Positions 1-64,000 of a DNA stretch of 64,000 bases are shown here, piece by piece. This DNA is from Rhizomicrobium sp. (GTDB taxonomy: Bacteria > Pseudomonadota > Alphaproteobacteria > Micropepsales > Micropepsaceae), in contig JBBCGJ010000001.1 in NCBI GenBank assembly GCA_037200985.1, positions 186,001-250,000 on the forward strand, read 5' to 3'. Position numbers and translations under genes: made by a program. The stretch's first letter is position 1, and each line of letters starts with the position of its first letter. The notes beneath the pieces were generated by a model. That model saw only the letters and a list, made by a program, of their open reading frames with translations. It had not been told where the DNA came from and searched no databases.

Positions 1-16
1 CCGTTTCGGACACAAG

Positions 17-325
17 ATGCAAGACCTTCTGGCCAATCCGCTCGTCATGCTTATCCCGATGGGGCTGATCTTCTATTTTTTGGTCATGCGTCCGCAACAG
101 CAGCAGGCCAAGCAGCATCGCCAGGCGATCGACAATCTGCGCCGCGGCGACACGGTGGTGACGGCGGCGGGCATCGTCGGGCGCGTCGCCAAGGCGCCAG
201 TCAAGGAGGATCCCGAGATCACCGTCGAGATCGCGGACAACGTCCAGGTCAAGGTGGTCAAGACGACCCTGTCCGAGGTGCGGGCCAAGACCCAGCCGGT
301 CGATACCAAGTCCGACAAGAGCTGA
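17..325 (+). CDS. yajC: YajC, Sec translocon accessory subunit
   Basis: Small inner-membrane protein of 102 residues, the usual length for YajC. A single transmembrane helix (about residues 8-24) is followed by the family's RPQQQQAKQH basic/Gln stretch and a short cytosolic domain (RRGDTVVTAAGIVGRV) typical of YajC. Family knowledge: YajC associates with SecD/SecF and SecYEG during protein export. It lies 6 bp upstream of secD, so the two are probably co-transcribed. Only 16 bp of upstream sequence are in the window, so no promoter can be judged. Confidence 0.95.
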   Translation: MQDLLANPLVMLIPMGLIFYFLVMRPQQQQAKQHRQAIDNLRRGDTVVTAAGIVGRVAKAPVKEDPEITVEIADNVQVKVVKTTLSEVRAKTQPVDTKSDKS

Positions 326-331
326 TCGGCC

Positions 332-1966
332 ATGCTGCAGGTCTCCGCCTGGATCCGCGTCGTCGTCTGGACGATCATCCTGGCCGGCGCGGTGATCGCG
401 CTGCCCAACGCGCTGCCGGATTCGGTGCTGGCGAAATTTCCCTCCTGGCTCCCGACGCGGGCGGTGTCGCTCGGCCTCGACCTGCAGGGCGGTTCGCATC
501 TTCTTCTGGAAGTCGAATTCGACCAGGTCTCCAAGGACAAGCTCGAGTCGCTGACGAGCGACATCCGCCGCAGCCTGCGCAAGGCGCGCCCGGCGATCGG
601 CTACAGGTTCCTGACGCCGCGCGCGGATTCGATCGCGGTGCAGATCACCGACCCGGCGCGGCGCGACGAAGCGCGGTCGCTGATCCAGGGGCTCAACCCG
701 TCGATCGGCGGCGGCGTGCTGGCGGTGGGCGCCAAGGCCTATGACTTCGCCGACAACGGCCAGGGCCAGTTCACGCTCAAGATGACCGATGCCTACAAGG
801 AGCAGACGCGGCAGGATATCCTCAGCCAGTCGATCGAGGTCGTGCGCAAGCGCATCGACGAGATGGGTACGCGCGAGCCGACGATCGAGCGGCAGGGCGA
901 CGAGCGGATCGTCGTCGAAGTGCCGGGCCTCAGCGATCCGCAGCGGCTGATCGACATCCTGGGCAAGACCGCGAAGATGACGTTCCAGCTCGTGGACGAG
1001 GCCGCCGACCGCAGCGGCGCGGCCCAGCGCGGCGTGGCGCCGATCGGCGACGACATCCTGCCCATGACGAAGGGCAAGAACGGCCTGCCGATCGGGCCGC
1101 CCGTCGTGGTCGAGAAGCGCATCATGGTCGCCGGCGACCGCCTGGTCGACGCCCGGCAGGGCTTCGATCCGCGCAGCGGCGAAGCGGTGGTCGAATTCCG
1201 CTTCGACAGCACCGGCGCCAAGCAGTTCGGCGACGTGACCAAGGCCTATCCGCCACAGACCCAGCGCTTCGCCATCGTCCTCGACAAACAGGTCATCTCC
1301 GCGCCGATGATCAACGAGCCGATCCTCGGCGGATCGGGCCAGATCACTGGCTCCTTCAGCGTCGAAAGCGCAAACGATCTGGCGACCCTGCTGCGCGCCG
1401 GCGCGCTGCCGGCGCCGCTCAAGGTGATCGAGCGCCGCACCGTTGGGCCGGGCCTCGGCGCCGACCAGATCAAGGCCGGCCGCTATTCGGCCCTGGCGGG
1501 CCTCGTCCTGGTGGCGCTGTTCATGGTCGCGCGCTATGGCCTGTTCGGGCTGTTCGCCGACATCGCGCTCGCCCTGAACGTGGTCCTGCTGCTGGCGGCG
1601 CTCACCCTGTTCGGCGCCACGCTGACGCTGCCCGGCATCGCCGGCATCGTGCTGACCATGGGCATGGCGGTCGACGCCAATGTGCTGATCTACGAGCGCA
1701 TAAAGGAGGAGCAGCGCAACGGCCGCAGCATGCTGGCCTCCATCGATCAGGGCTTCCGCCGCGCCATGGCGACCATCATCGACGCCAATTCGACCCATCT
1801 GATCGCCGCCCTGATCCTGTTCCAGCTCGGTTCCGGACCGGTCCGCGGCTTCGCGGTGACGCTGGGCGTCGGCATTCTCACCTCCTTCTTCACCGCCGTG
1901 ATGGTGACGCGGCTGGTTGTGGTGATGTGGCTCAACATCCGCCGCCCCAAGCGATTGGCCATTTAG
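332..1966 (+). CDS. secD: Protein translocase subunit SecD
   Basis: 544-residue RND-type membrane protein that uses the proton gradient to pull exported proteins out of SecYEG. An N-terminal helix (about 8-27) precedes the SecD signature SLGLDLQGGSHLLLE (46-60). A large periplasmic region follows, then a C-terminal bundle of five helices with VDANVLIYERIKEE (Asp448 region), the proton-relay segment of SecD. The protein ends at the last helix plus a short basic tail, so it is a stand-alone SecD and not a SecDF fusion. Unusually, secF does not follow; the next gene is an unrelated membrane protein. Confidence 0.96.
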   Translation: MLQVSAWIRVVVWTIILAGAVIALPNALPDSVLAKFPSWLPTRAVSLGLDLQGGSHLLLEVEFDQVSKDKLESLTSDIRRSLRKARPAIGYRFLTPRADSIAVQITDPARRDEARSLIQGLNPSIGGGVLAVGAKAYDFADNGQGQFTLKMTDAYKEQTRQDILSQSIEVVRKRIDEMGTREPTIERQGDERIVVEVPGLSDPQRLIDILGKTAKMTFQLVDEAADRSGAAQRGVAPIGDDILPMTKGKNGLPIGPPVVVEKRIMVAGDRLVDARQGFDPRSGEAVVEFRFDSTGAKQFGDVTKAYPPQTQRFAIVLDKQVISAPMINEPILGGSGQITGSFSVESANDLATLLRAGALPAPLKVIERRTVGPGLGADQIKAGRYSALAGLVLVALFMVARYGLFGLFADIALALNVVLLLAALTLFGATLTLPGIAGIVLTMGMAVDANVLIYERIKEEQRNGRSMLASIDQGFRRAMATIIDANSTHLIAALILFQLGSGPVRGFAVTLGVGILTSFFTAVMVTRLVVVMWLNIRRPKRLAI

Positions 1967-2033
1967 AGAAAAGGGCTGAAATGCCCGAGAATTAGAGTAA
2001 AGTTCCGGCCGGACTCATACGGGAGGGACGGCC

Positions 2034-2666
2034 ATGGCGGCCTTTTTTGGAAATCTGCGCAATGTGGTGATCGCCGGCTTCGTGCTGGCGCTCATCGTGC
2101 TCGTGATCCGCATTTCGCTCGGAAATGTGGACTTTGGAAGCGAGCTGTTCTGGGCCTTCATCATCCGCTGGGCGCATATCATCTGCGGCGTGATGTGGAT
2201 CGGTCTTCTCTGGTACTTCAACTTCGTCGCCACGCCGACCATGCCGAAGATCCCCGACGAGCTGAAGCCGGCACTCGGCCGCTTCATCACGCCAGCGGCG
2301 CTGTTCTGGTTCCGCTGGGGCGCGATGGGCACGATCGTTTTCGGCATCCTGCTCGCCGGCATGAACCACTATCTCGTCCAGGCCTACACGCTGGATATCG
2401 TGGGCGATCCGGCCGGCGCCTTCGCGACGCCGTCCTGGCTGCTCATCGGCATCGGCATGTGGCTGGGCACCATCATGTGGTTTAATGTCTGGTTCGTGAT
2501 CTGGCCGAACCAGCAGAAGGCGCTGAACATCGGCGGCAAGGGCGAAGGCCTCGACGCGGCGGTCAAGGCGGCTTCGGCCAAGACGGCGGGCATGTTCAGC
2601 CGCATCAACACGATGCTTTCGATCCCAATGCTGTTCTGCATGGCGGCGGCGTCGCACCTGCCCTGA
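2034..2666 (+). CDS. PuuD-like (urate hydroxylase N-terminal type) membrane protein
   Basis: 210 residues with about five hydrophobic segments (roughly 11-29, 39-66, 88-110, 139-165, 194-208). The sequence resembles the membrane domain of PuuD-type proteins. It is rich in aromatic residues, has membrane-embedded histidines (RWAHIICGVMWIG, MNHYLV), and a WPNQQKALNI segment after the fourth helix. There is no soluble cytochrome domain, so urate oxidation should not be assumed. A strong ribosome site (gggaggg) supports the ATG. It occupies the place after secD where secF normally sits; a hairpin terminator follows at 2694-2724. Function is unknown beyond a membrane, possibly haem-linked, protein. 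Confidence 0.75.
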   Translation: MAAFFGNLRNVVIAGFVLALIVLVIRISLGNVDFGSELFWAFIIRWAHIICGVMWIGLLWYFNFVATPTMPKIPDELKPALGRFITPAALFWFRWGAMGTIVFGILLAGMNHYLVQAYTLDIVGDPAGAFATPSWLLIGIGMWLGTIMWFNVWFVIWPNQQKALNIGGKGEGLDAAVKAASAKTAGMFSRINTMLSIPMLFCMAAASHLP

Positions 2667-2693
2667 AGGGTCTCGCGCAAAGGCATGCGACGG

Positions 2694-2724
2694 GCCGCCG
2701 GATCGCTCCGGCGGCTCTTTCGTT
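2694..2724 (+). terminator. Intrinsic terminator after the PuuD-like gene
   Basis: Perfect 9-bp stem GCCGCCGGA (2694-2702) / TCCGGCGGC (2707-2715) with a TCGC loop, followed by TCTTTCGTT. It separates the secD unit from the squalene-synthase-like gene, whose ribosome site (gagagg) begins only a few bases later. Confidence 0.65.
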
Positions 2725-2733
2725 GGAGAGAGG

Positions 2734-3555
2734 ATGAGCGGCGAAACGATCGCGGAACTTGTGCGGCGCGCCGATCCGGACCGCTATCTCTCGGCCCTGT
2801 TCGCGCCTGCGCAAAAGCGGCCGCTGCTGCACGCGCTCTATGCCTTCAACATCGAGATCGCCCGCGTCGCCGACACGGTGCGCGAGCCGATGATGGGCGA
2901 GATCCGGCTGGAATGGTGGCGCGAGACGCTCGAAGGCGCACGGGCGGGCGCGCCGCGCAATCACGCCGTGGCGCGGGCGCTGGCGGAATTGTTCGCCGCG
3001 GCCGAGCTGCCGGCTGAATTGTTCGAGGCAATGGTGGCGGCACGGACATTCGACTCGTCGTCGGACGTCTTCGCGGACCGCGCGGCGGTCGAAAGCTACT
3101 GCGATGCGACGAGCGGCAATCTGATGCGGCTGGCGGCGCGCATTCTTGGGCGGGAAAACGACGCTTTGGCGCGGGAAGCAGGCGCCGCTTATGCGCTGGC
3201 CGGCATCCTGCGTTCGATCCCGCATCAGACGGCGCGGCACAAGGCCTTTCTTCCGGCGAGCCTGATGCAGACCACGGGCTTGACGAAGGATGCCCTTTTC
3301 ATCACTCACGAGCGCGATAAGGTGAAGGCTATCGCGGCGCAGATGGCGATCTGGGCGCGCGAGCATCTCGTTAAAGCGCGCACGCTGCGCACGGGTCGCG
3401 AGGAATTGCCGGCCTATCTTCCCGCCGCACTGACGCCGCTGTTTCTCCGGGGGGTAACGAAGCGCGGCTTCGATCCGCTGCACCACGCACCGCAGGTGCC
3501 GATCCACCGTCGCCAGATACGCCTGCTGGCGGCGGCGATGCGCGGACGGATCTGA
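2734..3555 (+). CDS. Squalene/phytoene synthase-like protein (NDUFAF6 type)
   Basis: 273 residues with the trans-isoprenyl diphosphate synthase fold: ALYAFNIEIARVADTV near residue 35 and EIRLEWWRE at 56-64. The paired aspartates that bind Mg-diphosphate in true synthases are missing. The first motif keeps one Asp (D47), and the second reads LAGILRSIPHQTARH where synthases have an NILRD-type motif. This pattern matches the alphaproteobacterial/mitochondrial NDUFAF6 family, linked to respiratory complex I assembly, so squalene or phytoene synthesis is unlikely. It ends exactly where trmFO ends on the other strand, with adjacent stop codons at 3555/3556. Confidence 0.8.
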   Translation: MSGETIAELVRRADPDRYLSALFAPAQKRPLLHALYAFNIEIARVADTVREPMMGEIRLEWWRETLEGARAGAPRNHAVARALAELFAAAELPAELFEAMVAARTFDSSSDVFADRAAVESYCDATSGNLMRLAARILGRENDALAREAGAAYALAGILRSIPHQTARHKAFLPASLMQTTGLTKDALFITHERDKVKAIAAQMAIWAREHLVKARTLRTGREELPAYLPAALTPLFLRGVTKRGFDPLHHAPQVPIHRRQIRLLAAAMRGRI

Positions 3556-4893
3556 CTACTCCGCCGCTGCCTTCGAAGGATTCAGCCAGGATTCGAGGTC
3601 GGCCAGCGCGCGATGCGATTGCGCCCGCTTGCGGTCCTTGCCCTTGGTCTTGGGCGGCGGCTCGGGAAAGAGGCCGAAATTCACGTTCATCGGCTGGAAG
3701 GTCTTGGCGTCCGCGCCGCCGGTGATGTGGCCGAGCAGGGCGCCCAGTGCGGTGGTCGGTGGCGGCGTCACGACCTCGCCGCCGATGAGTTCGGCGGCGG
3801 CGAAGCGGCCGGCGAGAAGTCCGATGGCGGCGCTCTCGACATAACCCTCCACGCCGGTCACCTGTCCGGCGAAGCGCAGCGACGGACGCAGTTTCAGCCG
3901 TAATTGGCCATCCAGAAGACGCGGCGAATTGATGAACGTGTTGCGGTGCAGGCCGCCGAGCCGCGCAAAGGTCGCGTTCTGAAGACCCGGGATCATGCGG
4001 AAGATGCGCGCCTGTTCGCCATGCTTCAGCTTGGTCTGGAAGCCGACCATGTTCCACAGCGTGCCGAGCGCATTGTCCTGGCGAAGCTGCACGACGGCAT
4101 AGGGGCGCTCGGTCTTGCGCGGATCGCTGAGGCCGACCGGCTTCATCGGGCCGAAGCGCAAAGTCTCAGGACCGCGCGACGCCATGACCTCGATCGGCAG
4201 GCAGCCTTCGAAATAGGGCGTAGAGGTCTCCCACTCCTTGAAGTCCGTCTTTTCGCCGGCGAGCAGGGCGGCGATGAAGCCTTCATACTGCTCGCGGTTC
4301 ATCGGGCAGTTGACGTAGTCGGCGCCGTCGCCCTTGTCGTAGCGCGACTGCATCCAGCAAGTATCGAAATCGATGCTGTTGCGGTTCACGATCGGAGCGA
4401 TGGCGTCGAAGAAGGACAGCGACTCTTCGCCGGTCAGCATGCGCACCGCTTCCGCCAGCCGCGGGGAGGTGAGTGGGCCCGTGGCAAGGATGGTCGAGCG
4501 CCAGGTCTCCGGCGGCAGGCCAGCGACTTCCTCGCGGACGATTTCGATATTGGGGTGATTGGAAAGCTCGCGCGTGATCGTTTCGGAGAACGGCACGCGG
4601 TCGACCGCCAGCGCACCGCCGGCCGGCAGCCGGTGCGAATCGGCCGTTCGCATGATCAGCGACCCGGCGCGGCGCATCTCCTCATGCAGCAGGCCGACGG
4701 CGTTGTTCTCCCAATCGTCGGAGCGGAAGGAGTTGGAGCACACCAGCTCCGCAAGTCCGTCGCCGACATGCGCCTCGGTCCCGCGGACCGGCCGCATTTC
4801 GTGGAGGACGACCTTCGCGCCGGCCTGCGCGGCCTGCCAGGCAGCTTCGCTTCCGGCCAATCCGCCGCCGACGATGTGCATTTTTTCATTCAT
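3556..4893 (-). CDS. trmFO: TrmFO, folate-dependent tRNA (uracil-54-C5) methyltransferase
   Basis: 445-residue flavoprotein that forms m5U54 in the tRNA T-loop using methylene-tetrahydrofolate. It shows the N-terminal FAD motif [11 protein letters not shown] (from residue 9), the catalytic-cysteine segment [11 protein letters not shown] (Cys52) and a second conserved cysteine in [15 protein letters not shown] downstream Met (residue 5) directly before HIVGGGLAG is an alternative start. It is convergent with the squalene-synthase-like gene and divergent from the toxin-antitoxin pair. The C-terminus ends in an Ala/Lys-rich tail. Confidence 0.95.
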
Positions 4894-4961
4894 GGCGCTG
4901 TCGATAGCATCCCGCTAAGCCCCTGAAAATACTGGACCGCCGCGTGCCCAGGTCGATTTTC

Positions 4962-4997
4962 TTGACATCAAGGCATCACATATTTGATGCTTTGATG
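4962..4997 (+). promoter_or_regulatory. Promoter and palindromic operator of the toxin-antitoxin pair
   Basis: TTGACA at 4962-4967 is a good -35 element. An imperfect palindrome overlaps it: arm CATCAAGGCATCA (4966-4978) and arm TGATGCTTTGATG (4985-4997), matching at 12 of 13 positions around a 6-bp centre. The repeated GATGC/TTGATG core suits a ribbon-helix-helix antitoxin that represses its own operon. The -10 is not clear-cut. The right arm ends 2 bp before the antitoxin ATG, leaving no room for a normal ribosome site, so the message may be leaderless or nearly so. Confidence 0.6.
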
Positions 4998-4999
4998 CC

Positions 5000-5290
5000 A
5001 TGGATAAGAAAACCGGCCCCAAGCGTCGAAATACGCTGACCATCGACGACGACAATGCGGTGCGGCTTGAACGCCTGCGCAAGGAGCGCGATCTCAGTTT
5101 CAAGCAGATCGTCAACGATGTGCTCCGTCGCGGCCTGAACGAAGCGGAGAAGCCGTTCCGGCCGGCCGAGCCATTCCGGACGCGGGTCTATGATCCGGGT
5201 CCACCGCTGAGACCCAATGTGAAGCCGGACGAAATATTGGACGAGCTGGATTTGGAGTACGCGCGCAAGAAGAAGCTCATTCCGGAATGA
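5000..5290 (+). CDS. VapB-type antitoxin, ribbon-helix-helix
   Basis: 96 residues. Positions about 10-50 (RRNTLTIDDDNAVRLERLRK followed by a helix ending LRRGLNEA) fit a CopG/Arc ribbon-helix-helix DNA-binding domain. The rest is a Pro/charged tail of the kind that wraps the toxin. It overlaps the toxin gene by 4 bp (ATGA), showing translational coupling. The palindrome directly upstream is the likely autoregulatory operator. There is no Shine-Dalgarno sequence before the ATG and no better start nearby. Confidence 0.85.
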   Translation: MDKKTGPKRRNTLTIDDDNAVRLERLRKERDLSFKQIVNDVLRRGLNEAEKPFRPAEPFRTRVYDPGPPLRPNVKPDEILDELDLEYARKKKLIPE

Positions 5291-5718
5291 TATTGGTCGA
5301 TGTCAATCTTCTGGTCTATGCGCATTTCAGCAGCTATGCGGAGCATGAGCGGTCACGCGCATGGCTGGATGCGCAATTCTCCAACGGCATCCGCATCGGA
5401 CTGCCTTGGGCCAGCCTGCTGGCGTTCCTTCGCCTGACGACCAGTCGCCGCATCTTTCCCAAGCCACAATCGATCGGAGGCGCTTGGTCCCAAGTGTGTT
5501 CGTGGCTCGAACATCCTTCGGCGTGGATACCCGAGCCGACCGAACGGCACGGCCTTGTCCTGGGCCGACTTCTGACGGAAACGCCCGCGACCGGCGATCT
5601 TGTCGGCGATGCCTATCTGGCGGCACTGGCAATCGAGCACGGACTGACCTTGTGCTCCAACGATCGCGACTTCCTCAAATTTGAGGGCTTGCGCTACGAG
5701 AACCCGCTCGCGTCCTAG
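5287..5718 (+). CDS. VapC-type PIN-domain toxin (ribonuclease)
   Basis: 143 residues. PIN-domain acidic residues are visible at Asp5 (MILVDVNLL), Asp104/Asp108 (GDLVGDAYLAALA) and Asp126/Asp128 (SNDRDF), which would bind the metal for RNA cleavage. The segment LPWASLLAFLRLTTSRRIF lacks the Glu found in many PIN proteins, a pattern I associate with one VapC subfamily rather than with inactivation. Its stop codon overlaps the convergent amidase stop (5715-5718, ctag). The target RNA cannot be read from the sequence. Confidence 0.87.
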   Translation: MILVDVNLLVYAHFSSYAEHERSRAWLDAQFSNGIRIGLPWASLLAFLRLTTSRRIFPKPQSIGGAWSQVCSWLEHPSAWIPEPTERHGLVLGRLLTETPATGDLVGDAYLAALAIEHGLTLCSNDRDFLKFEGLRYENPLAS

Positions 5719-7148
5719 TTCCAGATCGGCGGCTTGCGGTCGATCCAGGGCCGCGCCTGTTCGAGCTGGGCGGCGAGGCGGAACAGCGTCGCCTCGTCGC
5801 CATGGCGGCTCGAGAACATCATCGCCAGCGGAAGCCGGTCGCCCGACAGGCCCATCGGGACCGACATCGCCGGCTGGCCAGTCAGGTTCGCGATCGGCGT
5901 CAAGCCGAAGGTCTGGCCCTGGCGGCGGTTGAATTCGCGGGCGCGCACATTCATCGGATCGAGGAAGCCGAGCGGCGGCGGCGGCGTGATCTGGATCGGC
6001 TGCAGCAGCACGTCGAACTCGCGATAAAGGCCGAGGATCTGACGGCCGACCACGCGGATCGTCTGCAGGCCCCAGGCAACATCGCGCGGCGCCATTTCCT
6101 TGGCGGCGCGATAGCCGACCAGCGCCAGCCATTCGAGCGTCGAGATGTCGATCGGGCGCTGCATCCTCTCGGCCCATTCCTCGTAGCCGACGACCGCCAC
6201 CGCGCCCGAAACGAAACCTTGGGCCTTGTAGAGCTTGCGCAGATTTGCATCGAGCGCCTTCTTCTCGATCATCGTGTGACCGAGTTCGGCGCATAGCTTC
6301 ACGGTGTTCTCGAAGGTCGCCTGCACGTCGGGATGCAGCGGCGTGTCCTGGATCGTCTGGGCGCAATAGGCGATGCGCAGCCGGCCGGGTGCGGTCTGGA
6401 TTTCGTCCATGTAAGGCCGCGCCTTCGGCACCGGCGCATAGGGCGCGTCGTCTTCCGGATAGCCGGTCCAGTCGAGCATCGCGGCGCTGTCGCGCACGGT
6501 GCGGGTCACGACGTGATCGACGATCAGGCCGTGGGCGCGGCCGCGGTCATCCGAGCCGCCGGGATTACGCGACTGCGTCGGCTTCAAGCCGAAGAGGCCG
6601 CATTGCGCCGCCGGAATGCGGATCGAGCCGAGGCCGTCCGAGGCATGCGCCATCGGCACGATGCCGGCCGCGACCGCCGCCGCCGCGCCACCCGACGAGC
6701 CGCCGGTGCTGTGGTCCGGATTCCACGGATTGTGGCAATTGCCGAGGAAGCGGCCCTCGGTTGTGCCCGGAATGCCGAATTCCGGCGTGTTGGTCTTGCC
6801 GGCGAGCACCATGCCGGCGGCGCGGTAGCGCTTCGTCAGCTCGGAGTCCTGCGGCGAGACATAGCCGGCGAGCAGCGCGCTGCCGTTCGTCATTGGCCAG
6901 CCGGCGACCTCCATGCCGATATCCTTGATCAGGAACGGCACGCCTTTGAACGGACCGTCGGGCAGTTTCGCCGCCGCTACGGCGCGCGCCTCGTCATAGG
7001 CCTTGTGGACCACGGCATTGAGCGTCGGATTGCGCTTCTCGATGCGCGCGATTGCTTCTTCGAGAAGCTCCAGCGGCGTGACTTCTCCCTGGCGCACGAG
7101 ATGGGCCAGGCCCAGGCCGTCGAAATCGGCATATTCGGAAAACGCCAT
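5715..7148 (-). CDS. Amidase-signature hydrolase, second of a tandem pair
   Basis: 477 residues of the amidase signature family (Ser-cisSer-Lys triad, amide hydrolysis). The Lys is in FLIKDIG, the Ser-rich loop is GGSSGGAAAAVAAG and the nucleophile segment is DGLGSIRIPA. The start is set by MAFSEYADFDGLGLAHLV, which aligns with the start of the upstream paralogue, and by a GAGGA ribosome site. The frame stays open further upstream, but that part is only a reading of the neighbouring amidase in another frame. Two bases separate it from the upstream amidase. The substrate is unknown; the family includes GatA, but no gatB/gatC are nearby and the SIRIPA variant suits general amidases. Confidence 0.88.
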   Translation of the reverse strand: MAFSEYADFDGLGLAHLVRQGEVTPLELLEEAIARIEKRNPTLNAVVHKAYDEARAVAAAKLPDGPFKGVPFLIKDIGMEVAGWPMTNGSALLAGYVSPQDSELTKRYRAAGMVLAGKTNTPEFGIPGTTEGRFLGNCHNPWNPDHSTGGSSGGAAAAVAAGIVPMAHASDGLGSIRIPAAQCGLFGLKPTQSRNPGGSDDRGRAHGLIVDHVVTRTVRDSAAMLDWTGYPEDDAPYAPVPKARPYMDEIQTAPGRLRIAYCAQTIQDTPLHPDVQATFENTVKLCAELGHTMIEKKALDANLRKLYKAQGFVSGAVAVVGYEEWAERMQRPIDISTLEWLALVGYRAAKEMAPRDVAWGLQTIRVVGRQILGLYREFDVLLQPIQITPPPPLGFLDPMNVRAREFNRRQGQTFGLTPIANLTGQPAMSVPMGLSGDRLPLAMMFSSRHGDEATLFRLAAQLEQARPWIDRKPPIWN

Positions 7149-7150
7149 CG

Positions 7151-8581
7151 TCAGATCCTCGGTTTGGAATAGCGGTCGGCCCAGGGTGCCGCCTTTTCGA
7201 GTTCGGCGGCAAGCTTGAGCAGGACCATCTCGCCGCCGGCGCGGGCGGTGAATTGCACGCCGATCGGCAGGCCCGCCTTGCTCCAGTTGAGCGGCAGGTT
7301 GATGCCGGGCGTGCCGGTGGCGTTCTGCATGGAGGTGAACGGCACATAGCCGAAATTCGGCGCGAAGCCCTTCTGCACGTCGGTCTCGTCGATGTCGATC
7401 GTGCCGAGCTTCATCGGCGGCCGGCCGAGCGTGGCCGTCAGCCATACGTCGTAAGTCTTGTGCCATTGGGCGACGGCGCGCCCGGCCCGCACCATGGCCT
7501 GACGCGCCTCGGTGAGCTCCACCGCGCTGACCTTCAGGCCCATCTCGTACAGGCCGAAGGTGAGTCCCTCGACGACATCCAGCGACGGCGCGATGCCGGT
7601 CAGCCGTTCCAGCGCCTTGAGGCCATAGGCCACGTTGGCGCACCAGATCGTGGAGAAGGCGCCGACGAGCTCGCCGGCCTTCAGCGGCGGATCGGTCTCT
7701 TCGACGATGTGGCCGAGGCTTTCGCACAGCCCGGCGGTCTTCTTCACCGCAGCCGTCACCTCCGGATCGTGCGGCTTGCCGTTCAGCATCCTGGTGCTGA
7801 CGGCGATCTTCAGACGCTTGCCCTTGCGCCGGATGCCTTCGAGGTAGGAACCCTCCGGCGGCGGCGCGAAATAGGGGTCGCCATAGTCGATGCCGCAGAG
7901 CGCATCGAGCGCCGCGGCCGTATCGCGGACGCTCTTGGTGACCACGCCGTCGATCGAAAGGCCGCTGGTCGCGTCGCCCGCTTCCGGCCCCTGGGTGACA
8001 CGGCCGCGCGTCGCCTTGAGACCGACCAGGCCGCAGGCGGAAGCCGGGATGCGGATGGAGCCGCCGCCATCGGTGGCGTGCGCGATCGGCACGATGCCCG
8101 CGGCGACTGCGGCGGCCGAACCGCCCGACGAACCGCCGGTCGAATGCGCCGGATTCCAGGGATTGTGCGCGGGACCGTATAGCCTGCTTTCGGTGGTCGG
8201 CAGGATGCCGAACTCCGGCACATTGGTCTTTCCCATCGGCAGAAGCCCGGCCGCCTTGAAGCGCGTGACTGTCGTGGATTGTGCGGTCGCCGGCGTCGCC
8301 GGCACATAGTGCGAGCCCGACCGCGTCGGCCAGCCGACGACGTTGGCGCGCATGTCCTTGAGCAACATCGGCACGCCGGCGAAGGGGCCCTTGGCGAGCT
8401 TGCTCCGGGCGGCCGCGCGGGCGCCGTCATAGTCCGCGAAGACGATGGCGTTGAGCATGGGATTCAAGCGTTCGGCCTGCGCGATCGCCGCGTCCATCAC
8501 CTCGGACGGCTTGACCTTCTTGTCTTTGACCAGCGCGGCGAGACCCAGGGCGTCGTAGGACGCATACTCCGTGAAGTCCAT
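7151..8581 (-). CDS. Amidase-signature hydrolase, first of a tandem pair
   Basis: 476 residues, clearly paralogous to the gene after it: same opening (MDFTEYASYDALGLAALV), Lys in MLLKDMR, GGSSGGSAAAVAAG loop, and DGGGSIRIPA at the nucleophile. I chose the ATG at 8581 because AGGAA precedes it by about seven bases and the aligned paralogue starts at the same point; a longer in-frame form reaches 8662. No signal peptide, so cytoplasmic. The two genes probably form an operon and may act on related amides. Transcription diverges from the membrane-protein genes starting at 8729. Confidence 0.88.
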   Translation of the reverse strand: MDFTEYASYDALGLAALVKDKKVKPSEVMDAAIAQAERLNPMLNAIVFADYDGARAAARSKLAKGPFAGVPMLLKDMRANVVGWPTRSGSHYVPATPATAQSTTVTRFKAAGLLPMGKTNVPEFGILPTTESRLYGPAHNPWNPAHSTGGSSGGSAAAVAAGIVPIAHATDGGGSIRIPASACGLVGLKATRGRVTQGPEAGDATSGLSIDGVVTKSVRDTAAALDALCGIDYGDPYFAPPPEGSYLEGIRRKGKRLKIAVSTRMLNGKPHDPEVTAAVKKTAGLCESLGHIVEETDPPLKAGELVGAFSTIWCANVAYGLKALERLTGIAPSLDVVEGLTFGLYEMGLKVSAVELTEARQAMVRAGRAVAQWHKTYDVWLTATLGRPPMKLGTIDIDETDVQKGFAPNFGYVPFTSMQNATGTPGINLPLNWSKAGLPIGVQFTARAGGEMVLLKLAAELEKAAPWADRYSKPRI

Positions 8582-8674
8582 CTTCGGTTCCTGCTGTCGC
8601 GCAAGCCAATTTATCCGAGGCGTCTCGAATATGTCACGGCTTGCTTCGCGGTATTGCAACATGCCTTTACGTCA

Positions 8675-8703
8675 ATTGCCGCGACAGGGCGCGGGCCCTA
8701 GTA
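8675..8703 (+). promoter_or_regulatory. Promoter of the paralogous membrane-protein genes
   Basis: TTGCCG (8675-8680), exactly 17 bp, then TAGTAT (8698-8703). This would start transcription roughly 20 bases before the ATG at 8729. Elements and spacing suit a sigma-70-type alphaproteobacterial promoter. Confidence 0.5.
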
Positions 8704-8728
8704 TGGCTTCGCAGCGGTGGGGCAGGCC

Positions 8729-9652
8729 ATGAAAATTCCGTTCGAGCGTACGATCGCGGGTGCCTACCGTTTTGCTTTTACCAATGTGCTGTCCATCATC
8801 GGCATCGGCTGGTTTCCCTACCTTGTCGTAACCGCGCTTGGCGTCGGACTGGCTGTCCTCCTCTATCCGAGTGTCCATGGGCTGTGGCTCGACGATCGCA
8901 AGACGATAGACACCGCGAAGCTGATGACGACCATCGTCCCGCTCATCGGTGCCGTCCTGCTGGTCCTGCTGGCGCTCCTCGTCGCGCAGGCGATGGTGAC
9001 CGTGGGCTTGATGCGCAAGGCCCTGGGACAGCATCCCGGCCCGGTGTTCATCTTCTTCTCCTTGGGCGGCCAGGTCTGGCGGCTGATCGGGTCTTATATC
9101 TTGATGCTGCTGCTCCTCTGCGGCGGCGTCATGCTGGCGGCATTGGCGATCGGCGTGGTCGGCGCCGTGCTCAACCAGTTTGCCCAGAAGGTGCAGCCCC
9201 TGGTGCTGGGCGTGCTGATCTTCGTCGCGGTCCTCGGTTACTTTTATTCGGTCGTGCGGCTGTCCTTCTTCATCCCGGCCGTCGTCGTCGCGGAGGACCA
9301 CATCGGCCTCCGGCGGTCCTGGCATCTGGGCCGGGGCAATTTCTGGCGCATTTTCGGCATTTCGCTCATCGTCAGCCTGCCGATCCAGCTCGCGGTGTCG
9401 ACGATCTCGTCGACCATGATGCAGATCGCGATGGTGCCGGGCCTGGACCTGCAGCCCGGACCGATGACGGACGCGCAGAGCCAGAAGTTCGTGGCCGACC
9501 TGTTGGATGCTTTGCGCCGCGTCGGGCCCTATTACGCCCTGCTGCAGATACTATATCTTGCCCTGCTGTCGGGTCTTACGACCGGGGCGGTGGCAAACGC
9601 GTACAAGGCAGTGACCGGCGACGGTTCGGCGGACACGAAAGCGGTGGCATGA
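8729..9652 (+). CDS. Membrane protein, paralogue A of three
   Basis: 307 residues, strongly hydrophobic with several predicted helices (about 20-45, 70-95, 120-145, 160-185, 215-240, 265-290). Family function not recognised. It shares with the next gene and with the one at 11906 an N-terminal pattern (P..RTI..AY.F then GIGWFPYLV) and a central basic loop LRRSWHLGRGNFWRIFG. The ATG at 8729 is preferred over a GTG at 8717 because ggggcagg lies just upstream. It overlaps the next gene by 4 bp (ATGA), so the two are translationally coupled and may form a hetero-oligomer. Confidence 0.75.
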   Translation: MKIPFERTIAGAYRFAFTNVLSIIGIGWFPYLVVTALGVGLAVLLYPSVHGLWLDDRKTIDTAKLMTTIVPLIGAVLLVLLALLVAQAMVTVGLMRKALGQHPGPVFIFFSLGGQVWRLIGSYILMLLLLCGGVMLAALAIGVVGAVLNQFAQKVQPLVLGVLIFVAVLGYFYSVVRLSFFIPAVVVAEDHIGLRRSWHLGRGNFWRIFGISLIVSLPIQLAVSTISSTMMQIAMVPGLDLQPGPMTDAQSQKFVADLLDALRRVGPYYALLQILYLALLSGLTTGAVANAYKAVTGDGSADTKAVA

Positions 9653-10536
9653 ACAAGATACCGGTCGGCGAGACCATCCGCTTTGCCTATGCGTTCACCT
9701 TCGGCGAAATCGGCACCGTCATCGGGCTGGTGTGGATTCCGCTGGTGATCAACGCCGTCGGAGCCTTCCTGGTCGAGCGCGGCTTGGGCGACGCCGAGCC
9801 CGCCGCCGGCGCGGCGCTCCCGCCCGGCTTCGGCTATTTCGCGCTCTACAGCGTCCTCGCGGTGTTCCTCGTCGCCATGGTCGCCGTCGCCATCACGCGA
9901 CAGGCCCTGGGACTGCGCCAGGGACCCGCCATCGCCCATGTCTCGTTCGGCACGGCGGAGCTGCATGTGTTCGGCGGGATCGCAGGGCTTTATCTATTAT
10001 TCTTCATTTTCGCGATGGGATTGACCCTGGCGGTGGTCGTCGTCGGCGGACTTGCCGCGACGCTCCTGCCTTCGAAGGCGGTGGGCGAGGCGGTGGCCGC
10101 GGCGGCGGGGTCGCTCGCGGCGTTGGCCGGGCTAGGCGCGATCTTCTATGCCCTGGTCCGTCTCAGTTTCCTGTTCGTCCCGTCCTGCGTCGGCGGCGGC
10201 GGGTTCGGTCTGTCGCGCAGCTGGGAGCTGACGCGGGGAAATTTCTGGCGCATCGTGGCGGTCGGCGCGGCGACCGCGCTGCCGGCGATGCTCGTCGTCT
10301 TCGTGGTCAACCTTCTGATATTGGGGCCGGATTACATCTCCAGCATCGCCGCGATGTTTCGCGATCAGGGGCATCTGGCGAAATACGCCGCCGAGCAATC
10401 GCGGATGACGTCGGCCAAGATGCCGTTGCTTCTCGGCGTCAGCCTTGTGCTTTCGCCGATAACCTACGGACTCCTGTTCGCGCCGGCCGCTTTCGCGTAT
10501 CGTGCGCTGGCGGGCAAGAACGTCTTGCCGGGCTAG
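9649..10536 (+). CDS. Membrane protein, paralogue B of three
   Basis: 295 residues and similar to paralogue A throughout: PVGETIRFAYAFTFGE at the N-terminus, GLVWIPLVI in the first helix, and the loop LSRSWELTRGNFWRIVA. About six hydrophobic segments, no enzyme motif and no signal peptide. The ATG overlaps the stop of paralogue A. An MFS transporter gene starts 24 bp downstream. Function is unknown; the repeated RSW.L.RGN.WRI loop is the only strongly conserved polar feature and is the likely functional part. Confidence 0.75.
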   Translation: MNKIPVGETIRFAYAFTFGEIGTVIGLVWIPLVINAVGAFLVERGLGDAEPAAGAALPPGFGYFALYSVLAVFLVAMVAVAITRQALGLRQGPAIAHVSFGTAELHVFGGIAGLYLLFFIFAMGLTLAVVVVGGLAATLLPSKAVGEAVAAAAGSLAALAGLGAIFYALVRLSFLFVPSCVGGGGFGLSRSWELTRGNFWRIVAVGAATALPAMLVVFVVNLLILGPDYISSIAAMFRDQGHLAKYAAEQSRMTSAKMPLLLGVSLVLSPITYGLLFAPAAFAYRALAGKNVLPG

Positions 10537-10560
10537 CGGTCGACATTCCTCGCGGCGGAG

Positions 10561-11808
10561 TTGCCGCATCCCGGAAACAGGGGTTTGCGCAATTTCCGCC
10601 TGATCCTGGTGCTGACGGTCGTCTATATCGACATGCTGGGCGTGGGACTGGCCTATCCCGTGCTTCCCAAGCTCGTGCAGCAATTCTTGCATGGGGACGT
10701 CGTGCACGCCTCCTATGCCTTCGGCCTGCTGGTCTCTGCATTTTCGCTCGCGCAGTTCTTCTTCGCGCCGCTGTTCGGTGCGCTGTCGGATCGCTATGGG
10801 CGTCGGCCGTTGATCCTCGCCTCGCTGGGCGGCTCCGCCTTGTCCTATCTGCTGATGGCCGCGGCGCCCGGTCTGGCGGTGCTGGCGGTGGCGCGGCTGC
10901 TGGCCGGCGTGATGGGCGGCTCCTTCACCACCGCGGGCGCCTATCTCGCCGACATCACCCCGCCCGAGAAGCGGGCGCAAAGCTTTGGGCTGATCGGCGC
11001 GACGTTCGGCTTCGGCTTCATCACCGGTCCGGCGATCGGCGGCGTTCTCGCGGGCATCGATCTGCACCTGCCGTTTCTCGCCGCCGGCGCGCTGTGCGCG
11101 GCCAATCTCCTGTTCGGGTTGTTCGCGCTGCCTGAATCGCTCGCGCCAGAGAACCGCAAGGCGTTCCGTTTCGTGCACGCCAATCCGATCGGGGCGCTGC
11201 GCGAGGTTGGACGCTATCCGTCCATCGCCGCGCTTCTCGCGATCTTCGTGCTGGCGACCTTCGCCAATCGCGTGGCGGAGATGATCTGGGTGCTTTACAC
11301 CGCCTACCGCTTCCATTGGGGGACTACGGAGATCGGCATCTCGCTCGCGGTGGTCGGCGTGATCTTCGTCGTCGGGCAAGGCTGGTTCACGCGGGTCCTG
11401 ATCCCGCGCATCGGGGAGCGTGGCGCCATCCTGACCGGACTGGCCGTGAGCGTGCTGGTGAGCGTCGGCTATGGCGCGGTGACGCAGGGATGGATGATAT
11501 ATGCCGTCATGCCATTCGCGATCTCAGGCTGGACCGTGGCCCAGCCCGCGGTCCAGGGGCTGATGTCGCGTGCCGTGCCGGCGAACGAGCAGGGCCTGCT
11601 GCAGGGCGCACTGGCGAGCGTGACAAACCTCACCAGTATCGGCGGGCCCCTGATTTGGACGGGTTTATTTGGTTACTTTGTAAGCGCTGACGCCCCGGTC
11701 GTCATTCCGGGGATGGCGTTCTACGTTTCCGCCGGGCTGTTTCTGATCTGCCTGCTTCTGGCCCTGCGCTGGCGTCACGAACGGGTCCCACAACCGGCTG
11801 TTGCATAA
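10561..11808 (+). CDS. MFS transporter, TetA-like drug/proton antiporter type
   Basis: 415 residues with a 12-helix major facilitator profile. The loop between helices 2 and 3 carries GALSDRYGRRPL, and helix 5 has a GFGFITGPAIGG antiporter-type motif, as in the TetA/multidrug group. No ATG fits the frame; a TTG at 10561 is the longest start, another TTG at 10585 is possible, and neither has an ideal ribosome site. It lies between paralogous membrane proteins B and C, so it may share their transcript. The substrate cannot be predicted; resistance should not be assumed. Confidence 0.85.
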   Translation: MPHPGNRGLRNFRLILVLTVVYIDMLGVGLAYPVLPKLVQQFLHGDVVHASYAFGLLVSAFSLAQFFFAPLFGALSDRYGRRPLILASLGGSALSYLLMAAAPGLAVLAVARLLAGVMGGSFTTAGAYLADITPPEKRAQSFGLIGATFGFGFITGPAIGGVLAGIDLHLPFLAAGALCAANLLFGLFALPESLAPENRKAFRFVHANPIGALREVGRYPSIAALLAIFVLATFANRVAEMIWVLYTAYRFHWGTTEIGISLAVVGVIFVVGQGWFTRVLIPRIGERGAILTGLAVSVLVSVGYGAVTQGWMIYAVMPFAISGWTVAQPAVQGLMSRAVPANEQGLLQGALASVTNLTSIGGPLIWTGLFGYFVSADAPVVIPGMAFYVSAGLFLICLLLALRWRHERVPQPAVA

Positions 11809-11905
11809 GCTTGCTCAGGACTTTTCGGTCTGTCGTATCGACTTCACGTGGCCGATATAGGATGAATCGTTGGCGGCCCGCAGGGCCGGGGTGTGGGGGT
11901 TTGGG

Positions 11906-13309
11906 ATGAGCAAGGTTCCGGTCGGCGCAAGCATTGCGCACGCCTACGGGTTTTTGTTTGGCCGTTTTTTCCAGATCATCGGCACGGCCTGGGTGCCGGC
12001 GCTGCTGTACGGGCTGGGCTATTACGTCCTGCTGAGCGCGCTGCAATTCGCCAAGCCGATGCCCGGAAGCGCGGCCCTGGCGGCGGTCTCGGCGCTTGCC
12101 GGTTTCGCGTTCTTCATCATGATCCGCTCGGTGCTCGGCATTTCGCTGACGCAGGAAGCGCTGGGCGTGCGCAAGGATCTGACGCTGGCCCATTTCGTGA
12201 TCGGTCCGCGCGAGCTGCGGCTGTTCTTCGGCTATCTCCGCTACTACATCGTCTTCATTCTTCTCTACGTCGCCGTACTGGCCGTGAGCTTCGGCGCGGT
12301 CTTCGCCGCGAAAAAATTCGGCGCGGGACTTCTGCCGGCGATGGCAGTAGGCGGCACGCCGATCGCGGTGGTCGCCGCCCTGGCCCTGACGGTCATCCTG
12401 GCGATCTGGTTCGTGCTGTCCATGCTGCGGCTTGTGTTCCTCCTGCCGCCCATTGCGTCCGCCGAGCATCGCACGCGGCTCGTGCGCGCCTGGGCGCTGA
12501 CGCGCGGCAGCTCGTTGCGGATCCTCATCGTTCTCATCGGAACCTTCCTGCCGGCGGTGATCGTATTCGGCGCCGCTGCCTATTACCTGATCGGACCGGC
12601 GGACTTCGCGGCGCTCGGCCAGGCCCTCCATAATTTCAAGCCCGGCACGCCGCCGCCGCTGACGGCTTTTTTCTGGGCCCATGCCGACAAGCTGTCGCTG
12701 CTGACGGCGATCGGGACGGCGGTCAACGGCGCGCTGCTGGCGGGCGCCTCCGCCGCGGCCTATCGCACGGTCACCGGTCACGAGGACCCCGAACTGGAAG
12801 ACGATGCCGCCCTCGTCGCGCCGCTGCTGGCGCCGGTCGAGGAGCACGGCCACCACGAGGAGCCGGCGGATCACGGCCATCATGAGGACCACGGCCACGG
12901 CGGGCACGAAGAGCCCGCCGGCCATGACGATCACGGTCACGGCGATCACGGACATGACGATCATGGTCATGGTGGACATGAGGACCACGGCCATGGCGGC
13001 CATGAAGAACCTGCCGGCCATGACGATCATGGACATGGCGGCCACGACGACCATGGTCATGACGACCATGGGAATGGCGGCGGCCACGGTCACGAGGACC
13101 ACGGCCATGGCGGTCACGAGGATCATGACGATCACGGGCACGGCGGCCATAACGACCATGGCCATAGCGACGATCATGGCGGCGGCCACGACTCGCATGG
13201 CGATCATGGCGGGCATGGGCATGACAGCCATGGACACGACAACCACGGGCACGATCACGGCCATGGCGATCATGGACATCACGCCCATGGCAGGGCAGCC
13301 GCCGAATAG
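11906..13309 (+). CDS. Membrane protein, paralogue C, with His/Asp/Gly-rich C-terminal tail
   Basis: 467 residues. The first ~300 are a membrane domain related to paralogues A and B: MSKVPVGASIAHAYGFLFG, GTAWVPALL, and the loop LVRAWALTRGSSLRILI. After ELEDDAALVAPLLAPV the protein becomes a low-complexity tail (about residues 312-464) built from HGH, DDHGH and GGHED units, with about 54 histidines by hand count plus many Asp/Glu. Such tails bind Zn, Ni, Co or Cu in other proteins; that role is inferred here. The ATG at 11906 aligns with the paralogue starts. The opposite strand also stays open across this gene because of its codon composition, which I do not take as coding. Confidence 0.75.
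   Translation: MSKVPVGASIAHAYGFLFGRFFQIIGTAWVPALLYGLGYYVLLSALQFAKPMPGSAALAAVSALAGFAFFIMIRSVLGISLTQEALGVRKDLTLAHFVIGPRELRLFFGYLRYYIVFILLYVAVLAVSFGAVFAAKKFGAGLLPAMAVGGTPIAVVAALALTVILAIWFVLSMLRLVFLLPPIASAEHRTRLVRAWALTRGSSLRILIVLIGTFLPAVIVFGAAAYYLIGPADFAALGQALHNFKPGTPPPLTAFFWAHADKLSLLTAIGTAVNGALLAGASAAAYRTVTGHEDPELEDDAALVAPLLAPVEEHGHHEEPADHGHHEDHGHGGHEEPAGHDDHGHGDHGHDDHGHGGHEDHGHGGHEEPAGHDDHGHGGHDDHGHDDHGNGGGHGHEDHGHGGHEDHDDHGHGGHNDHGHSDDHGGGHDSHGDHGGHGHDSHGHDNHGHDHGHGDHGHHAHGRAAAE
12839..13300 (+). repeat. Low-complexity repeat encoding the His-rich tail
   Basis: Degenerate short-period repeat made of units such as catgacgatcatgg and ggcggccatga, with longer near-duplicates. For example the coding for HGHGGHEEPAGHDDHGHG occurs twice, around 12893 and 12989. 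The arrangement suggests growth by slippage or unequal recombination, so tail length may vary between strains. Confidence 0.75.
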
Positions 13310-13456
13310 TGCGTCGATTACAAGCCGGACATCCGCGCAAACAACTTGTCCTGGGCGCGGCCGCGATGACAGTCCGCGACAGATTGCGCGCGCTTAACTG
13401 GCCCGGACGCGCCCGCCCGCCGATACCGGTGCTCGCGGAATTCGCGGGCGCGCTGC

Positions 13457-14311
13457 ATGTCGTTCGAGCTCGATGCCGATGCGATAACGGCGCTGTTCAC
13501 GCTGCCGCGCAGCGACGGGGCTTTCGATCCCGATCACACCGCCTATCTGCGTGCGCTCGGACGCCGCCGTCCGTCCGTCCTGCTCGCCTTTCCGCCCAAA
13601 TGCGCCGGCACCTTCCTGCGCACCGCGGCGATCCACGCGGTTGACGGCCAGCTGGCGCGCGTCGTGCACGCCCAGGGTGGGCGGGATGCCACGCCGTACC
13701 TGCCGGTGTTCATCCGCTATCTCGCCGGCGGTTATCCGCCCGATCCGCTCGTGACGCATGTTCACATGCAGGCCCTCCCGGCCAACCGCCATTTCGTCGA
13801 GGCGCTGGATCTGAAGCCCGCGATCATGCTGCGCAGCGTGCCCGACATGCTGGTCTCCTATCTCGACATGCTCGATACCGAGCCGGCGAGTTCGAACCAT
13901 TGGCTCAACATCGCCATTCCGCCGGACTTCGCGGCGATGAGCCGGACCGCGAAGGCCGATTTCCTGATCGACACGGTCATGCCCTGGTATGCGAGCTATT
14001 ACGCGACCTGGCTCGCCTACGCCGCCGAGGCGCCGCAGCGCGTCCTGGTGCTGCGTTATGGCGATCTGCGCCGCGATCCCGCGGCCGTGCTGGGTGCGGT
14101 CTTGGAGCATGCCGGCCTGCCGCGCCCGGAGGAGATGTGCGAACTGGCGGTCGCGGCGGCGTGGCACAATCGCGCGGAGAACCGGTTCAACAAGGGCGAG
14201 GAGGGGCGGAGCGCAAGCCGCTTCACCGCCGAACAGCGAGACCGCATCGCGCGGCACCTGGGCTATCACCGCGAGCTGGAGAGCCTGCGAAGCGAACTCC
14301 TGCCCCCATAG
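13457..14311 (+). CDS. Sulfotransferase-domain protein
   Basis: 284 residues. FPPKCAGTFLRT (about residues 48-59) fits the 5'-phosphosulfate loop of PAPS-dependent sulfotransferases. MLRSVPDMLVSYLDM, RYGDLRRDP and RFNKGEEGRSASRFT near the C-terminus fit the 3'-phosphate binding segments. The fold would move sulfate from PAPS to a hydroxyl or amine on a glycan, lipid or small molecule. Cytoplasmic, no signal peptide. It follows the His-tailed gene after 147 bp and ends convergently with uvrA. The acceptor is not evident; the surface-polysaccharide locus is far downstream. Confidence 0.78.
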   Translation: MSFELDADAITALFTLPRSDGAFDPDHTAYLRALGRRRPSVLLAFPPKCAGTFLRTAAIHAVDGQLARVVHAQGGRDATPYLPVFIRYLAGGYPPDPLVTHVHMQALPANRHFVEALDLKPAIMLRSVPDMLVSYLDMLDTEPASSNHWLNIAIPPDFAAMSRTAKADFLIDTVMPWYASYYATWLAYAAEAPQRVLVLRYGDLRRDPAAVLGAVLEHAGLPRPEEMCELAVAAAWHNRAENRFNKGEEGRSASRFTAEQRDRIARHLGYHRELESLRSELLPP

Positions 14312-14329
14312 CCGGGCGGCGGTCCCGGC
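14311..14329. terminator. Possible bidirectional hairpin between the sulfotransferase gene and uvrA
   Basis: GCCGGG (14311-14316) and CCCGGC (14324-14329) pair around a 7-base loop between two convergent stop codons. There is no long T-run on either strand, so termination is only a suggestion from position. Confidence 0.3.
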
Positions 14330-14336
14330 ACGACTC

Positions 14337-17228
<2,892 letters not shown>

Positions 17229-17401
17229 CGGTCTTTCATCGGCCTGGTCTTGGCGAAACGCGCACTCTGGCTGGCGGGCTTCGCACCCGCAACCGCGTGC
17301 CTGTCATGATCCCCTGGAGTCTCCGCAGCGCCGGACAGGCCCGGGAGCGGGCTTATCTGGGTACGGAACCCGCAAAGCGCAAGCGCCGTGGGAATCTTCC
17401 G

Positions 17402-17416
17402 GAACATAACAGGAAC
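17402..17416 (-). promoter_or_regulatory. LexA box upstream of uvrA
   Basis: On the coding strand of uvrA this reads GTTC-CTGTTAT-GTTC, a perfect match to the alphaproteobacterial LexA consensus GTTC-N7-GTTC. It lies in the 259-bp gap between the flavin oxidase stop and the uvrA start. No convincing -35/-10 pair could be fixed around it, so the exact promoter position is open. Confidence 0.75.
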
Positions 17417-17487
17417 ACGAAGCCTGCGCCAGCATAACCCGTCCGTGGTCAGGAATTTGGCAGCAGCCTGCCCGCGCCCACAGGCGC

Positions 17488-18909
17488 TCAGATCACGCTC
17501 TGGGCGTGGTGGAAGAGGTTCTGCGGGTCGGCCTTCGCCTTGATCGCCTGCAGGCGCGGCAGGTTCTGGCGCCAATAGGCCTGCTGCCAATCGGCGAGTT
17601 CGAGGTCGCAATAGTTCACATAGGCGCCGCCGGACCAGGGGCGCAGCGCGGCGTAGAGGCGTCTCAGATCCGCGAGGCGGCGCAGGCCGGCGGCCGGGCT
17701 TTGCCAGCTCGTGTAGTACTGGATGCAGAACTCCGTGCCCGCGCGATAAGCGAAGGCAGTGTCGTCGCCGCCGACCCGCGCGATGGCGCCGCCATAGGCG
17801 TCGCAGATCGCGATCACTTCGTTCGCGGGCAGGGCGGCGATGCCGCCGAGCAGGGCCTCGATGCCGGCATCGTCGAGCGGCCTCACGATGTAGTCGGACT
17901 TTCCTTTCGAGTATTTGGACTCATAGCCCCAGCCTCCCGAGAAATGGTTGACGGCGGCGAGAAAGTTCATCGAGGAGAGGGTCGGGCCGTTCGCGGGCTC
18001 GGCGGCATCCGTCAGCGCGCGCAATTGACGCCGCAGGTCCGCGATGGACCCGGTCGATTGCCCGGCGGCGTGCAGCGCGATGCGTCCGTCGCCGCGTTTG
18101 GACAGTTTGAAAATACCCGTGATCGTGTCGGGCGCGCGCGGTGCCCAATCCTGCCAGGCCTTGAACAGGGAGACGGCGCGTGGAAGAGGCAGCGCCCAGG
18201 TCGCGGCATAGATTGCGATCGGGCCGATCGGCCGGACCGCGAAATGAAGCTGTGTCGCCGCGCCGAACGTGCCGCCGCCGCCGCCGCGACTGGCCCAGAA
18301 CAGATCGGGGTTCGCGGATGCGTCGGCGCGCACGGTTCCCGCATCGGCGTCGACGAGATCGATGCCTACAAGGTTGTCGCAGGCCAGTCCGCGCTCACGC
18401 CCGATTAGGCCGAAGCCGCCGCCCATCGTATGGCCGGAAATCCCCACGGTCGGGCAGGAGCCGCCAGGAAATCCAAAACCGCGCGGGCCGACGAAGCGAT
18501 AGATGTCGCCCAGCGACGTGCCGGCGCCGACCGAGAGCACGCCGGTCTTCGCATCGAGCGCGATCGCCTTCATCAGCCGCGTGTCGATGACGATGCCGGT
18601 GCTCTGCGAGAAACCCTCGAAGCTATGGCCGCCGCTGCGCAGGGCGAAGGGAAGGTTCTTCGCGCGGATCCAATCGACCGCCTGCGCCACGCCGCGCGCC
18701 GTCTTCGGCAGGATGCGCAGCGCGGGCTTCAGCTCGGTGCGAAGATTGTAGGCGGGCAGGGTGCTGTCATAGAGCGCCGTGCCTGGCATCGCCAAAACGG
18801 CATCGTCCGCCGCGATGGCGGGAAGCGGCGGGGGCGCCGCGCGCGCCCTGCGCAGGATGGCGGGCGCCGCGATCAAGGCAGCGGCAACGGCTCTTCGGCT
18901 CAGCATCAT
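17488..18909 (-). CDS. Secreted FAD-linked oxidoreductase, berberine-bridge type
   Basis: 473 residues. The N-terminus MMLSRRAVAAALIAAPAIL looks like a twin-arginine-type export signal ending near RARA-APPP. Two covalent-flavin sites are visible: His95 in RSGGHSFEGF and Cys152 in GGSCPTVGISGH. They imply bicovalent FAD, as in berberine-bridge and hexose/oligosaccharide oxidases. The C-terminal BBE segment is YVNYCDLELADWQQAYW...QNLFHHAQSV. It probably oxidises an alcohol or sugar in the periplasm using O2 or another acceptor. It sits between uvrA and ssb, which are adjacent in many bacteria, so it looks like an insertion into that pair. Confidence 0.85.
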   Translation of the reverse strand: MMLSRRAVAAALIAAPAILRRARAAPPPLPAIAADDAVLAMPGTALYDSTLPAYNLRTELKPALRILPKTARGVAQAVDWIRAKNLPFALRSGGHSFEGFSQSTGIVIDTRLMKAIALDAKTGVLSVGAGTSLGDIYRFVGPRGFGFPGGSCPTVGISGHTMGGGFGLIGRERGLACDNLVGIDLVDADAGTVRADASANPDLFWASRGGGGGTFGAATQLHFAVRPIGPIAIYAATWALPLPRAVSLFKAWQDWAPRAPDTITGIFKLSKRGDGRIALHAAGQSTGSIADLRRQLRALTDAAEPANGPTLSSMNFLAAVNHFSGGWGYESKYSKGKSDYIVRPLDDAGIEALLGGIAALPANEVIAICDAYGGAIARVGGDDTAFAYRAGTEFCIQYYTSWQSPAAGLRRLADLRRLYAALRPWSGGAYVNYCDLELADWQQAYWRQNLPRLQAIKAKADPQNLFHHAQSVI

Positions 18910-19081
18910 GCGGGAGCGGTGCTCGGTATCTGGTCAGCGCACGTCGAGTAGCGGCAGCACATGATCGCGCGTCAGCGGCGCCGGCGCCAGCACGGAGCCA
19001 CATCAGGTATGATCCACGTAACCTCCTCGATCTCAGCGACCGGTTGAACCGGGACGGCAATTATGCGGGGAGGATGCCCCC

Positions 19082-19110
19082 TTGCTCAGGAACAAACCAC
19101 GAACTAAGAT
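19082..19110 (+). promoter_or_regulatory. ssb promoter with embedded LexA box
   Basis: GAAC (19090-19093), seven bases AAACCAC, GAAC (19101-19104): a perfect alphaproteobacterial LexA box. It fills the spacer between a weak -35 TTGCTC (19082-19087) and a -10 TAAGAT (19105-19110) with 17-bp spacing, so bound LexA would block RNA polymerase directly. The leader to the ssb ATG would be about 75 bases. A separate small palindrome CCGGTT-G-AACCGG lies at 19040-19052 and may belong to the divergent flavin-oxidase promoter. Confidence 0.7.
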
Positions 19111-19193
19111 GTGCACAGGCTCTGAGAACCGGCCCGATGGTTCTTGCGGGCATAGCGGCCTAGGTTCGGCCCAACGAGAAATGGAGACGGGTC

Positions 19194-19634
19194 ATGGCGG
19201 GCAGCGTCAACAAGGTCATTCTGATCGGCAATCTGGGCAAGGACCCGGAAACGCGGCGCATGACGAGCGGCGATCCGATCGTGACGTTCTCGCTCGCGAC
19301 CTCGGAATCGTGGCGCGACAAGTCGAGCGGCGAGCGCAAGGAAAAGACCGAGTGGCACCGCGTCGTCATCTTCAACAAGAACCTGGCCGAGGTGGCGGGG
19401 AAATATCTGCGCAAGGGCTCCAAAGTCTATGTCGAAGGCTCGCTGCAGACGCGCAAATGGACCGACAAGGACGGCGCGGAAAAATACACGACCGAGGTCG
19501 TGCTGCAGAACTTCCGCGGCGAGCTGACGATGCTGGACACGCGCGGCGAGGGTGGCGGACGCGAGCGCATGGGCGCCAGCGAGGCGCCCGCCAGCTTCCA
19601 GCGCGAAGAGATGGACGACGAGATTCCGTTCTAG
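19194..19634 (+). CDS. ssb: Single-stranded DNA-binding protein
   Basis: 146 residues. An OB-fold domain ([19 protein letters not shown]... through about 110) contains the SSB motifs [20 protein letters not shown] and [18 protein letters not shown] short flexible linker leads to the acidic tail EEMDDEIPF, the tip that recruits repair and replication partners. The linker is shorter than in E. coli SSB. A LexA box overlaps its predicted promoter. A trypsin-like lipoprotein gene starts 13 bp after its stop and may be co-transcribed. Confidence 0.96.
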
Positions 19635-19647
19635 GCCGGTCCGTCGG

Positions 19648-20286
19648 ATGCGATTTTCAAGGGCGGCCCTATTCGCCGTGCTCGCGCTCGGCGGATGCGC
19701 CACGGGCTCGGGCGAACAATCGGCGAGCTTCGTCAATCCTGAAGTGGGGCGCGCCTACATTCCGCTCGAAGGCCGCAGCTATGTGGTGATGGAGAGCCGG
19801 GGCGCCGCCTTCATCATGGCGCCCGGTATCGCGGTTACCAATGCTCACAATAGCGATTTTCTCGGCGATGTTGCGGTCATCGGCACCTCGCGCAACTATG
19901 ACCTGCTGTTCTTCCGCGTCGGTCGCGCGGCTTCGCCGGTCTATGGCACGCCCTCGGCCGGCGGGCGCGTCATTGCGTACGGCCAGGGACCGCATGGCGA
20001 GGTGCGCGAGGCGCGGGGCGTGATCAGCCTGCTCAATCGCGCGGTGGAGGCGCGCTGCGAAACTTGTGTCGTGCAGGATGCCTTTATATACGAGGGTAAT
20101 GCCGGTCCGGGCTTCAGCGGCGGACCGGTCGTCGACGCGATCAGTGGCGCGATCGTCGGCATCACATTCGGCTACAACGACGAGAACGGTCATCGACTGA
20201 TGTACGCCTATCCCATGAGCCGCGTGCGCAACGAGCTGGCGACGATCCAGGGCCGGCTTCCCACCGAGATCGACGGAGCCAGGTGA
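19648..20286 (+). CDS. Trypsin-like serine protease lipoprotein
   Basis: 212 residues. A lipoprotein signal peptide ends at LALGGC (lipid-bearing Cys17), so the protein is membrane-anchored in the periplasm. The chymotrypsin-fold triad is His67 (AVTNAHNSD), Asp85 (NYDLLFFRV) and Ser157 (GPGFSGGPV). No PDZ domain follows, unlike DegP/HtrA. Two cysteines in RCETC may form a disulfide. The ATG at 19648 is chosen because it yields a proper signal peptide; the frame is open upstream within ssb. The substrate is unknown. Its place 13 bp behind the SOS-controlled ssb suggests possible co-induction, which is inference. Confidence 0.82.
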   Translation: MRFSRAALFAVLALGGCATGSGEQSASFVNPEVGRAYIPLEGRSYVVMESRGAAFIMAPGIAVTNAHNSDFLGDVAVIGTSRNYDLLFFRVGRAASPVYGTPSAGGRVIAYGQGPHGEVREARGVISLLNRAVEARCETCVVQDAFIYEGNAGPGFSGGPVVDAISGAIVGITFGYNDENGHRLMYAYPMSRVRNELATIQGRLPTEIDGAR

Positions 20287-20321
20287 TGGGCCGCGCGTTG
20301 CCGGTGTGCGGCTGATTGTCC

Positions 20322-21383
20322 ATGGCGAACATGCAGCGAGGAACCACGACGGCGGCCGGCGCATCCAGCGCGCTCAGCCTGTTCCGTTTCTCGCTCGCCC
20401 TGATGGTGATGTCGGAACATCTGTCGGGAATTGTTCCGGCGCAGACCGGCCGGCTGGCGGTCGAGGCGTTCTTCTGCATCAGCGGGTTTTTGATCTCCAT
20501 GGTCGCGACCACGCTCTATGCCGGCCGGCCGGCGGCGTTCCTCGCCAACCGGTTTCTGCGCATCTATCCGACCTACTGGGCGTGTCTCGCGGTCGGCGCC
20601 GCCGTCGTGGTGCTGGTGCCCACGAGCACGGCGCTGCATCCTTCGCTTCTCCTGCCGGCAACGACCGCCGACTGGTTCGCCAATCTCGCGGTGTTCGGAC
20701 TGACGCAACAGACCGCCAGCCGGCTTCTGCCCGCGGCGTGGTCGCTGCACACCGAATTGTGGTTCTATCTCGTGGTCGGGCTGGTGACGGCGGCGCGGCC
20801 GCGGCTCACCTATGTCCTGCTGCCGGTGTCCCTTGCATTTTCCGCCTATTGCGCCTTCTGGTGGTCGCCGATCTCGTTCTACGGCACGCCGGTCGGCAAC
20901 GCGGATGCCTTCTTCATCGGCTCGGGGGTGTTTCTGCTGCGCGATCGCCTGAGACCCGCGCGGCCCCTGCTGGTCGCGGGAACCGGTTTTTGCCTGTTCG
21001 AACTGCTCTCCTGGGGCCCGTTCATCGGATCGCAGACCGTCAATGAGTTCCTCGGTGCGCCCGCGGCCGGCATCCTCATGCTCGGCCTGTGGAACAGCCG
21101 GCTCGACGACGTGCTGCGGCCCATCAAGGGCCTGGCCGGCGCGCTCGGGCGGCTGTCCTATCCGCTCTTCCTGCTGCACTGGCCGCTGGGGGCGCTGACG
21201 ATCCGGATCGCCGGGGTGGGGCAGAGCCTGGAATTGCTGGTGCTCGCCGGCACGCTGTCGCTTCTGGCATCGCTTGCGGTGCTCAAATTCGTCGAGGACC
21301 CGCTGGTGCGCGTTCGCGCCACGATCCGCAAATCGCGTCGGGAGCCGGTTCTTGCCGAACCCATGCAAGCGATCAGCGACTGA
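20322..21383 (+). CDS. Membrane acyltransferase, acyltransferase-3 family
   Basis: 353 residues with about ten hydrophobic segments. The family's N-terminal pattern is LFRFSLALMVMSEHLSG, with the His where acyltransferase-3 proteins have a conserved histidine, followed by VEAFFCISGFLISM and the RxxRIYPTYW motif (NRFLRIYPTYW). Such enzymes O-acetylate or O-acylate surface sugars. The start at ATG 20322 is one of three close choices (TTG 20316, ATG 20331). No sugar genes are adjacent. Confidence 0.85.
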   Translation: MANMQRGTTTAAGASSALSLFRFSLALMVMSEHLSGIVPAQTGRLAVEAFFCISGFLISMVATTLYAGRPAAFLANRFLRIYPTYWACLAVGAAVVVLVPTSTALHPSLLLPATTADWFANLAVFGLTQQTASRLLPAAWSLHTELWFYLVVGLVTAARPRLTYVLLPVSLAFSAYCAFWWSPISFYGTPVGNADAFFIGSGVFLLRDRLRPARPLLVAGTGFCLFELLSWGPFIGSQTVNEFLGAPAAGILMLGLWNSRLDDVLRPIKGLAGALGRLSYPLFLLHWPLGALTIRIAGVGQSLELLVLAGTLSLLASLAVLKFVEDPLVRVRATIRKSRREPVLAEPMQAISD

Positions 21384-21471
21384 CCGCATTTGCGAACGCT
21401 GCTATACAGGCGGCGCGCACGAGGTAGCGTCATGCGCTCGCAGAGCAACATGTGAAAGGTCCGCTGACGTC

Positions 21472-21924
21472 ATGCGCCGCGCCACAGTCTTGATCGCCTT
21501 CGTCCTCCTGGCGCTTGCTCCGGCCGGCGCGGCGGCGCTTCCGAACGAGACCATCACCATCCGGGCCCGCAACGGTCCGCATGTCTTTCGCGTGGAAGTC
21601 GCGGCCGACGATGCCTCCCGCGAATTGGGCCTGATGCACCGGACCCATTTGGCGCCCGATGCCGGCATGCTGTTCGACTTCGGCGTTCCCGTGATGGCGA
21701 CGTTCTGGATGAAGGATACGCCGCTGCCGCTCGATATGCTTTTCGTCCGGCAGGATGGGACGATCTCGACCGTTGCCCCCAATGCCGTGCCGTTTTCGAC
21801 CGCCGAGATTGCGGCCGCCGAGCCGGTGCGGGTGGTCATCGAGATAAATGGCGGCCTTGCGAAGAAACTCGGGATCGGTCCGGGCGACCGCATCCAGGCG
21901 TCGATCTTCCCGAAGGTCCGATAG
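21472..21924 (+). CDS. DUF192-family exported protein
   Basis: 150 residues. A cleavable signal peptide (MRRATVLIAFVLLALAPAGAAA) precedes a DUF192 domain recognised by ELGLMHRTHL, GMLFDFG and FWMKDTPLPLDMLFV. The biochemical role of DUF192 is not established. The ATG at 21472 places the signal peptide at the N-terminus; the frame is open further upstream in the acyltransferase gene. It ends 15 bp from the convergent ABC transporter. Confidence 0.85.
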   Translation: MRRATVLIAFVLLALAPAGAAALPNETITIRARNGPHVFRVEVAADDASRELGLMHRTHLAPDAGMLFDFGVPVMATFWMKDTPLPLDMLFVRQDGTISTVAPNAVPFSTAEIAAAEPVRVVIEINGGLAKKLGIGPGDRIQASIFPKVR

Positions 21925-21939
21925 GTCTCGCGGCGCTTT

Positions 21940-23703
21940 TTATGGGACCGGCGCATCGTCGGACAACGTGCCGTCCATCATGCAAACGACCCGGTCGCAC
22001 AGGGCGAGCGTTTCGGCGCGGTGGGCGATCATGACGATGGTGGGCCGCGGACGGACCTCCAGCAGGCGTCGCAGCAGGCTGCGTTCGCCGTCGACGTCGA
22101 TCGCATTCGTCGCCTCGTCGAGGACGAGAAGCCTGGGTTTGCGCAGGAGCGCGCGGGCGAGCGCGATGCGCTGACGCTCGCCGCCGGACACCAGCGTGCC
22201 GCGCTCCCCGACGACGGCGTCGAGCGCGCCGTCCATGCGCTTCACGATGTCGTCGGCGCCCGCCAGCGCAAGCGCCTCCCACATGTCGCCTTCGCTTGCA
22301 TCCGGCTTCGCCCAGAGAAGATTGCGGCGGACGGTGTCGTGAAACAGGAACGGATCCTGCGAAACGTAGCTGAGTTGGGAGCGCCAGGCCGGCAGCGTTG
22401 CCTCGTCGAGCATGGTGCCGGCCACCAGGATGCGGCCGGCCTGCGGGCTGAGCAGTCCGACCAGAAGATCGGCAAAGGTCGTCTTTCCGGTGCCGGACGA
22501 CCCGGCGATACCGAGCACCGTCCCGGGCGCGACCGTCAGGGTCACCGCCCGCACGCCCTGCGACTGGCGTTCGTCCGCCTGCGGATGCCGGTAGGTCACG
22601 GCCTCGAATGCGATCGGACCTTCCGGCGGGTCCCGCCGCGCCACGCGTTGCGTGCCGGGACGAGGCCGCAGCTCGCCCAGAAGTTCGGTGATGGATTCGA
22701 AGGCCGGCAGGCCGTGCGCGAGTTGCTGGAATCCCTGCTGGATCTGCATCGCCGGACCGCTCATGCGCCCGATCACCAGCAGGAAGGTGATGAGCACGGG
22801 CGGCGACAGGTTCAACACGGTGAAGCCCACAAGGACGACGATCATCCCGACCAGCGCCGAAATCGTGACGAGGGCGGACCGCGCCGCCGACTGCCTGCTG
22901 AAATATTCGAGCTGAACGGACGAGAGATCGGCGAGCGTCGCCCGGAATTCGGATACGAAGCCGCCCTGCAGGCCCTGGCTGACGGCCAGCTTGAGGCCAT
23001 TCAGAAACTGGCTGGCATTGTCGATCAGGGTCAGATTGGTGGCGCCGACGAAGCGACCCATCCTCCGGGCATGGCGTAGCGCCGGTATCATCGCGATCGC
23101 GCCGCCGACGAGAAGCGCCAAGGACAACAGCGCGAGCAGCGGCGACAGCGCAAAGGAAATCACGCACTGCGACAGCAGGATCACGCTCGCGATGGTGCTT
23201 TGGAGCAGGAAATTCAACGCGCCCGCGATGCGCTGGATGTCGTTGCTCATGACGGTAAGGACCCGCGCATGGCGCAGTCGCAGGACCTGGTCCCAGCCGG
23301 CTCCGGCGAGGGCCAAGGCGACTTCGCAGCGCAGATGCTCGACGAAGCCGATCTGCAGGGACATGACGGTTCGGTCGCGCAGCGCGATCACGACGCCGCG
23401 CACCACCATCAGGACGGCGAACCCGCCCATCAGGACCGCAAGCCGGCCCGAGGCCGTGGTCGTGCCCAGGACGCCGAACATCCCGGCGATCAGATGCTGA
23501 AAGCCGCCGGCGCCGCCGCCCATGCCCATGACGAGCGCCAGAAACGGAATGAGGAGAAGAAGCCCCACGCTCTCGAACACCGCGCCCAGCCCGATATAGA
23601 GCAGGGCGAGCAGACCCTTTGCCCCGGCGAAGCCGGCAATCGCGCGGACGAGCGACAAAAACGCGCGACCGCCGGCGCGTGCCGATGCGGGGTCTGTTTC
23701 CAT
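21940..23703 (-). CDS. ABC exporter, fused membrane and ATPase domains
   Basis: 587 residues. A six-helix exporter membrane domain (about 15-330) is followed by an ATPase with GIAGSSGTGKTTFAD (Walker A), LVSGGERQRIALARALL (signature) and LLVLDEATNAID (Walker B). Works as a homodimer. No peptidase domain at the N-terminus, so it is not a bacteriocin-type processing exporter. The ATG at 23703 is preferred over a TTG at 23721. It is divergent from queA and convergent with the DUF192 gene. Substrate unknown; the family covers lipids, glycans, drugs and peptides. Confidence 0.85.
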   Translation of the reverse strand: METDPASARAGGRAFLSLVRAIAGFAGAKGLLALLYIGLGAVFESVGLLLLIPFLALVMGMGGGAGGFQHLIAGMFGVLGTTTASGRLAVLMGGFAVLMVVRGVVIALRDRTVMSLQIGFVEHLRCEVALALAGAGWDQVLRLRHARVLTVMSNDIQRIAGALNFLLQSTIASVILLSQCVISFALSPLLALLSLALLVGGAIAMIPALRHARRMGRFVGATNLTLIDNASQFLNGLKLAVSQGLQGGFVSEFRATLADLSSVQLEYFSRQSAARSALVTISALVGMIVVLVGFTVLNLSPPVLITFLLVIGRMSGPAMQIQQGFQQLAHGLPAFESITELLGELRPRPGTQRVARRDPPEGPIAFEAVTYRHPQADERQSQGVRAVTLTVAPGTVLGIAGSSGTGKTTFADLLVGLLSPQAGRILVAGTMLDEATLPAWRSQLSYVSQDPFLFHDTVRRNLLWAKPDASEGDMWEALALAGADDIVKRMDGALDAVVGERGTLVSGGERQRIALARALLRKPRLLVLDEATNAIDVDGERSLLRRLLEVRPRPTIVMIAHRAETLALCDRVVCMMDGTLSDDAPVP

Positions 23704-23858
23704 GGCTCTATGGCGGTTCAAGGTCGCAGTGGAACAGTATACAGCGGACGCCGCGCGCGGAAGGGTTTGGCCACCGGCCCCGCCAATACCTTTGACACCG
23801 AGAGATCGCGTGGCGTAGGTCGGGCCGCCCCGTCCCAGCCGCCTTTGGATTGTCCGAG

Positions 23859-24932
23859 ATGGATGTCGCGCAGTTCGATTTCGACCTCCCGCCCGAGCGC
23901 ATCGCGCTTCGCCCGGCGACGCCGCGCGACTCCGCGCGCATGCTGGTGGTCCATCCCAACGGCCGGTTCGAGCATGCGCTGGTCCGGGACCTACCAGCCT
24001 TCCTGCGCGCGACGGACGTTCTGGTGGTGAACGACACCAAGGTGGTTCGCGCGCGGTTGCGCGGCCGCCGCAAGGGCCGCGGCGAGGCCGACCCGAAGGT
24101 CGAAGTGCTGCTGCACAAACGCGTCGCTCCCGACACCTTCCTCGCCTTTGCCCGCCCGGCGCGCAAGCTCGCAGCCTCCGATCTCCTGGTCTTCGGCAGC
24201 GACCTCGTGGCGCGAGTCAAAGGGCGGGGACCGGGCGGCGAAATTGAACTCGGCTTCGAAAAATCCGGCACGGCGCTCGACCTGGCGATCGCGGCGCAGG
24301 GCGAAATACCGCTGCCGCCTTACATCGCCGGCAAGCGGCCGGCCGACCGACTCGACGATGCGGACTATCAGACGATGTTCGCCGCGCAGGAGGGGTCGGT
24401 TGCCGCTCCGACCGCCGGACTGCACTTCACGCCGCGGCTTGCCGCCGATCTGCAGTCCAAGGGGATTTCGCGGGAGTCCGTGACGCTCCATGTCGGGGCG
24501 GGGACGTTCCTGTCGGTCAGCGCCGACGATACCGCGGATCACCGCATGCATTCCGAATGGGCGGCGCTCGACTTGGATACGGCCCGCCGCCTCAACCGGA
24601 TAAGCGCGGACGGCGGCCGCATTGCGGCGGTCGGCACGACGTCGTTGCGGACGCTCGAAAGTGCCGCCGATGCCGATGGCACGATCCGTCCGCTCGAAGG
24701 CGAGACCGACATCTTCATCACGCCCGGCTATCGCTTCAGGACGGCGGACATCCTTCTCACCAATTTTCACCTACCGCGCTCGACCCTGTTCATGCTGGTC
24801 AGCGCCTTTTGCGGCCTGGACAGGATGCAGGCCGCATACGCGGAGGCGATCCGCGAGCGCTATCGCTTCTACTCCTATGGCGACGCCTGCCTGCTTTTCC
24901 GCGCCGCGGACGGTGGCCATGCCGCAAGCTGA
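23859..24932 (+). CDS. queA: S-adenosylmethionine:tRNA ribosyltransferase-isomerase
   Basis: 357 residues. Adds the epoxycyclopentane ring from AdoMet to 7-aminomethyl-deazaguanine in tRNA, the step after Tgt in queuosine synthesis. Recognised by [48 protein letters not shown] and [22 protein letters not shown] at 23859 is preferred to a TTG three codons upstream. tgt starts 10 bp downstream, or overlaps if its upstream Met is used, so the two form an operon. Confidence 0.96.
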
Positions 24933-24942
24933 CGATGCGCCC

Positions 24943-26052
24943 ATGACGGAGTTTTCCTTCGCGCTGCAGGCGACGTCCGGCACCGCCAGATCGGGCGTCA
25001 TCCGCACGCCGCGCGGCGCGATCCGCACGCCCGCCTTCATGCCGGTGGGCACGGCGGGTACGGTGAAGGCGATGCTGCCGCAAAGCTTGCGGGAGACCGG
25101 CGCCGACATTCTTCTGGGCAACACCTATCACCTGATGCTGCGGCCGGGGGCCGAACGCATCGCCAGGCTCGGCGGTCTTCACAAATTCATGGACTGGGAG
25201 CGCCCGATCCTTACGGACTCCGGCGGCTTCCAGGTCATGTCGCTCTCGAAGTTGCGGAAGATCACCGAAGAGGGCGTGCGTTTCGCCTCGCATATCGACG
25301 GCCATGCGGAATTTCTTTCGCCCGAGCGCGCCATGGAGATCCAGCGCCTGCTCGGCTCGGATATCCAGATGGTGCTGGACGAATGCCCGGCGCTACCGGC
25401 GGCCCACGCAGACATCGAAAAGTCGCTGGCGCTCTCGATGCGCTGGGCGCGGCGGTCCAAGGCGGCATTCGGCGAGCAGCCGGGACGGGCCTGCTTCGGG
25501 ATCGTGCAAGGCGGAACCTTCGCCGATCTGCGCGCGCGCTCCGCGCTCGAACTGACGACGATCGGATTCGGCGGCTACGCGATCGGCGGGCTCGCCGTGG
25601 GCGAGCCGCAATCGGCGATGTTCGAAACGCTCGAGGCGACGGAGCCGTATCTGCCGGGGGACCGGCCGCGCTATCTCATGGGGGTGGGGAAGCCCGACGA
25701 CATCGTCGGCGCGGTCCTGCGTGGGGTCGACATGTTCGATTGCGTGATCCCGACGCGCTCGGGCCGCAACGGCCAGGCGTTCACGCGCCAGGGTCCATTG
25801 AACTTGCGCAATGCACGGCATGCGGACGATCCGGCGCCGCTCGACGCGTCGTGCGGATGCCCCGCTTGCCGCCGGTTCAGCCGCGCCTATCTGCATCACA
25901 CGGTCAAGGCGAACGAGATCATCGCCTCCATGCTGCTCACCTGGCACAATCTGACCTTCTACCAGGACATGATGCAGGGTCTGCGCGACGCCATTGCGCG
26001 GGACGCCGCCGCCGGCTTCGCGGCGCGGTTTCTGGATACGTATAAGGGCTGA
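24943..26052 (+). CDS. tgt: tRNA-guanine transglycosylase
   Basis: 369 residues. Exchanges guanine-34 for preQ1 in GUN-anticodon tRNAs. Features: [11 protein letters not shown] (substrate pocket), DECPALPA, the nucleophile Asp in [17 protein letters not shown], and the zinc site [16 protein letters not shown]. The start [13 protein letters not shown] is chosen by family length; an in-frame ATG at 24919 overlapping the queA end is possible. With queA it covers the two central steps of queuosine modification; preQ1-synthesis genes are not in the window. Confidence 0.96.
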
Positions 26053-26103
26053 AAGCGCCCTCGAACCATCCGGTTCGGTTCCGTTCCGTTCGCCGTCGGC
26101 TCG

Positions 26104-26310
26104 TCAGCCGCTCAGGCTGCTCTGCACGGAAATCGTTGCCGGCGCTTCCTGGCCGTCCTCCAGCCAGGCATCGGTCGCGTCCCAAAAATGAAGCTCGCCG
26201 CATTCGGTGCAGCCGACGGCGTTCTTTCCGGCCAAAATCGCGCCCGGATCGATGCAAGATGCAAAGCGGCCGGTGAAGATCGACCGCGACGATTGAGGAC
26301 ACAGAATCAT
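26104..26310 (-). CDS. Small zinc-ribbon-like protein
   Basis: 68 residues: MILCPQSSRSIFTG at the start, a GCTECGELHFWDATDAWLE segment in the middle, then a short Ser/Ala tail. The layout resembles small bacterial proteins with an N-terminal CP..G..I.TG element and a later C..C-G-x-H-x-W motif. Here the first half keeps one cysteine in place of a CxxC pair, so metal binding is uncertain. A longer start at 26337 (MGNRPIKRV...) has a better ribosome site. It is convergent with tgt. Function unknown. Confidence 0.55.
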   Translation of the reverse strand: MILCPQSSRSIFTGRFASCIDPGAILAGKNAVGCTECGELHFWDATDAWLEDGQEAPATISVQSSLSG

Positions 26311-26337
26311 GACCCGTTTTATTGGCCGGTTCCCCAT

Positions 26338-26627
26338 ACAATTCCCCGCCTATTACCCAGGGGAAGACTATCAGTCCGGGTGTGTTTCGCCGGCAACGTT
26401 TTGTTTTTTTTGCGTTTGTTCGTCGGTCAAACGAAGCGGGGCGGATCGAATCATGCGCGCGATTCCGGTTGCGCAAACGGATGGGATGATGCACGCAGGC
26501 CTTGCCGCGTGAAACTATCGATCCGCACCGGTGCTGCGCGGGCGTTATTCGCGGCCATTAACCAGTCCGCGCGCCGAGGTCGGAGAGCGCCGGGAAGAAG
26601 CAACGTGGACCCGACTTATTGTCGCAG
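26338..26627. other. Intergenic region with no gene seen
   Basis: 290 bp between the zinc-ribbon gene and the nucleotidyltransferase-like gene, more AT-rich than its surroundings around 26390-26450 (a tttgttttttttgcg run). It probably holds the promoters of these two divergent genes. Short reading frames on both strands lack family features. Confidence 0.5.
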
Positions 26628-27806
26628 ATGACACCGCTTTCAGCCGAATTCCGCCTGGTGGCCGCGTGCTGCATCTGGCCGCCGTCGCCGCGGCGGGACG
26701 ACGCCATAGCAGTGGCGATGTCGACTGGTGTCGACTGGCCAAAGGTGGTCCAGGTCTCGAACCGGCAGCGGGTCGAGGGGCTGGTTGCGGACGGACTGAG
26801 AAGCGTGGGAGACGCGGTTCCGGCGCCGATCAAATCCGCCTTGGACGCAAGCGCCGCCGAGAATGCCCGCCTCAGCCTGTTTCAGGCCGCCGAATCCCTT
26901 CGTCTGCAACGGCTGTTCGAAGCGGCCGGCATCGGACTGACCTTCATCAAAGGCACGGCGTTGGCGCTTCTTGCCTATGGCAATATCGGCATCAAACATT
27001 CCTGGGACATCGACATCGTGGTGGAGGACGCCAACGTCCTTGCGGCTGCGGCGCTGCTCCGCACGGTCGGCTATGTCCGCGAGATACCTGATGAAGGCCT
27101 CGACGACGGGCGATTCCTGGAATGGTCGACGTTTGCGCATGAGTGCCTGTGGAAGCACCCCAGCCGCGGTTTGTGCGTGGAATTGCACTGGCGGCTGACG
27201 CAAAATTCTTCTCACCTGGCACACGTCTTCGCCTCGCGCCGCGTAGCGGTCTTGGACGGGCAGTTCATAAGCACCCTCGGCGACGAGGATCTCTTCGCCT
27301 ATCTTTGCCTCCATGGCGCCCGGCACGGCTGGTCGCGGCTCAAATGGCTCGCCGATCTGGCGGCGTGGCTGGTCCAAATGCCGCCCCAGGACGTGGAGCG
27401 TCTCCATCGCGTGGCGCAATCGGCCGGGGTCGGCCGGGCCTCGGCGCAGGCGCTGCTCTTGTGCGAACGCTTGCTGGAATTTCCGCTCGCGCCCGGCTTG
27501 GCCGACGAGCTTCGGTCGGATCGCTCCACGCGTTGGCTTGTCGCGATCGCGCTCCATTCCATGGCCGGCGACGACAGGATGCGCCAGATCGAGGAACGAC
27601 TGGCGAGCGAGGCCATGATACAGTTTTCGCACTTTCTGCTCGCGCCCAACCCCGGCGCCTGGGTCAAGGAATTGCAGTCGAAGTCGATCGGCTGGAACGA
27701 ATTCAGCCGCGTGCGGCTGCCGCGGCCCCTGTATTTTCTCTATCCGCTGATGCGCATTCCGTCATGGCTATGGCGCCGCATTGCGCGGCTCGTAGGGCGG
27801 CCGTGA
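26628..27806 (+). CDS. Nucleotidyltransferase-family protein (NTP_transf_5-like)
   Basis: 392 residues. The centre shows FIKGTALALLAYGNIG followed by KHSWDIDIVVED, the Lys-Gly and Asp-x-Asp pattern of the putative nucleotidyltransferase family often found near polysaccharide and peptide-export loci. Further on are ELHWRL and a helical C-terminal half. Cytoplasmic. The Asp pair could bind Mg-NTP, but the substrate of this family is not established. ATG at 26628 is preferred to a TTG at 26619. It lies alone between tgt and gyrA; the ABC exporter at 21.9-23.7 kb is a possible partner, which is inference from family context only. Confidence 0.7.
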   Translation: MTPLSAEFRLVAACCIWPPSPRRDDAIAVAMSTGVDWPKVVQVSNRQRVEGLVADGLRSVGDAVPAPIKSALDASAAENARLSLFQAAESLRLQRLFEAAGIGLTFIKGTALALLAYGNIGIKHSWDIDIVVEDANVLAAAALLRTVGYVREIPDEGLDDGRFLEWSTFAHECLWKHPSRGLCVELHWRLTQNSSHLAHVFASRRVAVLDGQFISTLGDEDLFAYLCLHGARHGWSRLKWLADLAAWLVQMPPQDVERLHRVAQSAGVGRASAQALLLCERLLEFPLAPGLADELRSDRSTRWLVAIALHSMAGDDRMRQIEERLASEAMIQFSHFLLAPNPGAWVKELQSKSIGWNEFSRVRLPRPLYFLYPLMRIPSWLWRRIARLVGRP

Positions 27807-28033
27807 GGCGTCCGCCGGCTCGTGTCTTTTCTCCCGAGCGACCGGGACGGCACGAGTCGTCCGCAGCCTCAATACCGTCGGGGAACGCCCTGCGAAGGAA
27901 CCTGTAAACTCTTTCTGCACAAGGGAAATTTCGCCCCGGGCGCGGCGACGATTTCCTGTGCGAATCGGGGCGCAAAATGCTACCTAGCGGGTCGGAATTG
28001 GGTCGCTCCTGACCCTGGATCAAGGAACCGGTT

Positions 28034-30760
28034 TTGAGCGATACAGTCCCGCCAAGCGGCGCGCAGCCGGGCGGCTCCAACATCAGCCCCATCGCGATCG
28101 AAGACGAGCTGAAACGCTCCTATCTCGACTATGCGATGAGCGTCATCGTGCAGCGCGCGCTGCCCGATGTGCGCGACGGGCTGAAACCCGTGCATCGCCG
28201 GATCCTCTATTCGATGCACGAGAACGGCCGCGACTGGAACAAGCCCTATCGCAAGTCGGCGCTGATCGTCGGCGACGTGATGGGCAAATACCATCCGCAC
28301 GGCGACCAGTCGATCTACGACGCGCTGGTCCGCATGGCGCAGGACTTTTCGATGCGTGTCCCGCTGATCGACGGACAGGGCAATTTCGGCTCGGTCGACG
28401 GCGATTCGCCGGCGCAGATGCGCTATACCGAGGTGCGCCGCGCCAAGATCGCGCACCAGCTCACCGAGGACATCGACCAGGATACGGTCGAATGGAAGGA
28501 CAATTACGACTCCTCCGAAAAGGAGCCGGTCGTCCTTCCCGCGCGCTTTCCCAACATCCTCGTCAACGGCGCCGGCGGCATCGCGGTCGGCATGGCGACC
28601 AATATCCCGCCGCACAATCTGGGCGAGGTGATCGAGGCCTGCCTCAAATACCTCGACGATCCGTCGATCGGCCTCGAGGAGCTGACCGAAATCGTGCCGG
28701 GTCCCGATTTCCCGACCGGCGCGCTCCTCATCGGCAAGCAGAATGCGCGCGCGGCCCTCGCGCGCGGCCGCGGCTCGCTGCTGATGCGGGCACGCTGCCA
28801 TATCGAGGAACTGCGCAAGGATCGCGAGGCGATCATCGTCACCGAGCTGCCCTACCAGGTGAACAAGGCACGGCTTCAGGAGAAGATCGGCGAACTGGTG
28901 CGCGACAAGCGCGTCGAAGGCGTCTCCGACATCCGCGACGAGAGCGACCGCCACGGCATGCGCGTGGTGATCGAGCTCAAGCGCGACGCGTCGTCGGACG
29001 TCGTCCTGAACCAGCTCTACCGCTTCTCCGAACTGCAGACGACCTTCGGCGTGAACATGCTGGCGCTGAACGGCGGCCGTCCGGAGCTGATGAACCTCAA
29101 GGCAATGATCGGCGCCTTTACGACCTTCCGCGAGGAAGTGGTGACGCGGCGAACGCGCTTCGAGCTCGGCAAGGCGCGCGACCGCGGCCATACGCTGGTC
29201 GGCCTCGCTATCGCCGTCGCCAATATAGACGAGGTCATCTCACTGATACGCGCCGCGGCGGACGCCGCGACGGCGCGCGAGCAGTTAATGGCCCGCGACT
29301 GGCCGGCCCGCGACGTCGAGCCCCTGATCAAGCTCATCGCCGACCCGCGCCATCTGATCCGCGAGGACGGCACGATCCGCCTATCGGAGGAGCAGGCCCG
29401 CGCCATCCTCGATATCCGGCTGCAGCGCCTGACGGCGCTCGGCCGCGACGAATTGGGCGAGGAGGTCAAGAAGCTCGCCGAAGCGATCGCCGACTATCTC
29501 GACATCCTGCGTTCGCGCCCGCGCGTGCTGGAGATCGTACGCAACGAATTGAAGGCGATCCGCGACGAATTCGCCACGCCGCGAAAGACAGAACTGGTCG
29601 ATGCCGATGTCGAGGTGGAAGACGAAGCGCTGATCGAGCGCGAGGATGTCGCGGTCACTGTCACCCATGGCGGCTACATCAAGCGCACGCCGCTCGACGA
29701 GTACCGCGTACAGGGCCGCGGCGGCAAAGGCCGCTCCGGCATGGCGACGCGGGAGGAGGACTTCGTCACTTCCCTGTTCGTCGCCAACAGCCATGCCTGG
29801 CTGGTATTCTTCTCCTCCACCGGCATGGCCTATAAACTGAAGGTCTGGCGCCTGCCGGAGGCCCGCATCCAGGGCAAGGGCAAGGCGATGGTGAACCTCC
29901 TGCCGCTGGCCGAAGGCGAACGCATCACCACCATCTTGCCGCTGCCGGAAGACGAGACGCAGTGGGACAAGCTCAATATCGTGTTCGCGACCAAGTCCGG
30001 CGACGTGCGGCGCAACGAGCTGTCGGATTTCGCCAGCATCAACCGCAACGGCAAGATCGCGATGAAGCTCGAACCCGGCGACGGCATCGTCGGCGTTCAG
30101 ACCTGCACCGACGGCGACGATGTGCTGCTGACCACGCACAACGGCAAATGCATCCGCTTCGGCATGTCGGACCTGCGCGTCTTCGCCAGCCGCGCCTCGA
30201 CGGGCGTCCGCGGCATCAGGCTGGCGCCGGGTGACGAGGTCGTGAGCCTGGCGCTGCTCCGGCATACCGACATCACGCCAGCCGAGGCCAGCGCCTATCT
30301 GAAGCAGTCGCGCGCCGCGCGGCGGGCCGCGCTGGGAGACGACGGCGACACCGACGCCCCGATCGACGATGCCGAGGACGGCGAGGAGAGCAAGGAAGAG
30401 ATCGCACTCACGACGGAACGCTATTCCGAACTCGGCGCGCGCGAGCAATTCGTCCTGGCGGTGTCGGAGAGCGGATTCGGCAAGCGCACCAGTTCCTATG
30501 AGTACCGCGTGATGGGTCGCGGCGCGCAGGGCATCTGGGCGATGAAAAAGAACACCGCGATCGTCGCCGGTTTCCCGGTCGATGAGAGCGACGATCTGAT
30601 GCTGATCTCCAACCAGGGCCAGACGATCCGCGTGCCGGTGTCGTCGATCAGCGTCCAGGGCAGGGGATCGGGCGGCGTCACCGTGTTCCGCGTGGACGAG
30701 GGCGAGCGCGTTGTCTCGGTCGAACGGATCGAGGACGTCTCGGGCGAAGGGGGCGAGTGA
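28034..30760 (+). CDS. gyrA: DNA gyrase subunit A
   Basis: 908 residues; the breakage-reunion and DNA-wrapping subunit of gyrase. Catalytic Tyr131 is in SPAQMRYTE; the N-terminal winged-helix segment is [19 protein letters not shown]. In the quinolone region the sequence is [19 protein letters not shown], so the residue matching E. coli Ser83 is Gln92 while Asp87 is kept (Asp96). The C-terminal beta-pinwheel carries [11 protein letters not shown] (GyrA box), with an acidic insertion near EDGEESKEE. The start codon is TTG with AAGGAA seven bases upstream. coaD begins 1 bp after the stop. Confidence 0.97.
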
Positions 30761-30761
30761 C

Positions 30762-31289
30762 GTGAGCGAGTTGATCAGAAAGCCGCGCGTGGGTCTCTAT
30801 CCGGGGACCTTCGATACCGTCACGCTTGGCCATCGCGACATCGCCAAGCGGGCGCTGAAGCTCGTCGACCGGCTGGTGATCGGCCTCGGCACGGGCGCGG
30901 GCAAGAAGCCCTTGTTCTCGCTCGAAGAGCGTATCGAGATGTGGCGCTTCGAGGCGAAGGATCTTACCGAGGACGGCGCCGTGATCGACGTCATCCCGCT
31001 TGCCGACAAGCTCCAGGTCGAACTGGCCCGCGAAGTGGGGGCGGCGATCATCGTGCGCGGCTTGCGCGCCGTGTCGGACTTCGAATACGAATTCCAGATG
31101 GCGGCGATGAACCAGCGCCTGGCGCCGGACATCGAGACCGTCTTTCTCATGGCGGACCCGCGCAACCAGGCGATCGCCTCGCGGCTGGTCAAGGAAATCG
31201 CCATGCTCGGCGGCGACGTGCGGGCCTTCACCAGCCCGCATGTGTCCGATCTTCTCGTGAAACGATGCAAGGAACAGGCAAAAAACTGA
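30762..31289 (+). CDS. coaD: Phosphopantetheine adenylyltransferase
   Basis: 175 residues. Adenylates 4'-phosphopantetheine to dephospho-CoA, the penultimate step of CoA synthesis. Features: GLYPGTFDTVTLGHRDI with the TxGH nucleotide motif, then IVRGLRAVSDFEYEFQMA, and the C-terminal region FTSPHVSDLLVK. Start is GTG at 30762, one base after the gyrA stop. Its stop overlaps the ppi start (TGATG). A few residues longer than the family average at the C-terminus. Confidence 0.95.
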   Translation: MSELIRKPRVGLYPGTFDTVTLGHRDIAKRALKLVDRLVIGLGTGAGKKPLFSLEERIEMWRFEAKDLTEDGAVIDVIPLADKLQVELAREVGAAIIVRGLRAVSDFEYEFQMAAMNQRLAPDIETVFLMADPRNQAIASRLVKEIAMLGGDVRAFTSPHVSDLLVKRCKEQAKN

Positions 31290-31774
31290 TGGCCCGCGAC
31301 AAGGAAAATACCCTGATCATGGAATTGAAGACCGGCCCGGTCGTGATCGCGCTGCGGCCCGATCTTGCCCCCGGTCATGTGGCGCGCATCAAGGAATTGA
31401 CGCGCAAGGGCTTCTATGACGGCGTCGTCTTCCATCGCGTCATTCCGGACTTCATGGCGCAGACCGGCGATCCGACCGGCACCGGCTCCGGCGGCTCCGA
31501 CCTGCCCGACCTGAAGGCGGAATTCTCGAATGAGAAGCACAAGCGCGGCACGGTCTCCGCCGCGCGCACCAACAATCCCAACAGCGCCAACAGCCAGTTC
31601 TTCGTCTGCTTCGCCGATGCGCCATGGCTCGACCGCCAGTATTCGATCTGGGGCGAGGTCGTCGAAGGCATGGAGCACGTCGACTCCATCAAGAAGGGCG
31701 GCGATCACAACAACGGGCAGATCAGCGGCACGCCCGATAAGATCGTGAAGATGCGCGTCGAAGCGGACGATTGA
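31289..31774 (+). CDS. Cyclophilin-type peptidyl-prolyl isomerase
   Basis: 161 residues. Cyclophilin fold with the catalytic segment VVFHRVIPDFMAQTGDPTGTG (given in part: FHRVIPDF), NSANSQFFVCFADAPWLD, and SIWGEVVEGMEHVD. No signal peptide, so a cytoplasmic PpiB-like enzyme. The ATG overlaps the coaD stop and AAGGAACAGG provides a ribosome site, so gyrA-coaD-ppi is a translationally coupled unit. Confidence 0.94.
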   Translation: MARDKENTLIMELKTGPVVIALRPDLAPGHVARIKELTRKGFYDGVVFHRVIPDFMAQTGDPTGTGSGGSDLPDLKAEFSNEKHKRGTVSAARTNNPNSANSQFFVCFADAPWLDRQYSIWGEVVEGMEHVDSIKKGGDHNNGQISGTPDKIVKMRVEADD

Positions 31775-31819
31775 GCAGACGCGGATCGGTTGCGAAAAAA
31801 GTTGCAGCGCGGAATCGGC

Positions 31820-31841
31820 GCGGGCGGGAAGGCCCGCCCGC
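31820..31841 (+). terminator. Strong hairpin after ppi
   Basis: Perfect 9-bp stem GCGGGCGGG (31820-31828) / CCCGCCCGC (31833-31841) with loop AAGG. No T-run follows, so it may be a terminator of the GC-rich type or an mRNA stabiliser. It marks the border between the housekeeping block and the polysaccharide locus. A second small hairpin (GCCTCG/CGAGGC, 31901-31919) sits just before the next start codon. Confidence 0.5.
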
Positions 31842-31925
31842 ACCTGACGCAATCGGCAATATTTGTTGTTTCGCCTGTCTTTGCTCCACGGGGCTAGAAC
31901 GCCTCGCTCTATTCGAGGCGCCGGC

Positions 31926-33053
31926 ATGACCGCTCCCATTCCGTTCATCGATCTTCAGGCCCAGCGTCGCCGGCTCGGCGAGCCGTTGAACCGGGCCATC
32001 CAGGCGGCGGTGGAGGGCGGTCAATGGATATTGGGTCCGCAGGTCGCGGATCTCGAACGGCGCCTCGCGGCATTCGCCGGCGTGAAGCACTGCATCACAT
32101 GCGCCAACGGCACCGACGCGCTGCTGCTGGTCTTGCGCGCCTGGAACATCGGTCCCGGCGACGCGGTCTTCGTGCCCGCCTTCACCTTTGCCGCGTCCGG
32201 CGAGGTCGTCGCCCTGGCCGGCGCCACGCCCGTCTTCGTGGACGTGCTCGAGGATACCTACAACATGGATCCCGCGAGCCTGGCGGACGCCATCGCACTC
32301 GTGCGCCGGCAGGGAAATCTGAACGCCCGGGCGGTGATGCCCGTCGACCTGTTCGGGCAGCCGGCGGATTACCGAGCGCTCGAGCCGATCGTGCGCCGCG
32401 CCGGACTGAAGATGCTGTGCGACACCGCGCAGGGCTTCGGCGGCCGTCTCGACGGTCGGGTGACCGGTTCGATCGGCGACGCGGCGGCGACGAGCTTCTT
32501 TCCGGCCAAGCCGCTGGGCTGCTTCGGCGACGGCGGCGCGATCTTCACCGAGGACGACGCGCTTAAGGACTTGCTTCTGTCCCTGCGCATGCACGGGCAG
32601 GGCGCGGATCGGTATGAAAATGTCCGCATCGGGATGAACTCGCGGCTGGACACGATCCAGGCGGCCATCCTGATCGAGAAACTCGGCATATTCGCCGACG
32701 AGATCGAAAAGCGCGACGCGATCGCGGCCCGCTACAGCAACAGGCTGGGCGCATCCAATCGCATTCGCGTGCCGCGCCCGATCGACGGTGCGCTGTCGAC
32801 CTGGGCGCAATACACGATCCAGGTTCCGAACCGCGATGAATTGCAGACGGAATTGAAGGCGAAAGGCATTCCGACCGCCGTCTATTACCCGATACCGCTG
32901 TCGCACCAGAAGGGCTACGCGGCCTATCCGTCGGTGCCGATTCCGGTCAGCGAGTGCATCGCCAAGACGGTGGTGAGCCTGCCCATGCATCCCTACCTGG
33001 ATGCCGCAACGCAGGATCGCGTGATCGACGCCGTTCTCGCCGCCGTGGCCTGA
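31926..33053 (+). CDS. DegT/DnrJ/EryC1/StrS sugar aminotransferase
   Basis: 375 residues. PLP enzyme that aminates a nucleotide-linked keto sugar. The PLP lysine is Lys195 in SFFPAKPLGCFGDGG; other family segments are FIDLQAQ, CANGTDALLL, PAFTFAASGEV and RMHGQGADRY. The overall pattern is close to WbpE-type enzymes that make 3-amino sugars. ATG at 31926 is chosen by family length. It is the first gene of the polysaccharide locus; its keto-sugar donor could come from the dehydratases/oxidoreductases further on, but no direct partner is adjacent. Confidence 0.9.
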   Translation: MTAPIPFIDLQAQRRRLGEPLNRAIQAAVEGGQWILGPQVADLERRLAAFAGVKHCITCANGTDALLLVLRAWNIGPGDAVFVPAFTFAASGEVVALAGATPVFVDVLEDTYNMDPASLADAIALVRRQGNLNARAVMPVDLFGQPADYRALEPIVRRAGLKMLCDTAQGFGGRLDGRVTGSIGDAAATSFFPAKPLGCFGDGGAIFTEDDALKDLLLSLRMHGQGADRYENVRIGMNSRLDTIQAAILIEKLGIFADEIEKRDAIAARYSNRLGASNRIRVPRPIDGALSTWAQYTIQVPNRDELQTELKAKGIPTAVYYPIPLSHQKGYAAYPSVPIPVSECIAKTVVSLPMHPYLDAATQDRVIDAVLAAVA

Positions 33054-33066
33054 GCCGGTCGGGCGT

Positions 33067-33087
33067 ATGGGCGGTTGACCCGCTCAT
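33067..33087. terminator. Hairpin between convergent aminotransferase and sugar transferase genes
   Basis: ATGGGCGG (33067-33074) pairs with CCGCTCAT (33080-33087), one G-T pair, around a 5-base loop. CCTTTTCG follows after a few bases. Position between convergent genes suits a terminator. Confidence 0.4.
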
Positions 33088-33120
33088 GACGACCTTTTCG
33101 CATTTGAAGTGCGTACGGAC

Positions 33121-34614
33121 CTAATAGGCGCCGTGGCCTGAAAAGACGATCCAGGCCGTCTGGATGAGAATGACGATGTCATTCCAGAACGTCCAATTCA
33201 GGATGTACCACTCGTCGAGCGTGACACGCTCGGCCAGGGTCGTTTCGTTTCGGCCGCTGACCTGCCAGAGCCCCGTCAGACCAGGCCTGACGCGGACATA
33301 GAGTTCGGCGGCGACGCCGTATTGCTCGCGCAGTTGCTGCTCGGGGATTGGACGCGGGCCTACAAGGCTCATTTCGCCGCGAAGGACGTTGATGAGCTGC
33401 GGCAGTTCGTCGAGGCTCGTCTTGCGAAGCCAGCGGCCGGGGCCGGTGATCCTGGGATCGTCCTTCAATTTGTACGACAGCAGGAACTCCGAATAGAGCT
33501 CCGGTTTCTCCTTGCGCCAGCGCTCAAGCCGCTCGTCGGCGTCCTGTTCCATGGTGCGGAACTTCATGCACTGGAACTGCTTTCCGCGCCGCCCGGTGCG
33601 GCGCTGCGAATAGAACACCGACCCCCCGTCGTTCCGCTTGATCGCGATCGCGATAACCAGGAACAGAGGAGAAAACATGATCAGAAAGCCGATCGAGCCC
33701 ACGATGTCGAAGGCACGCTTGGCGAAGCGATGACGCAGCGCGCGCAAATTGTCCCGCATTTGAAACAGCAGGATGTTGCGGCCCAGAAAATAGCCAGACG
33801 TCATGCCCGCCAGAGGCAGGCGCCTGAGCGAGGGCACGAAGGCCACGCCCATATTGGCCTCCATCAGGCGCTGGATCATGTCCGAGACGGCCGGTGCCTG
33901 GATGTCGTCCGTGGCAATGACGGCCTGGACGCAGCCGCTGGCCCCCATCTTCAAGGCAACGTCTTCGGGATCGGGCAGATAGGCCACCTTGAGGTGCGAG
34001 AGCGACTCGGGAACCTCGTAGTCGTATTGCTCCAGCACCAGCCATTGTATGTCGAACCCGAGAGCGAGCGTGCTGCTCAACGCCGGATAGAGGTCGAGGG
34101 CGATGTTTCCCTTCGCGACAAGGGCCGTCGGGATCTGCCAGATGCCGGCTTTGCTCAAGGCAAAGCGCGCCAACTGCCTGAAGCTGGGAATGGCGAACAG
34201 GAGGTAGATCCAGCAGCCGATCGGCCAGAGCGCGGCGTAGCGGTTCCACCCCGCCACGAGGACCAAAATATCGGGGATGGAGGCGACAATCAGGGATACC
34301 GTGGTGGCGCGGGCACCGTCCCAGAAGGATTGCCGCTTGCCGTAGTCGCCGCTGAGGAGCCGGACGATCAAAAACAAGCCGGCAAGGATATAAAACAGGT
34401 CGATCGGCGCGGCGGCCTGACCGTTGCCGTAAAACGCGATCGAAGGCACGTCGCGCCCGGTCCGGAAGAGCAGCTCCGCGCTGCCCAGAGCGGCGATGTC
34501 GGCGAACAACAGCACCGCGATCGCGAACCAGTAGCGAAAGTTGCGCCGAGACGTCTTCGTGGCGATGCCATACCGCACCGCGCTGGAATTGGTAGCCGTC
34601 GTCCCCTCGTTCAT
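33121..34614 (-). CDS. Undecaprenyl-phosphate sugar-1-phosphate transferase (polysaccharide initiation)
   Basis: 497 residues. Four or five N-terminal helices, a CoA-binding-like middle domain, one further helix (about 300-325) and the phosphoglycosyltransferase domain with [41 protein letters not shown] and [13 protein letters not shown]. This is the WbaP/ExoY group, which loads the first hexose-1-phosphate onto undecaprenyl phosphate at the inner membrane. It defines the locus as a lipid-linked repeat-unit system. The long non-coding gap upstream probably holds its promoter. Confidence 0.93.
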
Positions 34615-35318
34615 CCCAGCCGCTCAGTCATAAGGAATATTCTCAGTCAGGCTGAAGCGCACCTCTTGGGAAGCATTGCTACCCAAAATTGGTTCCCCCC
34701 AGCCGACACCAGTGTAGACCGGATAGCGGGTTCAGATAACAGTATTTTGACTTTAACGGACGATGCGGCGAACTCCGCAACGGACGATGCGGCGAACTCC
34801 GCCGCGTGGGCGCCGAATCCGCCGATTAACCTTCTGCGCATTGCGAGCCCCGACGGTTTTTGGAGCATCCGAATATGTTCTCCCCTCGCCGCGCGTGCGG
34901 GCGGCGACGCGCCGTGAACGAGGACTGAAACCGGCAGAAATCCACGACTTGTTGCTGCTCTCTCGATTCAAGCATTTTTGCGGTGCCGCGGTTTTACCCC
35001 CAATTCGAGGCTGCCCCGATCATCCGAGCAGATAGCCCGTTGTAAGCCTGCGATCCCCCAACCGTCCTCGGCGATGTTCTAATCCCTATGCCCCGACAGT
35101 TCCGCCCAAGCAATCAGTGGGACGAGAGCGATGATTTGCCGCGGAGGACATACTCGGCCCGGAGATCAGCAAGTAGGCAATTTCTGAAATCTCAGCCAGT
35201 TCTTTGATCAATTCGGGCGCGGCCCCTACAGTAGAACCGAACGCCGATCCGATTCTGGGCGGGCTTCGGTCGCCGAGAGAATCCCGTGGACAGCGCGACG
35301 ATGTCCCCGCCGCCTGCG
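34615..35318. other. 700-bp region with no gene seen
   Basis: No reading frame here has family features or a convincing ribosome site. It contains the 24-bp tandem duplication at 34755-34802, AT-richer sequence around 34720-34760, and several short inverted repeats. It precedes the sugar transferase gene (minus strand) and lies beyond the RfbB stop, so at least one promoter is expected. A degraded gene or small RNA cannot be excluded. Confidence 0.5.
34755..34802. repeat. Perfect 24-bp tandem duplication
   Basis: Two identical head-to-tail copies at 34755-34778 and 34779-34802, each beginning aacggacgatgcgg and ending aactccgc. Each unit contains a small hairpin (TGCGG...CCGCA). It lies about 140-190 bp upstream of the initiating sugar transferase start codon. 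Confidence 0.9.
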
Positions 35319-36305
35319 CTAATGTCCATCCGCGAAGGCTGTTTCGTTCATGCGCTGTATGATGCGAACGGCGTTCTGCTTATACCAGCTTACGATGTGC
35401 GGCAGCTCCTGGCGCAGGCTCAGCTGCGGACGCCATCCCAGCTTGCCGATTTTTTCCCACGATATTGCATAGCGACGGTCGTTGAACGGCCTGTCGTTCA
35501 CGTACTGTACGGCATCGTCGAATTTCGCGCCGAACTCCTCGCAGATGAACCGGACGACATCGACATTCGCGTATTCGTCCGGCGAACCGACATTGTAGAT
35601 TTCGTTGATCACGCCGCGTTCGGCAAGCAAGGCTAGTGCATTGGCGAAATCCCGCGCCGCCAGATAGTGGCGGACGTTCTTGCCGCTGCCGTGCAACGGA
35701 ATCTTGTTTCCCTGGATGAGCGACATGATGGCGCGCGGGATGAGCTTTTCGGGATACTGCCGGATGCCAAACACATTGTTGGCGCGAACGATGATCACCG
35801 GCAGCTTGAACGAGTGCCGGTATCCGTTGACGATCATTTCGGCCGCCGCCTTCGACGCCGAATAGGGATTTGTCGGGTTCATGGCGCCCGTCTCGTCGCA
35901 TTCCTGCTCGAGAACCTCTCCATAGACCTCGTCGGTGCTCACATGAATGATGCGCGGAACCTTGGCGTCGCGGCACGCTTCCATGATCGTGTGCGTGCCG
36001 AGCGTATTGGCCTCGGTGAAACGAATGGAGGTGTGAAAGGAGCGGTCGACATGACTTTCTGCGGCCGCATGGACGACGAGATCGCATCCCTCAAGCGCGT
36101 TGCGGCAGAGGTCGTAGTCGCAGACGTCGCCGACGACGAGCTGGATTCGATTTGATGAAAGCAGGGGCAGCAGATAGTTCACGTCGGCCGCATAGGTCAT
36201 CTTGTCCAGCACGACGACGTGCGCGTCGGGAAATGCCTCGCACATGCGTTCGGTGAAATGGGAGCCGATGAATCCGCTCCCACCGGTGATCAGAATTTTA
36301 CGCAT
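35319..36305 (-). CDS. rfbB: dTDP-glucose 4,6-dehydratase (RfbB-like)
   Basis: 328 residues, extended SDR. NAD motif GGSGFIGSH (8-16), the RfbB hallmarks AAAESHVDRS and STDEVYGE, the YSASK catalytic pair, and FGIRQYPEKLIPRAI. The reaction is dTDP-glucose to dTDP-4-keto-6-deoxyglucose. No rfbA, rfbC or rfbD is in the window, so the keto sugar could feed a pathway other than rhamnose, or the partners may be elsewhere. Its start overlaps the end of the upstream SDR gene by 16 bp. Confidence 0.88.
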   Translation of the reverse strand: MRKILITGGSGFIGSHFTERMCEAFPDAHVVVLDKMTYAADVNYLLPLLSSNRIQLVVGDVCDYDLCRNALEGCDLVVHAAAESHVDRSFHTSIRFTEANTLGTHTIMEACRDAKVPRIIHVSTDEVYGEVLEQECDETGAMNPTNPYSASKAAAEMIVNGYRHSFKLPVIIVRANNVFGIRQYPEKLIPRAIMSLIQGNKIPLHGSGKNVRHYLAARDFANALALLAERGVINEIYNVGSPDEYANVDVVRFICEEFGAKFDDAVQYVNDRPFNDRRYAISWEKIGKLGWRPQLSLRQELPHIVSWYKQNAVRIIQRMNETAFADGH

Positions 36306-37108
36306 TGCAGATTTTGCCCCAAATCAAAGCAGTATTTCCGAAGTTGACCGGCTACTAATAGCGACCCGAAGAGGCCGTTCCAAGCCTCGGCATTCAAATA
36401 GAATTCATCGCGGATTTCGGGAACGTCAACCAAGAGATCCCCTCCGCCGAAGCCCTCTCGGAGCCAGTCGGCGAGCAGCCCGCAGGGCGTACCCACGCCG
36501 CTACCCAGATTAAGGACGCCGGTGGCGTCGGCGCGCAGCGCGCGGACCAGGGCGGACGCAAAGACCTCGGCGGGGAGAAAGTCCCGCCGGGTGTCGGGGT
36601 GCATGTCGAACCGGATGACGTTCTCTTCCTTCAGTGTACGAAGCATCCGTCCGAAGAAAGTACCGCGGCCGCTGCCGGGCCGATACTCCGGACCGAAGAT
36701 GTTGGCGAGCCGGAAGATGGCGGCGTCCGGCGCCAGTGCGCGCACCGCCTGCTCGGTCCGGGCCTTGTTTCGGCCGTAATGCGTCTCGTCTCCGGTGGCG
36801 AGCGCGTCCTCGCGCGCGTTCCAGCGCGCTTCGGCGGGGTAGACGCGCCGGGTGCTGAGCATGACCACCCGTGCGCCGCACCGGACGGCCTGTCTTGCGA
36901 CGGAGAGATCGCAATCCGCGTCCTCGCTATAGGGGCCGCTCTGATAGCCCGGACTTATCGCGAAATTCACGACGCGGTCGCCCGGCCGCAGATGGGCCGA
37001 CATATCCTCGCTGCGGCCGAGCCACAGTGTCTCCACGCCTTCGGAAGCTGCTGCCTGGGAGACGTAACCCGCGAGGAAGCTCGTCCGACCGACCAGAACC
37101 AGCCGCAT
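36290..37108 (-). CDS. NAD-dependent epimerase/dehydratase-like SDR protein
   Basis: 272 residues. A shortened SDR: the N-terminus MRLVLVGRTSFLAG replaces the classic GxxGxxG spacing, LSTRRVYP fits the beta-5/Ser region, and HYGRNKARTEQ holds the Tyr-x3-Lys pair. LNLGSGVGTP follows as in sugar-nucleotide epimerases. The ATG at 37108 gives a normal SDR N-terminus. It overlaps RfbB by 16 bp, so the products may act in turn on the same nucleotide sugar, for example reducing or epimerising the 4-keto sugar. Confidence 0.72.
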   Translation of the reverse strand: MRLVLVGRTSFLAGYVSQAAASEGVETLWLGRSEDMSAHLRPGDRVVNFAISPGYQSGPYSEDADCDLSVARQAVRCGARVVMLSTRRVYPAEARWNAREDALATGDETHYGRNKARTEQAVRALAPDAAIFRLANIFGPEYRPGSGRGTFFGRMLRTLKEENVIRFDMHPDTRRDFLPAEVFASALVRALRADATGVLNLGSGVGTPCGLLADWLREGFGGGDLLVDVPEIRDEFYLNAEAWNGLFGSLLVAGQLRKYCFDLGQNLQCVKF

Positions 37109-37363
37109 GTTCAAGGCATTTCCAATCGCGTGGGGGAACACGCCACCTAAGCGGCCGCACCGGCGATACGGGCAGGCCGTGCGGTGAAACAGCCGCCATC
37201 ACCGCGTCGCTGTTCGAAAACGCTCAAAGCCAGATCGCAGGCGGTCATCGGCGTCAAAGTATTGTGGTCCCCAATTCTCTATCCATCTTGCACTCCGATG
37301 GGTTGCATTGCCAAGAGGCGGCCTCGTTTCACACCGGAGATCCCTATCGCCAGTGTGCGATGG

Positions 37364-39340
37364 CTAAGCTGCCGTCTCGCCGAAGGCGATCATTGTCGTG
37401 ACGTCGGCTCCGCCGTGGAACATACCCTCGCCGATCAGTTGAAATGTCGGCTGTTTCCGGCCGAAGCTTTCCGAATACCAGCCTTCGATCGGGTCTTCGG
37501 CGCCTCTTGCGACGCGCCAATGCAATTGCGCCGGAAGCTCGACGGTTGCATGTCGGGCGCCGCCTTCCGCCATCCAATCCAGCAGCGCGGTGTTTTCGCG
37601 CAGCCGGCATTCGACGTGCGGTCCCAGAAGGAATGACAAGCGCCCGGGCGCATCGCCGCCCGAAATCGTATCGACGATGACAAGGCGCCGCGCGGTCCGG
37701 TCGAGACGGACGGTACGCCGATGAATCAGCGGCGCGTAACCGGAATGTTCGGCCGTCCAGGCCGCGACATTTCCTCCTTCGAGGCCGTCCAGAGCCAGCA
37801 GGCGGCTGACGGTGTGCTGGGACCACATAAAAGGTCCGCTCTGCGCCGCCTGATCCTTTCCGGCCAATGCGATCGTGTTGTGGGCCGCGGTCGAACGGAA
37901 GTAGCGCCGCCAGGGCGGGTCGGTGTGATAGCAATAGGTACCGGCGTCGGCGAATATCTCCACGCCGCCCGCGCGCAATTCGATGGACAGCGCATCGGCA
38001 TGGGCGTGTGCCGCGGTGGACAGGAAGCCATGCGGGCCGCTGTCGCAGCGGCACCATATCTCGTCGCTGCCGCTGCCGGTTCGCAGGATCGCCATGCCCG
38101 CGTCCTGCGCCAGCGCGGCGAGCGGGTTCGGTCGCGGCGCGGCAAGCTCGGGCGCGTGCGCCAGGGCCGCCATCAAGCCGGTACGGGCGTCTTTCGTGCC
38201 CGGCGTCGGCCACCAGCCGGCAGGCCCGAAAATCCTGGTGCCGGTATGCAACAGGGATGAGCCGTGATCGAAGTCCGGCGCGTCGACCAGCAGTCCGATT
38301 CCGTCGTCGGCGTCGCCCTGCCGCGGCGGATGATTGTGGGCGTCGACGATGGCGGCCAAGGCATCCATCATATTGCGCAAGCCCAGCCAGAAATTGTCGG
38401 TGAGCGGATGAGAGGCGGCCTGACACTCCAGCGCCGCGACAAGGCCGAGGTCCAGGACGAAGCCGTGATATTCGGTCGCCAGTTCGCGGTTCAGCCCTGA
38501 CGGAAAGGTCTGAAGCGCGAATTCGCGCTCGAGCAGCGCCGCCGACGTTCGCCGCCACGTCTCGGACCGGTCGAACAACGGAAAGGCGCACGCCGCGGCG
38601 AGCTGACCGGCGGCTTCCGCGAGGACATGGTTGTTGGCGGACGAATGCCCGCTGCGAAAGGCGTGAAGATATTGCTGATGACGGTAGAGCTGAATCTGAA
38701 AATCCGGATTGGCCTCGAACAACGCGGCCGCGTCCGGCCAGCCGTCCAGCAGCCGGCGGCACCACACCCACGCGATCAGCCGCAGGCCCAGCTCGATTCC
38801 GCTCAGCCAATGCGGGCCGGAGAGAAACGGATTGCGGCGCCACCAATCCTTCAGATCGGACGCCACGCGTTGCGCGAACCGATCGTCCTTCGTCAGGAAA
38901 TAGGCGGCGGCGAGAACGGTCAGATGCTGGTGGCGCGATGCCTCCCAGACATATTTGAGATTTCCCACCCGCGCGGGATCGCGGTGCGGATATTTGAACG
39001 CGAACAGCGCGTCGGGGGCGCGGATTTGCGTCGCCGGATCGAGAAACCAGTCCGGGGATCGAAAATCGTCGCGCGCGATCGCAAAAGCCTGCCAGCGGCC
39101 CTGCAGCAGCCCTTCGGCCGCTGCGATGAGCGCCGTCTTCGCGGCGGGATCGATGTCCGCCACCGCGCCGAGCGGATGCGGGAAGGCCTGGCGCGTCACC
39201 GGCTCGGGAAGCCGGTCGGGCTCGCCAGGCCGGACCCATTGCCGGGACCAAGCCGCCTTTAGAGCGGTATCGCGCGCCCTGCTGGCGACCTCTGCCGGCG
39301 ACATGCGGCCGAGGCGGCGGATATACCAGCCGAGCTGCAT
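37364..39340 (-). CDS. Heparinase II/III-like protein
   Basis: 658 residues. An N-terminal alpha-toroid half has SGIELGLRLIAW, SSANNHVLAEAAGQ and TEYHGFVLDL. The C-terminal beta-sandwich carries STAAHAHADALSIEL and GVEIFADAGTYCYH, the signature of heparinase II/III and alginate-lyase-like polysaccharide lyases. Asn-His, Tyr-His and His-Ala-His residues give the expected active site. No signal peptide is obvious. It is separated by 1 bp from the two-domain oxidoreductase upstream, a pairing common in polysaccharide loci. Its role may be to trim the polymer rather than degrade food. Confidence 0.85.
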   Translation of the reverse strand: MQLGWYIRRLGRMSPAEVASRARDTALKAAWSRQWVRPGEPDRLPEPVTRQAFPHPLGAVADIDPAAKTALIAAAEGLLQGRWQAFAIARDDFRSPDWFLDPATQIRAPDALFAFKYPHRDPARVGNLKYVWEASRHQHLTVLAAAYFLTKDDRFAQRVASDLKDWWRRNPFLSGPHWLSGIELGLRLIAWVWCRRLLDGWPDAAALFEANPDFQIQLYRHQQYLHAFRSGHSSANNHVLAEAAGQLAAACAFPLFDRSETWRRTSAALLEREFALQTFPSGLNRELATEYHGFVLDLGLVAALECQAASHPLTDNFWLGLRNMMDALAAIVDAHNHPPRQGDADDGIGLLVDAPDFDHGSSLLHTGTRIFGPAGWWPTPGTKDARTGLMAALAHAPELAAPRPNPLAALAQDAGMAILRTGSGSDEIWCRCDSGPHGFLSTAAHAHADALSIELRAGGVEIFADAGTYCYHTDPPWRRYFRSTAAHNTIALAGKDQAAQSGPFMWSQHTVSRLLALDGLEGGNVAAWTAEHSGYAPLIHRRTVRLDRTARRLVIVDTISGGDAPGRLSFLLGPHVECRLRENTALLDWMAEGGARHATVELPAQLHWRVARGAEDPIEGWYSESFGRKQPTFQLIGEGMFHGGADVTTMIAFGETAA

Positions 39341-39341
39341 C

Positions 39342-41486
39342 TTATTGGGCGGCGTCCGCGAGGGCGGGCGAGGGCTGTGTCGCCAGGGTGAAATGCGTGG
39401 TCGCGACCAAGCTCTCGAACGCGATCGGCATCGGGCCGCCGGACTTCACGGCCGCGACAAAGGCCTCGACTTCGTTCTTTTGCCCCTTGTCGATCGCCCC
39501 GGCCTTGCCGCGCACGATCTTGCCGCCCTTCCACACCGAAAAGGATTCGAAATTGTGCAGCACCGCGTTGCGCGACTCTCCGGAAACCTCGATCAGTTCC
39601 TTCGGATAGTTCGAGGCGCCTCCGGTCAGGTAGGAAATGACGGCGACCGAATGATCCGGATAGGTGTACGTCGCGACGACGTCGTCGGGATCGCCGATGC
39701 CTGCGTAGTTCGTGACCGAAACCGGATCGGCGCCCATCCACCACGACAGCGTGTCGACGAAATGGCCGCCTTCGCCGGCGAAGCGCGAGCCTTCGCCCAT
39801 CCGGTCGAGGTACCACGAGCCTTTTTCGAGCGCGCCCGCGTTGATGCGGTAGTTCACGACATGCGGTCCGCCGCGCGGGCCCCATGCGGCTTTCATCTCG
39901 TTGAGCAGGGGCGCAAAGCGGCGGTTGAAGCCGACCATGAGACGGGAGTTTCCGCTCTCGCGAGCCGCGGCCTGGACCGTCTCGATGCCGACAGCATCGA
40001 GCGCCAGCGGCTTCTCGACGAACACCGCCTTGTTGGCTCGGAGCGCCAGAGCCGCGAGTTCGGCGTGGCTGCTGTGGCGGGTGCCGATCACGACCGCATC
40101 GACGTCGGGATTGTCCAACACCGAACGCGCGTCGGTGGAGACGGACCGGAAGCCGAATTTGCGTTGGGCCTGGGCCGCCGACAGGCCGGTGTTGGTGACA
40201 ACCTCCACAAGCTCGACGTCGGCGTTGCGGACAAGGTGCGGCATGAGCATCGAGGAGGTGTAGTTCCCGCACCCGATGACCGCGAGCCGCACTTTCGACT
40301 TCGCCGCCGCCACCTGGGTCGGCGTGGTTCGGATCGTGCGCGTGACCGCCGTGCCATCGCGATAGCGGAAGACGAAGCCGGTGCCCGCAAGCTCTCCCTT
40401 CCGCAAGGACTCGTAGGTCCCGAGCGCGTCCTCGAAGGCGATCTCGGCGGAGATCAGCGGCGCCAGATCGAGCTTGCCTTGTCCGATCATGTCGACCACG
40501 CACGCCATGTTGCGACGTTCGGTCCAGCGCACATAGCCGATCGGATAGTCGATGCCGTATTCTTCGTAGAGCGGATCGTACCGCCCCGGTCCGTAGGAAC
40601 GCGAAAAGCGGACGTCGAGTTCCTTCTCGTAATAGGCGTTCCACGGCAGGTCGAGCTTGGTCTTGCCTACGTCCACCACGCGCGCGCGGTCGCGCGCCAG
40701 ATCCGCGGCCATCTCGACCGGTTCGTTGGACTGGGTGCTGCTCGCCAGAAAGATGCAGTCGGCGCCGGCGCCCGCCGTGAGATCGCGCAGGGCCGACCGC
40801 AGGCGGACCATGTCCGCGCCGGCGGGCGTGGCGCCGCACGCCGCACCCATTTGCTCGGCCAGGCGGCACCTGGATTCGGATATATCCACTCCGACGACGT
40901 TGACGCCCGCCGCGCGCAGCAATCCGACGATGATCTGGCCCAGCAGGCCCAGACCGATCACGCAGGCCGTCTCGCCCAGATGGATTTCGGACTGGCGCAC
41001 CGCCTGCAACGCGATGGCTCCCACCGTGGCGAACGCCGCCTGCTGCATGGGGACGGTTGGCGGCACGAGGACGCAGAGATTTTCGGGAACCCAATTGAAT
41101 TCGGCGTGCAAGGCATATTTGTTGCCCGCGCAGGCGACGCGGTCGCCGACCTTGAAGCTGCTGACGCCCTCGCCGACTTCGATGACCTCGCCGGCCACCG
41201 AATAGCCCAGCGGCGTCAGCGAATCGAGCCGGTTCATCACCTTCTGATAGGTCGCGACCAGGCCCTGCTGCTGCACCGTCCGCAGGACTTTTTGAACCTG
41301 GTCGGGGCGGGCTCGTGCTTTGCCGACGAGAGACAGGCGGCTCTCCTTAACCTTCATGATCTCGGTGCCCGTCGAGATCACCGAGTAGGCGCTGCGGATA
41401 AGAACGCCGCCCGGCTGGCACGCCGGAACCGGCACTTCGAGAAGCGACAGTTCGCCGGATTTGTAGTTTTGCGCCAGTTGCTTCAT
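39342..41486 (-). CDS. Two-domain oxidoreductase: zinc-alcohol-dehydrogenase-like plus Gfo/Idh/MocA
   Basis: 714 residues. The N-terminal half is a medium-chain dehydrogenase (VISTGTEIMKVKE, GYSVAGEVIEVGEGV, CVIGLGLLGQIIVGLLRAAG). The C-terminal half, from about residue 370, is a Gfo/Idh/MocA sugar dehydrogenase (LAVIGCGNYTSSMLMPHL, VFVEKPLALD, GFNRRFAPLL). The fusion is a known domain arrangement in polysaccharide loci and is not a frameshift product. It probably oxidises/reduces a sugar or nucleotide sugar with two NAD(P) sites. Co-transcribed with the heparinase-like gene. Confidence 0.85.
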   Translation of the reverse strand: MKQLAQNYKSGELSLLEVPVPACQPGGVLIRSAYSVISTGTEIMKVKESRLSLVGKARARPDQVQKVLRTVQQQGLVATYQKVMNRLDSLTPLGYSVAGEVIEVGEGVSSFKVGDRVACAGNKYALHAEFNWVPENLCVLVPPTVPMQQAAFATVGAIALQAVRQSEIHLGETACVIGLGLLGQIIVGLLRAAGVNVVGVDISESRCRLAEQMGAACGATPAGADMVRLRSALRDLTAGAGADCIFLASSTQSNEPVEMAADLARDRARVVDVGKTKLDLPWNAYYEKELDVRFSRSYGPGRYDPLYEEYGIDYPIGYVRWTERRNMACVVDMIGQGKLDLAPLISAEIAFEDALGTYESLRKGELAGTGFVFRYRDGTAVTRTIRTTPTQVAAAKSKVRLAVIGCGNYTSSMLMPHLVRNADVELVEVVTNTGLSAAQAQRKFGFRSVSTDARSVLDNPDVDAVVIGTRHSSHAELAALALRANKAVFVEKPLALDAVGIETVQAAARESGNSRLMVGFNRRFAPLLNEMKAAWGPRGGPHVVNYRINAGALEKGSWYLDRMGEGSRFAGEGGHFVDTLSWWMGADPVSVTNYAGIGDPDDVVATYTYPDHSVAVISYLTGGASNYPKELIEVSGESRNAVLHNFESFSVWKGGKIVRGKAGAIDKGQKNEVEAFVAAVKSGGPMPIAFESLVATTHFTLATQPSPALADAAQ

Positions 41487-41819
41487 CGGAAATTCGCGTT
41501 CTCGATTGCCCGAACCCGTACTACCCGGAAAGTCGCGGAGGAAACAATAGGCCCATCGACCGCAAGCGGACGGCTCGACAACAGTGTCGGCGACGATCGA
41601 ATTCTTGAGAAAAGTTGACGAGAAAGGAGCGGTCTGCTCAATTGCCGACGTGTCGTTGGTTCATCGGCGAACATGAAATCCGGCGGGCCTTGGCAGGGGA
41701 AGGTGGTCGGCCTCGGATTGATCTGGCTGTCCAGCCCTGTTAGCTCACCGTGCTAGTACTCCCACAAAGTCGGGAGAACCGCCGTTGGCCGTGATACACG
41801 CGAAAGTCCAGTGCCAGAG
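41487..41819. other. Divergent intergenic region, no gene seen
   Basis: 333 bp between the two-domain oxidoreductase (minus) and the Wzz-like gene (plus). It should hold promoters for both. TTGACG at about 41615 and TAGTAC at about 41754 are isolated promoter-like words without a matching partner at normal spacing. Confidence 0.5.
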
Positions 41820-42857
41820 ATGGTAGACGCTCCCCACGACGCATCGGTCGAGTCCGGTACACCGCGCCAGACCGTGCGCATGCTCCAGGCAAATCCGTTT
41901 CAGAACCGCGAACTGAACAGGGAGGTCAAGCCGGCCGGTCGGTCGCCGTTGACGGGCCATATCCTGGAGGCGTTGAACCTCGTCGTCGTCTGGAAGGGAT
42001 GGTTGGCGCTCGCGCTGCTGGTTGGCCTCGGGCTTGGGATTTTATACCTAAACGTCACGCCGCACACCTACCGGGCAAACATGGTGTTCGGTCCGGAGAC
42101 CAACGACACCAATTCGCTGCTGCAGGCCATGAGCGGCTCTCCTCTCGCCGCTCTGGCGCGGGGTCCTCTCGGAATGGGCGGCCAGACCACGCCCTTCACG
42201 GCCTTTCGCCAAGCATTGATTTCGCCCGAGGTTGGCCAAGCGCTCCTAAACGATCCCGAAATCGCGGGTGAGATTTTCAACGCGGGCTGGTCGCCGACCG
42301 AGCGCAAATGGCATCAATCGCAAGGCCTGTCGACCACCGTCATCAACGGACTGCGCGGTGCGTTGGGGCGCGATCCGTGGGCTCCGCCCTCGGCGGAGAC
42401 GATGATGACCTACATCGCGCAAAATGTGACCGTTTCGGAGATCGAAGAGACCCAACTCTATACGATGAGCTACGCGTCGGGCTCTCCCGAATTCGCGAAG
42501 AAGTTTCTTTATGCGTTGTATCGAGCGACCGACGGGACCATCAAGCATCGGGACCTCGACAAGGCCAATGCCTATATCAGTTATCTGGAAAATCAGATCC
42601 AGACCGTAACCAATACCGAGCAGCGCATGGGTCTCATCACGCTTCTGTCCGAGCAGGAAAAGAACCTGATGATGACGAGCGTCAATGTGCCTTATGCGGC
42701 CAAGATCATCAGCGAGCCGTCCGTTCAGACTTCGCCCGTTTCTCCGAGCATCATGACGGGGCTGCTCCAGATTCCCCTTGTCGTCGTGCTTCTGACGTTC
42801 GCCGGCTTGTACGTTTTCCGGATCTATCTGCCGCGAATGCGGCGCGGCGGGACATAA
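41820..42857 (+). CDS. Wzz-type polysaccharide chain-length protein
   Basis: 345 residues. One helix near residues 58-78 (LALALLVGLGLGILYL), a large periplasmic region ending in a coiled segment (YISYLENQIQTVTNTEQRMG), a Pro-rich stretch (EPSVQTSPVSPS) and a second helix near the C-terminus. This is the polysaccharide co-polymerase layout that sets chain length. No tyrosine-kinase domain is attached and none is nearby. A GTG three codons upstream (41811) is an alternative start. It faces the heptose-phosphatase gene convergently. Confidence 0.85.
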   Translation: MVDAPHDASVESGTPRQTVRMLQANPFQNRELNREVKPAGRSPLTGHILEALNLVVVWKGWLALALLVGLGLGILYLNVTPHTYRANMVFGPETNDTNSLLQAMSGSPLAALARGPLGMGGQTTPFTAFRQALISPEVGQALLNDPEIAGEIFNAGWSPTERKWHQSQGLSTTVINGLRGALGRDPWAPPSAETMMTYIAQNVTVSEIEETQLYTMSYASGSPEFAKKFLYALYRATDGTIKHRDLDKANAYISYLENQIQTVTNTEQRMGLITLLSEQEKNLMMTSVNVPYAAKIISEPSVQTSPVSPSIMTGLLQIPLVVVLLTFAGLYVFRIYLPRMRRGGT

Positions 42858-42910
42858 ACCGTCCGCGCCGTCCGACGGCACCGCCCTATCCCGATGGACG
42901 ATCGAATCCG

Positions 42911-43522
42911 TTACGAGTTGCGCCCGGCGGCGCGAATGCGCATGACGATCCGCGCGGCGCCGCGAAAATCATCGGCGCGAAAATCCGGCGTCGCGGTGCC
43001 GGCCTTTCCGTCCGGCTCGGAAGATTTCACCTGGATCGTGCGCACGCCGGCGTGCTGACCACTTTCGATGTCGGTGTCCCGATCCCCGATCATCCAGCAT
43101 TCCGCCTTGGACAGCCCGTGTTCGCGGATCGCGGTTTCGATCAAGTAGGGGCTCGGCTTGCGCCTGTGGGCGTCTCCGGCAAGCGCCGGCACCACGCCTT
43201 TGGGATGCGAATAGGCGTAGAACGACCCATCCAATTCTACCCCGGCCGCCGCGAGCTGGCGCAGGAATTCGTCGTGCACGGCCTCAAGATCTGCAATCGT
43301 GCACTTGCCCAAAGCGGCGCTCGGTTGGTTGGAAACCACGAAAAGTCTGTACCCGTCAGCCGCCAGCGCGGCGAGGCCGTCCGCCGCACCCGCGCACAGG
43401 CGCAGGTCGGACGGATGAACGGGGGACTCCCATTGATCCGTCGAAGGATTGAACCAGTTGTGATTGAGGACGCCGTCGCGGTCGACGAATACGGCTCGGG
43501 ACGCTACTTCGTCGCTTCCCAT
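42911..43522 (-). CDS. gmhB: HAD-family phosphatase, GmhB-like (heptose bisphosphate phosphatase)
   Basis: 203 residues. HAD motif I is FVDRDGVLNHN (nucleophile Asp14), motif II is VVSNQ, Lys is in RRKPSPYLI and motif III is MIGDRDTDIESGQHAG. This subgroup removes the 7-phosphate of D-glycero-D-manno-heptose 1,7-bisphosphate (histidinol-phosphatase-like relatives exist). The ATG at 43522 lies inside the end of the SIS gene, a 19-bp overlap, so the two are coupled. The zinc-loop cysteines of E. coli GmhB are not obvious. Next to a GmhA-like isomerase, the heptose role is well supported. Confidence 0.82.
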   Translation of the reverse strand: MGSDEVASRAVFVDRDGVLNHNWFNPSTDQWESPVHPSDLRLCAGAADGLAALAADGYRLFVVSNQPSAALGKCTIADLEAVHDEFLRQLAAAGVELDGSFYAYSHPKGVVPALAGDAHRRKPSPYLIETAIREHGLSKAECWMIGDRDTDIESGQHAGVRTIQVKSSEPDGKAGTATPDFRADDFRGAARIVMRIRAAGRNS

Positions 43523-44157
43523 TTCATCTCGTTCTGCTTGAGCCCGGGATGAGAGACGATGAGGTGCCAGACCACGGCCTGGAAGGCCTCGGTGTGCGGC
43601 GTCACCGTATCCGAGCTCATCGTCGGAATCACTACGCAGGCGTCGGCGACCTTCTTCGTGTAGCCGCCGTCGCGGCCGACGACGCCGATGACCCGCGCGC
43701 ACTTTTCCTTCGCGAGCTGGAGGGCGTTGACGATGTTCGCGCTGATGTTCTTCTCGAGATTTCCGCCGCCGACCGAGAAGACGAATACCGTATCGTCCTT
43801 GTCGATCTTGCTCACGCGCAGAAACGCGGCAAAGACCGTCTCCCATCCGTCGTCATTGGTTCGTGCGGTCAACTCCGACACGTTGTCCGTGGGAGCATAC
43901 GATTCGATACCGGCAATCTTCCGGAAGTCGTTAACGGCATGCGCGCAATTTCCCGCGCCGCCACCGACGCCGAGGAAGAATATTCTGCCGCCTGTGTTGC
44001 GGGTGTCGGCGAGGATATCGACCATGCGGTCGATCTGTTCCTGGTCGATCTCGCCGCAAATCTTCGCGGCTTCGATCATGTAACGTGCCGTATAGGCCGT
44101 GGAACTCATTGCATCCCCATAGCGCGCGAGCAAAGTCCGATGCACATATTTAGACAT
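43504..44157 (-). CDS. SIS-domain sugar isomerase, GmhA-like (sedoheptulose-7-phosphate isomerase)
   Basis: 217 residues with a SIS fold. GRIFFLGVGGGAGNCAHAVND is the phosphosugar loop (quoted in part as FLGVGGGAGNCAHA); then ELTARTNDDGWETVFAAFL and VFVFSVGGGNLEKNIS. The arrangement matches GmhA, which converts sedoheptulose 7-phosphate to D-glycero-D-manno-heptose 7-phosphate. GmhA usually has STSGNS where this has SVGGGN, so it is a divergent member. A second Met at 44109 is an alternative start. It lies in an operon with GmhB and the upstream methyltransferase. Confidence 0.78.
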   Translation of the reverse strand: MSKYVHRTLLARYGDAMSSTAYTARYMIEAAKICGEIDQEQIDRMVDILADTRNTGGRIFFLGVGGGAGNCAHAVNDFRKIAGIESYAPTDNVSELTARTNDDGWETVFAAFLRVSKIDKDDTVFVFSVGGGNLEKNISANIVNALQLAKEKCARVIGVVGRDGGYTKKVADACVVIPTMSSDTVTPHTEAFQAVVWHLIVSHPGLKQNEMKWEATK

Positions 44158-44212
44158 GCCGACAACACCAGGGCAAGGGTAGTGGCAAGCCCAGACGCCG
44201 CAGTCGCGAGGC

Positions 44213-45097
44213 TCAGAGGCGGCGCAATTCCGCTTCCTTCTTCGCGCCTTCGGTCGTGCGTGCGGGATGATCCAGCACATGCATCGCGTACATCTGCCTG
44301 ATCCAGACGGCGTTCTTGATGATGCGTTTTTCGCGTAAAAAGGTGTACAGCGAGATCTTGCGCATCGGCCACCGGTCGTTGAATTCGCGGATGACGAGCC
44401 GCTCGCCCGCCCATTCATTGTGCGCATCCAGGAAAACGTCGTCGAAATATAGCGGCGTGACCGGCAGGTAGTTCGCGCTCTGTTTTTCCAGAAGCTCCAT
44501 GCAGGCCACTGCGGAGGAGTAGTAGTCGACGTCGATCGAGACGAATCCGATCACCCCTTCATAGGTCGCGGTGAATTGCGGCACCGTCTCGGAGACGTTT
44601 CCGAGGATCAGCTGCGTATGCGCGGGCAGGCGCTTGCGGAGGCCTTCCTGATCCATCGGGTAGTCGCCGGTCGAGTAATATTCGGGATGATCGCGGTAAT
44701 CGACCGGCGGCGGCATGCCGCCTCCGGTATCGAAGCCGAAGACATCGATTCGCACGCCGGTATCCTTCGCGACCGCGGCCGCGATACGGCTCATCGACAG
44801 CAAGCCGTTGCCGGACGCCACGCCGAATTCGACGACGCCGATCCGCGGTATGCCGAGCTGCTTGGCCATGTCCGCCGCCGCCAGTATGCCGAACGCATAG
44901 GGGCGCTGCTCGAACATATCGAACGCGATCTTCGTGCGGGGGCTGCCGAACACAAGCGCGCCGAAGGCCAGAAGGTTGATCAGAAAGGGCTCGTTGAGAC
45001 GGTCGGATAGATGCTTGTACCAGAAATGACCTGAAAGAAGTTTGGAAAACCGCGACACGCCCGTCCCCGCTGAAACAAATTGCGGGGGGATTATCAA
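44213..45097 (-). CDS. Class I SAM-dependent methyltransferase-like protein
   Basis: 294 residues. A Rossmann methyltransferase core: IGVVEFGVASGNGLLSMS as the AdoMet loop, VFGFDTGGGMP as the acidic strand-2 end and GFVSIDVDYYSSAVACMELL later. The layout resembles TylF/sugar O-methyltransferase-like proteins whose second Asp pair binds metal. First gene of a minus-strand operon with the GmhA- and GmhB-like genes, so it may methylate a heptose or heptose-containing glycan; that is inference. Confidence 0.68.
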   Translation of the reverse strand: MIIPPQFVSAGTGVSRFSKLLSGHFWYKHLSDRLNEPFLINLLAFGALVFGSPRTKIAFDMFEQRPYAFGILAAADMAKQLGIPRIGVVEFGVASGNGLLSMSRIAAAVAKDTGVRIDVFGFDTGGGMPPPVDYRDHPEYYSTGDYPMDQEGLRKRLPAHTQLILGNVSETVPQFTATYEGVIGFVSIDVDYYSSAVACMELLEKQSANYLPVTPLYFDDVFLDAHNEWAGERLVIREFNDRWPMRKISLYTFLREKRIIKNAVWIRQMYAMHVLDHPARTTEGAKKEAELRRL

Positions 45098-45272
45098 GAT
45101 TATCCTACAACTTACCAGCCCTCAGAGCCGGGAGCCAGCGGAGCGAGCCGAGCGGCAGATCGTACGATGGAGGAACGGCAAGGGCGGGCGTAACGACGAT
45201 TTCCAAAGCGGATGACATGGCATAGTCTCGGCGTGAACGGTATGGAAAGCCGAGAAGCTTGCGGAATCACGG

Positions 45273-46352
45273 ATGTCGACGTTTCGACAGTTGAACTCGG
45301 TTCAGTACCTGCGGGCCATCGCCGCGTTCGGCGTACTGGCCTATCATGCCTCGATATCGTTGCTCGACACGGTCGCGCGGATTCCGCTCTGGATCGGCTT
45401 GGGCGGCGTTGACCTGTTCTTTGTCATAAGCGGCTTCATCATGGCCTGGACGACATATGACGAGCCGCTGCCGCCGCAAGAGTTTTTTCGACGGCGCTTG
45501 ATCCGTGTCGTTCCGCTCTACTTCATTTTGACGACCGTCTTTTTCGCGATGGTGCGCGTTTTCCCGTCTCGAAGCACGTCGGCAAGCGTGGTCGCTTATG
45601 CTCAATCCATACTATTCATCCCGTTTTATAACGACAAAGTGCATCTGGTATCGCCCGTGCTCGGGCAAGGGTGGACACTCAATTTTGAGATGTTCTTCTA
45701 CGTCATATTCGCCGTCGCGCTTGCGCTTCCGCGTCGCGTGCGCCTCATCGCCGTTGTCCTATGCCTTGGGACTTGCGCGCTCGCCGGAGCGGTTTTCCAC
45801 TTCACCAACGCGGTCGCCGTGACATATACGAGCCCACTGCTGCTCGAATTTTGCTTTGGTATTGGTATCGCATCGGTCGCACTAAGGTTCAGGGACGGCC
45901 GCTTACCTCACCTTCCGGCAATGCTGGTCGCCGCGTGGGTCGTCGTCTTGTCGCTCGCAGCCTCTATGTACTGGTTCACGGGCAGCATGGTCGACCACCG
46001 GGTCATTGAGATCGGACTGCCGAGCGCCATGCTCCTTCTGACGGCGGTATGGGCGGAGATGTCCGGCGTCCAGTTCAAATCCCCAACCATCCTTTTACTC
46101 GGTGCCGCGTCCTACAGCCTGTATCTGATGGACGGGTTCACGTTGGCCTTCATGCGCCGGGCATGGACTCATACTTTTGAGATCCAATCCTTATTATCCC
46201 ACGCCGGATTCATCTGTGTGTCGCTGGCACTGGGCGGTATCGTGGGAATTGCGATCCACAAAGGCGTGGAACGGCCAATAACGAAATTATTCTCGCGGAA
46301 GCGGCACCATTCGCAGCCGTCAAATGAAGTGCTGAATAAATTGGCGCTCTGA
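45273..46352 (+). CDS. Membrane acyltransferase, acyltransferase-3 (ExoZ-like)
   Basis: 359 residues, about ten hydrophobic segments. Family motifs: QYLRAIAAFGVLAYHASI (His), GGVDLFFVISGFIM and RRRLIRVVPLYFI. GWTLNFEMFFYVIF completes the pattern seen in ExoZ-type enzymes, which acetylate exopolysaccharide. Start ATG at 45273. Divergent from the methyltransferase/heptose operon, followed by a long non-coding stretch. Confidence 0.87.
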   Translation: MSTFRQLNSVQYLRAIAAFGVLAYHASISLLDTVARIPLWIGLGGVDLFFVISGFIMAWTTYDEPLPPQEFFRRRLIRVVPLYFILTTVFFAMVRVFPSRSTSASVVAYAQSILFIPFYNDKVHLVSPVLGQGWTLNFEMFFYVIFAVALALPRRVRLIAVVLCLGTCALAGAVFHFTNAVAVTYTSPLLLEFCFGIGIASVALRFRDGRLPHLPAMLVAAWVVVLSLAASMYWFTGSMVDHRVIEIGLPSAMLLLTAVWAEMSGVQFKSPTILLLGAASYSLYLMDGFTLAFMRRAWTHTFEIQSLLSHAGFICVSLALGGIVGIAIHKGVERPITKLFSRKRHHSQPSNEVLNKLAL

Positions 46353-46869
46353 TGGATCAGTCTGCAACGATTGCTGCGCGACCGCAAGGATGCGCCTGTC
46401 CATCTGTTTTTGATCCGAAAGTCTCGCAGGCAGGTTCAAAAGCTCTGGTCGCAACCGTTTGCTGAGACACAAACGATCGCTGTTCCCGGCTTGTAGCCTC
46501 AGCAAGCTCTCCTCGCCGCCAACGGCTTGACGATCAAAAATGCCAACGCTAGCCTAATGCGCGTCGCGACGATGGCCGCCATGGCGCAGCGCCCTCTTCG
46601 CTTTGACGCTATGACCGACAAACCCAGCCCGATCGTACTCCACATGACATCGCCGAGCAGGCAATCGCACATCACCAGGCGACAATTCGGCGTAACTCAA
46701 GGGCCGGTTGCCTGATGGCCTGGAGACCTGATGCAAGAGCCGCGCAAATTCCATTCGGCCGTCCGGGCTATGTGCGGCATTCCGATCGGCAGAACAGCGG
46801 CGGCAACGCCTAACCCCACAACAACCCGCGCAATCGATTTTATCCCGCGCGCACGAGAGGATGACTGGA
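46353..46869. other. 500-bp region without a clear gene
   Basis: Several short frames cross this stretch but none shows a domain. A 62-residue frame at 46527-46715 has no ribosome site. Composition is somewhat less GC-rich than the neighbouring genes. It leads into the tail-fibre-like gene and holds the promoter candidate at 46527-46555. Confidence 0.45.
46527..46555 (+). promoter_or_regulatory. Promoter candidate for the tail-fibre-like gene
   Basis: TTGACG (46527-46532), 17 bp, TAGCCT (46550-46555). Good -35 and spacing, moderate -10. If used, the leader to the ATG at 46870 would be about 310 bases, long enough for a structured 5' region. Confidence 0.3.
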
Positions 46870-47847
46870 ATGCCCACCTATGAATTCGATGGCCCTGTAG
46901 TTATCGCCGACACTCCCGGAACCTTTCCCGTTGGTAACTCGGCCCTTGTTCAGGCCACGACGAGTGCGGCATCTGGCGGTACCGGAACATTCGCACAGGG
47001 GCTGGCGGTCAGTATTACGATGACGGGCTCGTCGTCTCACGATGGCGATCTCATCGGAATTCAATCCGGAGCGACTTACTCCGGCACCGGAACGTGCGAC
47101 GAGCTCCTGTGCATATTGAATTCCGCGGTTGCCAATAGCGGCAATACCGCCAAGGTTTTTGTCTCGGAGAATCAGCTCTACGTCTCTAACGGCGCAACAG
47201 TCGGCACCGCTTATATGTACGAGGCCAGAGCGCCCATCATCTCGGGCACGGGAACCGTTGCTGCAACGGGTGCTTTTCACGCCCCTCCGATGAAGCTTGC
47301 CGGCGTCACCACCGGCTATGGAATTCTTTGTGAAGGGACCGCCGACTACAACATCCTCGCCGGGTCGCTTAAAATTGGGGCCCTCTCCAATCCCGCCGCC
47401 GGCTATGCGCTGGATGTCACCGGGAACGTAACGATCTCGGGGGCGATCGGATCGGGCATTCACACGCTGGTGACCTCGAGCGATAACACCCCGCTCCTGG
47501 TTTTAAGCTGCTCGAGCGCTAACAGCATTGGCGTTAGCGCGACGATCAATAAGACCGGGGTCACCGGTCTGGCAACCAAAAACCTTGTTTTCGCCACCAG
47601 CAGTTCCATGGCGGACATCGTGATAGGTCCATCCACGGCGGCTCCTTTGGCCTTGGTCGTGAAGGGCAACGGCAATATCGGCATCGGCGTGACGACGCTC
47701 GGCACTTCCGCAGCCCGCGTCATCGGCATCGCCAATGGTGTCGCGCCCACCAGCAGCCCGGCGGGAATGGGACAGCTGTACGTCGAAAGCGGTGCACTGA
47801 AATATCGCGGCAGCAGCGGCACGGTAACGACGGTCGCGCCGGCGTAG
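46870..47847 (+). CDS. Tail-fibre-like / surface-repeat protein of unknown function
   Basis: 325 residues, rich in Gly, Ser, Thr, Ala and Val, with few charges and no transmembrane helix or signal peptide. It opens [19 protein letters not shown] and contains [15 protein letters not shown] and [16 protein letters not shown]. It ends [25 protein letters not shown] (partly quoted: [17 protein letters not shown]). Such closing segments occur in phage tail-fibre and beta-solenoid fibre proteins. No chaperone peptidase domain follows. ATG 46870 is preferred to 46861 because agagg lies nine bases upstream. The identity as a phage or surface fibre is a composition-based inference. Confidence 0.6.
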
Positions 47848-47882
47848 ACGGCGCTTCCCGCATCGACAGCAAGGCAAACTCC

Positions 47883-48194
47883 GTGAAGCACATAAGACTG
47901 GACGGCATCGTGAACGAGGAAACCGGCGAGCCCGTCGATGCGGGGGCCGTCATCGTTGAGGCCATCACGAAGACGCCGGCGGCCGGCAGCCAAGGCATCA
48001 ATCCCATGGAGCAGCTACAGCGCATCCGCATCATCGACGCTGTGCTGAAGAGGAAAGACAGGGGAAGCCTCGACCTGGAAGACGCGGATTACGACCTCCT
48101 GGTGTCGATCTGGAAGGTCGTGCCCTTCCTGACCGTGCAGCGCGCGATCATCGAGCTGACGCGGCGCATCCTGGCTCCGGATGGGGCCTCATAA
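47883..48194 (+). CDS. Small protein of unknown function next to the tail-fibre-like gene
   Basis: 103 residues: MKHIRLDGIVNEETGEPVDAG, then an Ala/Gln-rich linker and a helical C-terminal half (LQRIRIIDAVLKRKDRGSLDLED, quoted in part, and RAIIELTRRIL). Soluble, no cysteine. The size and acidic/helical make-up suit a phage structural or tail-assembly accessory protein, but no family was recognised. Start is GTG with aagg upstream, 35 bp after the fibre-like gene, so the two form one unit. Confidence 0.6.
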   Translation: MKHIRLDGIVNEETGEPVDAGAVIVEAITKTPAAGSQGINPMEQLQRIRIIDAVLKRKDRGSLDLEDADYDLLVSIWKVVPFLTVQRAIIELTRRILAPDGAS

Positions 48195-48263
48195 AGCTGG
48201 CTCTCGTTGAATGAACTGACGAAAGGCGTTCGGCCGATGGGCCGCCAATGCGCACCGTCGAAG

Positions 48264-50267
48264 TCAGGGATTTAACATCCTGGGCGCGGCCCGTCGCGCC
48301 CAAGATGCGAACGCTTCGGCGACCTTGCGACTGCCAGGCTCGGACAAGTGGGAAATGTCCCGCATATAAAGATCGGGCCCCGCAATCATCCGGCAGACGC
48401 CGGAATCGCAAAACACCGGCACGGGGTCGAAGACGCCCATGGCGGGATGCCTCAACTTGAGTCGTTCTACCAGCCTTCGGAAGGACGACTGCTCCCCGAG
48501 GACCGCTGCCGTCGAGATGAGGCAAGTCTCGGCCGGCGGCTCGAAGGGACGGGCCATGCACTTGCGGACGTCGTAGGCCAAATGCGGTGTGTCATAGAAC
48601 AAGACCACTTTTACGCCACGGCGCTCGATAAAGGTGATGGTCCTGTCCAGGCCCACTTCGTAGGCCCGTTCGAGCGACAAACCCTTTGTTCCCGCTATGG
48701 ACATGAAATCGTCCGGCATCATGCTGCCGTCGGTCCAATCGCGCCTATGCCCCTGTGCGTCCCAGATGGGCCACAATGCGCTGATGATGACGAGCCGCAG
48801 GTTCGGATCGTGTTCGACGATGCCTTGCCACATCGCCTGCTGCTTCGCGATCAGTTTTCCGGCGCACGGATTTTCGGCCAGGTCGACGCCAGGCAGCCGG
48901 GCAATGGCGTCGGTCAATGGTTCGCAAGTTCCGATATTGAGCACGGTCTCCTTCGGAAAGACCGCCGCCATGCCCGGATAAAGATGATTGGCGTGGCTGT
49001 TTCCCAGCAGAAGGATCGTTGGGGGGCGTGGCGAACTCTGCATGCAGAACCACCAGCCGCCCACCTCTGGCCAGGGGTGGACCGCCTTGCAGGTGTCGTT
49101 GGTCAAGTTCGCCCAGTTCAATTCGATGTTGGAAGGCGTCCTGGCGAGGCGTTGATAGGGGTAAGGCATCGCGACAGCGGCTACGGCGAGGCAAGCCGCC
49201 GCGGCTGACAGCGCGCCAATCACGCGCCGATGCAGCCATCGCCGGCGTACCGGCTTTTCGACCAGCTCGTAGGTGGCCGCGGACAGCGCGACGGCCAGCA
49301 GGACGAGGGCGAGCTTCAGCCAACGATTGGTATCGATGTTGAATGCTTCGATCCGCGTGAGCACAAGCAACGGCCAATGCCACAGATAGAGCGGATAGCT
49401 GATGCGGCCGATATAGGTCGCGAGCCGGTTCGAGAGCAGAAACCGGCTGGGCCAGGATGCCGGTCCGGCCGCGATCACGAGCGCCGCCCCTGCGGTCGGG
49501 AGTACGGCGTACCAGCCCGGAAAGGCGATCTGGTCGGAGTAAAGAAAGGCCGGAACCAGGATCAGCAGAAGGCCCGACGAAGCGGCGATGGCGGCCCGCG
49601 TGCCGGCGTGCGGCGCGGCCGCGTCGACGCGGCGATTGGCGAGAACCGCGCCCAGCACGAATTCCCAAAGCCGTGTCGCCGGAAGGTAGAACACCGCCGT
49701 CGAATAGGCGTGCACAAATTCGACATTGAGGGCGAAGGACGCCAGACCGACCAGCAGCATGATCGTCCAGCGCCGCTTGCGGAACCACCACAGCAGGAGC
49801 GGCCATACCGCATAGAATTGCTCCTCGACGCCCAGCGACCATAGATGCAACAGCGGCTTCAGATCGCGATCGATGTCGAAATAACCCGCGTCCAGCCAGG
49901 AGGTGATGTTCGGCACGAAAAACACCGCCGCCAGGACGTCGCGCTTCAGCCGGGCGAACTCATCGGGCAGGAACAGGATCGCGCCCGCCACGAACACGGC
50001 AGCGAGTACGATCAGCAGCGCCGGAAGAATGCGGCGGGCGCGGCGCAGATAGAACTCGCGCGCGCGGAAAGTGCCGTCGTCCACGCCCTCAATGATGATC
50101 TTGGAGATCAGGAAGCCGGAAATGACGAAGAAGACGTCGACGCCGATGAAGCCGCCGGGAAAACGGAACGGTACGGCATGATAGCCGACCACCAGCAGGA
50201 CGGCCAAGGCACGCAAGCCATCGACGTCGGGCCGATAATGCAGCGCCGGCGCGCGGGACGCATCCAT
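48264..50267 (-). CDS. OafA-type acyltransferase with C-terminal SGNH domain
   Basis: 667 residues. An N-terminal acyltransferase-3 membrane domain (YRPDVDGLRALAVLLVVGYH, GFIGVDVFFVISGFLISK, FYLRRARRILPAL) is followed after about residue 400 by a periplasmic SGNH hydrolase/transferase domain: LLLGNSHANHLYPGM (Ser nucleophile) and MRDISHLSEPGSRK (Asp-x2-His). Two-part enzymes of this kind O-acetylate O-antigen or other surface glycans. The ATG at 50267 is chosen because the family N-terminus starts there. It follows the SDR gene by 10 bp. Confidence 0.9.
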   Translation of the reverse strand: MDASRAPALHYRPDVDGLRALAVLLVVGYHAVPFRFPGGFIGVDVFFVISGFLISKIIIEGVDDGTFRAREFYLRRARRILPALLIVLAAVFVAGAILFLPDEFARLKRDVLAAVFFVPNITSWLDAGYFDIDRDLKPLLHLWSLGVEEQFYAVWPLLLWWFRKRRWTIMLLVGLASFALNVEFVHAYSTAVFYLPATRLWEFVLGAVLANRRVDAAAPHAGTRAAIAASSGLLLILVPAFLYSDQIAFPGWYAVLPTAGAALVIAAGPASWPSRFLLSNRLATYIGRISYPLYLWHWPLLVLTRIEAFNIDTNRWLKLALVLLAVALSAATYELVEKPVRRRWLHRRVIGALSAAAACLAVAAVAMPYPYQRLARTPSNIELNWANLTNDTCKAVHPWPEVGGWWFCMQSSPRPPTILLLGNSHANHLYPGMAAVFPKETVLNIGTCEPLTDAIARLPGVDLAENPCAGKLIAKQQAMWQGIVEHDPNLRLVIISALWPIWDAQGHRRDWTDGSMMPDDFMSIAGTKGLSLERAYEVGLDRTITFIERRGVKVVLFYDTPHLAYDVRKCMARPFEPPAETCLISTAAVLGEQSSFRRLVERLKLRHPAMGVFDPVPVFCDSGVCRMIAGPDLYMRDISHLSEPGSRKVAEAFASWARRAAPRMLNP

Positions 50268-50277
50268 CTGTGTGGGT

Positions 50278-51267
50278 TCAGACAAATTCACCCGATGGCG
50301 ATTCGGTCTTCCATCGCCGCAATCCCTCTTCCAGGTCTGTCTCGAAGCTATAACCAAGTTGCGTCAGGACGCTGGGTACGATGTTGGTGGAGCGGAAAAG
50401 CTTCATTACCCGTCCGCGATTGACCGATGTCTTCATGCCGATCGCCGCCAGCACTTCGAATGCGAGGCCGCCGAGCAGCATCAGCCACATCGGCACGATC
50501 AGGCGCGGCATCCGGTAGCCCGCGACGGCGGCGAAGGCCGCGCAGATGTCGCGTGTCGTATAGCGTGCCGGATAGGCGAGATTGTAGGTCGTTTCCTCGC
50601 GCCCCAGGTCGCGCACGAAGCCGATCGACCGGACCAGCTCGCCGACATAGGCGCAGGACTTCACGGTATCGGTGCGGCCGGGATAGACGAACCGGCCCCC
50701 TTTCAGCAGCGCCGCCATGCGGGTGAAATTGCCGCGCTCGCCCGGGCCGAATATGACGGCCGGGCGGACGATGACCAGCTGGCGCCCGGCAGCGACCCGC
50801 CGCCAGGCCCGATGAATTTCCTCGGCCTGGTATTTGGAGCGGCCATAGGCGGACTCCGGACTGAGCGTCCCGTCCTCGTCGAGCGGAGCTTCCGTCGGCC
50901 CATAGACCGAGATCGAACTCAGAAAGATCATCCGGTGCGCGCCGATCGCATCGGCGAAGGCGCAGATGCGCAGGGCGCCCAGCACGTTGGTCCAGAAATA
51001 CTCCCAATCCTCGTGACCGGGCGTGGTGTGGACTGCGGCCAGGTTATAGACCTCGGCATCGGGGAATTCGCCCGGGATCGCGATCGGCTGGCGGACGTCG
51101 GCGCGGACATATTCGACGCCCTCCACCTTGCGGGCGACGTCGTTGAGGTCGGCCGAGACCAGCCGGCCATACTGGCCGGATTTGACCAGTTCGGAGAGAA
51201 GGCGGGTTCCGATAAACCCGGCGCCGCCGAACACGATCGCGGTTTTCGATGATCCTGGAGCCGGCAC
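50278..51267 (-). CDS. NAD-dependent sugar-nucleotide epimerase/dehydratase
   Basis: 329 residues, extended SDR. VFGGAGFIGTRLL (NAD motif), FLSSISVYGPTEAP (Ser) and SAYGRSKYQAEEIH (Tyr-x3-Lys). The C-terminal third is hydrophobic (LIVPMWLMLLGGLAFEVLAAIG), as in membrane-associated sugar/sterol SDRs. Co-directional with the SGNH acyltransferase gene, 10 bp apart. Substrate not determined. Confidence 0.82.
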   Translation of the reverse strand: MPAPGSSKTAIVFGGAGFIGTRLLSELVKSGQYGRLVSADLNDVARKVEGVEYVRADVRQPIAIPGEFPDAEVYNLAAVHTTPGHEDWEYFWTNVLGALRICAFADAIGAHRMIFLSSISVYGPTEAPLDEDGTLSPESAYGRSKYQAEEIHRAWRRVAAGRQLVIVRPAVIFGPGERGNFTRMAALLKGGRFVYPGRTDTVKSCAYVGELVRSIGFVRDLGREETTYNLAYPARYTTRDICAAFAAVAGYRMPRLIVPMWLMLLGGLAFEVLAAIGMKTSVNRGRVMKLFRSTNIVPSVLTQLGYSFETDLEEGLRRWKTESPSGEFV

Positions 51268-51514
51268 TTAGTCCCCCAATCGGCGCGGAATGATCAAGTT
51301 GCGCCACCAAACGTCATGTATTCGATAGGCCGCCGGATGAAAAGCGGTTCGCGCAGCGGACCTGTCCGCAGCGCCGCGGATCGCGTTTTAAGGCTCCATC
51401 GCCGCACCTCGGACCAGGTACATGCCACATCGCGGCTTGCAGATGACGGGGGTTTCGTAGGAAAAGAACAGCACAATCGAAAATGTTGGCATCGGGCGCC
51501 GGAGGCCCAGTCGT

Positions 51515-52243
51515 ATGAGCATTCGTGGCGTGAAACACCCTGCGGCGTTCCTCGACTATCTGGCCGGGACCAAGTTCTCCGGGATGGACCGGATGGATTT
51601 CGACTTCGCACCGCCCGCTGACAGAATAAAGGTTATCGAAGATCTGGTTCGCGGGAAGTCCTGCCTGCACATAGGCTGTTGCGATCACATTCCGGCCATT
51701 CGGGAGAAGATCCAAACCGGTGAGTGGCTGCATGGGCGCCTCACCAAAGCGGCGTCATATTGTCTCGGCGTGGACATCAACGCGGAATCGGTCGCCATCG
51801 CGAAGAAGGAATCCGGTCTCGACAACATGATCATTGCCGATATCACAAACCCGACCCCGGTTGTCGAGATCGCCGATCGGCATTGGGATTATGTGGTCTT
51901 CGCCGAAGTCCTGGAGCACATCGGCAACCCGGTCGCTTTCGTACGGACATTTCTGGAAACCTATCGCGGCAAGGTGGACTATTGCGTGTTCACGGTGCCC
52001 AATGGCTTCAACGCCGGCAATATCCGCGGTGCATTCTCGGGCTCCGAGACGAACAACACCGATCATCGATTCTGGTTCACGCCCTTCACCATTTCGAAGG
52101 TCGCCTACGATGCGGGACTCGATCCTTTGTCCATCGAGCCCGCTTGCATCATCAAGCCCAACCCGATCAAGCGCGCGATCCTGGCGCTGTTTCCGATGCT
52201 GGCTTCGACTCTCATTTTCGTGGGCGCGACGAAGCAGCCGTGA
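51515..52243 (+). CDS. Class I SAM-dependent methyltransferase
   Basis: 242 residues. The AdoMet loop is degenerate (CLHIGCCDHIP) but GVDINAESVAIAKKE and DYVVFAEVLEHIGNP are typical class I features. HRFWFTPFTISKVAYDAGL resembles glycan-linked methyltransferases. First of two adjacent methyltransferase genes upstream of algD; likely modifies a sugar or lipid-linked intermediate. The 247-bp upstream gap, divergent from the SDR gene, probably holds its promoter. Confidence 0.8.
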   Translation: MSIRGVKHPAAFLDYLAGTKFSGMDRMDFDFAPPADRIKVIEDLVRGKSCLHIGCCDHIPAIREKIQTGEWLHGRLTKAASYCLGVDINAESVAIAKKESGLDNMIIADITNPTPVVEIADRHWDYVVFAEVLEHIGNPVAFVRTFLETYRGKVDYCVFTVPNGFNAGNIRGAFSGSETNNTDHRFWFTPFTISKVAYDAGLDPLSIEPACIIKPNPIKRAILALFPMLASTLIFVGATKQP

Positions 52244-52276
52244 CGTCGGGCCGGTTTCGGACCAGGGGCAGAGTTG

Positions 52277-53017
52277 ATGGCCGGTATCGCGGCGAGAGCC
52301 AAGGAATGGGGGATGCGGCAGCAATTCCTCCCCGGGCCGCTCGGCATTTTCGTCAACCCAGGCTATATTTCGCGACGCGGACTGCAATTGGCAATCGCGA
52401 AATATGCGCCGCAATTCAAAGGCCGTTTGCTCGATCTGGGTTGCGGCCGCAAACCCTACCGGCCGCTCTTCGCCAACGTTTCCGAATATGTCGGCGTCGA
52501 TGTCGAGGTCTCCGGTCACGAGACCAAGCGCATGGAAGTCGACGTCTATTACGACGGCAAGACGCTGCCCTTTCCGGACGATCATTTCGACGGAATATTC
52601 AGCTCGGAAGTGTTCGAACATGTCTTCAATTTGCCCGCGATCCTGAACGAACTTCATCGGGTGCTGCGTCCCGGCGGAATCATGCTGATCACCGTTCCGT
52701 TCGCGGTCGAGGAACACGAGGTTCCCTACGATTTCGGTCGCTATTCGTCTTTCGGGCTCAAGCACATCCTCGAGACGGCGGGATTCGAAATCCGCATCCA
52801 GGAAAAACGCGGGACCTTCATCGCGGCGCTCACGCAATACGTGGTGTCCTATCTCGCGCGGCGCTGGCCCCTGTCGAAGAGCACCGCCGTGCGGTTGATC
52901 GTCACGCCGATCCTGTTCGCGCCGATCAACGCCATCGGCATGCTGTTCGCTGCCATCCTGCCGAAGGACCAAAGCCTATTCATCAGTAATGTCGTGGTGG
53001 CGTCGAAGCCGGGATGA
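52277..53017 (+). CDS. Class I SAM-dependent methyltransferase
   Basis: 246 residues. LLDLGCGRKPYRPLF (AdoMet loop), GVDVEVSGHE, FDGIFSSEVFEHV and LHRVLRPGGIMLITVPF are clear Methyltransf_11-type motifs. A hydrophobic stretch near the C-terminus (VTPILFAPINAIGMLFAAIL) suggests contact with the membrane or a lipid-linked substrate. ATG 52277 preferred to TTG 52274. Lies 33 bp after the preceding methyltransferase. Confidence 0.85.
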   Translation: MAGIAARAKEWGMRQQFLPGPLGIFVNPGYISRRGLQLAIAKYAPQFKGRLLDLGCGRKPYRPLFANVSEYVGVDVEVSGHETKRMEVDVYYDGKTLPFPDDHFDGIFSSEVFEHVFNLPAILNELHRVLRPGGIMLITVPFAVEEHEVPYDFGRYSSFGLKHILETAGFEIRIQEKRGTFIAALTQYVVSYLARRWPLSKSTAVRLIVTPILFAPINAIGMLFAAILPKDQSLFISNVVVASKPG

Positions 53018-53202
53018 CATAGCGGATCGCATAGAGTAATGGACCGCCGGTTTGGGCGCCGTATTGCGATGCCGCTTTGCAGATTTCCTCAGGGGCTCAA
53101 GTCTTTGACTTCCCGGGCGCCGGTTTGTTATCGTGCTGGTGCATACCCCCACGAAATTCTCTGTCGAGCCGGCGGAGCTCGCTGTCGGACCGGATAAAAT
53201 TG

Positions 53203-54522
53203 ATGAACGTTGCCATCTTCGGCTTGGGTTATGTGGGCGTGGTTTCCGGAAGCTGCATCGCACGGGACGGGCATCGCGTCATCGGCGTCGATCCGGTCAA
53301 GGAAAAGGTCGACGCGATCAACCAGGGCCGCTCGCCCATTGTTGAGCCCGGCCTGGGCGAGTTGATCCAGACCTTGCGGCAAAGCGAGATGATATCGGCG
53401 ACGCAGGACGTGCTGTCGGCCGTCAAAGCCTCCGAGCTGATCATCGTCTGCGTCGGCACGCCCAGCATGGTGAACGGCAATCTCGACCTCCGTTACGTGC
53501 ATGCCGCCCTGGCGGAAATCGGCCGCGCGCTCGCCGAGGTCGATGCCTATCGCGTCGTCATGGTTCGAAGCACCGTTCTGCCCGGTACCGTACTCGGCGA
53601 GGCACTGGCGATTCTCGAGCGCGAATCCGGCAAGCGCGCCGGCGTCGATTTCGGCCTCTGCTTCAATCCGGAATTCCTGCGCGAAGGCACGGCGATCCAG
53701 GACTATCTGTCGCCGCCCAAGACCGTCATCGGCGCCATGGAAGGCGACGAGCGTTCGGTGGCCGTGGCCAAAGCGCTGTACGAGGGCCTCACCGCGCCCC
53801 TGATGGTCGTGACCATTCCGGTGGCCGAGATGGTCAAGTACATGGACAATACCTGGCACGCGCTCAAGGTGGCATTCGGCAACGAAGTCGGCTCGATCTG
53901 CAAGAAGCTCGGCATCGACAGCCACGAGGCCATGGCGATCTTCGTGCAGGACACGAAGCTGAACCTGTCGCCCTATTATCTGTGGCCGGGCTTCGCGTTC
54001 GGCGGTTCCTGCCTGCCGAAGGACGTGCGGGCGCTTACCTATCGCGGGCGCAGCCTGGATCTGTCGCTGCCGCTCCTCGAAAGCCTGTTGCCGAGCAACC
54101 AGTTTCATATCGACCGCGCCTTCGACATGATCGCGGCCGACGGGCGCCGTCGCATCGGCGTGTCGGGACTTAGCTTCAAGGCCGGCACCGACGATTTGCG
54201 TGAAAGCCCGATCGTGCAATTGGTCGAGCGCCTGATCGGCAAGGGCTATGAGCTTCGTATCTATGATCCGGACGTCCGCCTCGCCTCCATCGGCGGCGCC
54301 AACCAGCGCTATATCCTCGAACACATCCGGCACATTTCGCGCCTGATGGTGGACACGCCGGAAGATCTCGTCCGGGATTGCGACATCCTGATCTTGTCGA
54401 AAAAGGACGAACACACCGCGAAAGTCGTCGATCTGGCGCGTGAGGGCCAGGCGATCGTCGATCTCGTCCGGGCGGCGCCGGGACGGCGGCACGAAGAAAG
54501 CTATCATGGCATCTGCTGGTAA
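53203..54522 (+). CDS. algD: GDP-mannose 6-dehydrogenase
   Basis: 439 residues. Oxidises GDP-mannose twice to GDP-mannuronate. NAD motif FGLGYVGVV, INQGRSPIVEPGL, VRSTVLPGTV, NPEFLREGTAI, catalytic Cys270 in GFAFGGSCLPKDVRALTY, LSFKAGTDDLRESP, and the ending GICW, which I recall for Pseudomonas AlgD. The match along the whole length favours AlgD over UDP-glucose dehydrogenase. The ATG at 53203 sets the NAD motif at the N-terminus. No alg8/alg44-like synthase is seen, so the mannuronate probably enters a repeat-unit glycan. The following glycosyltransferase overlaps by 17 bp. Confidence 0.92.
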   Translation: MNVAIFGLGYVGVVSGSCIARDGHRVIGVDPVKEKVDAINQGRSPIVEPGLGELIQTLRQSEMISATQDVLSAVKASELIIVCVGTPSMVNGNLDLRYVHAALAEIGRALAEVDAYRVVMVRSTVLPGTVLGEALAILERESGKRAGVDFGLCFNPEFLREGTAIQDYLSPPKTVIGAMEGDERSVAVAKALYEGLTAPLMVVTIPVAEMVKYMDNTWHALKVAFGNEVGSICKKLGIDSHEAMAIFVQDTKLNLSPYYLWPGFAFGGSCLPKDVRALTYRGRSLDLSLPLLESLLPSNQFHIDRAFDMIAADGRRRIGVSGLSFKAGTDDLRESPIVQLVERLIGKGYELRIYDPDVRLASIGGANQRYILEHIRHISRLMVDTPEDLVRDCDILILSKKDEHTAKVVDLAREGQAIVDLVRAAPGRRHEESYHGICW

Positions 54523-55759
54523 GCGCCCCGGCGTTCTGATCATCGTACAGAATCTGCCGGTGCCGTTCGACGCGCGCGTCTGGCAGGAATCGACGACATT
54601 GACCGCCGCCGGCTACGACGTCAGCGTCATCTGCCCCAAAGGCAAGGGCTATACCGCGGCCCACGAAGTGCTCGACGGCGTGAACATCTATCGCCACGAC
54701 ATGCCGTTCGAGGCCAACAGCGCGGTCGGCTTCCTAGTCGAGTACGCCGTGGCGCTGTTCCACGAGACCCGTTTGGCGTGGCGCGTTCTGTTCCGGCACG
54801 GCTTCACCGTGGTCCACGCCTGCAATCCGCCCGACCTGATCTTTCTGGTGGCGCTGCCCTTCAAGCTGCTCGGAAAGAAATTCGTGTTCGACCAGCACGA
54901 CATCGTGCCGGAATTGTTCGAGGCGAAGTTCGCCCGGCGCGGCTTCTTCTATTGGCTGCTGCGGATGTTCGAGCGGATGACCTTCGCTTGCGCGAACATT
55001 TCGATCGCTACCAACGGTTCCTACCGCGAAATCGCGGTCGGCCGAGGCGGGATGAAGCCCGATCGCGTCTTCGTGGTCCGCAGCGGACCCAAGCTCGAGC
55101 GGTTGCGGCTCATGCCGCCCGATGCCGCACTGCGTCGCGGCCGGCGGTATCTGGTCGGCTATCTGGGCGTCATCGGAACCAGCGAGGGGCTTGACGGCCT
55201 GCTGCAGGGCATCGACCACATCGTCAACAAACGCGGCCGGAAGGACGTGCAATTCGTCATTGTCGGCGGCGGCCCCGAACTCGAGAATATCCAGCGCATG
55301 GCGGGCGAGATGGGTCTGGCGGACGACATCATCTTCACCGGCCGGGTATCGGACGAGGAGCTCCTGCGCTGGCTGAACACAGCCGATGTCTGCGTCAACG
55401 CGGACGCCGTGAACACGATGAACGACCTGTCGACCATGAACAAGATCGTCGAATACATGGCGCTGGGAAAGCCGATCGTGCAGTTCGATCTGCGCGAGGG
55501 ACGGGTTTCCGCCGGCGAGTCCTCGCTCTACGCGAAGGCGAATGACTGGGAGGATTTCGGCGATAAGGTGATCGCCCTTCTGGACGATCCGGCCAAGCGG
55601 GAGGCGATGGGCGCGTTCGGCCGTCGCCGGGTCGAAACCGAACTCGCATGGCAATACGAAGCGCCGAAGCTGCTCGCGGCTTACGCGCGCGTTGCGCCGG
55701 TCGCGGGAACCGCCCGCACCCCGGAGCAACCCGGCCCTATCAAGAGTGAAGTGTCATGA
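54506..55759 (+). CDS. GT4-type glycosyltransferase
   Basis: 417 residues, GT-B fold. N-terminal domain with IIVQNLPVPFDARVWQE and FDQHDIVPE; C-terminal domain with GYLGVIGTSEGLDGLL, FVIVGGGPELE and the donor-site motif NDLSTMNKIVEYMALGKPIV (EX7E-like). Retaining transferase using a nucleotide sugar at the cytoplasmic membrane face. Its overlap with algD suggests it may use GDP-mannuronate or another GDP sugar, as inference. A methyltransferase gene overlaps its end (ATGA). Confidence 0.9.
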   Translation: MASAGKRPGVLIIVQNLPVPFDARVWQESTTLTAAGYDVSVICPKGKGYTAAHEVLDGVNIYRHDMPFEANSAVGFLVEYAVALFHETRLAWRVLFRHGFTVVHACNPPDLIFLVALPFKLLGKKFVFDQHDIVPELFEAKFARRGFFYWLLRMFERMTFACANISIATNGSYREIAVGRGGMKPDRVFVVRSGPKLERLRLMPPDAALRRGRRYLVGYLGVIGTSEGLDGLLQGIDHIVNKRGRKDVQFVIVGGGPELENIQRMAGEMGLADDIIFTGRVSDEELLRWLNTADVCVNADAVNTMNDLSTMNKIVEYMALGKPIVQFDLREGRVSAGESSLYAKANDWEDFGDKVIALLDDPAKREAMGAFGRRRVETELAWQYEAPKLLAAYARVAPVAGTARTPEQPGPIKSEVS

Positions 55760-56496
55760 CCGCATCGGAAGCCGCCAGCAAGACCGCCGCCTATTTCGAC
55801 AGCGAGTCGCCGACCTGGGACGACCGCTATGTGCGCCAGAGCCATTTTCGCACGCGCCTGGAGACCTTGCGCAATTGGCTGGCCGCGCTGCCGCCCAATC
55901 TGAGCGTGCTGGATTTCGGCTGCGGTACCGGCGTCGCATCGGCGCAGCTCGCGAGCTTGGGCCATCGCCCGACCGGCGTGGACATTTCCGAGAAGATGGT
56001 CGAGACCTCCCGCGCCGCGCTGCAGCGCTCGGGCATTCCCGAAGACCGGTTCACCTTCGAGCATATTTCGCCCGACGGCCGGGGCGCGTATCTCGAGAAG
56101 ACCTATGACGGCATGGTGAGCCTCGGGGTCTTCGAATATACCGACGATCCCGCCGCGCTGCTGAAGCTGCTCACCACTCGCATCAGGCCGGGCGGATTTC
56201 TGATCATGTCGGGTCCGAACCGCCGCAGCCCGGTGCGCTGGATGGAACATTTCGTTTTTCGCCATCCGCGCTATTTCGCGGTGATCCCGGGGCTCAAACG
56301 GCTCGCCTCGCCGGACAGCTACAAGCACTATCAAAAGCACCAATTCGTGGCCGGCGAACTCGCCGCCTTGCTGGACAGTTGCGGGATGACCTTGGAGCGG
56401 ACCTTCTATCACGGCGGTCCGTCGGTCCTGGGAGGGCTCGAGCATACGCCGTGGCTGGGCATGACGATGATCCTGCAGTTCAAGAAGCGGCCCTGA
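55756..56496 (+). CDS. Class I SAM-dependent methyltransferase
   Basis: 246 residues. VLDFGCGTGVASAQLA (AdoMet loop), GVDISEKMVE, YDGMVSLGVFEYTDDP and IRPGGFLIMSGPN. Translationally coupled to the preceding glycosyltransferase by a 4-bp overlap, which suggests methylation of the sugar that enzyme adds. Followed by a 229-bp gap before the heptose genes. Confidence 0.85.
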   Translation: MTASEAASKTAAYFDSESPTWDDRYVRQSHFRTRLETLRNWLAALPPNLSVLDFGCGTGVASAQLASLGHRPTGVDISEKMVETSRAALQRSGIPEDRFTFEHISPDGRGAYLEKTYDGMVSLGVFEYTDDPAALLKLLTTRIRPGGFLIMSGPNRRSPVRWMEHFVFRHPRYFAVIPGLKRLASPDSYKHYQKHQFVAGELAALLDSCGMTLERTFYHGGPSVLGGLEHTPWLGMTMILQFKKRP

Positions 56497-56725
56497 TGGA
56501 TCTGGCGGCTCGCCACGCGCCGCCGCCGGTTCCCGCCCGGCCTCTGTTGCAATGCGGTGGCCATTTGCTAATTAGAGGCCTTGTCTGGGGTGTTGGGGCT
56601 CTTGGGCCTAGGACGCGGCGCCGGAAGGTTGTCCAAATTCTCTTGCGTGGGCGTGAGGGATTGCTGCGCCGGCCGTCGCGCCGATCGCGGCCTTACGCCG
56701 GCGGCGCGGGTAAAAAGGGGTTTTG

Positions 56726-57685
56726 ATGAAAGTCTTCATAGCGGGCGGAGCGGGCTTCATCGGAAGTCACTTCGTTGATCATTTCATGAATTCCACGGAC
56801 GCGACCGTTACCGTGTTCGACAACTTCACCTCCGGCCAGATGTGGCATTTGAAGGCGCATGAAGGCAGCTCGCGTCTGCGCGTCGCGCGCGGCGACCTCA
56901 AGGAGCGCGAGCAGATCGTCGAAGCCTCGGCGGGCCACAATATCGTCTATCACTTCGCCTCCAATCCCGACATCGCCAAGGCGATGGCGCATCCCGATGT
57001 CGATTTCTGGGAAGGCACCTATCTCACCCAGAATCTGCTGGAAGCGATCCGGATCAACAAGATTCCCGCCCTGGTCTATGCGTCGGGCAGCGGCGTCTAT
57101 GGCGACACCGGCGAAAAGTCGGTGACGGAGGACTATTCGCCGATGCTGCCGATCTCGCCCTATGGCGCGAGCAAGCTTTCATGCGAGGCGATGATCCACG
57201 CCTATTGCCACATGTTCGGATTGACCGCGCATGTGTTCCGGTTCGCAAACGTCGTCGGACCGCGGCAGACGCACGGCGTCGGCTTCGATTTCGTCAGGCG
57301 TTTGCAGAACGATCCGAGCTGGCTGCGCATCCTGGGCGACGGCACGCAGAGCAAGTCCTATATCCACGTCTCCGATATCGTGGCGGGCATCCAGCACTTC
57401 GCGGCCCGCGATCGGGAGAAGTTCAACTATTACCACCTCGCGACGGGCGATTATATCACCGTGAACGAGATCGCCGATCTCGCTTGCGAGATCATGGGCA
57501 TCAGCAATGTCCGCTACGAATATTCCGGCGGCAACCGCGGATGGTCCGGCGACGTGCCGATCGTGCGGTTCGATCTCTCCAAGACGCATGCGCGCGGCTG
57601 GGATGCCAAATTCGGCACGCGCGAGGCGCTGCGGCGCTCCATCCTGGCGATGCTCGACGAGATCGGATTCAAGAGACAGGCCTGA
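56726..57685 (+). CDS. NAD-dependent epimerase/dehydratase in the heptose operon
   Basis: 319 residues. NAD motif GGAGFIGSHFVDHF, YASGSGVYGDTGE (Ser), SPYGASKLSCEA (Tyr-x3-Lys), FRFANVVGPRQTHGVGFDF. Resembles UDP-glucose 4-epimerase / GDP-sugar modifying SDRs. A ribosome site (aaaagggg) precedes the ATG; a TTG directly before it is an alternative. Its stop overlaps the HddC-like start, so it may act on GDP-heptose, for example as an epimerase or dehydratase, though this is only positional evidence. Confidence 0.82.
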   Translation: MKVFIAGGAGFIGSHFVDHFMNSTDATVTVFDNFTSGQMWHLKAHEGSSRLRVARGDLKEREQIVEASAGHNIVYHFASNPDIAKAMAHPDVDFWEGTYLTQNLLEAIRINKIPALVYASGSGVYGDTGEKSVTEDYSPMLPISPYGASKLSCEAMIHAYCHMFGLTAHVFRFANVVGPRQTHGVGFDFVRRLQNDPSWLRILGDGTQSKSYIHVSDIVAGIQHFAARDREKFNYYHLATGDYITVNEIADLACEIMGISNVRYEYSGGNRGWSGDVPIVRFDLSKTHARGWDAKFGTREALRRSILAMLDEIGFKRQA

Positions 57686-58392
57686 TGCAAGTCGCAATCC
57701 TCGCCGGCGGACTCGGCACAAGGCTCTATCCGTTGACGCAGGATATCCCCAAGGCGCTGGTGCCGGTGCTCGGCAAGCCCTTCCTGGTGCATCAGCTCGA
57801 GCTCCTGCGGCGCAACGGCGCCACGGAGATCGTGATGCTGGTGGGCCATTATGCGGCCCAGATCGAGGAATGTCTCGGCGACGGCGCGGCTCTCGGCCTC
57901 AAGGTGACCTATAGCGACGAAGGCGATTTGCGGCTGGGCACCGCTGGAGCGGTGAAATACGCCGAGTCCAAGCTGGCCGACCGCTTCTTCCTGCTGTTCG
58001 GCGATTCCTATCTGCCGGTCGATTATCAGGCGATCTGGAACGACTTCGAGAGTGCCGGCGCGGATGCCATGATGACCGTGTACCGCAATGAGAACGCACA
58101 CGACACCAGCGATATCGCCGTCGAAGGCGGCTATGTGACGGCGTACCAGAAGACCCCGCCCTTGCCGAACGCGATCTACATCAACTACGGCCTGATGGCG
58201 CTGAAGCGCTCGACGTTAAGCGGAATGGTTCGCGGCCAGGCCGAGTCGCTCGAAGCCTTTCTGAAGCCGATCATCGCCGCGCATCAATTGAAGGCGCATG
58301 AAGTCGATCGGCGCTTTTACGAAATCGGTTCGCCGGCGGGACTGAAGGATTTCGAATCCTTTTTATTGGGCAATGGAGGAAACTCGCGATGA
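57685..58392 (+). CDS. hddC: Sugar-1-phosphate nucleotidyltransferase, HddC-like
   Basis: 235 residues. Nucleotidyltransferase signature AILAGGLGTRLYPLTQDIPK and ALVPVLGKPFLVHQ, then LLLFGDSYLPVDY (metal-binding Asp). Short single-domain form, like HddC, which joins heptose-1-phosphate with GTP to give GDP-D-glycero-alpha-D-manno-heptose. Substrate assignment rests on the overlap with the HddA-like kinase (4 bp) and on the GmhA/GmhB-like genes in the same locus. Glucose-1-phosphate or mannose-1-phosphate enzymes share the fold. Confidence 0.78.
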   Translation: MQVAILAGGLGTRLYPLTQDIPKALVPVLGKPFLVHQLELLRRNGATEIVMLVGHYAAQIEECLGDGAALGLKVTYSDEGDLRLGTAGAVKYAESKLADRFFLLFGDSYLPVDYQAIWNDFESAGADAMMTVYRNENAHDTSDIAVEGGYVTAYQKTPPLPNAIYINYGLMALKRSTLSGMVRGQAESLEAFLKPIIAAHQLKAHEVDRRFYEIGSPAGLKDFESFLLGNGGNSR

Positions 58393-59375
58393 TCATCGTC
58401 CGCGCGCCGCTCAGAATTCCATTGGGAGGCGGGGGAACAGATCTTCCCTCCTATTATGAGAAGCGTGGCGGTGCCCTGATCAGCGCCGGCATCAACAAAT
58501 ACGTCTACGTCTCGGTGAACAAGCGGTTCGAGCAGTCGATCCGCGTGAGCTACTCCAAGACCGAGATCGTCGACAAGTTGGACGAGATCGAGCATCCGAT
58601 CGTTCGCGAGGCGCTGCGGCTTCTCGGCCTCGACCGGCAGATCGAGATCACGACCGTGGCCGACATTCCCGGAAATTCGGGCATGGGCTCGTCCAGCACG
58701 TTCGCGGTGGCGCTGCTCCTGGCGCTGCACACCTACAAGCGCGAGCATGTCGATCCGCGGCGGCTGGCGGAAGAAGCCTATCATATCGAGCGCGAGATTC
58801 TCCACGAGCCCGTCGGCAAGCAGGATCAGTATCTGGCCGCATATGGTGGCATCACCACGATGGACATCGGCCGCGACGGCGAGGTCGAGGTCGGCAATGT
58901 GGTCATGTCCGAGCAGACGCATGACGATTTCGAAAGCAATCTTCTGCTGTTCTACACCGGCATCCATCGCAAGGCGTCGGAAGTGCTCGCGGCGCAGGAC
59001 AAGGGCGCCAAGGAAAGCGACGAGGCGATGTTGCAGCGCCTCGATACGATCAAGGACATCGGAATGAAGATCCGGTCCTGCGTGACTCAAGGAGACATAC
59101 GCGGGTTCGGCGCGCTGATGCACACGCATTGGGAGATGAAGCGCAAGCTGTCCTCGAAGGTCTCGAATGCGGAGATCGACGAATGGTACGAACTTGCGAG
59201 GCGGAATGGCGCCCTCGGCGGCAAGCTGATGGGTGCCGGCGGCGGCGGGTTCCTGCTGATCTATTGCGACTCCGAAAAGGCGAGACTTCGAAGCGCATTC
59301 GCCGCGGCAGGGCTGCGCGAAGTCCGGTTCCATGTCGACTGGGAAGGCGCAAAAGTGCTGGCAAACGTCATATAG
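58389..59375 (+). CDS. hddA: GHMP kinase, HddA-like (heptose 7-phosphate kinase)
   Basis: 328 residues. GHMP family with RAPLRIPLGGGGTDLPSYY at the N-terminus, the ATP loop IPGNSGMGSSSTFAVAL and the C-terminal GGKLMGAGGGGFLLIY. The GGGGTDLP opening is typical of D-glycero-alpha-D-manno-heptose 7-phosphate kinases and fucose-type kinases. It would make heptose 1,7-bisphosphate for GmhB. Start overlaps the HddC-like gene (ATGA). A 123-bp gap separates it from the transaldolase-family gene. Confidence 0.85.
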   Translation: MIIVRAPLRIPLGGGGTDLPSYYEKRGGALISAGINKYVYVSVNKRFEQSIRVSYSKTEIVDKLDEIEHPIVREALRLLGLDRQIEITTVADIPGNSGMGSSSTFAVALLLALHTYKREHVDPRRLAEEAYHIEREILHEPVGKQDQYLAAYGGITTMDIGRDGEVEVGNVVMSEQTHDDFESNLLLFYTGIHRKASEVLAAQDKGAKESDEAMLQRLDTIKDIGMKIRSCVTQGDIRGFGALMHTHWEMKRKLSSKVSNAEIDEWYELARRNGALGGKLMGAGGGGFLLIYCDSEKARLRSAFAAAGLREVRFHVDWEGAKVLANVI

Positions 59376-59498
59376 TATAGGATAGTCGGCTGCCGAGTTT
59401 GGGGTGCGACAGGCCGTTTTTCGAATTTGATTGACTTAGGGTGAGCCCCGCCGCAATGACTATTCAGGTGGGCATTTCCTTTTAGGGGACGGTGAGCA

Positions 59499-60239
59499 AT
59501 GTCGCGTGTTCAGAATCTTAAGATTAAGATTTTTGCCGACGGGGCGAACCTGCAGGGCATCAAGGACCAGTCCGCCAATCCGATCGTGAAGGGATTCACC
59601 ACGAATCCGACGCTTATGCGCGGGGCGGGCATCACCGATTACAAGGGCTTCGCGCTGGAGGTCCTCAAGGTCATTCCGGACAAGCCCGTGTCGTTCGAGG
59701 TCTTCGCCGACGATTTCCCCACGATGGAAGAGCAGGCGCGGGAAATCGGCTCCTGGGGCAAGAACGTCTATGTGAAAATCCCGGTCAGCAACACCAAGGG
59801 TGAATTCGCCGGTCCGCTGATCCGCACGCTCTCCCATGCCGGCATCAAGCTGAACGTGACGGCGATCATGACGCTGGATCAGGTGTCGAAAGTCGGCGAC
59901 GCGCTGGACGAAAAAACGCCGGCCGTCGTGTCGGTGTTCGCGGGCCGCATCGCAGACACCGGCCGCGATCCGGTGCCGCATATGCGCGACGCCGTCGGAA
60001 TCCTGAAAGGGCGCCCGAAGGCCGAGCTGCTGTGGGCAAGCCCGCGCGAACTGCTGAACATTTTCCAGGCCGACGAGATCGGCTGCCACATCATCACGGT
60101 CACCAACGACGTCATCAAGAAACTCGCTCTGGTCGACAAGGACCTCGACGAATATTCGCGCGAGACCGTCCTGATGTTCTACAAGGACGCGACGGCGGCC
60201 GGATACACCATTCCGACAACTGTGCCAGCCGCTTCTTGA
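59499..60239 (+). CDS. Transaldolase-family protein
   Basis: 246 residues, single-domain class I aldolase barrel. GFTTNPTLM (32-40) and the Schiff-base lysine Lys93 in NVYVKIPVSN are diagnostic; TAIMTLDQV follows. The length is close to the TalC/fructose-6-phosphate aldolase group, shorter than classic transaldolase. In this locus it could supply sedoheptulose 7-phosphate, the entry compound of the heptose route. That function is inferred from context; a C-C bond lyase for another sugar is the alternative. Confidence 0.85.
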   Translation: MSRVQNLKIKIFADGANLQGIKDQSANPIVKGFTTNPTLMRGAGITDYKGFALEVLKVIPDKPVSFEVFADDFPTMEEQAREIGSWGKNVYVKIPVSNTKGEFAGPLIRTLSHAGIKLNVTAIMTLDQVSKVGDALDEKTPAVVSVFAGRIADTGRDPVPHMRDAVGILKGRPKAELLWASPRELLNIFQADEIGCHIITVTNDVIKKLALVDKDLDEYSRETVLMFYKDATAAGYTIPTTVPAAS

Positions 60240-60388
60240 CAGGGATTTATGTCGAATGGCGCGGTCTATGACGTGCCCGGAGTGTGCGTCTTTGCGCCTA
60301 CCGTTTCTCGGATCGGAATGGGCGCTGGGCGCAGGCCCGCGGCGCGTCCGATGACGATCCGGACGGCGAACGATCCGGCCGCTCCCGA

Positions 60389-61552
60389 ATGAAGCCAAGA
60401 ATTCTAATCGTCCATACCTTCTACCAACAGAAGGGTGGCGAAGATAAGGCTTTCGACCGGACTATCGAGGTGCTGGAGTCGCTTGGGTTCGGCGTCGAAA
60501 CGCTCAAGTTCGACAATTACGACATGGACCCCCTGTCGAATTTCGACCGGTTTCGCGTCACGGTCTGGAATGCGCAGGCGGCGGCCCGGGTCGAGGCCGT
60601 GTGCCGTTCGGCCAACATTGCCGCGGTGCACTTTCACAACACCTTTCCCCTCGCATCTCCGGCGGTCTATGCGGGCGCACGCCGGGCGGGCGCCAAAGTC
60701 CTCCAATGGATTCACAACTATCGTCTGCTGTGCCCGAACGGCGCCTTCTTCCGGGACGGTCACGTCTGCGAATCCTGCCTGAACAAGACCTTCGGCTGGC
60801 CGGGGATCGTTCATGCCTGTTATCGCGGGAGCCGCGCGGCGACGACCGCCGTCGCCACGATGCAGTTCGTTCATCGCGTGAGAGGCACCTATCGGAACGA
60901 CGTCGACCGCTATCTGGTCTATACCGACTTCGTGCGGGACAAGCTGGCCGAGGGCGGCATCCCCGCGGAGCGCATTCGGGTGGTGCCCAATCTGGCCCAC
61001 CCCGATCCCGGGGCCGGTCCGGGCGGTGGTGGTTACGGCCTGTTCGTGGGCCGGCTCGCCTTCGACAAGGGCATATTGCTTCTTCTCGAAGCCTTGAAGC
61101 TCACGGCGTTCCGCCCCTTCAAGATCGTCGGCGGCGGGCCATATGCCGACCAGGTCCGGGCCTTTGCCGCAAGCCATGACGGCATCGAGTTCATCGAGAA
61201 CGCCAGCGACGAGTCGGTTCGCGAGGCGATGGGCGCCGCGGAATTTCTGGTTCTTCCGAGCCTCTGGTACGAGGGCGGCGGCCCGCTGACGGCGGTCGAG
61301 GCCTTGGCCCGAGGCACGCCGATGGTCGTCCCGCGCCTCGGCAATCTGCCTTACTATGCGCCCGAGGGCACGATCGGCGTGCACTTCAAACCTGCAGATC
61401 CGGCGTCGCTGGCTGCTGCCATGGAATCGATGATGGCCGACATGGAGAAACGCGGCCGCATGCGGCACAATGCGCGAATGCGCTATGTCAGCACGTTTAC
61501 GCTTGAAGCGCAGAAACAGGTCTTGCAGGACATCATGGGCGAGCTTCTTTGA
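60389..61552 (+). CDS. GT4-type glycosyltransferase
   Basis: 387 residues, GT-B fold. Opening MKPRILIVHTFYQQKGGEDK, then WIHNYRLLCPNG, a cysteine-rich patch CESCLNKTFGWPGIVHAC, GLFVGRLAFDKGI in the C-terminal domain and ESLWYEGGGPLTAVEALARG-type donor site (SLWYEGGGPLTAVEA). The Cys pair plus third Cys may bind a metal, as seen in a subgroup of polysaccharide glycosyltransferases. The ATG at 60389 gives the normal GT-B start. Confidence 0.9.
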   Translation: MKPRILIVHTFYQQKGGEDKAFDRTIEVLESLGFGVETLKFDNYDMDPLSNFDRFRVTVWNAQAAARVEAVCRSANIAAVHFHNTFPLASPAVYAGARRAGAKVLQWIHNYRLLCPNGAFFRDGHVCESCLNKTFGWPGIVHACYRGSRAATTAVATMQFVHRVRGTYRNDVDRYLVYTDFVRDKLAEGGIPAERIRVVPNLAHPDPGAGPGGGGYGLFVGRLAFDKGILLLLEALKLTAFRPFKIVGGGPYADQVRAFAASHDGIEFIENASDESVREAMGAAEFLVLPSLWYEGGGPLTAVEALARGTPMVVPRLGNLPYYAPEGTIGVHFKPADPASLAAAMESMMADMEKRGRMRHNARMRYVSTFTLEAQKQVLQDIMGELL

Positions 61553-61619
61553 AGGCGCGCCTGCGGGTCTTCGGCGGCCGGACCGGTTGCCGAAATACTG
61601 TTGATGGGGAAGCCAACGA

Positions 61620-62411
61620 ATGGACAACGCCGTGACAGATACCTTTTCCGGACGCCAGATCATTGTGACCGGCGGCGGACGCGGCATCGGCAAGGCCGTC
61701 GCCCTTGCCTTCGCCAAGGGCGGGGGGGGCGTCCACACGATCTCGCATTCGGCCAATGCCGTCGCCGCGGCCGACGAGATCGCGGCGGCGGGCGGACGAG
61801 CGCACGGCCATGTCGGGTCGGTCGCCGACGAGGCTTTCTGCAAATCCGTCGTCGAAGGGATCGAGCGCGAGGCCGGCGCGGTCGATATTCTGGTCAACGC
61901 CGCGGCCATGCTTGGCCCGCACGGCAATTTCGCCGGTCTCTCGATGGACGATTTCCGCGACGTGCTGATGACCAATCTGATGGGCACTTGCAATCTCATG
62001 CGCTGGTGCCTGCCGGCGATGACGCGCAAGGGCTTCGGCCGCATCGTGAATTTTGCCGGCGGCGGTGCCGCCTATTCCTATCCGGAATTCAGCCCCTATG
62101 GGGTGTCCAAGGCGGCGGTCGTCCGCCTCACCGAGACTGTCGCCGATGAGGTGGCTGCCACCGGCGTCACGGCGAATGTGATCGCGCCGGGCGCCGTGGC
62201 CACGGACATGCTGACGGAAGTAAAGCGCCGCGGCGGCGAGGTCCGGACCGTCGTCGGCATTGAGGAGCCCGTCAATCTGGTTCTGTTCCTGGCGGGACCG
62301 GATGCCGGCCACATCACCGGGCGGTTCATCCACGCACGCGACAATTACCGCGACGCCACGCTCTTCGAAACCAAAGACATGCTGAAACTGCGCAGGACGG
62401 AACGGCGATGA
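61620..62411 (+). CDS. Short-chain dehydrogenase/reductase
   Basis: 263 residues, classical SDR. NAD(P) motif VTGGGRGIGKAVA, ILVNAAAM, FAGGGAAYSYPEFSPYGVSK (Tyr-x3-Lys at YGVSK) and NVIAPGAVATDM. The catalytic Ser position reads Gly/Ala (NFAGGGAA), which is unusual and may lower or change activity. It overlaps the Gfo/Idh gene by 4 bp, so both probably work on one sugar-type substrate. Confidence 0.85.
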   Translation: MDNAVTDTFSGRQIIVTGGGRGIGKAVALAFAKGGGGVHTISHSANAVAAADEIAAAGGRAHGHVGSVADEAFCKSVVEGIEREAGAVDILVNAAAMLGPHGNFAGLSMDDFRDVLMTNLMGTCNLMRWCLPAMTRKGFGRIVNFAGGGAAYSYPEFSPYGVSKAAVVRLTETVADEVAATGVTANVIAPGAVATDMLTEVKRRGGEVRTVVGIEEPVNLVLFLAGPDAGHITGRFIHARDNYRDATLFETKDMLKLRRTERR

Positions 62412-63394
62412 GAGTCGGCTTCATCGGCCTGGGCCTGATCGGCGCCAGGCGGTTCAAGATCGTGCGCGCGCTGGGGCATGAGGTCGCGTTCGCGGTCGAT
62501 CCGAAGCCGCCGGCCGATCCGGCACTGGCGCTGCACGAGCACCGGGTGGTCGACCGGCTGGAGGCTCTCACGCCGGACGATCTGGCGGGCGTCAAGGCGC
62601 TGTTCATCGCGGTGCCGCATGACATCGCCGCCTCCTATTGCCATTGGGCGATCGATCACGGGATGCATTTTTTCTGCGAGAAGCCGCTGGGCATTTCGCA
62701 GGCGGAGGCCGAAGGTGTGCAGCAGTCCGCCGAGGCAGCCGGGCTCACGACCTGCGCGGGATTCAACTACCGCTTTCTTCCCGCGATATCGGAACTGCGC
62801 AATATGCTGCGAGCGGGTCGTTTCGGCGATCTCTACCGTGCCAGGCTCCTGATGGGCCATGGCGGACGGCCGGGGATGGAGACTGAATGGAAGCTCAAGA
62901 AGGCCCGTGCCGGCGGCGGCGCCCTGATCGACCCCGGTATTCATCTTCTCGACCTCGTGCGTGATCTGTTCGGCGAGCCGGGCGAGGTCTCCGGGCGGCT
63001 GCAGAAGCGCTTCTGGGAAACCGACGTCGAGGACTATTGCTTCGTTTCCATGCTGTGCGGCGGTGCCGACGTCACCGTCGAGGTGAGCCTGACGAGCTGG
63101 AAAAACGAGTTCTCGATCGAAGTGTACGGCTCCGAGGGAATGGCCGTGCTCAAGGGCAGGGGGGGCAACTACGGCGCCCAAACCCTGGAATTCACGAACC
63201 GCTGGTTCTGGCGCGACGGCGACCATCGCGCGAGCGTGGATTTCGGCCAGGCCGATCCCTCCTTCGATGCGGAGACGCAGGCCTTCCTCCAGAAGGTGGA
63301 GACCGGGCGCAGCGATACGCCGCTTTCCACCGCCGAGGACGGCGTGAAGGCCTTGCGGATCGTGTCCGCGCTTTATGCCGCGCAACCCCGATAG
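62408..63394 (+). CDS. Gfo/Idh/MocA-family sugar oxidoreductase
   Basis: 328 residues. N-terminal NAD motif VGFIGLGLIGARRF, FFCEKPLGIS with the conserved EKP, GFNYRFLPAI, and GGALIDPGIHLLDLV with the active-site Asp/His segment. Reversibly oxidises a sugar or cyclitol hydroxyl, possibly on a nucleotide sugar. ATG overlaps the SDR stop. A 76-bp gap leads to the next, incomplete gene. Confidence 0.88.
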   Translation: MRVGFIGLGLIGARRFKIVRALGHEVAFAVDPKPPADPALALHEHRVVDRLEALTPDDLAGVKALFIAVPHDIAASYCHWAIDHGMHFFCEKPLGISQAEAEGVQQSAEAAGLTTCAGFNYRFLPAISELRNMLRAGRFGDLYRARLLMGHGGRPGMETEWKLKKARAGGGALIDPGIHLLDLVRDLFGEPGEVSGRLQKRFWETDVEDYCFVSMLCGGADVTVEVSLTSWKNEFSIEVYGSEGMAVLKGRGGNYGAQTLEFTNRWFWRDGDHRASVDFGQADPSFDAETQAFLQKVETGRSDTPLSTAEDGVKALRIVSALYAAQPR

Positions 63395-63470
63395 GCCGGC
63401 ATTGCTGCGGCTTGAGGCGGCGCGGTAGGATGAGATCCATTTCGAATCCGCCGACACGGCAGGAAGCTGG

Positions 63471-64000
63471 ATGAGCGTTACCTATTCGGGTGAATTCGGG
63501 AACGCGCAGGCGAAGGGCGCGGCGATCAACGCCCGTTATATGACCCTGCTCTATTTCGTGCTTACCGGATACGCGGTTGCTGGCAAAGGCTTCGCCTATG
63601 TCGGTATCAAGCCCCTCTTCATCGGCGACGTGACGATGGTGATCGGAATCATCGTTTTTCTGCGCACAGCCAACCTGCTCGACCTGCTTCGCGACCGTCT
63701 TTTGCTATTCATCGCCCTTTACATGGCTTGGGGTGCATGGCGGACGATACCGGGCCTGCATTTCGGAATGGACGCGCTTCGCGATTCCGTCATCTGGGCA
63801 TATGGGAGTTTCGCCTTCATCGTAGCCAATGCGTTGGCTTCGCATGAAAGAGAACCGCGTCGGCTGATCGATTATTTTCAGAGGCTCGCATATATTGCCA
63901 TCTGGGCGTTTCCGGTCGTGTTCGTTTGCACGCAGTTCCTCCTGCCGGTGCTGCCGCAATGGCCCGGGACAGACGTTCCGATCATCTTCGCCCTCTTCGA
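63471..64000 (+). CDS. Polytopic membrane protein, possible O-antigen ligase/polymerase (incomplete)
   Basis: Open frame of 176 codons running off the window end, starting ATG after aggaagctgg, an excellent ribosome site. It begins MSVTYSGEFGNAQAKG and then shows at least four hydrophobic segments (YMTLLYFVLTGYAVAGKG, LFIGDVTMVIGIIVFL, LLLFIALYMAWG, AIWAFPVVFVCTQFLL). The early profile and locus context suit a Wzy/WaaL-type polymerase or ligase, a function not otherwise found in this locus. The deciding periplasmic loop lies outside the window. Confidence 0.6.
   Translation, partial: MSVTYSGEFGNAQAKGAAINARYMTLLYFVLTGYAVAGKGFAYVGIKPLFIGDVTMVIGIIVFLRTANLLDLLRDRLLLFIALYMAWGAWRTIPGLHFGMDALRDSVIWAYGSFAFIVANALASHEREPRRLIDYFQRLAYIAIWAFPVVFVCTQFLLPVLPQWPGTDVPIIFALF

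Follow-up and report, generated by a model that had tools for sequence, protein, structure and literature searches.

A transaldolase-containing nucleotide-sugar module in a surface-polysaccharide locus of Rhizomicrobium sp.: a possible route to a GDP-octose

Gene content and arrangement of the locus

The window analyzed here, a stretch of 64,000 nucleotides from the genome of Rhizomicrobium sp., contains a set of nucleotide-sugar genes distributed over both strands, with all of the named reading frames being intact and located where the sequence-only reading had placed them. On the minus strand, a HAD-IIIA phosphatase of the GmhB/LmbK-like kind (42911–43522), assigned through Pfam, the family models, and a tree in which its position is ambiguous, overlaps by 19 nt an SIS isomerase of the LmbN type (43504–44109), which was assigned through a loop insertion, the family models, and the predicted structure. 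The predicted starts of these two genes were picked via homologues. The SIS gene is adjoined by a methyltransferase (44213–45097, minus strand), which matches Methyltransf_24 under the cut-off of that model.

On the plus strand, an LmbM-like SDR epimerase/dehydratase (56723–57685) precedes an HddC-like sugar-1-phosphate nucleotidyltransferase (57685–58392), whose ATG has one base in common with the stop codon of the SDR; the overlap of the two had been noted earlier, and their membership of one operon is supported. A GHMP sugar-phosphate kinase of the HddA/LmbP superfamily (58389–59375) overlaps the HddC-like gene by 4 nt, and is separated by 123 nt from a TIGR02134 transaldolase (59499–60239). 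Also on this strand are a nucleotide-sugar dehydrogenase (53203–54522), which falls outside the LmbL group and whose membership of the set is doubtful, and an SDR of the adh_short family (61620–62411) overlapping a Gfo/Idh/MocA oxidoreductase (62408–63394).

Family assignments and the transaldolase

The Pfam matches identify the superfamilies of the five central proteins as SIS_2 (1e-9), HAD-like hydrolase (9e-17), NTP_transferase (9e-22), GHMP kinase (4e-14), and TAL_FSA (3e-40). In the specific-family models, the curated cut-off was passed by the transaldolase alone (TIGR02134, 357 versus 281.95 bits), and the four enzymes previously read as heptose enzymes all lie far under the cut-offs of the heptose models, with the SIS protein reaching 56 bits against the gmhA model (cut-off 209), the HAD protein 81 bits against gmhB (178), the nucleotidyltransferase 83 bits against HddC (300), and the kinase 168 bits against HddA (600). 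These cut-offs are strict, given that the SIS (192–193 bits), kinase (396–416), and nucleotidyltransferase (154–164) of two control loci of the GDP-heptose type also fall short, although the three window proteins score far lower. The MurU model gives the window nucleotidyltransferase 113 bits.

All of the residues expected for catalysis (D, N, E, K, T, S, F, R, S, and R) are present in the transaldolase. The E and F occupy active-site positions at which fructose-6-phosphate aldolase (FSA) has Q and Y, a difference which we take to mean a transaldolase-type active site, and an identity as FSA, which would have counted against the sequence-only reading, was rejected on these grounds. The LmbR-like proteins, which have Q and L at two active-site positions where the window protein has E and F, belong to a different subfamily. 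An insertion after the catalytic lysine was considered as a mark of octose synthesis, and was rejected, since it is also found in members from Ligilactobacillus, Treponema, and a Streptomyces plasmid. Proteins from these same three sources pass the TIGR02134 cut-off with no SIS gene annotated nearby, and the window protein differs from them in its placement within a nucleotide-sugar module. The genome that contains the window has another small TAL/FSA gene with transaldolase-type residues, so that the window transaldolase is not needed for central metabolism.

The isomerase and its partner enzymes

The window SIS protein has a loop of 18 residues, in comparison with 12 in the GmhA type, that is, an insertion of six residues, which it shares with all five LmbN-type isomerases and none of the 13 others. 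The insertion is present in 65 of the 68 SIS proteins of the module loci, while the remaining three (L038, L045, and L108) are of the GmhA type. The predicted structure (pLDDT 91.6) has the GmhA fold, and the best solved relatives are also GmhA. When outgroups were added, the window isomerase grouped with LmbN with a support of 91/87, unstarred, which is not decisive alone, and a tree setting LmbN apart from the module and GmhA-like rows was not rejected (p-AU 0.175). The letters of the metal site are H-D-E-H in the window protein and H-E-Q-H in the GmhA type; as a mark of LmbN, H-D-E-H was rejected, given its presence in three of the seven SIS proteins of HddA-selected loci and in all four other close SIS proteins.

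The nucleotidyltransferase groups with LmbO, outside the HddC groups, as do 26 of the 30 module rows (support 95, starred). The SDR groups with LmbM (support 94), and shares 40% identity (243 bits) with the LmbM homologue of one comparator locus (L142), although LmbM-like SDRs are also found in two loci lacking a transaldolase (L174 and L177).

No such affinity with the octose set is seen for the kinase and the HAD phosphatase. The kinase falls outside the LmbP clade, in a separate clade, and its nearest relatives from outside the modules come from loci without a transaldolase, while two of its four best solved relatives are named as heptose kinases and the other two only as "sugar kinase". 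The kinase tree fails to decide the chain length of the sugar. The HAD protein, together with that of locus L100, lies on the GmhB side rather than with LmbK (support 91, unstarred), a position unlike that of 22 of the 24 module rows in a thinned set.

Recurrence of the module in other genomes

In unrelated genomes, the kinase, nucleotidyltransferase, SIS, HAD, and transaldolase genes stand side by side as a single contiguous block, and the gene set is therefore far beyond chance. The named genes most likely constitute one pathway, and the idea of a single pathway spread over two strands was thus upheld. Among 49 named loci with 3 kb present on both sides, chosen by their transaldolase similarity, 43 have an SIS or HAD gene within 3 kb of the transaldolase, which speaks for this enzyme as a functional member of the pathway, as had been suggested. 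Its presence had also been regarded as unusual for such loci, whereas it proves to accompany this pair of isomerase and phosphatase repeatedly. An SIS gene lies within 3 kb of the transaldolase in 14 named phyla, as given by the record titles, mostly of metagenome assemblies. In one locus (L081), homologues of the lincosamide genes and an SDR follow one another in the order M-L-SDR-Z-P-O-N-K-R.

When the window SIS protein was used as an independent query, eight of 396 genomes had matches of at least 200 bits. In five of these eight, the locus also includes a TIGR02134 transaldolase, while the other three have a different small transaldolase on a contig other than that of the SIS gene; this transaldolase adjoins a HAD gene in two (G053 and G133) and lies 1.4 kb from one in the third (G105). 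One of the six genomes over the transaldolase cut-off (G179) does not appear among those matched by the SIS protein; its transaldolase is close to a contig end, and the genome was possibly outside the SIS search set.

The activation step appears in two forms. Among 31 loci of relatives that are flanked by 9 kb of sequence to either side, an HldE-like fusion replaces the kinase and nucleotidyltransferase in 16, the GHMP kinase and nucleotidyltransferase are present in 10, both systems in none, and other arrangements in five. The representative of the fusion cluster combines a PfkB kinase with a cytidylyltransferase-like domain. Activation of the HldE type, as for ADP-heptose, is thus present in loci of relatives, but not in this window, and no canonical GmhA or HldE (the latter by its kinase model) was found over the cut-off in its own genome. 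The matches listed in the literature search, mainly of the open literature, include no description of such a module.

Likeness to the lincosamide octose pathway

The closest likeness is to the cassette lmbK-L-M-N-Z-P-O-S-R of lincomycin and celesticetin, with which the window shares a transaldolase, an SIS isomerase, a GHMP kinase, a HAD phosphatase, a nucleotidyltransferase, and an LmbM-like SDR, in addition to the isomerase loop insertion and the grouping of the nucleotidyltransferase with LmbO. In a passage of PMC4351081, LmbR (transaldolase), LmbN (C8 isomerase), LmbK (phosphatase), and LmbO (guanylyltransferase) are listed as confirmed, and a passage of PMC5854111 describes the formation of the octulose by LmbR from fructose 6-phosphate (F6P) or sedoheptulose 7-phosphate (S7P) plus ribose 5-phosphate. 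The window genes differ in being part of a surface-polysaccharide locus, in the clade of the kinase, and in having distant homologues of LmbL, LmbZ, and LmbS, none of which is a confirmed counterpart. The module appears to function like the lincosamide route, and is not counted here as a member of it.

The Lmb comparators are homologues from genomes recognized by their gene set, rather than characterized Lmb proteins. Across a Streptomyces-like genus (392 genomes), the transaldolase model matched six times. Five of these matches belong to cassettes where each of the nine genes (K, L, M, N, Z, P, O, S, and R) has a homologue, while the sixth is a fragment. Other lincosamide genes were not seen around these five clusters (57 of 91 flanking frames; the commonest 25 of 116 families), and proof that they belong to lincosamide producers was not obtained.

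Seven or eight carbons

The sequence-only reading had proposed a complete GDP-heptose route with a transaldolase, of which the single two-strand pathway and its transaldolase member have stood, while the complete GDP-heptose route is not supported in that form. The route to GDP-D-glycero-alpha-D-manno-heptose (GmhA, HddA, GmhB, and HddC) involves the same superfamilies and step logic, the transaldolase aside, and such a role would have the transaldolase adding to the supply of S7P, from which the LmbN-like isomerase would yield a seven-carbon aldose phosphate of manno or other configuration. S7P is a normal substrate of transaldolase, and the fold and solved relatives of the isomerase, the heptose kinases among the relatives of the kinase, and the position of the HAD protein are all in keeping with a heptose. 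The pentose phosphate pathway already supplies S7P, however, and the genome has its other small transaldolase-type gene. The isomerase is of another type, lacking the GmhA-type loop, the nucleotidyltransferase lies outside the HddC groups, and a transaldolase was seen in none of 20 loci selected by the HddA model (five query types; loci taken from 94 matched genomes). A seven-carbon product is therefore considered rather unlikely, and eight carbons represent the better reading.

It is far less likely that the transaldolase is an unrelated, horizontally acquired enzyme of the pentose phosphate pathway, with the remaining genes making some other GDP-sugar. The Ligilactobacillus and Treponema members, which have neither SIS nor HAD-IIIA genes annotated nearby, would fit such an origin, but the association in the 43 named loci, even though these were picked by transaldolase similarity, argues against it, as does the selection based on the SIS protein, which links all eight genomes with two types of transaldolase, the link in three of them being a HAD gene on a contig other than that of the SIS gene.

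A possible GDP-octose pathway

The interpretation that we favor, with slightly more confidence than doubt, is that the transaldolase makes octulose 8-phosphate, which is converted to a GDP-octose for the surface polysaccharide. We infer the substrates, chain length, nucleotide, and order of the steps, whereas the gene content, its co-occurrence, the transaldolase residues, and the insertion common to the LmbN-type isomerases were observed directly. The transaldolase would transfer a three-carbon unit from F6P or S7P to ribose 5-phosphate, forming octulose 8-phosphate, which the LmbN-type isomerase would convert to octose 8-phosphate. The GHMP kinase would then phosphorylate C1, the HAD phosphatase would take off the 8-phosphate, and the nucleotidyltransferase would form the GDP-octose, to be epimerized by the LmbM-like SDR. 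Later enzymes may oxidize or methylate this sugar, the putative destination of which is the extracellular polysaccharide encoded by the surrounding genes.

More tentatively, the recurrence of the module may reflect the wide use of nucleotide-octoses in building bacterial surface glycans, in 14 phyla as judged by record title. The isomerase, nucleotidyltransferase, and epimerase of such a pathway would be of types common to the lincosamide pathway, and it would apparently have recruited at least two types of transaldolase and two means of activation, the GHMP kinase with the nucleotidyltransferase or the HldE-like fusion. Linear octoses may therefore be common, and unrecognized, in bacterial polysaccharides. 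If so, linear eight-carbon sugars of the lincosamide kind would be ordinary parts of the surface polysaccharides of many phyla, and the annotation label "heptose" would be wrong for these gene sets. Branched octoses, a different kind of sugar, have already been reported in polysaccharides (PMC4753412). The pathway would also suggest an origin, open to testing, for the sugar pathway of the lincosamides, and the isomerase loop together with a neighboring transaldolase could provide a marker for finding such loci.

Possible tailoring genes

The SDR at 61620–62411 and the Gfo/Idh gene may be involved in the tailoring of the sugar, and the methyltransferase in its O-methylation. The Gfo/Idh protein is LmbZ-like (32% identity, 127 bits), on a long branch of its tree, and a pair similar to these two oxidoreductases was found in three other loci (L081, L100, and L119).

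Gene Content and Genomic Setting

The six genes named in the sequence-only reading are all present as intact reading frames. The SIS isomerase and HAD phosphatase genes overlap each other on the minus strand (42911–44109), and the SDR, HddC-like nucleotidyltransferase, and HddA-like GHMP kinase genes follow one another with successive overlaps on the plus strand (56723–59375), where the transaldolase gene (59499–60239) starts 123 nt past the HddA-like gene. The genome is a single 4.64-Mb contig, of which the window represents bases 186001–250000, and a second TAL/FSA-family gene, with transaldolase-type residues, lies at 3.41 Mb. An Ala-, Gly-, Ser-, and Thr-rich frame of 328 aa (46861–47847) lies midway through the polysaccharide locus.

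The superfamilies of the module proteins were confirmed by Pfam. The only specific NCBIfam cut-off passed among the six genes was that of the transaldolase family TIGR02134 (357 vs. 281.95 bits), and the HAD protein exceeded the cut-offs of two broad HAD-IIIA subfamily models. The scores fell below the NCBIfam cut-offs for gmhA (SIS, 56 bits; cut-off 209), gmhB (HAD, 81; 178), HddC (nucleotidyltransferase, 83; 300), and HddA (kinase, 168; 600). Two control loci that resemble ordinary GDP-heptose loci (L165 and L166) likewise missed these cut-offs, yet scored higher (SIS 192–193, kinase 396–416, nucleotidyltransferase 154–164 bits), so that the relative scores, and not the cut-offs, are taken as evidence. 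In the genome that contains the window, the window SIS is the sole match to the gmhA model, and the HldE kinase model gives no more than 33 bits (cut-off 345).

Association of the Transaldolase with the Sugar Genes

Of 398 genomes from the phylum, 6, including the present one, have a transaldolase over the TIGR02134 cut-off. Among the loci of the other five, L034 has a contiguous kinase-nucleotidyltransferase-SIS-HAD-transaldolase array, L036 has all five module genes, L037 has SIS-HAD-transaldolase, and L035 has SIS-transaldolase, while no partner gene is visible in L033, where the sequence stops 295 bases from the transaldolase. In L036 (9646–14303), transaldolase-HAD-SIS and two GHMP kinases share one locus, one kinase grouping with the module kinases and the other with the HddA-type kinases.

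Named genomes were scanned by transaldolase similarity, retaining the best 80 loci of 575 relatives. In the 49 of these loci with at least 3 kb on each side, SIS was found within 3 kb of the transaldolase in 35, HAD in 40, and either gene in 43. In 24 control loci of other small transaldolases, viewed more narrowly (up to 1.5 kb on each side), SIS was absent and HAD occurred in two, both from genomes with a module SIS. As the best 80 loci had been chosen by transaldolase similarity, a reverse test was run from the SIS, which recovered matches of at least 200 bits in 8 of 396 genomes, the next match being 72 bits. Five of the eight have a TIGR02134 transaldolase in the same locus (15 kb apart in the window). 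In the other three (G053, G105, and G133), which are fragmented assemblies, the transaldolase is of a different kind (TalC-like) and the SIS is on a separate contig; this transaldolase directly adjoins a HAD gene in two of them (G053 and G133) and lies 1.4 kb from one in G105. In 20 HddA-selected loci (10.6–20 kb each), drawn from 94 genomes matching the HddA model with the known transaldolase carriers G000, G292, and G351 excluded, queries of five types, E. coli TalB and FsaA among them, recovered no transaldolase.

It is well supported that the genes form one higher-sugar pathway that includes the transaldolase, and a transaldolase unrelated to this pathway is very improbable. Both SIS and HAD are absent within 3 kb in 6 of the 49 loci (L080, L082, L098, L103, L105, and L115), although further module genes occur in L103 and L105, and in L115 the SIS and HAD genes lie some 6 kb away. 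G179 has a transaldolase over the cut-off and is absent from the SIS matches. Members of TIGR02134 over the cut-off also occur with no SIS annotated nearby in Treponema, Ligilactobacillus, and a Streptomyces plasmid, so the family alone is no mark of an octose.

Resemblance to Lincosamide Octose Biosynthesis

In the lincosamide route, as described in passages of PMC4351081 and PMC12945683, GDP-octose is formed by the LmbR transaldolase, LmbN isomerase, LmbP kinase, LmbK phosphatase, and LmbO guanylyltransferase, with LmbM, L, Z, and S acting afterwards; a passage of PMC5854111 has LmbR forming the octulose out of F6P or S7P plus R5P. The transaldolase model matches 6 of 392 genomes of a Streptomyces-like genus, one match being a fragment, and the other five are flanked by a full set of nine Lmb homologues (K, L, M, N, Z, P, O, S, and R), with K, L, and M in the next stretch in the first genome. 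The gene order in these five cassettes is that given in the tables of PMC4351081 and PMC12945683, with K inverted in two. They are read as cassettes of the lincosamide type; lincosamide production by their hosts is not taken as proven. In locus L142, Pfam recovers HAD, nucleotide-sugar dehydrogenase, epimerase, SIS, Gfo/Idh, nucleotidyltransferase, DegT, and TAL, and NCBIfam a GHMP kinase. A DegT-type aminotransferase homologue in the window (31863–33053; 33%, 152 bits against the LmbS homologue of L142) is some 10 kb distant from the SIS and HAD genes, and probably serves another amino sugar.

In a Methylococcales record (L081), M-L-SDR-Z-P-O-N-K-R are contiguous. Plasmid 3 of Lawsonia intracellularis (L119, 532–17081) carries, on a single strand, homologues of M, N, K, R, L, SDR, Z, P, and O (LmbM-like SDR, SIS, HAD, transaldolase, nucleotide-sugar dehydrogenase, SDR, Gfo/Idh, GHMP kinase, and nucleotidyltransferase), an octose-type kit borne by a plasmid.

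The window SIS resembles the LmbN type in its long loop. The loop that bears STSG in GmhA, which we take to be the phosphate loop, has 18 residues in 65 of 68 module-locus SIS proteins, 18–21 in all five LmbN-type proteins, and 12 in all 13 others (seven from HddA-selected loci, E. coli GmhA and DiaA, and the four best non-module SIS matches). The short-loop exceptions in module loci (L038, L045, and L108) are of the GmhA type, with H-E-Q-H. For this GmhA site, the relevant passage of PMC5387315 mentions three serines and one threonine only. The window SIS is modelled by AlphaFold (pLDDT 91.6) with the fold of GmhA. Once outgroups are included, the module SIS proteins and LmbN cluster at 91/87, which is not decisive, and a tree that sets LmbN apart from every other SIS row is not rejected (p-AU 0.175); a 98/99 branch excludes E. 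coli GmhA, DiaA, and four HddA-locus proteins. Without outgroups, module SIS and LmbN separate from the rest at 98/93, and the GmhA-type L045 protein falls with the rest.

Seven or Eight Carbons

The module makes an octose somewhat more probably than not: we infer eight carbons over seven because octulose 8-phosphate needs a dedicated enzyme and S7P needs none, and because the isomerase resembles LmbN. In the nucleotidyltransferase tree, 26 of 30 module rows fall together with LmbO and two HddA-selected rows (95*), a group from which the remaining HddC-like rows are excluded, and the window SDR groups with LmbM (94), a type of SDR also found in two transaldolase-free loci. A heptose, as the sequence-only reading proposed, is a possible but distinctly weaker candidate, and several proteins depart from the lincosamide parallel: the window kinase falls outside the LmbP clade, the HAD is on the GmhB side with weak support, the nucleotide-sugar dehydrogenase is outside the LmbL group, and the Gfo/Idh protein is a long branch. 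The window transaldolase has all the compared catalytic residues and shares E and F with TalB, whereas the LmbR-type proteins have Q and L at these positions, and the two therefore represent different subfamilies. The module works like the lincosamide route, but is not classed as a member of it, because its kinase is not of the LmbP type and other features fit it less clearly. No paper on a module of this kind in polysaccharide loci was found among the matches listed in the open-licence literature.

Alternative Activation Enzymes and Transketolase

The activation genes were compared in the 31 named loci (from the best 80 of 575) with at least 9 kb on each side, of which 10 have the kinase and nucleotidyltransferase, 16 an HldE-like cluster member (domains read from the cluster representative), none both, and five another state. 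The representative (L091:8537–10921), whose cluster occurs in 28 of the best 80 named loci of 575, is an open frame of about 795 aa with cytidylyltransferase-like and PfkB domains, in reversed order relative to HldE, and takes the place of the separate GHMP kinase and nucleotidyltransferase genes close to SIS-HAD-transaldolase. No Pfam family matches its first 300 residues, which may precede the true start.

A split transketolase, with separate N and C halves, lies by the transaldolase in L078:17596–18705, L115:5008–5871, and their relatives, in up to 10 of the 49 loci (C-terminal half in 10 and N-terminal half in eight, as judged by cluster representatives), and is a second pentose-phosphate enzyme in these loci.
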